Source: Bolinopsis microptera
Taxonomy: Eukaryota; Ctenophora; Tentaculata; Lobata; Bolinopsidae
Length of the DNA stretch: 64,000 nt
Reading direction: 5' to 3'
NCBI RefSeq assembly: GCF_026151205.1
Contig: NC_087072.1
Coordinates: forward strand, 12,498,169 to 12,562,168
In this document: in pieces, positions 1 to 64,000 of the stretch
Position numbering within the stretch: the stretch's first letter is position 1
Layout: the number at the start of each line of letters is the position of its first letter
The notes under the pieces: model-generated
Told to the model about the DNA's origin: nothing
What the model saw: the letters and a program-made list of their open reading frames with translations, nothing else
Database searches by the model: none
Program-made: the position numbers and the translations under genes

Positions 1-499
1 CGAATTTGATATACGAAAACTGGATACTCCGTGATATTTATACCATACCTTCGAAATCCTAACAAGATATCGAACTGCGATGGGATCTGATCTGAATCAG
101 TCCCGTCACCAGATTGATGAACATGAGATATCCTTAGTAGGCGCTAAAGCGACACGCGATGCGATCCTCATTCCTAAATGATCTGCACGAACTTGATCGG
201 TACTCTGCTTAGCGAAATCACATTGATACGAACAGTTCACTAAAATACCGAAGACACGTTTTACATTTTTGAGTAGCAGTGGAATATTTCAATCATTTGG
301 AAGACGTTGAGACCGACCAATAATCTTAAATTAAGTTACACTATAATATTAGTAATGAAATATTTATAATAAGTAAATGAAAATGTTCATTAACTACATG
401 ACTCTTTAATAAAGTTATCATCCTAGAATGTCATGACCATAATCAATCACGAGTTACAATGTATAACTTAGCTTCGTTGAGTGTTCAATCTTCAAATTT

Positions 500-805
500 T
501 CAACCGCTTTAGAGTCCTCATGTTATAGGAGGCTACCGCTCTAGAGTCCTCATGTTATGGGATCTATAAGGGAGGGCCGCTCTACAGTCCTACTTCCGAC
601 CTTCACCGGCCTACAGTCCACCGCTCAACAGTCCACCGCTCTACAGTCCTCATTTTAGGATCGTACCGCTCTAAAGTCCTCATGTTGTGATATCTATAAG
701 GTCGGCCGCTCTAGAGTCCTACCCTGGCGATTTGACACCGCTCTACAGTCCTACTTCCGACCTTCACCGACCTACAGTCCTACGCTCAACAGTCCACCGC
801 TTAAT
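500..805. repeat. Imperfect tandem repeat of a CGCTCTA-AGTCCT motif
   Basis: The motif CCGCTCTAnAGTCCT recurs many times, interleaved with longer direct repeats (CTTCCGACCTTCACCG occurs twice, TCCTCATGTTATGG twice). It looks like a decayed minisatellite. Positions 1-500 show nothing I can assign. Confidence 0.6.
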
Positions 806-810
806 AGTCC

Positions 811-880
811 TGCTCCCCACATATTGTACCACGTGACATGACGTCACACATTGTAACACGTGACATGACGTCACACATGT
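811..880. promoter_or_regulatory. Duplicated CACGTG / TGACGTCA block
   Basis: Two near-identical copies of a block of about 28 bp each contain an E-box-type CACGTG and a full palindromic CRE, TGACGTCA (839-846 and 866-873). A third, rearranged cluster with the same two palindromes lies at 2161-2205, after the zinc-finger stop codon (CRE at 2186-2193). Because they flank the gene fragment they may be repeat termini rather than regulatory sites. The function is inference only. Confidence 0.25.
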
Positions 881-1026
881 TGGAGATATTCCTGGCTCAA
901 AAATCGTTTACCAATTGATGATGGATTAGCACGATATATGCTGATTTGCACCTTATGAGAAATTAAAAATAGCCCCACTGTTATACTAAGGCACTGTATC
1001 GTTGTTTCTAAAGTCTCCCTTTTCAG

Positions 1027-2151
<1,125 letters not shown>

Positions 2152-3580
2152 AAGGCTAACACGTGATCAGGTCACGTGGTGTTGATGACGTCACACCACG
2201 TGGCATTGAGAGCACCTGACCGAAGACAGAACTAAAACGGAAGCTAACTGAATCAGAATATAAACGACGATTGAGTTTATCAGAATATTGAGATTTTGAG
2301 ATAACAGATAAACTGATTTGAAATAACCGATGATATGATTTTTGATGACATGATAGAACTGAGGTATGAAACTGAAGTACAAACTGGAAAATCATTTATA
2401 TAATTTTCCATTTTGTTATAACACATTTCTTACGTTATAAAGTTATAAGGTACAGTATAATTCATCAGTTCATTACAAATACAATGGGAGGCATATTGAT
2501 AAAACAGTACGCAATAACAATGTCAATGAAGAACACTAAAATCCAGATTCAGTGTTGTATTTGTGAAAACTAGAAAGCTGAAAATGACATTCATCCTCCC
2601 TAGTATCTTGGTTTGATATCTGTTGATGAGAAGTTTATGATTACAGTTAATTTTTGAATTATTTCTTTATGCTTATTGTTAAATTCGCATTACATGATCT
2701 AAGGGTTTATTTTATCGCAGTAATTAGCTGTAGTTATGAACTATTGCATAATGGAAGAGTGTAGGATAGGGTTTGCCTCATAATTACTCTCCAATTTATG
2801 TACAATTTCAGAAATGGGTCCAATCAAATGATCGTCATCCATTGCCCAATTGGCAAATCAGAATATTTAATTTTGCTAACATACTGCCTTACATCCCTAA
2901 CATTTACTTGTTAACGACCCCGTTACAGAAATTAGTTTCCTGAACAACTGATTGATTAGGTGATACTATTATATTATGGAGTAATACGCAAATGCAGTTG
3001 ATCCGCCGAGAAAACTACTGCCAGCCGATTCCCCAGTATTACTTGTTGGTTTATAAGTTTAAGTGGTGGCTAAGCCTCAAGTAAAATACAATGTCGGGTC
3101 CCAATGTGCAGCTTAGTAGAACCAAGAATAGACAGTTCTGGAAGAACACTCGATGAATTAAATAACCAGTATATTAAGAAAAAGTCAAAGGTTTTGTTGA
3201 TAATTACCTTTTGCCGATCGTTTTATGTTGGCCGAAATCCATTTTCCAAAAGAATATTGGTCATTACATCAAACATTCAAAGTATGTATTCTAATTCACA
3301 ATTTGAGTACAAAAGTAGATTTTTTTTGCCTCTGAGTTTGATCTGACTTCACTGAAAGCTCACGAAAAACTAAGAATAAAAACAATTTGAGTTCCAATAA
3401 TATACCGAATACCTATTCACATATTGAACAACATTTGAATAAATTTTAAAAGTAGGTCGTAGTATCATCAATCACCTTTGTTCACACATTACTAATAAGT
3501 ATAAATATAATATTTATCACATCTCTTTGGTAAGAGTAAGAGTCTATTATAATCACCTAAAGGCTAAATAATATATAAAG
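2152..3580. other. Gene-free AT-rich spacer
   Basis: No convincing exon. Positions 3165-3580 reappear in shortened form at 33843-34140 and probably represent the 3' flank of the receptor gene encoded on the minus strand. Confidence 0.5.
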
Positions 3581-3649
3581 AGTGCCTTCACCTTCACATA
3601 TTGACAATATCCAGAAAAGTAGTTCAATCTTTGTCAAAGCACTCTGCTT

Positions 3650-4212
3650 ATTTATTGTCCATGTTGTTGAGACATCTCAGTCCAAAGCAGCTGGTGATCC
3701 TTCTCCAGTACCCTCAGTGTTACTGTTGTTGAGACATCTCAGTCCACAGCAGCTGGTGATCCTTCTCCAGTACCCTCAGTGTTACTGTTGTTGAGACATC
3801 TCAGTCCACAGCAGCTGGTGATCCTTCTCCAGTACCCTCAGTGTTACTGTTGTTGAGACATCTCAGTCCACAGCAGCTGGTGATCCTTCTCCAGTACCCT
3901 CAGTGTTACTGTTGTTGAGACATCTCAGTCCAAAGCAGCTGGTGATCCTTCTCCAGTACCCTCAGTGTTACTGTTGTTGAGACATCTCAGTCCACAGCAG
4001 CTGGTGATCCTTCTCCAGTACCCTCAGTGTCACTGTTGTGGAGACATCTCAGTCTACAGCAGCTGGTGATCCTTCTCCAGTACCCTCAATGTTACTGTTG
4101 TTGAGACATCTCAGTCCACAGCAGCTGGTGATCCTTCTCCAGTACCCTCAGTGTTACTGTTGTTGAGACATCTCAGTCCACAGCAGCTGGTGATCCTTCT
4201 CCAGTACCCTAC
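3650..4212. repeat. 62-bp minisatellite, about nine copies
   Basis: A 62-bp unit (core GTTGTTGAGACATCTCAGTC, then a stretch with CAGCTGGTGATCC) is repeated head to tail with only scattered substitutions. The unit length is not a multiple of three. The last two units on the right are translated on the minus strand as the C-terminus of the adjacent receptor. A second block of four to five units lies at 34144-34425. Confidence 0.95.
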
Positions 4213-5277
4213 GTATCTTTCTCTCAGCTCCGTTTTTCTACTTATCAGGATGATTGGGTAGATCAATGCATACATGAGGGGGAGTGTGAACTCGGTCAAC
4301 CCAAACATAATCCCTACATTCACCCAGAACTGCTCATTGTGAACGTAATTATCGTCGTCAAAATGAGAAACCGACACCAGTATGTACCAAACCATCATCA
4401 TCAGGAAGTAGGCTGCATTGCACAAAAAGAAGAGGACGGAGACCCAAAAGACAGTAACTATGGCATGATTAGCTGTGCTGGACATGGTTGAGGAGGTTGC
4501 ATTTTGTTGGAGCGTCTCTTTCAAGTATTTTATCTGAATTATCATACAGATAAGTACAGTGAGGGGGATGCAAATGAAGTAAAAAGTAGCATATATGTAC
4601 AGCAGGCTATTGTACTTACTTTGCAGTTCTATTTTGTTGTTAGATCTAGCACATTTTGATACTCCACTCTGGTCTGGCATGCAAAGTACTGCGACGATGG
4701 TGGGCAGTCCCGGAAAGTTGAAACCTTCAATGAGGTAGCGAAACACCTTGGTGATGAAATTAAGAGGAACATTGCTTTCGAAGAACACCAAGATTGCCAC
4801 CATGTCTGAGATGTGCAGCAAGGCTATAACTGCACAGCAGAGAGCTATAACTAACCTTAGACGTGGAGTGTTAATTCTGTCGAATGGTTGCACGAGTTTG
4901 ACAGTAAGGGTGATCGTCATGGCTAGATTGAAGAGCTTAGACCAGTTTACTCCCGGTAGAGAAGTGACCATGTAGTAAAGCAAGCTCTTGTACAGAGCTT
5001 CTTGTTCGACCAGTCCCACATTTACCAGGATACTCACAACTGAGATTACAATTTCTCCTTGTGCTTTCAGAATGTCCGCCATAGCGATTCCCATGAATAA
5101 GCCGGCTACTAATTTGGTTTTGTCCTTGTAGTAGTTTGCAAAGATGATTATGTTATGTACCACCACCACGATACCCAGAGTGATGTTAACCGGGGATAGG
5201 CAGAAGAAGACTCCCTTGAAAATGAGCGTGTCCATCCTCATGGTAGCATTGGGGGTGGTAAGGTAATAAAGGTTCAT
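4111..5277 (-). CDS. Divergent rhodopsin-like 7TM receptor, intronless
   Basis: 388 residues with seven hydrophobic segments. TM1 is around residues 22-50. TM2 carries the LxxxIAMAD pattern, close to the class A LxxAD motif. TM3 ends in KLVQPFDR instead of DRY. TM4 and TM5 are long hydrophobic helices. TM6 is VFWVSVLFFLCNAAYF, without the usual CWxP. TM7 is LPLMYALIYPII, lacking the Asn of NPxxY but keeping a Pro/Tyr arrangement. A short N-terminus carries a possible N-glycosylation site (NAT). The cytoplasmic tail has a Cys pair (SCCGLRC) that could be palmitoylated. The Met at 5277 immediately precedes the first amphipathic segment. The ligand is unknown; loss of the consensus motifs suggests a lineage-expanded, possibly chemosensory receptor. 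The last ~30 codons and the TGA lie inside the 62-bp minisatellite. Confidence 0.8.
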   Translation of the reverse strand: MNLYYLTTPNATMRMDTLIFKGVFFCLSPVNITLGIVVVVHNIIIFANYYKDKTKLVAGLFMGIAMADILKAQGEIVISVVSILVNVGLVEQEALYKSLLYYMVTSLPGVNWSKLFNLAMTITLTVKLVQPFDRINTPRLRLVIALCCAVIALLHISDMVAILVFFESNVPLNFITKVFRYLIEGFNFPGLPTIVAVLCMPDQSGVSKCARSNNKIELQSKYNSLLYIYATFYFICIPLTVLICMIIQIKYLKETLQQNATSSTMSSTANHAIVTVFWVSVLFFLCNAAYFLMMMVWYILVSVSHFDDDNYVHNEQFWVNVGIMFGLTEFTLPLMYALIYPIILISRKTELRERYVGYWRRITSCCGLRCLNNSNTEGTGEGSPAAVD

Positions 5278-6297
5278 GATTCCTTTTTGTATCTCTGTAT
5301 CAGTATGGTGAGAACTGATAATCCTATGAATGAGACGAATTGGTTTAGATAGTTCATTAGTTGATATTTATAAATATAAATATTTATTTTATTTGTACGT
5401 TTATTATTTGTACGTTTCTGCAGTTTAAGTTATAAAATTGCTGTCCATAGAAAAGGACAGGCAAACTAACTTAATTTTAAATTCGCGGAAAATCGGGGCT
5501 AAAAACTCGAAAATCAAACATTCGCGTCGAATTTGCGACAAAAGATAAAATATTTGCAGTTGAATTTGCAGTGCTTAGTTCAAAGTTAAAGGACACATAT
5601 TCATTGATATAAGAATAACCATCTGGTCGGCCCATATGGTGATGTGACCACGCTTTATTAGTTAATTCATTCGATACGGATGTTACATCACCAATAACCC
5701 TGCTTCGAAATGGCAGATCATTTCTTTGCTCAGGTGAAGGGTGAGCTTATATTGGCAGGACTTCTCTAGAAACGTTAACACTCGCGATCCATTTAGTACA
5801 AATCAGAATTGAACAAGCGAATTTTATTTGTAAGAAAGGCACTGATGAGTTTTTGTGACGTGATCAAATACTAAATAGTAATACTGACGCAGATTTGATC
5901 CTAAAATTAAAGGTAAATCTAAAAAAGTGCATTACATAATAACACAATTGCATTGTAAAAATAAAATCTGGCTATGTTTTGTTGTCACTTTTACTTTTAG
6001 TTTTATATCCTTGAAGTTGTACCTGCTTATGACCAGTTATGTCATAAGGTAGCTAGGGAACAGCCAATCGTACAGTTGCCAGCTGATACATGATACCAGG
6101 AAATTATTCTGATGGGATCTTTCTTAGGAACTGAGATTCTGAAATTTAGGTCATTCTGTAAATCTAAATCTTTGGTAATTCGGGAAAAAAAACTTCTCAA
6201 CAGCCACATTTACACGAGTAAGGCATAAAATGCACCATTCACCTATTTACTTTTAGAGATTGTCCATGTCAGATATTAATATATTACGTAACTGTAA
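5278..6297. other. Receptor upstream region without visible genes
   Basis: AT-rich with no supported exon. A short imperfect inverted repeat (GGTGATGTGACC / TGTTACATCACC, about 5638-5694) is the only structure noted. Confidence 0.4.
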
Positions 6298-6460
6298 GGG
6301 GTTGTTCACATATACGTAATCAGCTGAAGGGGGTGGGGGTTTCCGAATGATTACGCTAGTGTAATTTTAACACAATAGCTATGTGTAAAACTGATTACGG
6401 AGGGGAGGGGGGGGGGTAAAAATTTTCCAAAAAATGATTACGTAATATGTGAACGACCCC
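6298..6460. mobile_element. 163-bp MITE with TAA target duplication
   Basis: The left end GGGGTTGTTCACATATACGT is an inverted match to the right end (reverse complement GGGGTCGTTCACATATTACG). TAA at 6295-6297 and 6461-6463 flanks it. The interior holds a G-run and no coding capacity. It is a non-autonomous TIR element. Confidence 0.8.
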
Positions 6461-6534
6461 TAAGGTAGAAATGCAGTTGACCGTTTCGGTTTAATTTTTT
6501 AATTACACCCTGTAATTGTATTATGCTTCTCGCA

Positions 6535-6612
6535 ACCACTTTAGATCGGCGAGATCAGAGATGCACCACTGGCCGGTCACGCCGAGCTGCGAAGGATTGA
6601 CATTGTCAATCA
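6535..6612 (-). repeat. Right terminus of a TIR repeat family (ATTGACATTGTCAAT end)
   Basis: The reverse complement of this segment (CAATCCTTCGCAGCTCGG, then a GCCGATCTA block) matches the left-end orientation seen at 9835 and 41393 and the right end at about 10835. It provides the first ~30 codons read into the LINE ORF, so those residues are not LINE-derived. Confidence 0.55.
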
Positions 6613-8159
6613 AATCACTTTATACTTCAGAAAACCGAATTAAACACTCAGTTCATGTTGACAATGTCCGTAATTATGAAACTGAACTTAAAGACATTAA
6701 CAAACGACTTTCAGAACATCTCCGCGACATGGCCTCGAAGTGTTTCAAACAAACCAAACCACCCAAAAAATCTCACACCTCAAACAAACCTTGGTTTAAC
6801 TGGAAAACGAGATTAGGTAAAAGAGAATTTCGTAAAGCTACAGATGCAACCTCAAAATTCCCGTCAAACAACCTTATACGTGAAAACTATTATCTTGTCA
6901 AGGGTAGCTATAAGCGTTTGAAGAACTCTGCCAAAAACGAATTCTTCGCACGTATGAATGAGGATATAGAGGGGGGGAAAATTCTCAACTGGCAATCTTT
7001 CAAAAAACTAAAAAATCAGAAAAAGGAAACTTTAAATTTTGACAGTCATGATATGAATAGATTCGAGACTTTTTTTGGTAACCTATATTCTGATAACCAC
7101 AAAACAATAAATGAAGATAAAAAAGTTTCTATGATTGATCAAGCTGACTTGATAAATCAAGGTGCAACTCATCCTGAGTCACTCAACAGCTTAATCACCA
7201 CAACAGAACTTGACTCCAGTATAAAATCCCTCAAAAATGGTAAAGCTTCCTCACTCGACATGATTAATAACGAAATTATAAAATCTCTGGACACCAATCA
7301 TAAATTGATTATGTTGAACCTCTTTAACGCCTGCTTCTCACAAGGAATTTATCCCTGGAACGTCAGCATTATATCTCCACTTCATAAAAAGGGAAATAAA
7401 TCGGATCCTGATAACTACCGTGCAGTTGCTGTCAGCAGTGTCATAGGAAAACTCTTCTCAACTATTCTCTTAGAAAGACTCATTCACTTCCGCTCTGAAA
7501 ACTGCCCTGATCCACCTAACCAACTAGGCTTCACAAAGAAAGCTCAAACATACGATCATATACTAACCATGAAAACTATAGCATCAAAATATAAACTTTT
7601 GGGGAAACCTGTATATGCAGTATTTGTTGATTTTAAAAAAGCATTCGACTCAGTCTGCCGTCAAGCCCTTTTCCTCAAACTCGCAAAAAATGGCATAACT
7701 GGAAACTTCTACAATGTCCTCAAAAATATGTACTCAAACTCGTACGCTTACATAAAATTATCTGGTCATCTCAGTAAACGCTTTCAGATACGTAAAGGTA
7801 CAGAACAAGGTCACCCACTCTCACCTGACCTTTTTAAAGTTTTTCTCAGTGATATGTCCTGCCTCCTAGATTTTCCAAATTGCCCTGTACTTTCAAATAT
7901 TACTGTTAGCCACCTGCTGTGGGCGGATGACCTTATACTCCTTTCACTCGACCAGGAAACCACCCAAATGCAACTTAATATTCTCGGTAATTTTTGTAAG
8001 GAGTGGGGCATTGAAATCAATGAACTCAAAACTCAAGCAGTCATCTTTGGTAAGAAAGCGTTAAAACAGGACGTACAAAACATAAAATTTACACTCAACG
8101 GATCTAATCTTGAAATTGTTGACAGTTATTGTTACCTTGGATTTGAACTTCATCAATCG
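6600..8159 (+). pseudogene. LINE reverse transcriptase, 5' part, interrupted by the giant transposon
   Basis: An open frame encodes the pre-RT region and most of a non-LTR reverse transcriptase. Motif A is YAVFVDFKKAFDSVC, motif B is GTEQGHPLSPDLF, and the catalytic motif C is LLWADDLILL. The frame stays open to the target duplication, where it reads YLGFELHQS. The expected continuation (GQVQIAQQNLK) occurs at 31986 in matching frame. The endonuclease domain seen in the related copy at 61-64 kb is absent here, so the 5' end is truncated or replaced by other repeat DNA. The few codons between 8160 and the stop at 8174 belong to the inserted transposon. Confidence 0.9.
8151..8159. repeat. Left target-site duplication (CATCAATCG)
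   Basis: A nine-base direct repeat identical to 31977-31985. It encodes His-Gln-Ser of the interrupted LINE ORF. It extends to 10 bp with one mismatch (C/G). Confidence 0.85.
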
Positions 8160-8160
8160 C

Positions 8161-9275
8161 AGACAACCTTATAACGTAAATGTGGCACTGTGACACTTGT
8201 GGCACTATCATGTGGCACTTGTGACACTCACATGTGGCACTTGCGACACTAACATATGTAACATGTGGCACTTGCGACACTCACATGTGGCACTTGCGAC
8301 ACTAACATATGTAACATGTGGCACTTGCGACACTCACATGTGGCACTTGTGGCACTATCATATGTAGCATGTGGCACTTGCGGCACTCACATGTGGCACT
8401 TACGGCACCAATATGCTGCATAGTTAGGTACAATACTGCTTTTTTTGCAGGAATCATCAACTGAACTGGTTGCTACTTCAACTTTAAGTTTACCTGGGGT
8501 CCCCAGGCTATTATGTGTTATGTTTATAAAGATTCGGCGGAATGACAGGTTGAGCGCCGTCCAGTAACTTCAACTTTAAGTTATAAAATTGATTTTTACG
8601 ATAATATCGTGAAACATAATTCTGCACGATTCATACTGCGATTCAGCAATCATAAATAACACTAAATAAAAGACGATATTAATTTGTTTAATGATTGCAA
8701 TTATAATTTGGCTTGTTAAGCTTGAATTTATCAGTGTTCTTATACGATTACGAATTACAGATGACATGATTGTATTACTATTGTGATCATCGGTCAACTA
8801 CAAAACAAAGGCTCATCGAATACCTTTCTGTGTGCCTACGATTGTGAGTCTGAGTACCTGACTGACATGAAATTAACTTTTTTGTACATAATAATCTTAA
8901 AATTATGATATAAAAATATAAATATTTTTATATATAATACGCATTATCAAATAACATTATCACATGTGGCACTTGCGGCACTAACAAAGGTAACATGTGG
9001 CACTTGCGGCACTAACAAAGGTAACATGTGGCACTCGCGTTACTCGTATGTGGCACTTGCGGCACTAACAAAGGTAACATGTGGCACTCGCATTACTCGT
9101 ATGTGGCACTTGCGGCACTAACAAAGGTAACATGTGGCACTCGCGTTACTCGTATGTGGCACTTGCGGCACTACACAATATACACATGCGGCACTTGCGT
9201 GTTAAAATTGTTTGTTAAAATTTGAATACTAGTGTAACCTTCACTATCGCAGTTTAATTGTAAAAGTATAAACAG
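8161..9275 (+). repeat. Left terminal inverted repeat with subterminal arrays
   Basis: Two array blocks, 8181-8415 and 8962-9200, consist of ~53-bp units built from TGTGGCACTTGCGnCACT and its variants. A ~540-bp non-array segment (8416-8961) separates them and carries the 76-bp retroposon. Beyond the arrays, AATACTAGTGTAAC and AAAAGTATAAAC match the inner part of the right TIR, so the TIR extends to about 9275. Many copies of one motif near an element's ends are the usual arrangement for transposase binding sites. That function is inferred. Confidence 0.8.
8491..8566 (+). mobile_element. 76-bp retroposon-like insertion with 16-bp target duplication
   Basis: ACTTCAACTTTAAGTT occurs at 8475-8490 and again at 8567-8582, flanking 76 bp. 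The insert begins with the perfect palindrome CCTGGGGTCCCCAGG and contains GATTCGGCGGAATGACAG followed by a GCGCCG stretch. Related copies lie at 54084-54193, 55690-55773 (opposite strand) and, partially, at 41297-41345. A long variable-length duplication is typical of LINE-mediated insertion, so this is probably a very short SINE. I see no clear Pol III A and B boxes. Confidence 0.7.
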
Positions 9276-9309
9276 TACAAAAGTTAAAATTGTGCAAAAG
9301 CATATCCCT

Positions 9310-9605
9310 ACTATAATTCAGAGAATTATTTCTGTAGAATGTATGTACGACCGCCCAAGTTCAAAAATATGAACTTGCGTAGTAACCATGGTAACGAGGT
9401 TTATTAAGTTGTTACACGCACGTGCACGTGCAATGATTGTTTTAACGTCATTTTGATCGGTTTTGTTGATATTACGCTGTATTGAGTACGAGCAACATTT
9501 TAATTGGCTGTATCTTCGGTTGTGTAGGATGTTTTTTGACGCGATTAAAACTTACTAACAAAAATACTATTAGCTTCCTCCCTGTGACCACGGGTTTTCT
9601 AGTAT
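9310..9605. repeat. Dispersed repeat also found inverted at 55130-55515
   Basis: Shared blocks include GTGGTCACAGGGAGGAAGCT (reverse complement here, direct at 55188), the GTACGACC flank, and CATGGTAAC. There is no coding potential. Positions 9606-9834 hold nothing assignable. Confidence 0.5.
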
Positions 9606-9834
9606 AATAATAATACATTAAACTTGCTCAGTTGAAACAGGTCGCATTAGACTTAGAGTATACCAAAAAGCCAATCCCATAACTCTTAGCGTTTTCTTGT
9701 TTAAATTCCGTTAGAAAATAACACACCCGCAGATTTATTAGGAATAGGATTATTCAACTATTAAAAAATAATACTATATTTTTATACTTATAGTATAGAT
9801 GCTATTTGTGTAATTCAAATTTATGGATGGATGT

Positions 9835-10835
9835 GATGATGTCAATCCTTCGCAAATTTAAGCTTGGCGTGGCCCGGCCATGCCAGTACAATTATGCATT
9901 TTGCCGATCTAACGAAGTGGTTGTGAGAAGGATAACAATTAACATAACAATATTTTATGCTCGGCGCGGCCCAGTATGTAGTGCATCGCATTATTGGTTT
10001 CGATGTTGGATATATTAATATGTACTTCATAGTTTTGGATTCTATAATAAGTTGAAACGCAAACATAATACAATTACCCCTGGCTGACAAGATCTAACAT
10101 ATTATTGTGGGAACATTTATTATGTAATATAAATATGTACATTTTGATTTATTATGTAATATGTACATTTATTACAATACAAGATACAAGGCCAGGTCTC
10201 TCCCGAACGTTGGGATGGCCTGAGGTGCTTATCTCCTTTCCAGTAACCCTAAGCCACTCTGTGCCGAGGCACTATGTCTATACTCAATACTAGCTGTAGG
10301 GGGGTTAGTCCTACGAGCCAGAGAGTGTGTATCACCAGCCGAAGCTGTACCAAATCACAGCTTGGTAACTGGCCGAGTTGCATCCGACCGGATTTGAAGT
10401 AATTTTGTAACTGGTATTTTTAATCGTTAAATGAACTATTCCTATATAAATATTATAATTATCATTGCCAAACATTTTTTGATTCGTTTCGCGTGGTTCA
10501 ATTCATAATTGTTGCTATATATTACAGTTACACGAAGCACGAAGGTTGCCATGCACTTTATTTGTGCATATCTAACCCTAGCCGAGCTGAGCGTGCTAAA
10601 TTATAAAATTAAAATCACTTTACCGCCGATCTTCGAGATTGTTTTATATAAGTTGAAACTTGGAACGCACTTAATATAAATCGATGTGCATGTATTTTGT
10701 GTAGTGCGATGCGTTACTGTGCCGCGCCGCGCACTTAAGGAGGCTTCTCACAGCGACATCGCGCTAGATTGGCGAATTGCGCTATTATACTGTGCCGGCC
10801 GCGCTGAGCTGCGATGAATTGACATCGTCAATTAA
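9835..10835. mobile_element. ~1-kb non-autonomous TIR element
   Basis: The left end GATGATGTCAATCCTTCGCA and the reverse complement of the right end, GACGATGTCAATTCATCGCA, match and stay similar for about 80 bp, including a GCCgATCTA block. The same terminus occurs at 6535-6612 and 41393-41455. The GC-rich interior (10190-10390) contains no recognised gene. Confidence 0.55.
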
Positions 10836-11830
10836 ATTAAATGCAATTTCGAACGATGATTCCAAATCACCCAATGACATAGTAAAATATATTTGACGAG
10901 ATATTGGTAAAACACTGTCTCGAATCGATCACGTAATATGATTTGACTGTATACTTAAGAAAGTTGGTAAAATTTCTCGTTAATGTTTCAATAGCATATG
11001 CTTTACTAAGGAATAAGATTGGGTTATATATAGGGTTATATTGAGGTTATTAAAGATTGGGTTAGGGTCAAATGCAATTATTAAAAACAGTTAAAATTTC
11101 CCCATATAATAACTGATATGTGAATACTGAATACTCTCCATGCAGCTAAAAGCATTTAAAATAGGTGGCTGCGTGGCTCAGTCGGTAAATCTTTTTACAA
11201 TTGTACTGTTGATTACGAGTTTCACCCGTTAAACTTCATTTGAAATGGAACCAAAATTTTAGGTGCGCCGCGCATATTTTCGAAAAATTAACTAACAACA
11301 ATACCGCGCGCTTGTTGGATAAAAAATTTGCAAGAAAGTGATTTAACCAAAATTGGTGCCATTATATTAGGCAAATTTGTCATTTTCCAGCAAGGAGCAA
11401 ACAGATTTTAAATAACATTTTGTTGTTACAAAATTAACCTACTTTTTACCATTTTGTGATGTTTCAATTGTGATACTATAAACATATTACTGCCACATAT
11501 ACTAATTTATTTGACTGTAATAGTGTTGATTGATCTAGTACGTAATTGATAATATAGGGTGTTCAAGCTGGTATATCAATATTTGCTCAATTACACACAT
11601 CTTCAAATATCATCAAGAGTATGGGACAAGGTAAATTTATATGTGTCTTGTGTGTTATTTGCTTGCGACTATATTATGATATTATATCAATAAGTTCATT
11701 ATATGCAAGCCTCTTGATTTATTATGACAATTCCCAGCACTTCCATGTCATCAAGTTATCGTACACTACTCAGTATTGCTTGTCACGATGCCCTAAATAT
11801 TTACTTAAAATGTGACGAAGTAACCTGGGC
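10836..11830. other. Gene-free repeat-derived DNA with a degenerate tRNA-like head
   Basis: 11165-11232 resembles a tRNA promoter (GTGGCTCAGTCGG as A box, GATTACGAGTTTCACCC as B box) but has no tRNA fold that I can complete. 11540-11820 is a diverged copy of 16180-16440, and part of it (GCAAGCCTCTTGATTTAT) recurs inverted near 41340. The ORF seen here is not convincing. Confidence 0.4.
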
Positions 11831-11834
11831 TACA

Positions 11835-13860
11835 AGGATACAAGGATGCAAGGATACAAAAGTGATAATTACTTTATTGAGTACACAATAGTTGTAATTC
11901 TGAAATAATTTAAGTTATACAATTCTAATTATTTACAAGTGTATAGGGATAATTTAGAAATTTTGTATAATACTAGTTATAGAATAATAAATAAATCGAG
12001 TTTGTATGGTTCAATTTTATTTTAAGGTCCTATAGCATTATGCACTTGCCAGTATTTGAGTGGAAATCTGGGCTCTTATAATAGGTTGTATATTGTTCGT
12101 TCACAGAGAGAATTGAATGGATTGCTCTTGCTGTGGCAGTGAGTGTGGTAGGATCTAGAGTTTTGTTGGAGAGCAAACCGACTAGGTCAGTAATGTTTTG
12201 GGGATGGAAATTGAATTTTTCCTAACTGAGGAGTAGAGCAAACAGTCAATCAATACGTGACTTTCGTCCTCAATAGGCTTCAGCCCTTTGCTGAAAAAGC
12301 AGTAGGTGCACCAACGTCCTTCTCTTGGTACAAGGGGGGTTTCGTATATGTCCCTTTCGATGTAGAGGTTGTGGGAGCTGATATGAAACCTTGTCAGACT
12401 TTTTCGAACATCAGGTATTTTGATAATTCGTAGATATGCCTCTGGTTCGAAATCATGTTTAATTAAGTTATAGAATTCTAGTTTTGGCCAGGAGGCCTTG
12501 GCAGCTTTCCAGGTATTCACGAATTCTTCCCTCATGTTATGACTGATTTGGGTGGAGAGCTTAGACTTTGAGGAAGATGAGGGGGTGAAGTTGTATTTGG
12601 TATATCAAGGAAGTCCCAACATGATTTGTTCGTGAAATGTAGCACAGAGTAGTTCGTTTTCAGTGTTTTCAAGGCGACTATAGTAATCTATTGCAAGTTT
12701 GCAGGCTTTAAAGAATAGAGGGGGTGGCGCCCTCTTTCGCCCCAGCAACCTATAGGTATTTGATGCTTTTGAATGGACGGATAAAGACCACTTGATAAAC
12801 TTTAGGTGGAATTTTTCATAGTGGTCTTGTGCAATGTACTTCAAGGTATGCTGGGGGTTGGCTTTGTCATCTAGTGGGGGCATAAGACTTGACAGCCATA
12901 AAACAGGATTGGTTTTATTAAGGAGTCAAATAGAATATTAAGAATAAAGAAATATTAAAACAAATATTATATTCAAATCTCTTTATTCAACAATATTAAA
13001 TCATTATAGAACCTAATTTGTGGCTTGATCGTTATGTTAAAGCTATTCTGTTAGCTGATGCTGACAGGCACCACATGGGGCAGAGACTTAGGACCATTAC
13101 GCTGGAGGCTTACAATGACCCTTTTTGAACCCCATGGCAGTGCTAGTTTTATTATGGTACAAATTGTAAATCGAAGTTATGAAAACGATCAAGTCACTCC
13201 TGTTTTACACTATCAACAGCTACTTAAAACAACCTAGATTGTACAACTCACTTTGAAGATTAAACTGTTAAGTGATGAGTGATTGAGCTCATTAAACATT
13301 TTAGTAGCGGAGACATGCGGATCAGCTTCTTGAGGTTCTAATAGTTCATTCAGACGAGAAGTTTTACTTTTTCAAATTTAGTCGTTCAAGCTGCCTGAGT
13401 TCAGAAAGTTTGCCAAAGGGGCCCAGGTAATCTTGTCACCTTTACACTGAGACGAGAGAATGACTTTTTTACCTTTGATTTGATTACACCATGAGTGATT
13501 TCAAGGTCGTTCAGTGTCAACATCTGACGGAATGAATTCCAAAGGCAACTAGATTTGTAAACGAAACTGTTTGAGGGCATGGTTGTTATAAGAAGAGTTT
13601 CTTTGCCGGGTCTTTTAGACAAACATAAAAGGGCACGGTGAGAGAGGGCATCCTTAACTATTTTGGGCATCCTTAACTATTTTGCCTTTGAGGCCATAGA
13701 GAGCACAGAGAGCCTTGGCCCTCAGCTCAGTATTTGCTGCTGTAAACGATCCATTTCTGTGGAATATTATGCCAAGATAGCAGTATTTATCGGTGTGCTG
13801 GATGGGCTGACCTCCCAATGTGAATGTTTTATAGGACTGCTTTCGTTTGGGAGGTACCAT
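11835..13860 (-). pseudogene. Decayed LINE chimera inside the giant element
   Basis: Minus-strand fragments match the C-terminal half of the LINE at 61-64 kb. 13860-13680 reads YCYLGIIFHRNGSF. About 12940-12605 reads LFDSLIKPILFYG, then HLKFIKWSLSV. 12535-12182 includes the Cys-rich end CTYCFF...EDESHVLIDC. Frameshifts separate the pieces. Between them, 13670-13401 encodes a different LINE tail (SFVYKSSCLWNSF...), so a second retroelement has inserted or recombined. A 19-bp perfect tandem duplication (GGGCATCCTTAACTATTTT) sits at the junction, 13647-13684. The 3' end at 11835-11860 has a short ACAAGGAT-type repeat. Comparison with 16420-16450 shows the uninterrupted target, so this block is an insertion in an older repeat. 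Confidence 0.7.
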
Positions 13861-16800
13861 CTGACAAAAAAAGTTATCAAATATTTAGGAAATGGTCATA
13901 TGTACCCATCATATCGACACACAGTGTGACAAGTAAACATTTCTTTGCCAGTCTGTGCTAGACGACATATTATCGTTATTTGACAAAGTTTGTCTAGAGG
14001 ATGATACGATTATCGTAACCATTTAGGGTTTAAATAATTTTCATAGTGTGCCAAAGTCAATTACACCACGCCTTTTAATAGGGTCACTTATATTTATTAT
14101 ATTTACCAATATCCACAAATTCAAATTAATGTGTCCGTATAAGACCCAATGTATGCACACTGCCCCCCCCCCCCCCCCCCATTCCTCATGTAACATGTAG
14201 GTATGTAACTGTTTCACCCTCATTTTCATTGTAATAATTCAGAATACCATACCTCTATTCTACTGTGAGGTAAGGTTTTTTTTACAAATGTCTCAGACCC
14301 ATAGCTAGATCTGTGAATTTTAGGCAGACCCACTCGACAGCGGCCAAATTTTGCGCATTATGAGCCCCAAGCCCAATACCCACTTTGCCTCCCAAGTGTG
14401 AGGTGTCCTCGAAACCCTTTTAACTCATTATTTGATGGTTGATCTACCAATCATAGCCCTAAAATATGTTGTTTCGAATCATTTTAAATTTTGGGCGAAT
14501 TATTTATATCTGATTTTGGTTTGAAAGGCGGGAATACTTTATCTGATGAAAATGTAGTTGATGCAAGTTAAGATCAGTTGATGTTTACATTGTCACAAAA
14601 ATGATACGAAATCGTAAATAGGTTAAAAACAATGATTATAGAATGAAATAGTCTCTTATAATAACTCTAATAATAACTGATGTGACAAAGTAAATATGTC
14701 TTGTCCCTATTTTGAAGATCTATATATTCTATACCTCTATTAAAATTTAACATTCTTTCAGAAATAATTGGTAGAATATCATCCAGAACATCAGAGCTCA
14801 AGTTTAATAATTTTAGGTTAAATTTGTCAAAGTCACTAAAAATGTGACAAAATTAACTTTTCCTGCCCCAATAATATCAAGATATTGTGTTCAAATTGGC
14901 ATAAGATGCTTTATTGCCTATACTAATCAATCGAAACTACAAAAGAATATATGATTATGTGATTATGTGATGACGATTACCTAACGGCTAACTCTAATAA
15001 TAACTGAAGTGACAAAGTAAACATGTCTTGCCCCTATTTTAAAGATCTATAACTCTATTAGAATTCAACATTCTTTCTGAAACGATTGGTAGAATATTGT
15101 CCAGCACATCAGAGCTCAAATTTAATAATTTTAGATTAATTTGTCAAAGACACTGAAAATGTGACAAAATTAACTTTCCCTGCCCCAACAATATCATGAT
15201 AGTGTGTTAAAATTGGCATATGATGCTTTATTGCCTACTAATAGGGTAACTGGCAAAAGTCCCGCACACATTGGGACGTCCTTGGAGTTTCTCGATGTAA
15301 TCCGATTTATATGATCCTAAATAACACTAATAACTCGGGTACACTTTTTCACAGGTGGGGCATTTCTCGTAATCACGCCCTTTTTGACCGCACCCATATC
15401 GCGACCCCCACTATAAATTATCTCGGCTTCTGATTGAGATACAGACCTCAAGAATGAACCAAAATGTGCCTAAGATGCATGTTTATATTAGTGCTATGAA
15501 GATACTTAAGGCCTAAGAGACTTAGTTTTTGAGAAATCGCCAATAATCCGATTTTACTATATTAGCAGTCTCGTGAGTAACAATTATTACACTTATTTCA
15601 AGATATCTCAACTTCTGATTGGAGCTAAGCGCTCATCTTGGGCATAAAAATGGTCAGAATCATCACAATGAGTGGGGTAGAGTAAGGTTTTAAAGTCTTC
15701 AGACTCCAGGTTGTTGAATTATTAGGTTAAAACATATTTTTTCGCTCTTGCGAGTAGCTTAGTTGGTTAATCTGATTGTCTACTGGCCCTCGCGTTGCGA
15801 GTTCGAATCCCAGTTGAGCCAAGATTTCAAAATTGATGGGCAGCCGTCACTCACCAAACCATGGTGTGAATGGTAGTGGCTCTCATTAGAGCTGTGAAAA
15901 TAACACAAGTGCATATATGCCTGGGGTTGCGTCCCGACTATGCTGCAGGGAAATCTGCACTGAAAGGACCGTGGCCGCACCGCAAAATAAAAGGAGATCG
16001 GCCCCTCGAGGTTCGCCATTATTGTTGTTGTTGTTGAGTAGCAATTGACACACTTTTACAAGATATCTCAGTTTCTGATTAAAGCTAAGCACTTATCGTG
16101 GGCATTAAAATGGTTGTTAACATATTACACCCTATAATGATTTATGTGACTGGTGCATGGTACAATCAGTGTTGTTTGATCCATAGTACGTAATATAAGG
16201 GGTTTAAGCTGGTTCATCATTATTTGTTCAATTTCACACATGTTCAGATATCATCAAGATTATGCGACAAAGTAAACTTTTTTGTGTCTTCTGTGTTTTA
16301 ATCCCTTACGATTATATTATATAATAACAATTCCTAGCACTTCCAGGCCATCAAATAAACCTACACTACTCAGCATTGCTTATCAGGGTGCCCTAGACAT
16401 TCTTCACATATTTTCTTAAATGTGTGACAGAATAAACCTGAGTGCACCATCTAACGAAAAAAGTCGTCATATATGTAGGTAATGGTCATATGTACCCATC
16501 CAATCAACTGGACACTCAAAAATTTGGTCAAAAACGGCAGCAAGGGGTCCATATTTACTCCGTCACATGTTTATAGTGTGACTATGTAACCATTTCCGTG
16601 CCGGCTGTATTTAAGCGATATCTTATCACCTGATTAAGATATCGTTATAATACAAAGTTAGCCTAGAAGATGAGACGATTATCCTAACCATCAAGGGTTT
16701 GTATAATTTCATAGTGTGACAAAGCCAACATCCTCAAACTCAAATGAACATGTCCATATAAGAGCTTTCGCCACAGGTAGGTTGGTCTGCACAGAGCCCC

Positions 16801-16993
16801 ACAGTTTCAATCCCTCGTTTAACTAGCCGTACAGCAAGGGCATCCAGGTTAGGCACATAACCAACACTACCCTGCCAAATTCAGCCATATACTATGGTTT
16901 TCTTGAAAGTATTTACTTGTATTTGAACTTTCTTCAATAATCCAATCATTTCACCTTAGATGAGGCAAATTCATTGGATGTAAGAAAAGGTTA
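13861..16993. repeat. Old dispersed and tandem repeats upstream of the transposase ORF
   Basis: 14664-14925 and 14996-15241 are diverged tandem copies (shared AGTGACAAAGTAAAyATGTC, ACATCAGAGCTCAA, ATGCTTTATTGCCTA). 15575-15660 and 16035-16115 are copies of one segment on either side of a SINE. 13855-14050 resembles 16445-16715. 14162-14180 is a C run. I see no exon in this stretch; 16800-16993 directly precedes the transposase start and must contain its promoter or 5' UTR if it is expressed. Confidence 0.55.
15748..16037 (+). mobile_element. tRNA-derived SINE, ~290 bp
   Basis: The 5' end is tRNA-like: the A box reads TAGCTTAGTTGG, the B box reads GAGTTCGAATCCC, and a CCA-like GAGCCA closes the head. 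A conserved-looking body of about 200 bp follows and ends in a (TTG)n tail (ATTATTGTTGTTGTTGTTG, 16018-16036). This is the classic SINE layout. Flanking duplications are unclear because GAGTAGC on both sides is too short. Confidence 0.7.
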
Positions 16994-19900
16994 ATGGACG
17001 AGTATTTAAAGCAGTTGCTATTCAAACCAGTCACAGAAACTGACCTCGTCACAAATACAGGTAACTGTGTACTCTGTAGAACAGGACTGTGCATTGCTAG
17101 TGGTCATGGTAGAGACCATGTTAAAAAGACCAAAAGGATAGACGACCTAGTCCTTAACGGCTGTCGGCAAGACACTTCTTTTTGTTATGTTGATGTGAAA
17201 AAGCCGACAAGATATCACCATCACTGCCCATTCTGCCTAATCAGCAATAAGGAAATTGGAAGATTATTTCTGCATATCAGCAAATGCAGAAGAAAACCCT
17301 CACGAGATAAACCGAAACCTACCGCTGCAGAAGATGCTAGTAAACAAAAACCTACCACATCTCCAGCTGAGGAGAGTAGCACTACTGGAGTAAACAAACC
17401 ATCAACAGCTCCAGATAATGAATTACCAGATAATAAAGCTCCTGATAATAAAGCACCACCAGATGATAAAGCGCTAGATAAATCACCTTGTGAAATATGC
17501 AATAAAATTTTTCCTGTATCATATTTAGCGCGCCACAAATTGATTCATGCTCCAAAAATGAGGCCGGGCATGTTGGTGGATTCCAATAAGAAAATTTTTT
17601 TGGTTAGAAAAGGAAAAAGTGGTTCTGCTGCACCTCTTCACGTTCAACACAGCACCCGCCCAGGTGACTACAAGGCAATATGCCATGACATTTCCTGCCG
17701 AAATGCTTTGAGTGTTGCACTCAGTAATGACCGGGTGTCCTACTTGTGTGAACATCTTCGTTCGACTGATGGTGCAGTGCTTTCCACCAAAGAGCCGTTT
17801 GATCTAGATCTATTGAACACAATGAATTTCTCCAACCAACTCAAGGAGAAAATTGTTAAAAGGTTTGATAAATCCTCGTCAGATAATCGAGCACCCCTTG
17901 TCGTCCTATTTGAAAATGAAGACAACACTCTGAACAAACCACCAAAGTATTTGTATTTGTCAGTCTACGAACCAAAAGATGACTCAAACTATTCTGTCTT
18001 CAAAAGAGTCGTAACAACCTTTAATGTATCCTTTAAAGTTGCTTCATGTCCTTGTCCTCGAGGTAACTCTTGCGAGCATATCATGATAAGCAAGATGTAC
18101 TTGAAACAAATTCACCCAGAATTGTTTCAAGTACATCTTGATACTGATAAAGGTATTGGTTACACTAAGTGTGAAGATAAAGAGCAGAAGGAGGACATAC
18201 AATTTATGACAAATTACATTTTAGCTCAAAAGTCTGTACCCCTTATGCTCGACCCATCATCGGATGCTCTGAAAGAGATCGTCCCTTCTGAGTTCACTCC
18301 TGTAGAAGATAAATGCCCACGATGTGACTGTGAACTTGTCCTTCGACGTTTAAAGAGAGACTGCCGACTTTATAGTTTAACCACATCCTCGGCTTCTGTC
18401 TCAATCTCTGTCAAGGACTGTCCTCAATGCGGTTTAGTATTTCAACATCTCGAGCACCTAAGTGGCTGGATCAATCAAGACAACCATCATGTGGCCAGTG
18501 TAAAATTACTGGAATCTATATTGTCTAGACAGTTATCTCACACTTCCCTACTTGACGTCCTCAGTTCGATGCAACGTGACTTTGGCATCAATTATAATCA
18601 TGATGTTGTCTACAACCTTATGGGATTTTACTTATCTCTTAAGAAGATTGACCTCCACATGGTGTGTGGTATATGCGGTGTCGCACCACGTCTACTATGT
18701 TTCGACTCGTCAAGGAAGGTTACATTTAAAATAAAATCTTCAAATGAACCTAATTTGACAGATCAGAACAAATATAGGAACTGTACGGAATTTCTTCATT
18801 GTGTCCGTGAAGTGGATGTAGTTAAGTCGATTACTAATGATACCGAACTACAGAAGAAGTTTTCTCTTCAAGTAGGTAGTGGCTGGATGCCATTTCTTGG
18901 TGACGCTACAGTTTTACCTGGTAAGCAACCTTCAAGTACCCGTGAGAAGAAACCAGTTGGTGGAGCCACAACACCATTCAGCATCCACCATGATGTTCTT
19001 GAGGATTTGAAGACAGCAGGAAACAGCAAATTGACCATGAGGAATCTTTGTAAGGAGTTGGGAATCAAACCACTGCCTGATTCTAAATCTGATATGATCG
19101 ATGCTGTTGTTCGTGCTAATGTACCCTATGACACATTTGCTTCGAAATTCTTCAAACTAGGTGGGAGATCAGGTGGAGTGGCGAGAGGGTTCTGTGAGCA
19201 CGGTATTGTTTATGCTATGAAGGTGTTGGAGGGCCCAGAAGGTGCAGCAGACTACACTCAGATGCTGCTGTCCTTTAAAGAGCCCCCTACTGTCACGGTC
19301 ATAGACTTTGCTCCTCAACTAGCAAGACACATGAATATCGTGGCCCCAGGTTTCCTCACCCCACACGCAGGGAAAATTGCTGCTGATACAGTTGCCAATG
19401 TAGAACATGCTTTGAACGGTGGAAAATTCAGTATTCCCGGGTTGCTAGAAGAGGTAATAGGCGACCGGTATCTACTAATTGACCCGTTTCACCGCCCCAA
19501 TCATCATGGGGCCAGTGATGTGCTGCACGATCCAAATGTAGTAGAAGAGTTCAAAGACGCTAGAAAAAATCTAGAGATCCAGGAACAAAAGAATTCTTTG
19601 TTCAAGAAATTTGGGCACTTCTTGAACTCTTATTCTCCTGACAGATTCATCAAGTTTTTGATGTACATGACTGCTGTTGAAAATATTGAGATTAATAATA
19701 GTAATAGGATACAAAATCAAAAAAAGCTTAATACCAAGCTTATGATGTGTCCTGATACGCACAAATTCAAAACTGACTTGAAAAGGAAGAACTCAGATAA
19801 ACAGAAAGTTGATACTAAATTTGAGCCTAAAACTAAGTACCAAAAAAGTACCAGTAAGAAGTCAAAACTTTATCAAGTCGTCAAACTGGACAATCCCAGC

Positions 19901-21439
19901 GGACACAATCTATGCTGGTTAAACTCTTTGTCCTACATGTTGTTATCAGCTGATTTGGTCAGCATCCTTGCTGAGTCTTTACAAGCAATGGATGATTACT
20001 CCAGCATTGCTAAACGTTTCATGGTTATGCTTAATTCTGGTGTGTATGTTCAAGAACACCAAACAAATTTCGCTGAAGCAGCCATGGAACGATTGAGGGA
20101 TGTAAAACCAAAAGGTATGAAGAACCAGTATGTCATTGGTGAACCGCAGGATGTCTGCGAAATGACAGAGGTTATCATATTTCCATTCATGCTGGGAGCA
20201 TCTATTGAATTTGTAACGACCATTCACTTACACCAGACTGACAGTGAGTCTCATCTTGAAACGAAGCTATCCTTTTTGTGTGAAGTAGGTGGAGCTACAG
20301 ATTTTGTGTTTGCTTCACCAATAAGGAACATCGGGCGCAAAAATACTGGCACCTATGTAGATAGCTCCGATTTCACTTCAATCAAAGAGGTACTGGTTGC
20401 GACATCACCAATAACAAATATGTCTGAAACTCGATGTGAGTATAGACTAGTCAGCTTTGTATCGTATTTGGGTCACATAGAGCAGGGTCATTACATAACG
20501 TACGTTAATGACCTAGACAGCAATGTGTATGCAGTATTTGATGGTCTATCTCTGTCGTGTAGGACTAGGACAGAGTTTGTAGAAGCCGCACGAAAAACCA
20601 GCCAGTTGCTCTTATACAAACTTGTAAGCCAAGAAAAGTTTAGTGTTCCGACACCCCCTCCAGACAAGAAAGAGGGAAAGAAAAGAGCCACTAAACCGGA
20701 CAGTCCTTTTGTCGATTTAAGTGATGTCCCCGATAGTTCATCATCGAACTCCCGTTTATGGGTAAAGTTTGACCCTCTTACCCATAGACAAGAAATGTAC
20801 ACCCCGGAGTCCGATATATTGAAATCGGATACTGCACTGCTTAATGGTTTGATTATACACAGTTTTTCCGCAATGTTAGTTGTTGTGTACGAACAAAACG
20901 AAAAACGTTTGATCAGTAATAGAAACCCTCTCATTCGCAAAAATGGTGTTATGCTGCCACTAAGAGGAGCATTCTTTCAGATTGTAAACATCAACAGCAA
21001 TCACTGGGTTCTTTTTACAAATATACGCCAGAGCAATCCGGACGATGTATATGTCTTTGACTCGCTGTACAGCAGAGGGAAGGATCTAGTTACCGAATAT
21101 TTAGATCACTCAGACTATGACCTTGCCCTCATATCTGTGATAATGCAGTTAAAACCACAAGCAAAAGCAATGAAAATTGTTAACATTGAACAACAGCGAG
21201 ATGTTGTCAACTGTGGAATATACTCACTCTTCCATGCCTGGTGTCTCGTTAAAGGAAAAATGTTGAACACAGCAGATATCAACAATAATCTGGTAGATGT
21301 CAATAACGTTAGGTCACAGATCTGGAACAGTTTTGCAGAAAATATGGTTCTGGATCTTGCTCCCTCAAAATCTATTACAATAAATCTCAGCACTGTTCCC
21401 CTGCTTAAAGATGTTTGCCTAGCTGACAATCAAAATTAA
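16994..21439 (+). CDS. SWIM-finger Zisupton/KDZ-like transposase fused to USP-like and ULP1-like cysteine proteases
   Basis: A single uninterrupted ORF of 1481 codons. Domains seen, in order: C2HC-like finger (C78-x2-C81); acidic/Pro-rich linker with DNK-type repeats (~130-160); C2H2 finger (C166, C169, H181, H185); SWIM finger C352-x-C354-x5-C360-x-H362; a CxC...CPQCG zinc region (~435-480); a transposase core with CGICG...FD (C558, C561, D571), VIDFAPQLARH (D771), DPFHRPNHH (~830) and EIQEQKN (E861/E864), resembling the D-D-E arrangement of Zisupton-type transposases; a SAP-like helix pair (~679-707) between the first two Asp blocks; a USP (C19)-like domain with C974 in HNLCWLNS, H1166 in GHYITYV and D1183 in FDGLS; and a ULP1 (C48)-like domain with H1337 in NHWVLF, D1356 in VFDS, Q1400/Q1401 and C1407 in NCGIY. 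All catalytic positions look intact. It lies near the middle of the giant element and probably mobilises it. The two proteases could remove ubiquitin- or SUMO-like modifiers; substrates are unknown. Confidence 0.85.
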   Translation: MDEYLKQLLFKPVTETDLVTNTGNCVLCRTGLCIASGHGRDHVKKTKRIDDLVLNGCRQDTSFCYVDVKKPTRYHHHCPFCLISNKEIGRLFLHISKCRRKPSRDKPKPTAAEDASKQKPTTSPAEESSTTGVNKPSTAPDNELPDNKAPDNKAPPDDKALDKSPCEICNKIFPVSYLARHKLIHAPKMRPGMLVDSNKKIFLVRKGKSGSAAPLHVQHSTRPGDYKAICHDISCRNALSVALSNDRVSYLCEHLRSTDGAVLSTKEPFDLDLLNTMNFSNQLKEKIVKRFDKSSSDNRAPLVVLFENEDNTLNKPPKYLYLSVYEPKDDSNYSVFKRVVTTFNVSFKVASCPCPRGNSCEHIMISKMYLKQIHPELFQVHLDTDKGIGYTKCEDKEQKEDIQFMTNYILAQKSVPLMLDPSSDALKEIVPSEFTPVEDKCPRCDCELVLRRLKRDCRLYSLTTSSASVSISVKDCPQCGLVFQHLEHLSGWINQDNHHVASVKLLESILSRQLSHTSLLDVLSSMQRDFGINYNHDVVYNLMGFYLSLKKIDLHMVCGICGVAPRLLCFDSSRKVTFKIKSSNEPNLTDQNKYRNCTEFLHCVREVDVVKSITNDTELQKKFSLQVGSGWMPFLGDATVLPGKQPSSTREKKPVGGATTPFSIHHDVLEDLKTAGNSKLTMRNLCKELGIKPLPDSKSDMIDAVVRANVPYDTFASKFFKLGGRSGGVARGFCEHGIVYAMKVLEGPEGAADYTQMLLSFKEPPTVTVIDFAPQLARHMNIVAPGFLTPHAGKIAADTVANVEHALNGGKFSIPGLLEEVIGDRYLLIDPFHRPNHHGASDVLHDPNVVEEFKDARKNLEIQEQKNSLFKKFGHFLNSYSPDRFIKFLMYMTAVENIEINNSNRIQNQKKLNTKLMMCPDTHKFKTDLKRKNSDKQKVDTKFEPKTKYQKSTSKKSKLYQVVKLDNPSGHNLCWLNSLSYMLLSADLVSILAESLQAMDDYSSIAKRFMVMLNSGVYVQEHQTNFAEAAMERLRDVKPKGMKNQYVIGEPQDVCEMTEVIIFPFMLGASIEFVTTIHLHQTDSESHLETKLSFLCEVGGATDFVFASPIRNIGRKNTGTYVDSSDFTSIKEVLVATSPITNMSETRCEYRLVSFVSYLGHIEQGHYITYVNDLDSNVYAVFDGLSLSCRTRTEFVEAARKTSQLLLYKLVSQEKFSVPTPPPDKKEGKKRATKPDSPFVDLSDVPDSSSSNSRLWVKFDPLTHRQEMYTPESDILKSDTALLNGLIIHSFSAMLVVVYEQNEKRLISNRNPLIRKNGVMLPLRGAFFQIVNINSNHWVLFTNIRQSNPDDVYVFDSLYSRGKDLVTEYLDHSDYDLALISVIMQLKPQAKAMKIVNIEQQRDVVNCGIYSLFHAWCLVKGKMLNTADINNNLVDVNNVRSQIWNSFAENMVLDLAPSKSITINLSTVPLLKDVCLADNQN

Positions 21440-21960
21440 AAAATTGTGACTAATTCTGCAACTAATTGTGTTTGTAAAACAATTAAACGAATAGAATCAG
21501 TGGCTTAAGTGATCATAACTCATGGTTGATGGTCTTTGGCTGCTGTTTCTCAATTTCTATCGATCACATCGACTAGTTTTCTATGGCGACCAAATTTTTA
21601 ACAACTGTTTCTATAGTTTGCATATTTCATAAATGAAACATTTATGTAAAGTTGTTTTGACGAACGACAATGAGTGGTTTAGGAACTATTTTATATTTCG
21701 GTTCGAAGGTTTCATAAATATAACATTTTATGTTGTCAACATTTTATATTATCAACCTGTGATACTATACTATACCATATCAAATCACTTGTGTCAAAAT
21801 CTTTAATGTCAAAAATGTCTTGCTCGATATCACCATTTAATAGAATATCATATATTTCCTCGTGTCGATATAAGCACAATTAAGTACTTTTTAGAGAATA
21901 GGTTAGATCATTATATTTCTGTAAATTGGCGTTTTACTGATCATCTGTCTCTACTGCTAG
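21440..21960. other. Spacer after the transposase ORF
   Basis: AT-rich; no gene seen. It must contain the transposase 3' UTR if the ORF is expressed; no poly(A) signal was assigned. Confidence 0.4.
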
Positions 21961-22294
21961 GATAATGAACAAAGTTATGTCGAAAGGAACTTTCGAGAAA
22001 ATCGAAAAAAAAGGAGAAGACAAAATATGAAAAACTGCTTAACATCAAAGGTTACTAAAAACTTATTTTACTAATACTAAGCTGAATTATGTTGCCCGAC
22101 TTTTTTTTAGCGACGGTTACAGCTGTCCGTAATTAAAATGATTAATTCATGATACCGATAATAATTAAATCACTCGTTTTTAGGTTACGCTGAACAATAC
22201 TGACCTTTTTGACGACGGCGAAGAGGACAGAGCTCACTCATGCATGCTGTCCATTGAGGCTAGGACCAAGAATGAAACTCAGACTGTGGTTTAG
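21961..22294 (+). pseudogene. Broken duplicate of the first two TATDN2-like exons
   Basis: 21961-22050 (after CTGCTAG, before GTTACT) encodes 30 residues ending in a basic RKKRRRQNMKN stretch. 22184-22294 (after TTTTTAG) encodes VTLNNTDLFDDGEEDRAHSC and then runs to a TAG. The intact gene has the same order and phases: a basic exon ending KKRRRNKMKRKIK, then VTRKESEDYSDGGKEEKAHS. No nuclease domain follows; a hAT MITE lies 300 bp downstream. It is either a truncated tandem duplicate or an alternative 5' exon pair for the downstream gene. Confidence 0.6.
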
Positions 22295-22611
22295 AGGAGT
22301 GTCATTGCATTTCCCGACCTATTTGTCAAGTGCTATTGTTCGTTTGCATCGTACTTCACAGATTTTCCTCAGAATTTCTCAGGGTGTGTTTAAGTTCCAC
22401 CATTTTAATAACATAGAATTTTATTTTTATTTTCGAGGGTGTCTAACCTTATAGCTAGACAAATAGTATTACTAAAATTATCTGTATATTTTACCTTAAA
22501 ATAATGTAACATGTTTAAAAAAACTATAATAATAATTTGATAATGATATTAGAATTATTCCATTATTCAGGAATATATGAGTAATGGGCGACTTGGACTA
22601 TTAAGTAGTTA

Positions 22612-23520
22612 CAGTGGTCGACCAGGGCCCCGCCAAAAATCACAACCCCCGGCCCTTCGCGGACCCGGCCAAAATTTGGCAATTCGCCGGGGGTTAACCC
22701 CGGCTCCGGCCAAAAACCATGCATTTACCGGGGCCACAGCCGGCGATTTCATGCATGAATGATTTTGGCACATTTTTGAAAAAAATCAAACACAATTTAA
22801 TGGTAATATAATTATGAGATTTCAAAGTTGAAACAATTTATTGTCTACGTTGAGTAAGTTCAAATATAGAAAAAACAACATACGGCTTCAATTAGACTAC
22901 GGCTAGTAACATAAAAACCGTGGTTCTTTCGCAGTATCAAACTTTTCAATCTCAACGTAAACTATGGAACCGGGCCATATTTGGATGCGGTAATTACTTT
23001 TAAATCCCTAGGTCCAGATAAAGTTGCAGCTGAGGGTTATCCTCAGTTCCGAGCTAATGATTAGAAATAAGGTATGACCTGAGTTTGAGGATTATCCTGG
23101 GTTGGTTGAAGTCCACGAAGTTGTGGTTTAATCCTCAAGTCGGCGGGAATAAGCCGCACCTTAAATTTAATCCTTCCCGATTGCATTAAAAAAGAAATAA
23201 ATTTTACTTTGATGTTTACATAATGTTTCTCACTCCAGCTGTAGTCTGGTAGTGTTGAGTCTCATGACTTTAACTCCCTTTTTCCATGTTTTTGCCTCAC
23301 AGGAGATATTGTGGTCTTTTTTATTGAATATAACTGTAATACATTGATGTAAAGTTTATTTGAATTTTGAAATAAAATAAATTACACCAGCATATCAAAT
23401 TCATGTCTTAATTTCTGGCTACAGTTTGGTAAAATGGAAGATTTCCCGGCCCCGGCCAATTCTCAGTGCCCAGCCCCGGTCCCGGCTATATTGGGGCTCC
23501 CCGGCTCCGGTCGACCACTT
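22612..23520. mobile_element. Non-autonomous hAT element, 909 bp
   Basis: AGTAGTTA is duplicated at 22604-22611 and 23521-23528 (8 bp, as expected for hAT). The termini CAGTGGTCGACC (left) and AAGTGGTCGACC (right, reverse complement) are inverted repeats. The subterminal regions are very rich in GGCCGGGG/CCCCGGCC clusters, while the interior is AT-rich with no transposase ORF. A similar GC-rich TIR element appears at about 50540-51290. Confidence 0.85.
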
Positions 23521-24054
23521 AGTAGTTAATATTAAAGTAGTTAATAGTAAACATGCTCTGGTATTGTATCTATAGAAAGTCTTAATATAGAGAGATAGCA
23601 TCACATGTCATTTGTGGGTTAAGAAAACATGAATGCTGGTTTGGATCCTGCTTTTATGTTAAAAAAACAACAAACGGATATTTTTATCAGATTTACTAAG
23701 AATTTATATGGAAGTGATTTATACAGCATAATTTTTCCTGGTGCGGTTGGATCTGGTCACTGGTGGTAAACCTACATAAACATTAAACACCTACATATCT
23801 TATGCCCTTAGACAAAAGAGGCAATTGTTTTAGAAATTTCCTTTTGTGCACCAAAAGTGCACCAAAAATTTTCCTCGTCTCAAACTTACAGACTTGCATG
23901 TTTCTGGATTTATAGAACTCAACCCATCAAGGTTTGATAAGAGATGGTATATTTTATGAAAATGCCGCATTTATTAACTAATATCACTTTTGGTGACTAC
24001 TATAAATAAAATTGAAGATTTATAATCTACATTTATACCATTGTTAGATCAGAA

Positions 24055-27000
24055 ATGGATGCTCTTGAACTAGAGAATCATCTCAAAGAGAGGAGACTAA
24101 CCGGGAAAACGAAAAAGAGACGGAGAAATAAGATGAAACGAAAAATAAAGGTTGGCGCAAAACTATGACAAACTATTCAATTTTCTGTCCATCTATTTGA
24201 AGTTTTGAGTTTTTTGTTACTGTCGAAGTTTTTTGTTGTCGCAACCCTTTAATGAGTCGAGTAATTCGCGTCATTAACAAGAATCCAGAGATTATCTGGG
24301 TCAAACTCAAACTAAGATGGACATGAAAACACCTAGGGTTAGGTTAATTGAAATCAACTTATCAAAATTAAAATACCCACACAATAAAGTGATCATTCAA
24401 ATATTTTCAAATTGTTGATGTCTGTGGAATAGTGCGTGCGATGTCTACAATAGGGTATCACTGATATTACTACTTTGGTGTGTACTATTTTGGACATAAC
24501 TGGAGGCACCAGTTTCTTCATCTGGCCCTACATGAAGTAAACTTGACAGGTACCATTACCCGAAAACATCCTCGGGACATTAATTCTCAGATATTAAATG
24601 TTTCACAACAAATGTTTCTATGAAGATATTTATTCTAATGGCAGTTCTTACTAGGTTACGCGAAAAGAATCAGAAGACTACTCTGATGGTGGCAAAGAAG
24701 AAAAGGCTCACTCTGGTGTGTTGGTTGCTATGGTCCCTGAATTTCCATTTAAAACAAAGTGCAACACCGACCAATTCCCCGATTCAAACGTGCCATTTAT
24801 TGATGCACACTGCCATATAGACTACTTGTTAGTAAGGGATCAGAAATACGGTAGCTTTTCGTCATATGTGGAGAGCAAAGACTTTCCCAATAACTTTTCA
24901 GGATGTGTTGCAAATTTCTGTGACCCTCCTGCGTGGGGTGAATATCAAATGTACGATGACATTTTAAAGGAGGATGGTGTGTGGGCCGCATTCGGTCTGC
25001 ATCCTCACAATGCTAAAATGTGGTGTCCCCAAATAGAGAGAGATCTGATAAGAGCCGCCTCCCACCCCAAGTGCGTGGCTTGGGGTGAGATGGGGTTGGA
25101 TTACGGTAAGGGTTACACTAAAGCAAGTCCTGATGTTATAGAAATGCAGAAAGATGCGTTTATGGCACAGATAAAACAGGCGCTCAAGTTGAATAAACCG
25201 TTTGTTATTCACGCACGTGGGGCTGAAATGGACGCTTTTGAAATCATGAAGGTAAATATCATTCCCCTCCCCTCCCCAAACTAGTTGCTAGTAGTTGGTG
25301 ACGTTACTTAATGGTTATTAAAACTCACGACCTTCAACGGAGTCTTGCGGACAAGTTTTCAAGAATTCATAGACTTTCTAGCATTCATGTTTGTAGGCGC
25401 CGTTAGGGCTCTCCCGGAAACTAATTGTCATCATCCTATCTTAGGATTCCTATTAGACAATAGTATGTCGCACAGCACTTGTTTCAATAGCAGAAGTAGT
25501 CACCAGTTCGCCAGAATTACGTATACGAGTGAGATATCAAAAATCGGCAATAAAAATCTTTTCAGATAAATGCTAGTGAAGACCTCATCAGGAAGACCTC
25601 ATCAGGATCTCGACAGAGATACTTAAATCGGTCTTTTATCTGGTGGGGTGCTTTTTCTACCTAGTCTGCACGCCAATCATATCTATATAGTTAATCGACA
25701 ACTTCTGCATGTATTATCTTATTTATTAAACATGAGCGTCGCCCTTCAAACTCTCAATCAGTTCATTTTCATTTCTTATAAATATAAGGCGCACTGCAGC
25801 TTCTGACAATTTTCTTGCCATTTCACCCTCGCTTGTAATCATAGATTTACTAGTTAATCTTTGATAAATCACGTAATGCATAAATTCACCATCCTGAGAA
25901 TTCAGCCACGTTTCTCCATTGATGAGCTTCCTTTCTTGACGATTTCCCGCCATAATATACACAGATGTGTAATATGTCCAACATCACAAACCGCCACATC
26001 TATATGCTGAGCAGTTAATATCGAGCTGATGTGTGTATAATGATTAAATTTGAATGTATGTTGCTGGGAAGTATATGAGGTTGCTTAGTTACGCTGGCGG
26101 GAACGCGCGCATGCACGTGCGAAATGGTCGATAATTACTGCCCAGTGTACACCGACAATACATTAAATTACTTTGACGGACATCGTGATTAGCACTCCTC
26201 ACTTCAGGCTAACTCTACACTACACTACATTACAGTTTAACCAAATAATTGGAACACGTTTTAGCACTTACCTGAAATGATTTCATTTGCCGGTTTTATC
26301 ACAGATTTTCGAACTCTGAATAACTCTTCAAAATGTAAGCGAAATGTCAATCTGGCGTCCTGGTGACTACCCCTGCTACCGAAACAAGCGCTTTGCGACC
26401 TTCATATAGAATGATCGGAGTTAATTTCTTGAAAAACCTTATTATCAAAAAGATTTAAGTACTACAAAGTATTCATATGAATTCTTAAAAAATTTGCCTT
26501 TGAAAACTTCGATAACCATTTATATAAGGGTCGCCAACTACTAGAAAAGGGGGATAAAGAATGGTTTTTGTCTTTTACTGGTAATTGATATAGATAGTTA
26601 TGATTTTTACCTTAATAGATCATCAGTTTTCCGTTATTTTGTATCTTATTTGGATATTTTATTTGTTCCAACTGTCATGTACACGTATTTCCAGACTAAA
26701 GCACCCAAAGATCACAAAATTCATTTCCATTGCTACAGTGGATCATGGAAAACTGCGGAGAAAATGATGGAACATTTCCCCAACATGTATATCGGTGTGA
26801 CAGGTAAGCAGAAATTTGTCTCATAACGTGGTAATCAATTCCTATCTTAACTTATAACTACCGAACAAGTTTGGTGTGTTCGGTCAATTGATTAAAGTCA
26901 TCGTTTATTAATCAAACGCAACCATCTAAAGATGTAGGGGTGGATTAAATTAACGTATCATATATAAATTAATACACTACTGTTGCAGGTTTGGTAACGT

Positions 27001-27245
27001 TCAATTCAGCTACCAATGTTACCGATGTCGCCCGAAAAGTTCCATTAGAAAGGCTGCTTATTGAAACAGATGCACCCTATATGAGACCAAAGAACGCTAA
27101 CCTCGTCGACAGAAACTCGCCCCGGTCAGCAAGCCCGTCAATGGGGATATGGGTTGCAGCTAGGATAGCCGAAATCAGAAAAATTACATTAGACATTGTC
27201 TTAATTCAAGTTAGGAAAAATGTTGCTAATATGTATGGTATTTGA
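24055..27245 (+). CDS. TatD-family nuclease, TATDN2-like, four coding exons
   Basis: Exons 24055-24150, 24655-25251, 26695-26803 and 26989-27245 have GT-AG junctions and compatible phases, giving 1059 nt (352 residues plus stop). Exon 1 is a short, very basic N-terminus (KKRRRNKMKRK), a likely nuclear signal. The TatD metal-dependent hydrolase domain begins at FIDAHCHID (H84, H86) and continues with AFGLHPH, the metal ligand Glu in AWGEMGLDYG, FVIHARG, IHFHCYSGSW and the Asp in LLIETDAPYM. All the usual ligands are present. The GCVANFCDP and LKEDGVWAAFG segments are typical of TATDN2 rather than TATDN1 or TATDN3. The family hydrolyses DNA or RNA phosphodiester bonds. Retained introns mean it was captured as genomic DNA, not by retrotransposition. 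An acceptor-like AG just before the ATG leaves open an additional 5' exon. Intron 2 (1.44 kb) holds no supported gene. Confidence 0.85.
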
Positions 27246-28229
27246 GGATAATATAGTCCGGGCTTATAAGAACAATTTATTATGGATAAACCTAATTATT
27301 ACTAATTTGTTAAAGAATTAGCCCTCTTTTCATATTCAACTTATATTTCTTTTAGGACATCAAATTATACTACAGAAAGAACATTAAACGTGGTAATGTA
27401 ACGCGCGTTCGGTAACTCCGTATTGCTATATAAAGAGTCTTATCGTATTCAAATTCCGGATTGCGCGTAATGCGCGCAGCGCATGGACGCCTGGACGGTC
27501 CTGGCTTTAGTTTGACTGACGATGTTGAGGCAGTAGTCAACATGGTACATTAGAGTTTGCAGAAAATTTGCACGGTTTACAAAATGAGTGTATCTTATTT
27601 CCTAGATAAAATTTCTTGCTATTATGATCCTTGATACACCAGCTGTTATAATATTAGTTTTTGCGAGAGTAAGCTTCGAACTCCCTACCTCCTGGTTGCG
27701 GGTCCGGGAGAGCACCCTTACACCACATTAGTGCCACATAAACTTGCGACACTCGAAAAAGTACTTTTGCGACACTCTGAAAAAAAAGTGTGATACTCTG
27801 AAATAATGTGGCACTCTAATGTGACACTATGTGGCACTTTGGTTCTGGTGTCAAACTCTTGCAATCACGAATAAATATCGTTTACACTTCTAGGACAACT
27901 TCTAAGTATGATAGATGCTGGTATACCTGCTAATTGAGGTGTAGTTTTTGTAATTGTATAACTCAATAATCATTATTACAACATTGTTCAAAGATTTATG
28001 GAATAATTTAAGGATTTAATTTCAAATAAGTGAGGCATGCCAAAAGGATCCCAAGAGTTAATACGGTTTCAAAGTTCAAAAGTTTTGGATAAGGTTGAGT
28101 AGGACTAGAATTTCTTAAGGTAAAAACGTTGTATCAAAATCAGATCTATTTCAAAGTCTACGTTGATCTTCAGGTGTGCTGCTTAAATAAAAGTGCCATT
28201 ACCATCTTTAAGGAAATCATTGCTATAGT
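27246..28229. other. Region downstream of TATDN2 with an internal GTGGCAC cluster
   Basis: 27722-27848 contains GTGCCACATAAACTTGCGACACTC and further GCGACACTC / TGTGGCACTTTGG motifs. This is a degenerate version of the terminal array, far from either end. 27660-27722 on the minus strand has a tRNA-like B box (GAGTTCGAAGC) but no complete tRNA. The remainder is featureless. Confidence 0.5.
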
Positions 28230-29594
28230 TTAAGGGGGGGGGCCAATGGATATTTTTTTGTGAAACTTGATTTCGAGATAGCAGTTGACCAACAAACTAA
28301 GACCAGTGACCGAACTTTTGAGGGGGTCCCGGACCCCAACCGCCAAACGGTGCCCGCGGGGCAGCCACGCCCATATTTGGTCCAAATTAGGCCCAATTTA
28401 GCCAAATACTCTGAACATGCCCAAAACCCAAATTTTAGGTGCTCTACTTGTAGCTAGTGGTCTCCTGAACTCGTATATGAAATTTCATCAAGATTGGACA
28501 AAAAATGACTGAGTTATGAGCCAAAAACCATATGCCCATATTTGGGCATACGCACCAAATTTGGTAGATTTCGTCCCATAAATTGGTCAAATATCAATAT
28601 TTTTCACTGAAACTTACTTTATATGAAAGGTAAGCCTAAACTACATATTCTCTGTAAGTTATAGCTTTATATCTGTTTAAATGTGGATACTAAGGCGAAA
28701 AGACCACAAAAAATGAACTAAATTGCCCATATCTTGGTTCGCGATATTCGCGGAATTGATCTCATTAAAATTGTAACAACTCAATCAGTTTTCAAAATTT
28801 TTCCATGAAATTTTCGGAATCGACTCGAAATCGCATTTCCACCTTAGTTTGAGAACAGATTTTTGATTAAGGCCTCAAAAAAAATTTGGCGGCCAAATTC
28901 TGAATTTCTCCGGGAAAATTTTGGAATTTGGCCGCCAAATTTTTTTGGAGGCCTAAATCAAAAATCTGTTCTCAAACTAAGGTGGAAATGCGATTTCGAG
29001 TCGATTCCGAAAATTTCATGGACAAATTCTGAAAACTGATTGAGTTGTTACAATTTTAATGAGATCAATTCCGCGAATATCGCGAACCAAGATATGGGCA
29101 ATTTAGTTCATTTTTTGTGGTCTTTTCGCCTTAGTATCCACATTTAAACAGATATAAAGCTATAACTTACAGAGAATATGTAGTTTAGGCTTACCTTTCA
29201 TATAAAGTAAGTTTCAGTGAAAAATATTGATATTTGACCAATTTATGGGACGAAATCTACCAAATTTGGTGCGTATGCCCAAATATGGGCATATGGTTTT
29301 TGGCTCATAACTCAGTCATTTTTTGTCCAATCTTGATGAAATTTCATATACGAGTTCAGGAGACCACTAGCTACAAGTAGAGCACCTAAAATTTGGGTTT
29401 TGGGCATGTTCAGAGTATTTGGCTAAATTGGGCCTAATTTGGACCAAATATGGGCGTGGCTGCCCCGCGGGCACCGTTTGGCGGTTGGGGTCCGGGACCC
29501 CCTCAAAAGTTCGGTCACTGGTCTTAGTGTGTTGGTCAACTGCTATCTCGAAATCAAGTTTCACAAAAAAATATCCATTGGCCCCCCCCCTTAA
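28230..29594. mobile_element. 1.36-kb near-perfect palindrome with TTAA ends
   Basis: The two arms (about 660 bp each, axis near 28912, spacer about 30 bp) are almost identical inverted copies. Short ORFs at 28260-28457 (+) and 29367-29564 (-) give the same peptide except for one residue, which shows the arm identity. The ends are TTAAGGGGGGGGG and CCCCCCCCCTTAA, with TTAA at each boundary (28230-28233 and 29591-29594), the target of piggyBac- or Kolobok-type elements. There is no transposase, so it is a fold-back MITE. Confidence 0.85.
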
Positions 29595-31400
29595 GTCAGG
29601 GTCTTTAATGTTTTTAAAAAATGAATAGTTCCTTTGGTGGCATGGTTTTGTCTTAGTTTAAATTGAAGTGCTGTCTTATGTGCCTTTTCACATAAAACTA
29701 AATAGCCTTTTGCTAGTCAAACGAGTGACCGATTTTGTCTATTTAACTTCCGCAACGTTTGTAGTTTGTATTTATAAATACTATGTTCTTCAAATTAAAA
29801 TTCTTTGTGTCTATAGTGGTAAAAGTGAGTGATAAAATCAGATGTAAACGTTTCGGAACAAGTTCATATGTTTAGATGAATTAAACAAATTTTGTTTAAG
29901 AAAATTGTTAAAGCACATTTTTAAAGCAAATTATTACAATTGTTGGGTGAAATTGTGTCAGCAGATTACATTTTGTTTCTCCTTAGATACTGTTTCATTT
30001 GTGTAATAAGTTCATAATTTCTATAAAAGTATCTCAAACTATTCCCACACTATAATAAGCCATATAAGCTAAGCTAAGATAATCTCATTGCATAATTTAA
30101 TAATTTTAACACCAGTTTAGGGTATACCTAGTACATACTACAAAGAGTATAGTACAGTGCAAAATAATAATGTTACGAACGTCTCACTCAAATTCTAAAT
30201 CTTAAAGTGGCACTTATTCAATATTATACAGGTGGGGGGAATTACGTTTTTCCTGAAAAATGAAAGTTCTAGCTTCTCCGAGATATGAAGTTTGTACATT
30301 AAATGTGATCAGGTGATTGGGTTGAGGCTAGATCCGCATTACTTCTTAATGTACAGCTATGATTTACAGAATTGACATGTGAACTCTACCCTATATCTAG
30401 CTCATTTCTGGGTCAATTAAATTCTACTGGTGGATCACATCACTAATTATACGTCACATCACTAATTATACGTCATATGATCTGACCCCTAATAATGGAG
30501 GGCCCCCCTTTGTCGGCCTCCCCGCATTACAGGAATCGTGCAGAGCCCAATTACGGTGCCGAAATTGGATAATCATTAAGTACCCAATTAATTTTGATAA
30601 CGAGATAACTAATTAAATAATTAATTAATTTTGCTAACGAGATAAACAAATTGCTTGATAACTTTGTTATTTTAAATCCGTTTTGCACCATCTTTCAGAT
30701 TATATTCCGGATTAAATAACCTATTGCAATATGTTACAAGCAATGGAGTCTCTAACATGTTCACCAACACCAGTATAAGCAATTCGATTTTGATTGGGTG
30801 TGGCCCCAAAAATCGAGTTTTTACATTTTGTTGAAGGAATCCTTGAACAAGTAGGTACAGTATGCCATCTGCAAAGCAACAACGCTCAATTACAAAACAC
30901 GGCGCTGGTATAATAAGAGCCTACGTATGGGTACTGACTTTTGGCCCCCCTGTATCACATAATGTATGATAGTGTCGCAAGTCCCGCATACTGCAGTGGC
31001 ACATATATAATACTAATAGTAATAATCTCATGATATGTGTTCGTTCCGTGTAATTTCCGAGAGGCTTAATCAAGAAAACGGTAAGAGTAATTCGATCGGT
31101 TTTTTCGGTATAATTTCGACAGAACTCTGAGAAAACCAAATGATTAAGGATTTTTAAATTGATCATTTTTTTTATCCGCGTACTCTCCCTCTCAAATCTC
31201 GCTCTTTTCCCCCATAACAGATTTGCTATATAATTAGGTATTTTGGATCAAGATTGCCTATCAAGTATTACTACTAGGTACGTAAGGGACAAGGGGTACT
31301 CAGAATCAAATCGCAGTTGTTTCTCTTGATTTAATAAGTGACTTTATACTTTCGCATTGGTTTGATTACTGAAAGTGAAATGTAATGCCTGTTTTCGAAT
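29595..31400. other. Gene-free interior with a possible TIR element at 30227-30953
   Basis: TACAGGTGGGGGG at 30227 and CCCCCCTGTA at about 30953 form short inverted ends with flanking TA. The right end (reverse complement TACAGGGGGGCCAAAAGT) resembles the termini of the element at 55525-57051. No exon is supported here. Confidence 0.4.
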
Positions 31401-31976
31401 ATAATAAAAGGCGGGTTTATACTTTTGTATTTCGTCTACATTACTGACGTCCCGGCCGTAGGCACGGGTTCGAGTTACACTAGTATTACATATTATAATT
31501 GTGCCACAACACATTCAAGTGCCGCATTAAGTGCCACATGTTACATACATATGTTAGTGCCGCGGGTGCCACATGCGAGTGCCACATGTTTCATATGTTA
31601 GTGCCGCAAGTGCCACATGTAAGTGCCGCAAGTGCCACATGATAGTGCCACAAGTGCCACATGTTACATATGTTAGTGTCGCAAGTGCCACATGTGAGTG
31701 CCGCAAGTGCCACATGTTACATATGTTAGTGTCGCAAGTGCCACATGTGAGTGCCGCAAGTGCCACATGTTACATATGTTAGTGTCGCAAGTGCCACATG
31801 TGAGTGCCGCAAGTGCCACATGTTACATATGTTAGTGTCGCAAGTGCCACATGTGAGTGCCGCAAGTGCCACATGTTACATATGTTAGTGTCGCAAGTGC
31901 CACATGTGAGTGCCGCAAGTGCCACATGATAGTGCCACAAGTGTCACAGTGCCACATTTACGTAATAAGGTCGGCT
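31400..31976 (-). repeat. Right terminal inverted repeat with subterminal array
   Basis: 53-bp units (GTTAGTGTCGCAAGTGCCAC and variants) repeat from about 31500 to 31965, with exact spacing of 53 bp among the central copies. It is the reverse complement of the left TIR: the outermost ~60 bp match with only a few differences, and inner blocks (GTTACACTAGTATT) also match. Confidence 0.85.
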
Positions 31977-31985
31977 CATCAATCG
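31977..31985. repeat. Right target-site duplication (CATCAATCG)
   Basis: Second copy of the 9-bp duplication at 8151-8159. It encodes the same HQS codons in frame with the following LINE sequence. Confidence 0.85.
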
Positions 31986-33374
31986 GGTCAAGTGCAGATC
32001 GCTCAACAAAACCTTAAAACCAAAGCAATGCGTGCATTTTTTGGCCTGAAAAGGGTTGTCATGCGTTCAAAGTTATCTTTTAAAGCACTCCTTACACTGT
32101 TCGACTCTCTCATCAAGCCCATTTTATTATATGGTGCTCCAATATGGACACCCACTAGTACGATCAACAAATCTCTCTGCAAAACGATTAACTCGACAGA
32201 TGCAACCGCTACTAACTTACTTTAAAAAATCAGCGCCTCTCTGCAAGAAAGAGTGCATATTTCATTCCTAAAATGGGCATTGGGAGTCCATCGTAAAGCA
32301 TCAAATGTTGGTGTATGGGGAGAAACAGGGAGAATTCCTCTGATTTATCAATCAATTCGCTTAACATTAAATTACTTCAAAAGGCTAAATACAAAATCAA
32401 AGTCGAATTCGTTTGTTACTGCAGCCGTAAAAGAACAAAAATCACTAAACTTACCTTGGTATCGATACATAAAACCACTCCTTGAACTAGATGAAATTTA
32501 CAAACTAGATCACGTAACCGCGCACCGAATTCTCAATACAAATGCAGCCAACAAAGCCAAGCCCAACCCTGTAAGTGATCACAAATTTTTAAAAGACTCC
32601 CTCAAAAATCAGTCAAATTTCAGTCAATGTATCAAACCACTATGCAGCAAAAAGTATAGAATTCCTAACATCATCGAAGCTCTAACCAATCAATTCAAAA
32701 AATGTTGGGAATATCAGAAATCTACTTCTTCCAAACTCTCATTCTATCACTCAATCAAACACACCTTTAAACGAGAGCCCTACTTACACTTATGCAAAGG
32801 CTTCTCTCGTCGTTATAGCACCACAAAACTTAGAATCAGCGCCCATGATCTCCATATTGAAAAAGGCAGATACTCCAACACACCCCGTGAGCAAAGACTA
32901 TGTGCGTGGTGTCAATCAAGTATGGGCGTTGAGACAATCGAAGACGAGTCACATGTTCTTTACATATGTGACTTGTATTCAAAACAGAGGTCGAAATTAG
33001 TCAAAAATCTCTCTCAAATGCCACTCATTGAAATAAGCACTGAAATCACCGACTCAAGCAATATCAATGAAACAAATCTCAAAGTCCATCTTATGGAAAT
33101 TTTGTCTCCTAACTCAACTGTAATTCCTCAAAATCACCAGAGCCTCCATATTCACTGCCACCGTTCACTTAATATTCAACCAAACACCCCACAGTATATT
33201 CAATTTCAAAAAAGGCGCTCCTATGCTGTCAATTGTGTGTGCACTTATTTCCTTCGCTGCTCCGAAGAGCGAAATAGCTTCACCGAAGATATGCGTCAAC
33301 GTAATTCAAATGCACGAAACTTAAACAATTTTACTATCAATTTGGTGAGAACCTCGCGAATTAGTCATAATTAA
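31977..33374 (+). pseudogene. LINE ORF, 3' half of the copy split by the giant transposon
   Basis: Reading from HQS GQVQIAQQNLK, the frame continues through LFDSLIKPILLYGAPIW to a single in-frame TAA at 32223-32225. It then runs open to 33374 (KISASLQERVHISFLKWALG...). The Cys-rich end CAWCQ...EDESHVLYIC matches the zinc-knuckle-like tail of the copy at 61 kb (CRFCC...ETEDHVITEC). Apart from the transposon and this one stop codon the ORF looks intact, so the LINE was probably young when it was hit. Confidence 0.9.
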
Positions 33375-33478
33375 GATTTAAGGATAACCCTGGCCCTGAC
33401 TTCAAGGAAAGATGAATGTTTTCATTAATCTCTGTACAATTATGACGGTCCATGATAATGGATCTATAATTTAATTTT

Positions 33479-33523
33479 AATCCTGTGTAATCCTGTTAAT
33501 CCTGTGTAATCCTGTGTAATCCT
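33479..33523 (+). repeat. LINE 3' microsatellite tail (TAATCCTGTG)n
   Basis: Four to five copies of TAATCCTGTG close the LINE, 105 bp after the ORF. The minus-strand LINE at 61 kb ends in the same type of tail (three GGATTAAACA units, 60791-60820). Confidence 0.85.
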
Positions 33524-33842
33524 ATCACTATCAGGGTACAGGTAGCAATTATGAACCGTAAAGAAAAGTGGATTCCAGGAAAACTGTAAAACATAAAAGA
33601 TTTTTTCTTTTTTTTTCTTTTTCTTTTTCTTTTCTTTTCTTTTTTTCTTTTTTTTTCATAAAAGATTTTTGACTTGCATTGGGGGGGGGGGGGGTGGTCA
33701 GGCCATGATTTCCATTCTTTTTGAGTCTAAGATGTATCGTTAAATTTCAGTAAATAGTTGTGCAGTTTACTTAACTGTTTCTGCACAATTACTTAACAGT
33801 ACAATAAACAGTAACCACTCGAAGAATTTAATAACCATTAAG
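33524..33842. repeat. Low-complexity spacer: polypyrimidine and G tracts
   Basis: TTTTTCTTTT runs at 33600-33660 and a G run at 33680-33695; nothing else is visible. Confidence 0.7.
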
Positions 33843-34430
33843 AACAAGTCAAAAGTTTGTTGATAATTACCTTTTGCCGATCGTTTTATGGTGGCCGAAA
33901 TCCATTTTCCAGAAGAATATTAAATTTTAAAAGTAGGTCGTAGTATCATCAATCACCTTTGTGCACACATTACTAATAAGTATAAATATAATATTGATCA
34001 CATCTCTTCGGTAAGAGTAAGAGTCTAGTATAATCACCTTAAGAATATATAAAGAGTGCCTTCACCTTCACATATTGAAAATATTCATGTAGAAAAAAAG
34101 TAGTTCAATCCTTGTCAAAGCACTTTGCTTATTTATTGTCCATGTTGTTGAGACATCTCAGTCCAAAGCAACTGGTGATCCTTCTCCAGTACCCTCAGTG
34201 TTACTGTTGTTGAGACATCTCAGTCCACAGCAGCTGGTGATCCTTCTCCAGTACCCTCAGTGTTACTGTTGTTGAGACATCTCAGTCCACAGCAGCTGGT
34301 GATCCTTCTCCAGTACCCTCAATGTTACTGTTGTTGAGACATCTCAGTCCACAGCAGCTGGTGATCCCTCTCCAGTACCCTCAGTGTTACTGTTGTTGAG
34401 ACATCTCAGAGTCAGTCCACAGCGGCTTCA
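33843..34430. repeat. Partial duplicate of the receptor 3' flank and its 62-bp minisatellite
   Basis: 33850-34140 matches 3175-3655 with an internal deletion of about 180 bp (GATAATTACCTTTTGCCGAT, GTAGGTCGTAGTATCATCAA, AGTGCCTTCACCTTCACATA are shared). Four to five minisatellite units follow. The match stops inside the array, so no receptor coding sequence is present here. 34431-34980 has no supported gene apart from C runs. Confidence 0.85.
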
Positions 34431-34983
34431 CCCTCAAAATCGACTTTTAAAACTTCATACATTTTCCGTCAAAATAAGTCTTATATTATGATTAAAACAT
34501 CCCCCAACCTCCCAGCACCCCCCCCCCCCCACTTAACCTCCCCCTCTTCCTTGTGCTTTCTTCTTCTGCAGCTGAATTATGAACGCTCGGCTCTCTCTCT
34601 AATAGACAAACTTTAAAGAAGTTTCGGTGGTCTTTAGTTCTATAGTTATAGAAGGGAACCAAGTCCGTGGTTCTGTCTTCTATGTTGTTGATGGAACGAA
34701 CTGAGTAATCTAAAATTGAAAATGTAATCTTTTTAATGATATTCGCATGCCTCAGTTACCACAGTTGCCATGGTAACCAGTTGAGTTGGAACTTTATATG
34801 CGCATGTCTCAGTTTTAAATAAAACTGGGATCAGTAGATTATTATTTTAACGTAAGTTTTATTTTCATCAAAATTATAAGGATGGATCTAAGTTTGGTTT
34901 TTGTAAACAATTAATATAAAACATCGAAAATTTCCACAATCTTAGATGCAGACAAGACCAGTAAAATTACATTATTCATTAAT

Positions 34984-37900
34984 TCAGCTAGTAGTAGTAA
35001 AGTCCGGATCACCAAATTTCCCCGACCAAGTGTTTTTATACTCATGTTTATGATTAGGATTTAATAATTTAAATTGTTTAATATTTTCTACGTGCTCTGC
35101 ACATGGGTACTGGAAGAGCAAACAATCGTCCTCGTATAAGTTGAGCAGGCCGTCCAACTGTTCCGTTGACAGGGTGGAGTAGTAGCTGTAGAACATCGTC
35201 ATATTCAGGGCAGGGGTCTGGTTTGTCATCCATCTCTCACTGTTCGTCTGTAGAGATTATTGGGTACATTTTCTCATAATAATTATTACATGAGAAATGG
35301 CCTAAGCCTGAAATCTATCCGTTTAATTTCTTTTGTTTACTTACGACGAGTCTTAGGTTGCCGGTTAGGTTGAACATATTTTTCAGATCACAGTCAAATC
35401 TTTCTACTTTTAGCAGAAAATCGTACCTGAAATGTTTAATTGTATCAACACTGCTACTTGCTATCGAAAGAAAACCATCATTGTTGTTAGCGATCACATA
35501 GTTTTTTTATGGTATATTCTCCAAAAGTTACATATCTTTTCAAATTATGTTGCTTACTGAGTTGAACCACATGGACCACATCTCTGACTAGCTGGTATGA
35601 CGTGATTGTCCCTCCAACCGGCAATTATTGCGTCCGCAATTTCCTTAAATGTGGGATATGGTGGATATAAATATGGGTTGTGTTCTTCTGGTTCTCCTGA
35701 TTTTTGCCCTCTGTCATTGATGCTGCATAGTTAATTGCTGCCCAAGAAGCCGTCTTCTTATCAAAATTGATAATCCATTTTATCGGCCGATGATTCATCA
35801 GGAAGTTTGTGTAAGCTTGTTCTCTAATGAGGTTCACGCTGCTCAACATCTCTACTTTGTTTCTGTAAAGGAGAGTAGTCTTCTGAATGGATCTCGAACC
35901 ACCAAAAATCGTTTCTCGTCTTTGGGCGGAGGATCCTTAAGAGAAATCAATGTTATTAAAAAGATTGCAAAGTATTTACCTTATCGGACCTTATTTGGAC
36001 GGACATTAATTGAACGCTGGAGGCCCTAACGTTCATCTTAATGTCCGTTCAAATAAAGTTTGTTCATTTAAGGTCCGTCCAATTTAAAGTCAGTTGAATT
36101 TTTTTTCAAAATTTTTCCACTTCGAACTTTTTGTCCAGAATATGACAAATTTGAGAACTTTATTGTGCCGTAAGTTAACGACGGAAAGGTTCTGATCCTT
36201 CGTCTGCTGGAGGCACAGAAAACTCTACTACTATGATGTTTTCAAGGGTCACTTGGGGGCCATCTACTTAGGACGTCCGCCAAAATCGCATATTTTCATA
36301 GTTCATACCACCACCCCTTCCCCCTGTCCGGATGTGCCCGAATTTTCAAAACTACCCCCCTCCCGCGGACGTCTGGATTTCCAGCTACTTTTAGTTTTAA
36401 GAGTACAAATAAAACCAACTCAAATTAATTGTTATTAAAATTCAAAGAGTTGAAATAGAATTGAAAGAGTTGAAATGGGACTTTTTCGTTAATTCTGCCA
36501 AAATTTCCGGACGTCCGGATTTTCAGAAACCCCCCCCCCCCCCCCCACCCCTCCACCTGTCCGGATTTGTCCGAAATTCCAAAACCACCCCTCTCCCTAT
36601 TTGCCGGACATCCTAAGTAGAGTAGATGGCCCCTTGGCGGAAGAAGTCAATGAAATTATGACACTCAGCAACATAGTTCCTGAGCTAGTCCCCGCCAACA
36701 TGACAAACTTGTTCCACATTCCAGCCTCTAAATATTACGGTAAATCGTGTTGCCAAGGACATTGTCCGACGTTGTTATAGTTCATATTAGTATTACTCAG
36801 GGGAGGTAATTGAACAGTGCTAGGAAAGATCTACGTGATGTTGAGGTTAATTAAAGTTGTCTAAGATAAAACCACTCCACGCCGAACGGCTTGTAAAAGT
36901 TAACACTGAAATGCAGGACTGGGGTAGTTTGATGAAAAGAAGGTTTCTTAAAGCTAGAAATCAATAATGCTTTAAAGCAATAAGCATTAAGCATGGACTA
37001 TTTCATGCACGATTAAAACCCATGGCCATTTGATGAAGATGATATGTGATATTAGATCATGTACACATATTTTAAAATTTTTACTGCTTAACGACTGCTT
37101 TTCTTACTTACTGTTAAAAACTAACCCTTTCTTTAAAGTCCTCTAGTTCTCTGAAGCCCCCTGTGAAATTCTCCGGTTTTTTGCTTATTTTCACATTCTT
37201 TTTAATATAGCTATCCTGACATGCTTCCTCATCAAAATAGTCCCTGCAGAAATGTGCAAACACGTTTGAGGACGCTGCTTTGTACACTGGACACCATCCC
37301 AACAAAGATTTGCTGAAAAATTGAAAATCGAAATCGAAAATGGAAAACTAAATTGAGTTTATAAGACAATCTCAAACAGAAACCCAAAATCGATCATGTT
37401 TTGAAACTTTGGTCAGGTGACAGGCTAGTAAAACATGAATTCGATTGTTTAGGGCTCGGGTTAGGGTTAGGGTTGTGGTAAGGGTTATGGATAGCTTTGG
37501 GGTTATGGTTAGGGTTAGGGTTGGGATTAGGGTTTATGTAAAACCGTTTTATACGGCTTCAAAACCACAAAAACCAAAGTCACGTGAAATTTTTGGGCGA
37601 GCGAATTAGTAAAAGCCCAACTTTCCCTACTATATATAATATATTCAATATCTCTGTTGTAAATGTAATCAGTAGTCAATGACTAGACAGGGTTATTGAA
37701 AATTACAAAGAATAAAATGGCGTCTGGACTTGGGACCAGCTCATAGTATATTTTATTAATGCCCTCTGAAAACCATTCTGCTAGCTCAATAAATGTAATA
37801 GATTTGTAGTGTTGTAATTAGTTTAAAACAAGGTCAAGAGAAGTAAGTAATAATTAGATTTTCTTACGGAAAGTAAAAAATCTCAAAGATCTCAGAAAGT

Positions 37901-38013
37901 TTAGATCTGACAGTGATAGTGTTGTTACATTGTGACTGTATCCATTCCAACTTTCGTTCGTTTTCTTCCGCAAACTCTCTGAACAAAATTTTGGTGTGAT
38001 ATTTAGATCCCAT
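34984..38013 (-). CDS. Carbohydrate sulfotransferase-like protein, six exons
   Basis: Minus-strand exons 38013-37868, 37312-37126, 35935-35856, 35722-35558, 35426-35345 and 35247-34984 have GT-AG ends and phases that match at every junction. They total 924 nt (307 residues plus TGA/TAA-type stop). The 5' PAPS-binding motif is GWCPVYKAASSNV and the 3' motif is FLVVRDPFRRLLSF. Also typical of the HNK-1ST/CHST8-14 class are PTFKEIADAII, the SQRCGPC cysteines, YDFLLKVERFDCDL and YYSTLS...LYEDDCLLFQYP. These enzymes transfer sulfate from PAPS to glycans in the Golgi. No signal anchor is encoded after the chosen ATG. Upstream there is an in-frame stop and then the fold-back element at 38031, so the membrane-anchor exon may lie beyond it or be lost. 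Confidence 0.8.
36250..36637. mobile_element. ~390-bp MITE in a sulfotransferase intron
   Basis: The ends GGGGCCATCTACTTAGGAC and (reverse complement of right) GGGGCCATCTACTCTACTTA are inverted repeats. TTG flanks both sides, giving a possible 3-bp duplication. The subterminal parts are rich in GTCCGGA and C runs. A smaller inverted repeat (GGACCTTATTTGGACGGAC) lies at about 35990-36085. Confidence 0.65.
37447..37540. repeat. Degenerate telomere-like GGGTTA repeat
   Basis: About 12 diverged GGGTTAGGGTT-type units lie in the first intron of the sulfotransferase gene. A perfect tract occurs 2 kb away in the fold-back loop. Confidence 0.7.
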
Positions 38014-38030
38014 TCCCAAGCGTTGTTATT

Positions 38031-40981
38031 ATAGTACAGACAGATCCGTCTGAAAAAATCGATCTGCTGACACACGAAGCTTTCAGAGGATTTTTGACGT
38101 TTTTGAGTCCCATTAGGTGCCCTCTATGGCTGACCAACTTTTCCAAACTTTTCCACGTGTCTTAAGGCCACTTTTTGCCACTTTACCACTTTTTACCACC
38201 TTTCTTGTTTGTCGAATATCTTTAGTTGTGAACATCGTAAAAGGTTGCGAATCAATCGAGTGTGTTCATATTATCAGGAAGAAAAACTTTTGTTGAAACA
38301 ATTTTTACGTCAGATAATAAGTTAATTGGATAATTATCAATTAACTAATTAGCAAAATTCTTAAAATTTTTTATTGGCTAAAAATGATCGGAATAGCTTA
38401 AAACACGGAGAAAAGTAGTTTTTAGAAAAAATTTGAAAATGTTTCACTTACATTTTTTTTCGAGACTTCGAAAAATTTCGAAAATTCAAAATATTTTTTT
38501 CCGCCAAAAGTGATCAAATTGCATGAAAAGCGGAGAAAAATGATTTTCAAAAAAAACTTAGTCAATTTTTCGTTTCAAGAATACTTAAATCACCAATATT
38601 TGTAGTTGGAGTTCAGTAAATCTCGGCAGATTTTAGTAATAATCAGGAATTACTAACTCTAAGTGGAAAGGTCTGAAACTGAAAAACGTTAAGTTTAACC
38701 ATACGATCGCGATATAAGAGTTTCATAACTAATTACAATACAGCCTTATCGATTTTCACAGAAACTGCACCAATGGCACAATCAAGATCGAAACGATAGC
38801 CTGCTGTACTGTCATTTTATTGATTTCAATGATGAATCAGTGGGGTTAAGATAATCAATAAATAAGACATCTCTGTACCGTCAATAATTGTGCTAATCTA
38901 AACCGGCTTACCTGTATTACCAGACCTCTTCTTTTCCTCAACAATCAAACCGAGTTGTTCATATCGCATTTGGTGGGCGATGTAAGTAGTAATACATATC
39001 GAGCTATATTCAATCACAATACGACACAGTACGTGTATATTATATGGCTCTGAATGAGGTTTATGAAACGCTTTATACCGTGAGAAACTCGGTATAGAGA
39101 GGTTTTACAGTTTATCGCGAGAATGTCTACTTGGTCTCATGGCTCATTTACAGTTCGAAGAAGGGCAAGAACAGATCAGGGAAACTGAGGAACAGCCAGG
39201 TCCAGGAAGCAAGTGTAAATACACCTTCCAACATCTACTGTGACTGTTTTGTATTGTACTGCATACCGCTTCATTTGCGGGATACCTCAAATCACCCTCA
39301 TATGTCAGGGTCGGCTAAAAGTAAAATCAACAAGGGTAACATACGGGAAAGGGTAAGATTTAGATACGAGTACAGTGTCGGGCAAGGGGTAGTAAAGAAC
39401 CAGTAATAATTAATTCAGTGAAATGTTCCACGAGAGTCAGGATATTTTGGAAATTGCTAATAGAGACAGATCCTGATCAGGAAGGATTGTTAATGTTATT
39501 GAGGATGTTGATTTGAAATCCGGACGTCGTGAAGTAAAAATACAGGTTCTTCCCGCAGGATATTCGGGGCCCATGATGATCAGCTCGGGATTAATGTGGG
39601 ACAGATCGAAGACTAACAACTGAACCCAATTGAACCTAGTTCCCACTAACCAATCAGCTTAATTGGTTAGGGTTAGGGTTAGGGTTAGGGTTAGGGTTAG
39701 GGTTAGGGTTAGGGTTAGGGTTAGGGTTAGGGTTAAATGTCTAAATTGGGTTCAGTTGTCCGGTAGCCCGCTCTTGCGAGTTGACATTCTAAGCTTTCTG
39801 GTCTTTTCTTGCCTTCTTTGAGCTGTCAAAGAGCCATGAGACCAAGTAGACGTTTTCGTGATAAACTGTAAAACCTCTCCGTATCGGGCCTCTCACGGGA
39901 GAAACGAGAAGTGTACGGTATAGAACGTTTCATATACCTCATTAAGGGCCATAATATAATATACATGTGTTGCATTGTGTCGTATTGTGATTGAATATAG
40001 CTCGATATGTATTACTACTTACATCACCCACCAAATGCGATATGAACAACTCGGTTTGATTGTTGAGGAAAAGAAGAGGTCTGGTAATCCAGGTAGGCCG
40101 GTTTAGATTAGCACAATTGACGGTACAGAGAAGTTTTATTTATTACAAAATATGTGATTATCTTAACCCCACTGATTCATCATTGAAATCAATAAAATGA
40201 CAGTACAGCAGGCTATCGTTTCGATCTTGACTGTGCCATTGGTGCAGTTTCTGTGAAAATCGATAAGGCTGTATTGTAATTAGTTATGAAACTCTTATAT
40301 CGCGATCGTATGGTTAAACTTAACGTTTTTCAGTTTCAGACCTTTCCACTTAGAGTTAGTAATTCCTGATTATTACTAAAATCTGCCGAGATTTACTGAA
40401 CTCCAACTACAAATATTGGTGATTTAAGTATTCTTGAAACGAAAAATTGACTAAGTTTTTTTGAAAATCATTTTTCTCCGCTTTTCATGCAATTTGATCA
40501 CTTTTGGCGGAAAAAAATATTTTGAATTTTCGAAATTTTTCGAAGTCTCGAAAAAATAATGTAAGTGAAAAATTTTCAAATTTTTTCTAAAAACTACTTT
40601 TCTCCGTGTTTTAAGCTATTTCGATCATTTTTAGCCAATAAAAATTTTTTAGAATTTTGCTAATTAGTTAATTGATAATTATCCAATTAACTTATTATCT
40701 GACGTAAAAATTGTTTCAACAAAAGTTTTTCTTCCTGATAATATGAACACACTCGATTGATTCGCAACCTTTTACGATGTTCACAACTAAAGATATTCGA
40801 CAAACAAGAAAGGTGGTAAAAAGTGGTAAAGTGGCAAAAAGTGGCCTTAAGACACGTGGAAAAGTTTGGAAAAGTTGGTCAGCCATAAAGGGCACCTAAT
40901 GGGACTCAAAAACGTCAAAAATCCTCTGAAAGCTTCGTGTGTCAGCAGATCGATTTTTTCAGACGGATCTGTCTGTACTAT
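38031..40981. mobile_element. 2.95-kb fold-back element with long inverted arms
   Basis: The left arm (38031-39146) and right arm (39830-40981) are inverted copies over about 1.1 kb, beginning ATAGTACAGACAGATCCGTC. The loop (39147-39829) has short ORFs of no recognised family, a weaker continuation of the inverted repeat, and a telomeric tract enclosed by its own hairpin (CAACTGAACCCAATT / AATTGGGTTCAGTTG). The flanking duplication is unclear (possibly TTA). It sits immediately upstream of the sulfotransferase ATG. Confidence 0.85.
39667..39732 (+). repeat. Interstitial telomeric tract, 11 perfect TTAGGG units
   Basis: Eleven consecutive TTAGGG hexamers without a mismatch lie in the loop of the fold-back element. 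This is the animal-type telomere repeat. With about 24 kb of ordinary sequence on the downstream side, it is not a chromosome end. Confidence 0.95.
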
Positions 40982-41101
40982 TAACAAATGATTTATGGTT
41001 GTGATATTAAAATATAATCTTTTTTATATCTGAGATGAATGATGATTTCAATTTTATATTGAAACAGAGCTGCTAGAAACCTATATGAAGGTCAAAATAT
41101 C

Positions 41102-41300
41102 TCACTCTGTGTTAGGACACAATTGGTCAGTTTGAATATTCTCCTCAGTTTGGGGTAGCTGTAGAGATGCAAGAGAAGTTTCAAGCTTTTGGTCACTTGG
41201 ATTTTGTTTGGTACCAGGCAATGTTTGAGTAGAGGCTATTTTGGAAGAAGGGTCAGGGTCCTCATTCCTTTCTTGTATAACAGCGACGTTCTTTACCTGG
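41102..41300 (-). CDS. Possible C-terminal coding fragment, unrecognised
   Basis: The minus strand is open for about 65 codons of polar, Gln/Pro/Ser/Thr-rich sequence (VKNVAVIQERNEDPDPSSKI...) ending at 41102. It begins exactly where a partial copy of the short retroposon stops (CCCCAGGTAAAG), so the upstream reading is repeat-derived. No family is recognised; it may be a terminal exon or chance. Confidence 0.25.
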
Positions 41301-41455
41301 GGACCCCAGGCTATAATGTTCATAAACATAGAGTATAAATCAAGAGGCTTGCATATAATGAACATATTGACATGGGTGCAGAGTTGATTCACGATGTCAA
41401 TCCTTCGCAGCTCGGTGAGGCAGTGGTGCATCTCGCCGATCTACCGAAGGATTGA
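41297..41455. repeat. Partial 76-bp-family retroposon, old repeat and a TIR terminus
   Basis: 41297-41335 matches the retroposon head (ACCTGGGGACCCCAGGCTAT). 41336-41370 is an inverted copy of part of the 11.7-kb repeat. 41393-41455 is the GATGTCAATCCTTCGCAGCTCGG terminus seen at 6.6 and 9.8-10.8 kb. Confidence 0.6.
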
Positions 41456-44400
41456 TGCATAACAACAAGACACGCGCTAAAGACGCGCATTTTCTGAGTG
41501 ATGTTAACGATAGCTTTAAATTCACTGATGTCATTATTATTCAGCGTGACCGGTAATAGTTTAAAAATCAGAAGGAGAAAACACATGTATAAATTACTAA
41601 AAAAGGAGTATTACTTTACAGGATTGAATTTAAATATAGTCATAATAGATAAGAGAGGAATTTGTTTCCCTTTGAATCAATCGAACTAGATGAATTGTTG
41701 TAAATACTGAGATCAAACTATCAATCTACAGGCTATCGTCAAACATGTTGAAAGGCGTCATCTTCAGTGACATAATAGATAAGAGTTTATTAACTATCAT
41801 GCCAACTTTAGAGACGGTAACCACATTAAACTAAAGTTTTCCCAATCAAAATAAAGGGTTTATGCAAAATAAAAGGTTTTCAAGCTGGAAAAATTAATTT
41901 TGGGCCGGTTATTAACTTTTCAATTTGATTTTTGGGGAAGCATTACCCCAAATAAAATTGCGGGAAATACCAAGGCCCAAAAAGGGCAAAAAGGGAAAAA
42001 AACAAATAAAATAAACTAAAAAAAAAAAATTAAATTAATGACTAAGATTTAATCAAAAGACTTTAAAAATTTTCCTAAAATTTTCTTAAAAATTTTTGAA
42101 TTTAATAAAATTTTATGATAGGGAATGTTAAAAAAAGGGAAAATAATTTGGAAGGAAAACTTTTTTGGGGGTTGCAAAAATTTTAAAGATTTTTTTTTTG
42201 AGTAACCAAGCAACTTAACTTTACCAAAAAAAAATTTTCCCCAATAAATTTTTGGGGTTTAAAAAAAAATTTATAAAAAACCACCCTTTGAAAACCCCAA
42301 TTTAAAAACAATCAGGATTATTTTTTGGCAGTTTTAAAAAAAAAACCGTGTTTGAAAAATTAAAAGGGGAAAATTTTAAAATGAAAAATTTCCATTTCCA
42401 AAAATTTTAAATTGATTTGTTCTTTAGGGGCCTTATTTAACCCCAAAAAAAAACATTTTCTTAATATTTTAAAACGGGAAAATTGATTTTAAATAAAATA
42501 GTGCCGACGAAGTTTTTTTTGGGGAAAATTTTTGATCACCAGTTAACCATGTTTCAAATAATTTTCCACTGATTAAATTTTTTGGGCCCCGCTTTCTTTT
42601 ACTGGTTTATGAAACAACCAAAAAAAATAGTAAAAATTTAAATGGGAACATTCCAAAGAAAAATTGTTTTATCCAAATTTACTTTTGAAAACCCCAAAGG
42701 TGGCTCCCAGGGAACGAAAAAAACCCTTTTGAAAAACAAGTGTGTATTAAAAAAAAAGAAGTAGTAAAAAAATTTTTTACCTTGGCATTTTTTTTGTTGT
42801 GGGGTAGCCCCAAAAAAAAAAAAATTATTTTTTTTTTTAAAAAGGGGGTTATTTTGATAAAGGACGGTTTCCCACACCCCCCCGAAAATGAAATGGGTTT
42901 TTTTTAAAAATGTTAATTTTAGTCTAAATTTTTTTTTTTAAATTTTAAATGTGTTTTTTTTTAAAACCCCTTAATTCATAAAATGTATATAAAAAATGCC
43001 CCAAAGGGTTTAATTGTATTTTTAAAAAATTCTTAAAAAATTTTTTTAATTGGCGGGCTAAAAGCACGAGAAAAAAAAAATTTGGGTTTGGGAAACCTTT
43101 CCCCGGGCAGGAAACCTTTTTTTCGTTTTTGCCGGAAATATTTGGGGGGAGTTGTTTTTGGGTTTTTTAAAAAAAAATTTTCTTTTTCCCAAGAAAAAAG
43201 GGTAAAAATTAAAAATTTTTTTTTTAAAAAATTTTTGTAAAATTGAACATTGGAAAAAAAATTTTTAAATTTAATAGGGTGTACATTATTTTTTCCACTT
43301 ATATTAAAATTTTTGTGACAAAACAGGCCCCCCTTTTTTTTGGGAAAAATAAAACTTTTAAAAAAATTAAAAAAAAGGCTTTCCAATTCACCTTTAATTT
43401 TTGGTGGGGAAGAAACAAAAGGAAAACCCAAACGAAACCGGTTTTTTAAAAATTTTTAAGTAAAAATACCCCGGGATTTTTTTTTCGGGATTTTAAAATG
43501 CCCAAGGGAAAAATCCCAAAAAATCAAAACCCCCCCAAACTAAACCCAAACATCCCCCGAAAAACCCTTTTTCCCCAAAACCCCCCCCAAACCCCCCCAA
43601 CCAGCATCCCCCCCCCAAAAACCCCCAGGCCCATTCCCCCCGTTTAAAGCCCCCCATAACCCTTTCTTTAGTAAGGGAATAAAAATTCATTTTATGGGGA
43701 AAATCCAAAAACCATTTATTTTAGTTTAAAAAAACCCCAACCCAATTAAAATACAAAATGGGGAAATCACCTCCTCCCGAAAAGAACCCCCCCTTTAAAC
43801 AAATCCCACCCCCCAAACCCAAAACCCAAATTTTTAACAGAAACCATTTAAAATTTCAAATTTCCACGTCAGATAACCCCGGGGTCCCTCAATGTCTTTA
43901 ATTTTTTTCCCCTTTTTTCAAATTTTACAAAGTCCGGGTAATAATTTTTTTTTTTTAAAAAAGAAAAATTTCAACATTTTAAAAGGGGGGTTTAAAAGCA
44001 CTCCCGGTTTTGAAAGTTTTTTATTAAATACATTAAAATTTTGGGTCGCAGGAAAAAAAAATTTTAAATTTTTTAATTTTTTTTTAAAAATTATTTAAAC
44101 CAAAAAATTTAGAACCATAAAAAATAAACCCCCATTTTTTTAAGCCAAAATTTTAAATTTAATTAAAATTTTGGGGCTTTTTTTAAAAAATCCGGAAAAA
44201 AAAAAATTTTTTTTAAAAAGAGACCATGGCGAGGAATACCGCGGTATTTCGATTTTGTCCGGTAATTGGGGGGGATTTTTTGGTTTTAGGGGATTTTAAA
44301 AAAAATTTTTTTAATTTTTTAAAATTTAAAAATTTAAAAAATTTTTCCTAAAAATTTAAAAAACATGAAAAAAGGGGGAAATCTAAAAAAACTTCTTTAA

Positions 44401-47400
44401 ATTTGGACTTTTTTGACAAAATTTACAAATTTGAAAGGGGTCACGGCCCGGGCTTTTTTTTTCCGGGCGAAAACGGTTGGGAAAAACCGCTTTAAAACAT
44501 TTTTCCCCCTTTTAAATATAAGTTTTTAAACTAAATTTTAAAGAAAAATAAACACCTGTTTTTAAAATTTTAAGAAAAATACCAATAGATTTTTATTAAA
44601 CTTTAAAAGATTAAAAAAGGACCCTTAAATAGGCCCATATCCCTAAAAAAAAGCCCCCCTTTCCCCAGAACATCCCCCCTTCCCGGAAAAACCCCCATAA
44701 CCATCGGGTTCCCTCCCCTCAAAAACCCGGAGTGGTACCCTATGTGTTTTAAAGCCCACCAGTCCATAAAAGGGAATAAAAAAGTCCAAAAAATATTTTT
44801 TTGGAAAAAAACCCCAAAAACCATGAAACCTTTTCACTAGAAAAGTCTAAAGTCCCCAAAATAAAAAAGGGCTCCCCCCCCCCCCTACAGAACCCCCCCT
44901 TAAAAAAAATTTCACGCCCCCCAAAAAAAACCTTTTTTCACGGCCCCTCTTTAAAGTTTCGTTATCAGGCATGATTTATGCCGGGAAAAGTAAAACCCTT
45001 TTTTTGGCCACATTCTTTTTAAACAATCCCGGAAAGTTTTTTTTTTTTAAAAAAAAAATTTTCCCCAAAATTTTTCGCGAGCCCAACTCCCTTAAAAAAA
45101 AGGGGTTTTTTAAAAATTCAGTAAATTAGAACAATCAAAAAAAAAGTTTTTTAATGTTTTTTGTGAAAAATTACCCCCATATCTAAAAATTTTTTTTTTC
45201 CCCCAATTTTTTTTAATTGCCTAAAATTAAAAATTTTATTAAATAAAGAGATTTGCAAAAAAAATTGGAAAAAAAAAAATTAGCCAGACGGGGAACTGAG
45301 GGGGATCCGGAGCCGATACCGGCGGTTTGGCCCCGAGAAAATTTTGGGAGGGGGTTTTTTGGTTTTAGGATTTTTAAAAAATAAATTAGTTTTTTTAACG
45401 AATTTTTGGGTAAAAAAAAAAATTTCTTTTTAAAAATTTTTATAAAATTTAACAATGGAAAGAGCAACTATATTTCAAAAAAGGGGAAAAAAAATTTGGA
45501 TTCTTTTTTTTAATTAATATTTATATTATATTTTTTAGAGGACAAAAAAAAGGTTTCCGGGAAAAGAAGATTTTTTTAAAAAAAAAAAAAATCAAAAGGG
45601 TAAGGTAGGGGAAATGTAAATATAACCCCGAAAAACCCATGTTAATTTTTTAAATTTTTCCCAATAAGGATTTTTTTACGGGTTTTGGAAGGAAAAAGGA
45701 GCCCCTTAAAAATTTTTAAGGTGGGGCCCCCCAAAAAATGCCCCCATAAACCCCAATTTTTTAAAAAACCCCCCCCTTAAATAAATTTTTAGGGAGGGGA
45801 TAAAAAGGGGGGAAAGTGTTTAAATGTGGGATAACCTAGGGGCCAAAGTGCGATGGGGGAAAAAATTTTTTAAAGGGAAAAAAATTTTTATTTTTTGCCT
45901 TAGGAAAGGGGGCCAAGTTACATTAGAAAATAAAAATGGGGATATTTTTTTTGGGAAAATTTAAAAAGTAAAAATTGCTTTTAGAAATAGATATTTTAAG
46001 AAAAAATAAAAAAATTTAAAAATTGGAAAATAAGGGGAGAATGAAAAAATTTTTAAATATTTTTTTGATTTAATTTTAAAGAAGAAATGTAAAATGGGAA
46101 AAAGGGATTTTTTAGGGGAATTGTTTGGAAAATAAGGGGAAAGGGGTTAAAATTAAAAAAGTGTGTTAAAAAATGGGGAAAATGGGGATTTTTTTTTGGT
46201 TGGTTTGAAGGGAAAAGGGGAAAAAAGGTTTGGGGTAGAAAAATTTTTGGAAATTTTGAAAGAAAAAAATTTAAATTTTTAAAAATTGTAATGTTGGTTT
46301 GAAAAAATTTATTTGAATTTGTTGGGAAATTTAAATGTTTTTGGGGGGTTTTTGTGTTTTTTTTGGGAAATGTTAATGAAATTTAAAATTTTAAAAAAAA
46401 AGGGGAAAAAGGGGGAAAAGTTAAATTTTTAAAAAAAAATTGGTTTTTTTAAAAAAATTTTTTTATTAAATTTTTTTGAGTAAAAAAAGTTTAAAAAAAA
46501 AAAAAATTTTTTTTTTAAAAGGGTTGCTAAATGGTAAAACCTCCTTGGAAATTTTGTTGGGGAATTTTTAAAAAAAATTTAAAATTAAAATTGAAATTTG
46601 GGAATGGGAAAAGGGTTTGGGCAAAAAGGGGTGAAAAAAATTTTTTCCCAAAATTTTTTTTAAAAATTAAATAGAATTTTAAAAAAGAAAAAGGTTTTAA
46701 GTGGTTTTTATTTGGGTTTTTTTTGTTTAATAAAAATTTTTGGTAATTTGAAATTTTTTGGGTATTAAATTAGGTTTTTTATTTATAATTGGGTTTTTGG
46801 AAGAAATGTTTTTTAAGGGGTTTTTTTAAAGGATTTTTTGTATTGAATGAAGGGGCCCCGAAAAAGGGGGGAAGAAGGGTGAAATTTAAAAATTTATGGG
46901 GGTTTTTTTTGTTTGGAATGGTGGGTTTTTGTTTTTAAAAAATTGGAAAAAATATATTGGGGGGGAAACGGAATTTAGTTAAAAGTTTAAAAATAGAAAT
47001 TTTTAGGAAAATTGGGTTGGGGTGTAAGGGTTTGAAGATAATTGGGTTTGGGAGTTGGGTTTTTTAAGGGAAAAGGGGGGAAAAAAATTTTTAAATAAGA
47101 AATTTGAGGGGGGGTGGGTGAAAAAGGAAAGAAAAGTAAGGGGGAAAAAGGGAAAGAAATGAGGATGTAAAGAAAAGAGGGGTGATAAGGAATGGGAAAG
47201 GGGGGAAAAGGGGGTGGGTTTTTTTAAATTGAAAAAAAAAAAGGGGTTTTTTAGAAAAAAAATGAATTTTGGGATAGATATAAAGAAGAAAAAATTTTAA
47301 AAAAAGTCAAAAAGAAAAAAAGGGAAATTTTGTAAAATTTGGAAAGAAAAGGGGGTTTGATTTTTAAAAAAAAGTTTTTTTTGGAAAATTTTAAATTTTA

Positions 47401-49269
47401 AAGGTTTGTTATAAAAAGGGGTTTTTTTTTTTGTTTAAAAGTTTTTAAGTAGGAGTATTTTAAAGGGTATTTTGGTTTTAGTTGTTTTAAAAAAATTTTT
47501 AACTTTAAAAATGTTGGGGAATTTTTTTTTAAAAAAATTTTTTTTTTTGAGAAATTTATTTTTGGGTTTTTTGTTAAATAGATTTGATGTTTTTTGTTGA
47601 GATTGGTATTTTCCCTACTAACCTGGTTGGGAAAAAATTTTTTAAAAGAATTTTAAATTGGATTTTGGGGTTTAAATAAAATAAAAAAGTGAAAATAGTT
47701 GTTTTTTAGAAAAAAATTTTAAAATTTGGGATTTTTAAATTTTAAATTAAATTATTTTAAATGAGGGAAAAAATATGGGGGTTGTTTTGGGTTTAAAAGA
47801 AGGGATTTAAATAAAAAAAAAGGGGATGTGGAAGTTTTTTTAAAAATAATAAGTTTTTATTGGGAGAAAAAAAAGGGGAAAAAAAAACCCCGGGAATTGT
47901 TTTGAAAAAGGTTAAAAAAGGGGGAAATTGGGGTGAAACTTAAATAGGTAAAATTGGAGATTGGGCAATTTTTTAATTTTAAAATTAAAAAGTTAGACTT
48001 TTTTATATTGCCCCAAATTTTGATCCTCCCTTGAACTTTTTTTAAATCCCCCTAATTTTTTCGGTTACTTCCCCTCCTTCATTTGCGCCCTGAAACGCTG
48101 CCATTTTTTAGCTTCCCCCATTTTTTTTTGACCCCCCAAATCTCCCCCCTGCGGCCCATAACCCTAAAACCTAGGCGGATTGGTGAAATTGAAAACCAAC
48201 CCCGGGGTTACCCCCTTTCCTAAAATTTTTTGGCACCCCGCCTTCATTTTTTAACCCCGACCTCTACCAATTTCCCCCCAAAAACGCTGAGGGAACACCT
48301 AAAAGCGATTACGTTTTTTGTTTTTTTCCAAACCCACTACCAAATAACAATTTCAAAACCGCTGCCTTTTTAAAACCATCTTTGAAAAACTGATTTGGGG
48401 GGGGGGGGGGGTTTTTCCCTTTTTACTCATTTAAACCCAAAACTTTCGAACCTACACACTCACGGCATAGTACCTCGCTGGAAAAATTGTACCCCAATAC
48501 TAAATCCCTAACTTTCGCACGCGCTTTAACATGATTTTCACTGTGGGTTCTTTCGTGTATGGGCCCTGAGAGGTTGCTTTTTCCAAACCAACCCATCTTT
48601 TTACCATTGATTCTAAAAACCCCCCCTGCACCATACATACACAAATTTAGTTTTTCTTGAAGACCTTTCCCCTTTTCCATACAGCCAGCCCTCTCAAACT
48701 TATCTAACACAGTGATAACCTCAACAAAGCCCGATAATCTTTAAAAAACCGCTCCGGGGGCAAACCCCTTTGTTGCTTTTTGTTCTCTCACACCACATTT
48801 TGGGGGGACAAAAATGGGGGCCCTGAAGCTCCTTGGCCCTCCGAACTTTTTTCAACCAGTAGTTTTACCATTGTTCTAAAAGCACTAACAGTTTTCCCTT
48901 TAAAAAGCCTGTATTTTTCGAATGTAAATTTTCATGGGAGCCATAATACTGAAACTTTCCAAATTTTAATCCTGCGATGGAATCAAAACTTTCCCCAATC
49001 CCACAAAATTTTTCATAAAGGGGAATTATATTTAATCATTATTATTATGTTTAAAAAGTTAAAAGATAGTACACGGTAAAAAACGGGCCCATCTAAATGG
49101 TCCTTTTGTGCTGTTTCTTTCGTGGAATTGATAAACTTTTTGTAATTTGTTTTAAAACCAATATTTTGGTTAACCTTTTTCGTTTACCCCTTTTCCCCTA
49201 AGCTATTCCAATTACTAAAATATGTCGAATTTCTGAACCCAAATTCAAAAAATTGATGATTTTTTATTC

Positions 49270-49640
49270 CCCCCTCAAAATCTTCGAAGTTTTTCGCAAA
49301 GCATTTTTTTTCCACGTTTCATCAAATTCATCACTTTTGGCGAAAAAAATTTCAAATTTTCAAAATTTTTCCAAGTCTCGAAAAAATTTTTTTAAATGAA
49401 AAATTTTGAAGTTTTTTTTAAAAACACATTTCTCCGGTTTTAAAAAAGTTTCAACATTAGAGCCATAAAAAATTTTTTTTTTTGGTGAAACAATTGGATT
49501 ATCCAATTAGCGTTGTCCCCATGTAAAATTTTTTACACAAAAGTTTTACTCCTCGAAAATAAACATTTTAGTTAATTTGCAGCCTTTTACGACTTTTACA
49601 ACTAAAGATTTTGGCAAAACCCAAAATGGGACAAAGGTGG
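49270..49640. repeat. Corrupted copy of the fold-back right arm
   Basis: It follows 40440-40860 in order (ATCACTTTTGGCG, CAAGTCTCGAAAAAATT, ATTGGATTATCCAATTA, CGACTTTTACAACTAAAGAT, GGTGGTAAAATGGG) but with many substitutions and homopolymer-length changes. Confidence 0.75.
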
Positions 49641-50539
49641 TAAAATGGGAAAAGTGGGTTTTTTTTTGAGATACAAAAATTTGGGAAAAAGAATTATGTC
49701 GTAGGGGGCCTAACTCCATACCTTTAGAAATCCGTGAAAATTCAAACCAACGAAAGCCCCTTTTTCCCCCCTTCTATATCAAAAATAACCGCTCGCACCC
49801 TACACACTCGATGGACTGCCCCTTTTTCAAATTCCTTACATAATGATTTTTTTTGCCTGGCAACCGAAACTCCACGGGAAAACGCCGAAGGAAAAATCAT
49901 ATAATACACAGATCAAAACGCCAACATACAATACAACATTCCAGAATTTAAATTTGTTGGGGTAAAAAAAGTATTTTGTATTTTACTCCGCTAAACATTC
50001 CCTTACCATGGAAAATAATACATGGTCCTGTGGGCCCAAACAACTTTTTTAATTTATCTCCGAATACACCAAAAATTTTTGAACGTTTCGTAAATTTAAA
50101 TCATTAAAGGTGGCTATGGCCACCCCCCTATTTCACTATTAGGGTTAAACAAAAAAAACAGATTTTATTATTACATATTTTTCAAAAGTCGAAACAGTAA
50201 CCCCAAATGTAGGGTAGTTAAAACACACCAAAGGGGCCCAATTTAAAAACGATGGGGTCTTTTCATGAAAAAAAGCCACACCCTCGTAATTGATTAAATT
50301 TACGAAACCTTTTGAAAAAGATTTACGCAACTTAAACTAGAAAAATTGTATTTAACTCAATTTATCTTTGTTGCATAAAATAATAACTCTCATTTTTCAA
50401 GCAAAAAGAATTTAAAGGCCAAACAATTTTAAAATTTTGGCCTCCGAACCAAAATACAATAAAACAAAAAAACCTTCTTTTTAAAAAAATAACACAAAAA
50501 TGTTTTGATTTTAAAATTTTTTCTCGAACCATGGGTAAA

Positions 50540-51290
50540 CAGGAGGTACCCGGGGCATATTTCACCTCCACCACCGGACCGGATACAAAAGGACTTGACC
50601 GGGGCCGGGCCGGGGCCGGGACTGAAACAATTTCCGGGGCCGGGGCCGGACCAATAATTTCTGGGATTTCTATCTTACCACCCGGCCGGGGCCGGGACCA
50701 AAAAATCCAATTTTACCGGGGGACCGGGGGACCGGGGCCAAAAATTATTCCAATTGAAGGCCCAAATTTCATTTACATTTAATTGAACAATTTAATAAAA
50801 AAAAAAGAAATTAAATTAGAAAAAACTAGAAAAACCCTCAAAGGGGGAAGGGGCCCAAAACTACACCCAAAAATGTTTATGTACGATTTTTCAAGTTCCC
50901 CCCATTCCCATTCCCAATCAATGACCCTCAAATTTTTCAAAATTTTACCCTTCCAATGCTTTGGGGGAGCCCCATTGAAAACTTGATGTTACTTTTTTAA
51001 ATTTATGATTTTTAAAAATTAACCCAAAATTTTTTTGCAATTTTTAAAAATTTTTTTATTTGGGTCAAGGTTGTTTTTAAAATAAATCACAAAAATGAAA
51101 AAAAAACTTTTAAAACACATGAATAAATTATGTAAAAGATCCCGGCAAAATCCCCGCTAAGGTATTTACCACCGGACCAAAACCTGAAAAAACCGGGGCC
51201 GGGACCGGGGCATAAAACACAATTTGACCGGGGCCGGGCCGCGATAAAAAATTTACTTGACCCTTCCGGGGTCCCGGGCACCTCCTAGTA
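50540..51290. mobile_element. GC-rich-ended TIR element, probably hAT-like
   Basis: CAGGAGGTACCCGGGG on the left and the reverse complement of the right end, AGGAGGTGCCCGGGAC, are inverted repeats. Both are followed by CCGGGGCCGGG clusters like those of the hAT element at 22612-23520. The surrounding sequence quality is doubtful, so no duplication could be verified. Confidence 0.5.
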
Positions 51291-54083
51291 TAAGTCTACC
51301 CAAAAAAATTATTTCAATTGGGCATCATGACAGTTTAACCAACGTTTTGCACACGACTTTTTGGGCCCACCCTTAATTTTTTAATAAAGGCTGAAAAAAA
51401 GTAACTGGATATCTGCCACAAAGCGCATTTTAAGGTTAAAAAACTTACACATAAAAAAGTCTGGTTTTTTAGGGTTTTTAAAGCTATAATAACAAATAAA
51501 AAAGAGTTAAACTACAAAAAAACGGCAATAAACCATTTAATACCTTATCGAAACTCCTTAAAGCCGATAGCATTGGTCAACATCATCAAATTTGTCATTC
51601 TTAACTTTAAGCGCCGAACAGGGTAACATTACTGATTTTTGAAATTGAAACCAATTCTCAAACTTAAAAAAACAATTTCAAAAAATCCAAAAAATAAAAT
51701 TTTACCTTTTTAAATTCTAAAAAATTTTGATTTATTAAAATTCCTCAATTAATATAAAGGGGACAGCAATGTAGTTTTTGACACGCAAATGAACTCACTT
51801 TTTGGGCTCTAGATGCGTTACGCCACCCTCTTAACCCCCCCTATGGGGAAGATGAATGGAATGCAAGTAAGTATGAGGAGAGGGGTATCATTAAACACAT
51901 TTTTCTGTAGGGGGTAAAGACTCTTATCAAGAGTAATAATGACTGCACGACAAGTTTCCACAACCTAAAAGTTTTTCTTTTGCCCATGAACACTTAAAAA
52001 CAAGGCCACGATAAAACAAAACATTGCAGGAAAAAAAACAAACAACGACCGAAAGGGGTGTGTTGGGGCCTGAGTTCCAATTGTATCCTTTATATCACCT
52101 TTTGATATTCCAACACCAAACGGGACATCCTATGGGGGGGAGGTAACGGACCATCTAAAAAACAATTGCTGAACATACAATTTAAAAAACCACCGGGACG
52201 CAGCTTTCAGCAAATAATCAAAAGAAGAATTGTGCGTTATAATTAGCGGGAAAAATTTTTTAGCCCGGGGGGGTTTTCCGTTTTAAAAGCGAGAGCAGAA
52301 AGGGGAAAAGGAAGAACACTCACTGTTCCAAAGGTCTACTTCTTTTCAAGGAAGAAAGTTTTAGGTATATAAAAAAGGACCAAGTTAATTAACTCTAATA
52401 CCACAAACTTTATCTCGCGCCATTGCGACTTTAAAATTTCCCCAAGGACTCGAGGTTTTTTTTGTAAAAACATGATACAACTTTTAGAACCCCTAAAAGT
52501 ATAGGGAATAAACATATAAATCCATAAGTTCTACCCTTCAACCATACAAACAACTAATGATATCAACGCAAACTAAAATTATTATTAATCCAAAAAAACT
52601 TCAAAACTTACTCCAACAATTGCACATGTTTTTGGGAATAAAAAAAATACTAAATTTTTAAAAACCCAAACTGCAGAAAGATTTGCCCCCAAAATACAAA
52701 ATGTATTACCATACTTCCTGAAATGGGGATTTTAGGGCAATCAAACTTGAAAATTATGTCAAAGTTTTTCCATCCTGGGGTTTAATCACCATAAGTGCCC
52801 ACCCCCAAAACAACCTGCCCATTTTTTCGGGAAACATGATATACACATGCATACACGAGTTTTATAGCACTACTATATCAGCGGGAGATTAATAAGCTCA
52901 AATTCACCAAAAAAATTTAAACGAACAAATTCATGCGGGATGTTAATAAATGTGTCCCTGTTGAACCAAACCCGACAAATAATATACAAACGATATAAAA
53001 TTTTAATCCCAAAAGGTACTCTCATGTTTCCCTAATAAAAAAACAAAAATTAATAAATTAGGAAGTTCGAAAAAAAAAGACAGACTAGGTTTTTTTCAAA
53101 AATGAAAAAAAAACCCATCGAAGTCACAAGAGACAGTTTAATTTAAAAGGGCAATTTCAAAACCTTTCCCAGCTCCTACAATCAATTTTAATCCTATTTT
53201 TACACCCAAACAAGACAAAATTTCAGCTTTTCAATTTTAAATTTTTCGATACCACTCAAAATAAAAATTCGAACCAAATGGGTCATACCGAGATCGTGTT
53301 TGAAAAATTTTGATTATTTATAGTATGAACTTTAAATTAAAACTTCCTAATTAGAAAATAACAAAAGAAACACGAAAATGTCTGTTCGAAAAAAACTTTT
53401 AAAAAAAAAAAACGGGATTCAATACAAAAATTTAAAAAGCAGATCCAACGTAATCACAGACAAACCTAAATAAATTTTTGGGAAACCTATAAACACATAA
53501 CGAGCGCCGACCCGCTGCCAAAATTAAATCGCGTTTGTAGGAAATTGCCACCCTGCTGGTGTTCAATGTTGGTTCAACACTGTTTGCGAGAACTTATTTG
53601 AGCGCGCCACCCCGTAGTGCATCGCGCTACAAGGGGCAGATTGAGTCTGTACGGAACCTAGTATTTCAGTTTTCCCTTTTTTAACTTCCTTCAGCAAGGC
53701 ATCTACACCCTCTTTAAAACCCGGGGAGGGAAATACCACCACAAACTCCGTTCAAATGTTTTACAAAAACACCAAGTTTACAAAAATCCTTTGTTTAAAC
53801 GCCTAACTCTATGGCAATGACAGACGGGGCCCGCCCAAACGACGTTTGGGATTTAAAACGATAAATACATATTTTGGATTTGAATCCACCACTATCTTTC
53901 AAAAACACCGGCAAAGGGGCCCAAATTACAGCGATTTTTTTTTCTAAATTGTTACATTTTATTTAAACCCAAATTTTTTTTTACTCTAAGAGGAACCTGT
54001 GGCACAGAAACAAAAAAATTCTTTGGGATCATTTTCAACGCACAAAAAATACCCACAACCGAACATACAGCCGATTAAGTTCA

Positions 54084-54193
54084 GTTACCTAGGGACCCCA
54101 GGGCCCAGGCTCTATAACATTAACTATATAACCCCAGGCTATAATAATGTTCATAAACATTACAGAGATTCGGCGGAATGACAGCCCAGTAAC
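54084..54193 (+). mobile_element. Copy of the short palindromic retroposon
   Basis: It starts GTTACCTAGGGACCCCAGG, contains ATGTTCATAAACATTACAGA and GATTCGGCGGAATGACAG, and ends CCCAGTAAC. An internal partial duplication of the head (CCCCAGGCTATAAT) makes it longer than the 8491 copy. A flanking CCGATTA repeat is only suggestive. Confidence 0.65.
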
Positions 54194-54276
54194 CGATTAC
54201 AGATTAAAATATAGCTCGCACTGAACACAACGTCACACGTGCACTTGCGCGTTCAACCGCGTCACTATGGTAACTA

Positions 54277-55075
54277 CCTTACTCGGGATTATTACAACGG
54301 GTTTATTAACGATCGGTTAAAATATGGTTCGGGAAAAATATGGCGAAATTGCTCAAAACCCACCACATTTTCCCGGTCGCCATTTTACCGGTGTCCAACC
54401 TTTCAATTTTAGATTCAAAAATTTTGTCTCAGATGTAAATTTCCTTATTAGAGATAAGCAAGTTTAGAAATTTTCGCATTGCTAAAACTTGTGAAACAAG
54501 TCGAATTATCAATAATTGTTGAAAGTAGACAGAAATAATGACTCGTGGTTAATCAAACTAGATGGAAAATAATTTTTAACATTTGAAGCGTAACAACCAG
54601 ATCGATATTAAAATAAAGGGAGAGCTGTTTAGTCTTCCGATAAGTTGTAATCATCTTTGTTATCTTCATCTGGATCATCTTTTTCATCAGTTTTAATTAA
54701 TTCAAGTTTTAATTTAACTGTTACTTTTACTTTGAGTCCTATTTCATTATGTAGAGATAGTCAATACCTAAGAAATTAAAAATTGGCCTATTTAAATCAA
54801 ATTTGACAATAAGGATATATGACAAGAATTGGGCAAAAAGGTGAATTTTTTGCAATTTTAGCCAAATGAAGTCGAAAAACCTACAACAAGTGTCCCAATA
54901 GTCTTCTTTAGTGAATATAAGACAACGATTAAAATATGAGCACCCATACCCCTTGGGAACCCTAAAAGCTGAGTAGGCGGGTTTATTAACGACCGGTGAA
55001 AATGTGGTTCGGGAAAATATGGCGAAATTACCCTAAACCCACCACTTTATCCCGGTCATAATAATCCCGAGTAAG
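54277..55075. mobile_element. ~800-bp TIR element, TA target
   Basis: CCTTACTCGGGATTATTA at the left and its inverted copy (TAATAATCCCGAGTAAGG) at the right are each bordered by TA. A second internal block (GGTTCGGGAAAATATGGCGA) is repeated near both ends in the same orientation. There is no transposase ORF. Confidence 0.65.
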
Positions 55076-55129
55076 GTATACAACTTCTTATTTCTCATCT
55101 GATTTGCACGTGGGTGGTGGTACATACAT

Positions 55130-55515
55130 TCTACATACAGACAAACACAATTCTTTTGATTAAAAGTAAAACTTATAGAAGGCCCGTGGTCACAGGGAGG
55201 AAGCTAATAGTATTCTTTGGTACTCAGTTTTTGTCGCATCAAGAAATATAGGTCACCACCGAAGATACAGCCGAATAAAATGTAGCTCGCACTGAACACA
55301 ACGTTATTACCATTCACATAGCCATGTGCCTACGCGTACTGGTTAGAGCAATTATTACCACAAAACCGATCAAAATGTCGCTCGCAAATTTTTGCACGTG
55401 CGCTTTTGAACACCGTTACCATGGTTACTATGCAAATTCCTATTTCCTGACGATCCTAATATTTGAAACAAATATTTTACGAGTATCACCCGTTAACTTA
55501 TTTGCACGTGGGTGG
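55130..55515. repeat. Dispersed repeat, inverted partner of 9310-9605
   Basis: It shares GTGGTCACAGGGAGGAAGCT, the ATACAGCCGAAT...CTCGCACTGAACACAACG neighbourhood and the GGTCGTACATAC end with 9.3-9.6 kb. The CTCGCACTGAACACAACGT block also occurs at 54210-54230. Confidence 0.5.
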
Positions 55516-55679
55516 TCGTACATACAGGGTGGCCCAAAAGTAACTACCCACATGGCACGCAACCCTTAAATAACTCACGTCACTGGCATCAGAATTCCTT
55601 AAAAATTTCAAAGAATATAGATATGGGACAACTAAGATTTCCTAAAATGTTCTTAAATTTCATCAATTACAGAGGGTGT

Positions 55680-55773
55680 TACTGTTAGTGTTACTGGGCG
55701 GCGCTCAGCTGAGTCAGCCTGTCATTCCTCCGAATGTTTATGAACACGATCTATCCTGCGGTCCCCAGGTAAC
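55680..55773 (-). mobile_element. Short palindromic retroposon, minus strand, with 11-bp duplication
   Basis: ACAGAGGGTGT at 55669-55679 and 55772-55782 flanks GTTACTGGGCGGCGCTCAGC...GGTCCCCAGGTA, the reverse complement of the 8491-8566 element. The duplication length differs from the 16 bp at the other copy, as expected for LINE-type insertion. Confidence 0.7.
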
Positions 55774-56869
55774 AGAGGGTGTGGCACACCACTCCCTCTT
55801 TTTCTCTTTTGTCACCATAAAGTGAGAACGTTTTGAGTTGTATCTTAAAATGGTCATAACTCGGTTTAGTTGCAAACAACCAACTTGAAATTTTGGGAAA
55901 GCACTTCAATTATCAAACCACATGTGTCTGGAAATTTTGGAGTTCCTAAACTTTCTCACTAAGTCACTATATGGCGACAGAAGAGAAAAAGAGGAAGTGG
56001 TGTACCACACCCTCTGTAATTGATGGAAGTTTACAAAAATTTCAGGAAAGACAAAACTACTTGTCTATGTTACTGAAGGAAGTTGGGACAAACTCTAAAG
56101 AGGAACTGCGAACCCTGATGCGGGACAGGGATATATCATATATGATTACAGCACGGCTCCGGTGTGTCTATACACGTGGTATCCGAGTGACGCAGTCACG
56201 AGGTACTGTCACGTGGTATGACCCGTGATAGTTCTTAGCCATTTAGAGGGCTGATACACCCTGGTGTATCAGTGTTTTTTTTTACTTCCTTCCACTTTTT
56301 ACTTCCTTCCACGCTTCAACCTGGAGCTCGCCTGTCATTGATTCTTATGAAAATACAGTACGATTATAACGGAGGTCACATGAAGAACACCAAGCATCCA
56401 TTGATATGTTAAGAAATCGCCACGTGATACCAAGATGTCCTGCACGCTACCTGTCGGATGGAAGGCCTCTCATTGGACAATGAACACTTTTGAAGGTGTG
56501 AAAAATCAGTTTTTCGGTATTTTCGACCTCTTAATTAACTCCAAATTTCAAATTTTTGGTCGCAAACGGTAAGTATCACCGTGATCTTGAGCCGTGCTGT
56601 AAGTAAATTATAAAACAGCTGACAAAACTCGTGCCTTCGGCACTCGTTAGGTCAGCAGTTCTATAACTAACCTTATGATTTATGGGTGGGGGGGGGGGGG
56701 GGTTATCTGGCGTAGATCGGACTTAGTTCCGACATAGTACTATAGTAGTAGTAGTAGCAGTCAGGAAATTTAAGTTTGACCCATATCCATATTCTCTGAA
56801 ATTTTTAAGCAATTCTGATAGTGATACCAATTCTGATACCAATTACGTGAGTTATTTAAGGGTTGCAGG

Positions 56870-57017
56870 CAGGGACAAAAGGATTCGCGGCGATTTTGGC
56901 CTAAAATCGCGATACCGCGAATTACATTTCGCGGTATATTAAACTATACATAAAATTTGTCGCAAATAATGGGAATAATCGCGATTCCGTACATGCCGCG
57001 ATTTCCTTTTGTCCCTG
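56870..57017. mobile_element. 148-bp hAT MITE nested in a TIR
   Basis: GTTGCAGG is duplicated at 56862-56869 and 57018-57025 (8 bp). The ends are CAGGGACAAAAGGATTCGCG and the inverted CGATTTCCTTTTGTCCCTG. It interrupts the right TIR of the 55525-57051 element, which sets the order of insertion. Confidence 0.85.
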
Positions 57018-57051
57018 GTTGCAGGTGGGTAGTTACTTTTGGGCCACCCTG

Positions 57052-57480
57052 TCACAATGCTGGCAAGCATTACCGTCGCCCTTATATTCACAATACTATT
57101 TACCCCCTATACTAGTATATCCCCTTTATTGTTTTCCAGGCATTAAGACTCATCGAAAGTAGTTCAGCAGGTATATTTAAGTTCAAAACATTCTAATTCA
57201 ATGTTAAAGATGACAGGAATAAGAAATAGTTATGTTGAGGTTTTTAAGAAATTTGCGCAAAATACGCGCCAGCATGTTATACGAAATTAGGTAAAAAACC
57301 CAAAATCGCCATATTCAGGTGCCTTAAAAACCATGTTAAAATTGAGTTACAGATCTGAAACTTTGCAGGGCGTCTAGACCTTGTCCAAATCGACTGTAAA
57401 AAAAATTGCATGTTTCAGGAGTATCGGGAAGTGGGTTTTCTGGAACCCCTGTTTTACAACATATATATATATATTATATA
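57052..57480. repeat. Segment A, inverted copy of the fold-back centre
   Basis: Reverse complement of about 58855-59270 (shared GCTGGCAAGCATTACCGTCG, GGCGTCTAGACCTTGTCC, GAAGTGGGTTTTCTGGAACC). It lies directly outside the left end of the composite fold-back. Confidence 0.8.
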
Positions 57481-57486
57481 TATATA

Positions 57487-60400
57487 TTTGACCAAAACCC
57501 ATAATCATGGGTAGAGTGTACCGCTGCCAGTGTCTCTCTTTTCCAAACAAAAGGAAATGATATTAATTTGAGGAACCGTCCGCTAATGCAAAATGATACC
57601 GAGAATGAAATCGGTCGCTCGCTTTTCCCATTCATTCACGGCTTACGAATTGTAATAAAGCTTATTAAATGGGAAAAGCGAGCGACCGATTTCATTCTCG
57701 GTATCATTTTGCATTAGCGGACGGTTCCTCAAATTAATATCATTTCCTTTTGTTTGGAAAAGAGAGACACTGGCAGCGGTACACTCTACCCATGATTATG
57801 GGTTTTGGTCAAATATCATCTCTTTTTGATTATAATGTCAGGATAATTTGCACAGTCGAAACTTCATTAACATAATTATAAATAAGGAGATAATTTCAAC
57901 GATTTCGATATTCTGCCTTTGAAAACTTTTCCTTGTGTTTAGGTAGGTATATCTGTCGATAACCGACTGAATATGGCACTTTTTACTCATTTAGGTTGGC
58001 ATTAAATTCATATATAATGCCATTTAAATATCGTGGAAAGCAGAATATATTCGAAATCACGAATGAGCAAAATTCTCACCTTTCGCACGTGCAAACTTTG
58101 AGCGGACGTTTCGTGCGCATACAATATTGAATCACCGTAAATTTTTGCATAGTGGTATTTAATATATTGTTTGATAAGCATGCAAAGTTTCAGAAGATTT
58201 CAAAAAGAACCTGGATCACAACGGGACTCCAAAGTTGATAAAAATCGTGAAAATAACAATTTTTAGTGATTTTAGCTATTTTAAATCAATTTGGGCGTGT
58301 CCCCACGTGTGCAACTTTTCGATTTTCAACTTTAAAACTAGCCTATAACACAATTTAGACCTTTAAGAAGCAAAATTGAGCTCCACAACCCAAGGGATGG
58401 CCCAACACCAGAGAATACTAATTCACAACTTTTGTGTTTTTATAAAATTATTCTTCAAAAAAGCACTAACTTCAATAGCAAATATCTTTATGAAGGAGCA
58501 AGGTAGGAAACTTTTCCGGTAGATTTTCGGAATGCTTGAACAATTATCTAAGATAAAATATCCTCAGATTTTGAATAAAATTACTCCTTAATAGCGTAAA
58601 ATCGATTTGAAAAGTTGTTACTTTGTCAAAAATCAAGTTTTTAAAACACTTAATTTGATGACGTCATCAAGTGATGATGATGACGATAAATTATTTTTCA
58701 ACACAATGTAGACTAAAGCTTAAACGATTATCTTAAAAACCTGTGGTTCGAGATGACTGTATCGTTTATACTTTCGAATCTACGGACACTTAAATGTAGG
58801 CTACAATTGACTGCAAAAAGCGTCTATATTATATATTATATATCTTCACGACAATCTGTTGTAAAACAGGGGTTCCAGAAAACCCACTTCACGATACTCC
58901 TGAAACATGAAATTTTTTTTACAGTCGATTTGGACAAGGTCTAGACGCCCTGCAAAGTTTCAGATCTCTAACTCAATTTTAACATGGTTTTTAAGGCACC
59001 TGAATATGGCGATTTTGGGTTTTTTACCTAATTTCGTATAACATGCTGGCGCGTATTTTGCGCAAATTTCTTAAAAACCTCCATATAACTATTTCTTATT
59101 CCTGTCATCTTTAACATTGAATTAGAATGTTTTGAACTTAAATGTACCTGCTGATCTACTTTCGATGAGTCTTAATGCCTGGAAATCAATAAAGGGGATA
59201 TAATAGTATAGGGGGTAAATAGTATTGTGAATATAAGGGCGACGGTAATGCTTGCCAGCATTGTGATATATATAGACGCTTTTGAAGTCAATTGTAGCCT
59301 ACATTTAAGTGTCCGTAGATTCAAAAGTATAAAAGATACAGTCATTTCGAACCACAGGTTTTAAAGATAATTGTTTATACTTTAGTTTACATTATATCAA
59401 AAAATAATTTATCTTCATCATCATCACTTGATGACGTCATCAAATTAGGTGTTTTTAAAACTTGATTTTTGACAAAGTAACAACTTTTCAAATCGATTTT
59501 ACGCTATTAAGGAGTAATTTTATTCAAAATCTGAGGACATTTTCATCTTAGATAATTGTTCAAGCATTCTGAAAATCTACCGGAATAGTTTCTTACTTTG
59601 CTCCTTCATAAAGATATTCGCTATTGAAGTAAGTGCTTTTTTGAAGAATAATTTTATAAAAACACAAAAGTTGTGAATTAGTATTCTCTGGTGTTGGGCC
59701 ATCCCTTGGGTTGTGGAGCTCAATTTTGCTTTTTAAAGGTCTAAATTGTGTTATAGGCTAGTTTTAAAGTTGAAAATCAAAAAGTTGCACACGTGGGGAC
59801 ACGCCCAGTTTGATAGAAAATTGCTAAAATTACTGAAAATTGCTGTTTTCCCCATTTTTATCAACTTTGGAGTCTCGTTGTGATCCAAGTTCTATATGAA
59901 ATCTTCTGAAACTTTGCATGCTTATTAAACTATATATAAAATACTGCTATGCAAAAATTTACGGTGATTCAATATTGTATCCGCACGCAACGTCCGCTCA
60001 AAGTTTGCACGTGCGAAAGGTGAGAATTTTGCTCATTCGTGATTTCGAATAAATTCTGCTTTCCTACGATATTTAAATGGCATTATATATGAATTTAATG
60101 CCAACTTTAATAAGTAAAAAGTGCCATATTCAGTCAGGTAAAATTTCGAAATTGATGAAATTACCTCCTAATTATTAATATAAATATTAATGAAGTTATG
60201 AGTTTACATTTCGGCTTTGTAAATTATCTTGACATTATAATCAAAAAGAGATGATATTTGACCAAAACCCATAATCATGGGTAGAGTGTACCGCTGCCAG
60301 TGTCTCTCTTTTCCAAACAAAAGGAAATGATATTAATTTGAATAACCGTCCGAAAATGCAAATTGATACCGAGAATGAAATCTGTCGCTCGCTTTTTCCA

Positions 60401-60585
60401 ATCAATAAGCTTTATATTACAATTCGTAAGCCGTGATCGAATGGAAAAAGCGAGCGACCGATTTCATTCTCGGTATCAATTTGCATTTTCGGACGGTTAT
60501 TCAAATTAATATCATTTCCTTTTGTTTGGAAAAGAGAGACACTGGCAGCGGTACACTCTACCCATGATTATGGATTTTGGTCAAA
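57487..60585. mobile_element. 3.1-kb composite fold-back with palindromic termini
   Basis: Order: B (57487-57813, itself a palindrome starting TTTGACCAAAACCC), C (57814 to about 58850), A' (about 58855-59270), C' (inverted C, to 60256), B' (inverted B, 60257-60585). B/B' contain GCGAGCGACCGATTTCATTC in both orientations. There is no transposase ORF; the ORF at 58753-58944 is repeat-derived. Central A' repeats the flanking segment A in inverse orientation. Confidence 0.8.
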
Positions 60586-61011
60586 TACATTATACAGATA
60601 AACATAATCTTTCGAATTATAATAATGATAACTATAAGCTACGTGTACAGTGTACTCGATATGATAACTCAAAAATATATCCACCAGAAATGCGGTTACA
60701 AGTCAGTGAAAGCAATATTGAGATTTGTTTAATTTAACAAGATTTTTAAAAATCTTCTTGGTAACTGAAGTACAAGTACAACTACATACGGGATTAAACA
60801 GGATTAAACAGGATTAAACATGAAATTACCAGAGAGAACACTAACGGACTCGTCTTGGCTATACAAGGATGAATAAATCAATAAATAAAATTATTAAAAC
60901 TGAATCATTTAAAAATTATTAAAATTTAACCGTTTACAATGTCACGAAAATAAAAGAAGATCGTCTATAATAATTTAAGGTAATACAGTAAATAAAGTTC
61001 GAGTACGAGGA
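60586..61011. other. LINE 3' flank with GGATTAAACA tail
   Basis: Three tandem GGATTAAACA units (60791-60820) are the microsatellite tail of the minus-strand LINE. The ~190 bp between tail and stop codon are its 3' UTR. No other gene is seen. Confidence 0.7.
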
Positions 61012-64000
61012 TTAGGACTTATTTTTAGGATTTCGAAGGTTTGAAGAGTCTGTTAGGTATTTCCCGAATTCTTTTGTGTGACAAGAGTTCATTATGGTCC
61101 TATACTCTTTTAGCATTACAAGGCTTTTCAGGTTATCAGAAAGCTTTGAGCGGAGGGAGTGGTATCCAGGGCATTCAGTTATGACATGATCCTCAGTTTC
61201 TAGGATAGGTGTTTCAAAGAAAGGTAGCTCTTCGAAAAAGCGAATGACGTCTGTGTCTGGAGAGCAGCAAAAACGACACGTTTTCAATGCTGTGTTGTAT
61301 CGATCACTAGTATATCGACCTTTCTCTACCCTCAGATCGTGACTGCTAGAGCGAAGTTTAGCAATGTTAGCTCTCTTAAGCCTGCACGGAGTCTGTAAGT
61401 ACTGTTCTTCACCAAACTCAGGTTTGACCGCGGTGTAGAATGACATCTTCGGCTGGTTGTGAAGATCCTTTTTCCAGTGGTTCACAAAGGTTTCGTGTAT
61501 GTGCTCACGTGCTGCAAGAGCGGGGTGTAGGTTTGGTTTAGCGGAGGTGCTCATCTTGATGATAGTGGACCAAGTGTCATACCAGGTAAGGTTCAGTTGT
61601 TTCTGCTCCTGAAATGTATGGTGCAGAAGTGTGTTCACGTTACCTACTACCGCTTGTGATGCTCTATAGAAGTAGGCAATACATTGAGGGAGGACGGTCA
61701 CTGTCCAGGGGGTTCTTCCTGTGTCGCCGTAACAGAAGTTGTTATTTGCCTTTTTGTGGACACCCAATATCCATTTAAGAATTTTTAGGTGAGTAGATTC
61801 GAGAGCATCTTTTGCTGCTGCTTTTGGGAGACTCACTTCTTGGTTTTTTGAGAGAATGGCTTTCGCGATGTTGGTCGATGGCAGCCAAACAGGGCATCCG
61901 TATGTAGCTGCTGGCTTGACTAAGCTATCGATGAGTTTTAGCATCGTGCTAGTGGAGAGTGCTCTCGTGTCAATAATTCGTCTCATAGAGAAGAACGAGC
62001 GTAGAGCTTTTTTCCTAAGCTCGTCGATTGCTTGTTTGAAGGAACCGTTCAGAGAGAATTGGATTCCAAGGTAGCAGTATTTTCTTACTGGTGCGATGTC
62101 CAAGTTTCCTAGTTTAAATCCGTAAGCACATTTGAGTATTCGTGAGCTTGTGTTAAATACCATCACACTGGTTTTGTTGATGTTCACAGACAACTCCCAC
62201 TTTACGGCATAGTCATGCAAGCAGTTCAGCAGTTCCTGTAAGCTGTCCGCACCCAGCGCTAAGAGGACCAGGTCATCTGCCCAAAGGAGGTGGCTTACTT
62301 TAACACCGTTTAGAAGAGGTACATCCAATTCCTCAATTTGTTCCAGCCTGATGGAGAGCTCGTGGATATAAAGTTTGAAGAGCTCAGGGGACATTGGATG
62401 CCCTTGTTCTGTACCGATCGTGACGTCAATGGCTGCGGAGAGCTTTTGGATCAGCTTGACTCGGGTTGAAGAGTTGTTGTACATGTGACTGATGCATTCG
62501 AAGAATTTGCCTGCTATTCCCATGTTGCTCAACTTGAACAGAAGTGCTTCCCTACATACACTATCGAAAGCCTTGCGATAGTCAACAAAGCATGCGAATA
62601 GTCGCTTCTTCTCTTTCTTGGCGTATTTCTCAATGATTGTATTTAGGGTGAGTATGTGGTCATTACATTGGGCTCCACTCCTGAATCCAAGTTGATAGGG
62701 TCGGTCAGGACAGGCTCTTTCTCTGAATTCGATTAACCGTTTGAGGAGTAGATTCGAAAAGAGTTTACCGAGACAGCTCCCAATTGTTATGGCCCGATAG
62801 TTATCAGGGTTTTGCCGGTCACCCTTCTTATGGAGGGGAGTTGTGATGGAGTTGTTCCAGGGGTAAGTTCCATGCTGGAGGCAGGAGTTGAAGAGTTTTA
62901 CCACGACGAGTTGGAGTTTCTCGTTGGAGTTTTTCAACATTTCGTTGGATATCAGATCATCGGACACACTCTTATTGTTTTTGAGTTTTTTAGTTGCATC
63001 TTTGATTTCCTGTAACGTGAAGTCGCGATTCAGTTCATCGACCAGTTCCTTGGTGAGCTGCGAATTGTTGGACAATGGAGTAGAGGTGACATCGTCCCTT
63101 GAGTGATCGTTCCTACCACACTTCCGGTTGTAGAGATCATTAAAGAATTTGTGGAAGAGGATGAGATCGTAAATGTCGAATGGTTCTTCATCTTTGTACT
63201 GGTCAGATAGCCGTTTGAGTGCTGCCCAGTTTACATCTCCACTTTCGTTTATCTTCTGGTTCATCTCATACAGGAATTTCCCCTTTTTCATCCTCTTAAT
63301 AGCTCGGTATTCCTTTTTTCTGAGGAAGTGCTGGTCACGAAGGAAGTTGCTGTGTGGGTTACTGTTGGCATTTCTGTCGGCTCTGTTGGCCTCCCTTTTA
63401 GCATGTCTACAGCTTTGGTCAAACCACTTTTTCTTACTGGTGCGTTTGCCACTTTTGGTCGTAGTAACAAAATTCGCAAGATTGTGGTATGTTGCAACCA
63501 CGTCTTTATTAAGCTGAGCAGCGTCGTTTGCTGTGTTCACTGGTTGATCAAGGAGGCAGTCCATTTTGTCTTTGAATGACTGATCATTCTGTGCCAGCCG
63601 GAACTTAGTTGCTGTGTCTGCAGAGAGGTTCTCTGATAAGTTCCATTTGAAAGCTTTAGGTGCATCTTGGATATCTGGCGATTCAAGACTGTTAGAAATC
63701 CTTCTTAAAGGGTTTGTCGATATTGACATTGACAGCGCTCTGTGATCGGAATATTGAGAGATGCTCTCAATTTTCAGTTGGCGGACTCTGTCATGAAGAC
63801 TCGTCGAGACGCAAATGTAATCAACTGTGCTGACACCATGCCGCTGAATACAGGTGGGTTCACCGAATATGTCGCCGAGAGTTCTGCCATTTAGGATGAC
63901 TAGGCCTGTCATCTGAAGGAGTTCGATGAAGGGTCGCCCATTCGTGTTTAGCTTTGGGTCTGAGTTATTGCGTTTAGCCAGCTTTTTAGAGAAATGAGCG
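61012..64000 (-). CDS. Non-LTR retrotransposon (LINE) polyprotein, 5' end beyond the window
   Basis: The frame is open from the window edge to the stop at 61012. The reading extends upstream of the Met at 63912 (…NGRPFIELLQ), so the ORF continues past 64000. Visible parts: the C-terminal portion of an APE-type endonuclease (VDYICVS, then YSDHRAL); the reverse transcriptase with motif A CFVDYRKAFDSVC, motif B GTEQGHPMSPELF and catalytic LLWADDLVLL; a thumb/connection region (YCYLGIQF, LIDSLVKPAATYG); and a C-terminal Cys/His cluster (CRFCC...ETEDHVITEC). The protein copies its own RNA at a nicked target. The organisation is that of CR1/L2/Jockey-like LINEs; the exact clade is not determined. 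No stop or frameshift is visible, so this copy may be recent and could be a source element. Confidence 0.9.
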   Translation of the reverse strand, partial: AHFSKKLAKRNNSDPKLNTNGRPFIELLQMTGLVILNGRTLGDIFGEPTCIQRHGVSTVDYICVSTSLHDRVRQLKIESISQYSDHRALSMSISTNPLRRISNSLESPDIQDAPKAFKWNLSENLSADTATKFRLAQNDQSFKDKMDCLLDQPVNTANDAAQLNKDVVATYHNLANFVTTTKSGKRTSKKKWFDQSCRHAKREANRADRNANSNPHSNFLRDQHFLRKKEYRAIKRMKKGKFLYEMNQKINESGDVNWAALKRLSDQYKDEEPFDIYDLILFHKFFNDLYNRKCGRNDHSRDDVTSTPLSNNSQLTKELVDELNRDFTLQEIKDATKKLKNNKSVSDDLISNEMLKNSNEKLQLVVVKLFNSCLQHGTYPWNNSITTPLHKKGDRQNPDNYRAITIGSCLGKLFSNLLLKRLIEFRERACPDRPYQLGFRSGAQCNDHILTLNTIIEKYAKKEKKRLFACFVDYRKAFDSVCREALLFKLSNMGIAGKFFECISHMYNNSSTRVKLIQKLSAAIDVTIGTEQGHPMSPELFKLYIHELSIRLEQIEELDVPLLNGVKVSHLLWADDLVLLALGADSLQELLNCLHDYAVKWELSVNINKTSVMVFNTSSRILKCAYGFKLGNLDIAPVRKYCYLGIQFSLNGSFKQAIDELRKKALRSFFSMRRIIDTRALSTSTMLKLIDSLVKPAATYGCPVWLPSTNIAKAILSKNQEVSLPKAAAKDALESTHLKILKWILGVHKKANNNFCYGDTGRTPWTVTVLPQCIAYFYRASQAVVGNVNTLLHHTFQEQKQLNLTWYDTWSTIIKMSTSAKPNLHPALAAREHIHETFVNHWKKDLHNQPKMSFYTAVKPEFGEEQYLQTPCRLKRANIAKLRSSSHDLRVEKGRYTSDRYNTALKTCRFCCSPDTDVIRFFEELPFFETPILETEDHVITECPGYHSLRSKLSDNLKSLVMLKEYRTIMNSCHTKEFGKYLTDSSNLRNPKNKS

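Follow-up and report, generated by a model that had tools for sequence, protein, structure and literature searches.

A 23.8-kb DNA transposon, most likely of KDZ/Zisupton type, carries a TATDN2-like gene in the ctenophore Bolinopsis microptera

The stretch of Bolinopsis microptera DNA analysed here (the window, 64,000 bp, C1:12498169-12562168) contains a LINE open reading frame split by a DNA transposon, referred to as W and numbered within the window, which carries nested repeats, a long transposase-like frame and a three-exon TATDN2-like gene (Table 1).

Table 1. Features of element W and its insertion site, in window coordinates
Feature	Position	Strand	Basis and remarks
Interrupted LINE ORF, left half	6516..8159	+	ORF list, joined-frame translation, comparison with other LINE copies
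Left copy of target-site duplication ATCAATCG, 8 bp	8152..8159		LINE-copy matches overlap by exactly 8 bp
DNA transposon W (most likely KDZ/Zisupton-type)	8160..31977	+	23,818 bp; ends CAGACAACC...GGTCGGCTC; empty sites in other LINE copies, family ends and duplications
Left terminal region of W	8160..8414	+	29-bp end, then array of TGTGGCACTTG-type units, spacing 9 and 22 nt; repeat and end-pattern searches
Second left-hand subterminal array	8942..9199	+	unit type and orientation as in first left array; repeat search
Nested decayed LINE pieces	12121..13824	-	tblastn of LINE ORF: 12121-12862, 13672-13824
Putative transposase gene, single open frame	16988..21439	+	1,483 aa + stop; CxC4 cysteine cluster, UCH-like and C48-like peptidase domains; candidate D-D-E codons 18704, 19304, 19583
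Decayed remnant of second TatD N-terminal exon	22193..22390	+	36% over 97 residues, E 1.1e-9, one stop; 81% over 59 nt at 22338-22390
TATDN2-like gene, exon 1	24730..25251	+	counted from the Met chosen here, the frame being open already at 24655; Pfam and exon searches
TATDN2-like gene, exon 2	26695..26803	+	matches NCBI protein model P0006
TATDN2-like gene, exon 3 with stop	26989..27245	+	exon searches; NCBI protein model P0006
Nested foldback palindrome, 1.36 kb	28230..29594		two 682-nt arms; repeat comparison
Right terminal region of W	31486..31977	-	inverted array, end GAGCCGACCTTATTACG (inward reading); repeat and end-pattern searches
Right copy of target-site duplication ATCAATCG, 8 bp	31978..31985		LINE-copy matches overlap by exactly 8 bp
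Interrupted LINE, right part	31986..33355	+	extent by comparison with two other copies

The two LINE halves join into a single frame across the site, with 627 codons before the first stop, and 39 of the 40 other-copy matches listed span the insertion point without interruption. Two of the copies match both flanks of W at 99.3–99.7%, which dates the insertion as recent, and their flank matches overlap by exactly 8 bp. A sequence-only reading had described one DNA-transposon insertion splitting a LINE ORF, which these empty sites bear out, and had aligned the joined frame with the LINE copy at 61–64 kb, an alignment that we recovered at 35% over 864 columns. The 9-bp target duplication that it proposed did not hold. 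By eye, the string common to both element edges is 10 bases long (TCATCAATCG); the duplication is the 8-bp ATCAATCG, and the ninth base, a C ahead of the right copy, is the element's own end, as the left and right ends shared across the family show. The proposed size of ~23.8 kb agrees with the measured length, part of which consists of the nested LINE pieces and the palindrome. An 85% relative of this palindrome lies in the C1:15.79 element, within a stretch that is absent from C10:13.69. W is confirmed as one single DNA-transposon insertion in a ctenophore genome.

The terminal inverted repeats of W have 254-nt arms that are 94% complementary and separated by 23.3 kb and, with arrays at both ends, correspond to the inverted termini and subterminal arrays noted beforehand. 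Genome searches returned 31 left ends (22 exactly CAGACAACC..., the rest with 1–3 mismatches in 29) and 30 right ends (13 exactly GAGCCGACC... inward, the rest again with 1–3 mismatches in 29), and reversed control patterns of both motifs gave 0 matches in the genome. Flanks were compared for 728 left-by-right pairs, drawn from 28 of the 31 left and 26 of the 30 right ends, and every exact 8-bp match fell in a same-element pair or in copies of the same duplicated element. Ten elements have paired ends and exact 8-bp duplications (seven distinct sequences, one poly-C), namely W and nine further elements at other loci. The sequence-only reading would have been refuted had no other locus shown the same paired termini, which is not the case. 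The end pairs at C3:20299316-20299871, C1:24599245-24599554, C7:5419130-5419708 and C3:19833239-19837669 were rejected as insertions on account of mismatched flanks. Queries with the transposase, TatD and receptor found no match in the 21.8-kb member C1:19591397-19613176, whose ORFs by eye resemble nested retroelements. An Rfam search produced nothing reaching the gathering score.

The internal transposase ORF that had been proposed for W was found as an open, transposase-like frame, intact over its 1,483 residues. It matches PF18717 (CxC4) at E 3.2e-8, with 33.9 bits against a Pfam cut-off of 26.9, and UCH with 26.5 bits against 23.9; the KDZ catalytic model PF18758 was absent from its matches at E up to 1. 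Of its relatives, P0002–P0004 are listed with CxC4, and P0001 and P0005 gave no match. D143, D343 and E436 are invariant in a five-row transposase alignment and are candidate catalytic residues. An AlphaFold model of residues 431–941 was poor (pLDDT 45). Taken together, the CxC4 score above cut-off and the 8-bp duplication place the ORF most likely among the KDZ/Zisupton-type transposases; an 8-bp duplication is the length given for Zisupton, although it is not exclusive, with hAT also at 8 bp and Kyakuja at 7 (PMC12730594). Judged from its sequence, W is apparently autonomous.

In the TatD gene, exons 1 and 3 score above the PF01026 cut-off and exon 2 below it (23.8 vs 27 bits), and the motif blocks, metal-binding motifs included, are intact in an alignment to ycfH (1yix). 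The multi-exon TATDN2-like gene claimed earlier stands in its three intact exons; that it is complete is less certain at the 5′ end, where the open frame extends beyond the chosen Met. NCBI applies the name TATDN2 to the W protein and to the C4 protein; Mnemiopsis P0008 is named 'hypothetical protein'. In a tree built from W and 20 of the 120 proteins listed, with rows not picked to include TATDN1 or TATDN3, the W TatD clusters with Mnemiopsis P0008 and the Bolinopsis C4 protein P0010 in a set of nine rows (100/100). By its sequence relationships, the gene is of ctenophore origin.

Stretches covering TatD exons 2–3 and the 3′ flank were found at 71–79% in the elements C10:13.69, C1:15.79 and C6:17.99, where the exons contain stops. 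The C10 element is 94–99% alike to those at C1 and C6, and all three are bounded by exact 8-bp duplications, of which one is poly-C. A second transposase–TatD locus, on C8, holds a decayed TatD (C8:14988635-14990883, 77–89% to W) downstream of an open transposase that is 49–52% identical to that of W, in the same strand order; with a right half at up to 89% and a transposase at only 49–52%, the locus is possibly a mosaic or two adjoining elements. A genome scan with PF01026 gave eight matches (10 of 10 candidates scored), two in W, one on C3, two on C2, one on C4 and two fragments on C5, in an exon-by-exon procedure that misses small-exon genes and whose output lacked the decayed C8 copy. By our reading, the C3 and C2 genes are probably TATDN1- and TATDN3-like. 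The C4 gene has frameshifts and stops, yet its protein model (P0010) is 355 aa long. It was rejected as another element copy, since 9.5 kb of sequence there contained neither a terminal array nor an end motif and no terminal match lay nearby, and on these grounds we treat it, as a matter of judgement, as a host-locus copy.

Substitutions on the W branch of TatD numbered 8 synonymous and 9 non-synonymous with the C4 outgroup (one-sided p 0.026), and 10 and 3 with the C10 outgroup over exons 2–3 (p 6e-5). The decayed C8 copy had 19 and 60, and 8 and 22, respectively, close to the synonymous share of 23% to be expected in the absence of selection. The contrast between W and C8 was not significant with the C4 outgroup (Fisher p 0.075) and gave p 0.006 with C10, and total changes were 17 on the W branch against 79 on that of C8. 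The changes counted on the W branch number no more than 17 (or 13), decay has affected the outgroups as well and the two tests are overlapping; within those bounds, the counts suggest that the W TatD gene was kept by selection.

Other family members carry a receptor-like gene, and two of the five tested for a composite layout have one (C12:1717155-1727398 and C12:1827502-1839833). In both, the receptor gene lies between two complete mini-elements arranged in direct order, and the shared duplication is found at the outer ends only. The C11 and C4 receptor-carrying copies yielded a mini-element on the left side alone.

We consider it probable, at roughly 85%, that W is a recent insertion of an apparently autonomous KDZ/Zisupton-type transposon whose TatD gene was captured from a ctenophore gene and kept by selection. 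The transposase would bind the TGTGGCAC-type repeats that form long inverted arrays at each end, bring the ends together and insert the whole unit with an 8-bp stagger, and its peptidase domains would probably work on ubiquitin or SUMO marks, at chromatin or on the transposase. Capture of the TatD gene, introns included, would have preceded the split of the known TatD-bearing members, and selection would since have retained the gene along the lineage to W. The benefit would most likely go to the element, through a nuclease removing R-loops or processing ends, and less likely to the host; selection for the host's sake may have acted at an earlier locus. A bolder version, offered only tentatively, is that the TATDN2 nuclease is now a working part of the transposon, selected for helping it, that the family spreads the receptor gene by composite transposition and that the mobile TatD is perhaps the sole intact TATDN2 in the genome. 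TET/JBP enzymes, which are thought to serve fungal KDZ elements, offer an analogy to a nuclease helper.

It is also conceivable, if not the reading we favour, that the host TatD was captured by chance and has no part in transposition, its intactness in W reflecting luck or recency. TatD has decayed at all four other TatD-bearing places with element sequence (C10, C1, C6 and C8), and the C10, C1 and C6 elements moved recently with no intact copy, so TatD is dispensable in cis; the W-branch substitution pattern and the 17 versus 79 changes argue the other way. We regard as unlikely that the mobile copy is the animal's working TATDN2, the C4 copy having decayed. The frameshifts and stops at C4 and the few PF01026 matches beyond the two in W fit such a displacement, but the blind spots of the scan weaken it, the C4 frameshifts are possibly assembly errors and, because the insertion at the present site is recent, W cannot long have served the host there. 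That W consists of two small elements moving a host segment between them, as in the two C12 members, is very improbable, and this layout was rejected for W: an ungapped count allowing up to 8 mismatches in 29 found neither a left nor a right end inside it, and transposase and TatD lie in the same order at C8. An assembly artefact or chance similarity, for which we found no supporting point, is negligible given the ten paired elements and the two other LINE copies whose matches to the left and right flanks overlap by exactly 8 bp.

W offers a datable case, resolved to the base, in which a transposon of >20 kb has moved a spliced host gene in an animal, and a single assembly contains the empty sites, the sister copies and the decayed copies. 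The nuclease cargo leads to a proposal open to test, that an R-loop/DNA nuclease aids a DNA transposon, and the receptor-carrying members provide a eukaryotic model of composite transposition. Ctenophores are diploid. Giant transposons have been linked to taxa with a long haploid stage (PMC12477816).

W shares a KDZ-associated cysteine cluster, a long transposase and inverted termini with the Zisupton/KDZ superfamily of fish, fungi, algae and Pristionchus nematodes, and differs in its UCH-like and C48-like domains, its ctenophore host and its TatD cargo. Duplications of 8 bp, as in W, are described for Zisupton and Cryptococcus KDZ1 (PMC12730594, PMC12810828), unlike the 4–8 bp given for Cryptococcus KDZ2/3; for the Pristionchus KDZ genes, PMC9297572 gives 18–31 exons and no detected duplication, whereas the W transposase is single-exon. 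The literature searched yielded no animal giant KDZ element with accessory genes, no transposon carrying TatD, no Zisupton in Mnemiopsis or with Ulp1, nothing that combines composite transposon, gene capture and MITE, and, for Bolinopsis and ctenophore transposable elements, nothing on such an element. Cellular cargo on this class, called little described in the sequence-only reading, is already reported from fungi (PMC12730594), and giant KDZ elements and extra genes from algae (PMC12477816); what looks new is therefore confined to the animal host and to the cargo of TatD and receptor genes. The TET/JBP-carrying Kyakuja, Dileera and Zisupton elements of fungi resemble W in having a captured nucleic-acid-modifying enzyme across several element lineages (PMC12730594), but the cargo of W is a TatD nuclease of animal origin in an animal host. 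The giant KDZ elements of Ectocarpus (to 30.3 kb) and Chlamydomonas (31.7 kb) resemble W in size and nested insertions, and many giant algal families likewise have accessory genes; those are mostly of unknown function, in algae with long haploid stages (PMC12477816). Starships of fungi are also giant, cargo-bearing eukaryotic elements, classed by a tyrosine recombinase and not a KDZ transposase (PMC12134995). The C12 receptor-carrying members resemble bacterial composite transposons in that two mini-elements bracket a gene and a duplication is shared by the outer ends alone, and differ from them in having eukaryotic KDZ-type ends and any helper transposase elsewhere.

The sequence-only reading had proposed a ~23.8-kb DNA transposon at 8151–31985 interrupting a LINE ORF, and the two LINE halves do rejoin in one frame: the left ORF finishes ...YLGFELHQS at 8159, the right part starts GQVQIAQQNLK... 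at 31986, and joining them by script with a single copy of the duplicated bases leaves the frame open for 627 codons. In a pattern search of the assembly (264.7 Mb; window at C1:12498169–12562168), the left end reads exactly CAGACAACCTTATAACGTAAATGTGGCAC in 22 of 31 matches (≤3 mismatches) and the right end, read inward, exactly GAGCCGACCTTATTACGTAAATGTGGCAC in 13 of 30, with 0 matches in the assembly for the reversed control patterns of both ends. Given these family ends, the window copy (W) comprises 23,818 bp and its target-site duplication is ATCAATCG, 8 bp and not the 9 bp claimed, the ninth base being the last base of W itself.

Empty sites were found in other LINE copies of the same assembly using a 200-base query of the joined LINE site (40 of 46 candidates scored). 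All but one of the 40 listed matches span 197–200 bases, with identities of 100% in six (two at full score), 99% in 21, 98% in six and 92–97% in six; the 40th spans only bases 66–200. For two LINE copies, L059 and L060, identity to the left flank of W (1.5 kb) is 99.7 and 99.3%, respectively, and identity to its right flank (1.4 kb) is 99.3 and 99.4%; in both copies the two flank matches overlap by exactly 8 bases. Because these near-identical copies are uninterrupted and show the 8-base overlap, the W insertion is younger than a young LINE copy.

Other loci with the same paired termini, a further prediction, were identified by comparing flanks from 28 of the 31 left ends (all except C3:15350845, C5:12251434, and C6:4217452) with those from 26 of the 30 right ends (all except C3:13425800, C11:11217961, C11:11510775, and C11:12816310), a total of 728 comparisons. 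Ten elements, W among them, have ends paired by an exact 8-bp match. These carry seven different duplications, one of which is poly-C and constitutes weak evidence, and therefore probably represent seven separate insertions. Copies within the C11/C4 set, and likewise the two C12 copies, matched crosswise because their flanks are shared; identity between the C11:7.98 and C4 regions is 99.8% across 7.2 kb, flanks included. An end pair on C13 has a duplication with one mismatch. The pairs at C3:19.83, C1:24.60, C7:5.42, and C3:20.30 Mb are plausible, but their flanks differ and they were not counted. None of the transposase, TatD and receptor queries matched the C1:19.59 member; by eye, its ORFs resemble nested retroelements, including a 926-aa RT-like ORF. 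A near-perfect 1.36-kb palindrome in the window (28230–29594; 682-nt arms, 1-nt spacer) has an 85% relative within the C1:15.79 element.

Features of W (window positions) and the ten paired members of the family
Feature	Position	Size	Duplication	Cargo
Transposase frame	16988–21436, stop to 21439	1,483 residues		
TatD exon 1	24730–25251			
TatD exon 2	26695–26803			
TatD exon 3	26989–27245			
W (window copy)	8160–31977		exact, 8 bp	
C1:15.79 member		14.9 kb	exact, 8 bp	
C6:17.99 member		16.1 kb	exact, 8 bp	
C10:13.69 member		13.3 kb	exact, 8 bp	
C1:19.59 member	C1:19591397–19613176 (L056–L058)	21,780 bp	exact, GATCATAA	
C11:7.98 member	C11:7980302–7985496	5.2 kb	exact, 8 bp	receptor exons
C11:3.80 member	C11:3798862–3805969	7.1 kb	exact, 8 bp	receptor exons
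C4:9.52 member	C4:9515166–9520359	5.2 kb	exact, 8 bp	receptor exons
C12:1.72 member	C12:1717155–1727398	10.2 kb	exact, 8 bp	receptor exons
C12:1.83 member	C12:1827502–1839833	12.3 kb	exact, 8 bp	receptor exons

The W transposase contains a CxC4 cluster, a Pfam family linked to KDZ transposases, and a UCH domain, both above the Pfam cut-off, with a C48 (Ulp1) match slightly under it (20.4 vs 20.7 bits). A query with residues 430–900 revealed five relatives, 40–55% identical, among 5.8 billion proteins, one of which covers just a third of the segment. Asp143, Asp343, and Glu436 of this segment (codons at window 18704, 19304, and 19583) are invariant in a five-row alignment, as are many other columns, and are candidates for the catalytic triad. 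No match to PF18758, the KDZ catalytic model, was seen in the W transposase at E up to 1, and an AlphaFold model of the core was too poor to show the catalytic fold. The termini, the CxC4 cluster and the length of the duplication make membership of the KDZ class most likely, the 8-bp duplication alone being also compatible with hAT. The next closest full-length transposase in the assembly (C8:14999487–15003794) is open over 1,465 aa and 49–52% identical; transposase pieces with 43–62% identity lie at C10:4209838–4215542, and longer, more distant relatives (25–31%) on C1, C2, and C6.

The TatD exons of W join in frame with GT-AG borders to encode 295 residues, and the NCBI model (P0006, 222 aa) coincides with this protein from residue 74 through its C terminus. 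The frame upstream of exon 1 is open to 24655 and aligns to the C4 protein in its N-terminal region; the true start may therefore lie further upstream than 24730. Five TatD motif blocks align to Escherichia coli ycfH. In a midpoint-rooted tree of 21 rows (W plus 20 proteins hand-picked from 120 listed), W falls within a nine-row group (support 100/100) that includes a Mnemiopsis protein (P0008) and the model of the Bolinopsis C4 gene (P0010), with all six forks inside the group supported at <95. The simplest reading is that the gene would derive from the ctenophore's own family and not from horizontal transfer. A decayed TatD N-terminal piece also lies inside W, at ~22193–22390. The TATDN2-like gene modeled as P0010 (C4:4905001–4914500; L030, L034) has frameshifts and stops in exons 1–2 and is either a decayed host gene or affected by assembly errors. 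Many database TATDN2-like proteins (P0015–P0022 and others) have a CCHC zinc knuckle (PF00098) adjoining the TatD domain, which may be another mobile association.

The three 13–16-kb members, of which C10 is 94–99% alike to the other two, align to W piecewise at 26459–27909 and 29684–30199 (71–79%); TatD exons 2 and 3 are present with stops, and exon 1 has no match in them. At a C8 locus (C8:14985001–15009000; L035–L037), W 23889–31693 aligns piecewise at 69–89%, and the aligned pieces take in the TatD exons, which are frameshifted, and a small part of the right subterminal zone. This stretch lies on the same strand as the C8 transposase and starts ~8 kb downstream of it; with as many as 10 mismatches of 29 allowed, no family ends were found at the locus. 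The right half is more similar to W than the transposases are to each other. Either C8 is a mosaic or two neighboring elements, or TatD moved between KDZ lineages; the latter has a model in fungal TET/JBP genes, whose passage between KDZ lineages is described in PMC12730594. Two ~144-bp pieces of TatD exon 3, 92–94% identical to W, lie at C5:12656334–12656477 (L032) and C5:13222737–13222876 (L031), with similar surroundings at the two loci.

Three-way site counting covered the 885-base TatD coding sequence (aligned bases: C8, 859; C4, 881; C10, 351), with a neutral expectation of 23% synonymous. With C4 as the outgroup, 8 synonymous and 9 non-synonymous changes fell on the W branch and 19 and 60 on the C8 branch (17 vs 79 in total); with C10, exons 2–3 only, the counts were 10 and 3 on W and 8 and 22 on C8. 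For the C4 and C10 outgroups, respectively, the synonymous excess on the W branch has a one-sided binomial p of 0.026 and 6e-5 and the W-C8 comparison a Fisher p of 0.075 and 0.006. Both tests draw on few changes and on outgroups that have decayed in turn, and exons 2–3 are common to the two. The C8 branch is compatible with neutrality (p 0.79, C4 outgroup). It is likely, but not certain, that TatD of W has been under constraint, most of which predates the present insertion because the insertion is young.

The C12, C11, and C4 members (L016–L022) contain exons from a gene that encodes LDL-receptor class A repeats (Pfam LDLa, at 23.7 bits, slightly below the cut-off of 24.1). In our own reading, the cargo may include a seven-helix receptor region, for which Pfam gave nothing at E up to 0.1. 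A 575-aa exon is open in C12:1.72; the match is limited to its first 332 residues in the C11:7.98 and C4 copies, and to a 195-aa upstream exon in C11:3.80. At the start of each of the five receptor-bearing members lies a complete mini-element, 638–936 bp from left to right end, and both C12 members also terminate in one (365 bp, direct order). The duplication is common to the outermost ends only, with inner flanks of ATTCCAAA and ATTCAATT. The receptor-bearing unit seems to have inserted on at least two occasions, with duplications TACTGGTA and AACGTAAA, and its gene-bearing 2.1-kb stretch is 98.6% alike. Structurally, the C12 members are like a composite transposon in having a complete mini-element on each side of the cargo, and the mechanism may be composite as well. 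The receptor query gave at least 119 scored matches (510 candidates), some being pieces of one gene; among those scored, 25 are at ≥81% identity and 94 at ≤59%. At C3:20.22–20.30 Mb, near-identical receptor genes are clustered and interleaved with family left ends, and A(A/T)TCAATT precedes every one of the four left ends with flanks examined. The cluster may reflect local amplification of the cargo unit.

The termini, duplications, recency, open frames and common cargo of the family are direct observations. In the mechanism we propose, the W transposase would recognize the terminal arrays and insert with an 8-bp stagger, and C10-type and receptor-bearing members would be mobilized in trans; as for the benefit of TatD, our favored guess is that it would act on R-loops or DNA ends during transposition. 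A literature search, with most subscription papers outside its reach, found neither a KDZ element with host-gene cargo in an animal nor a transposon that carries TatD, and KDZ and Zisupton are both absent from the text of a giant-transposon review (PMC6431247). Duplications are 8 bp in Zisupton and 7 bp in Kyakuja (PMC12730594) and 4–8 bp in Cryptococcus KDZ1–3 of 9.2–11 kb (PMC12810828), and Pristionchus Zisupton has inverted termini with no duplication detected (PMC9297572). In fish, KDZ zinc domains are fused to F-box genes (PMC5718144, PMC12062965). Giant KDZ elements reach 30.3 kb in Ectocarpus, include an active 31.7-kb element in Chlamydomonas, and carry accessory genes in hosts with long haploid stages (PMC12477816), and fungal KDZ elements carry TET/JBP genes (PMC12730594).
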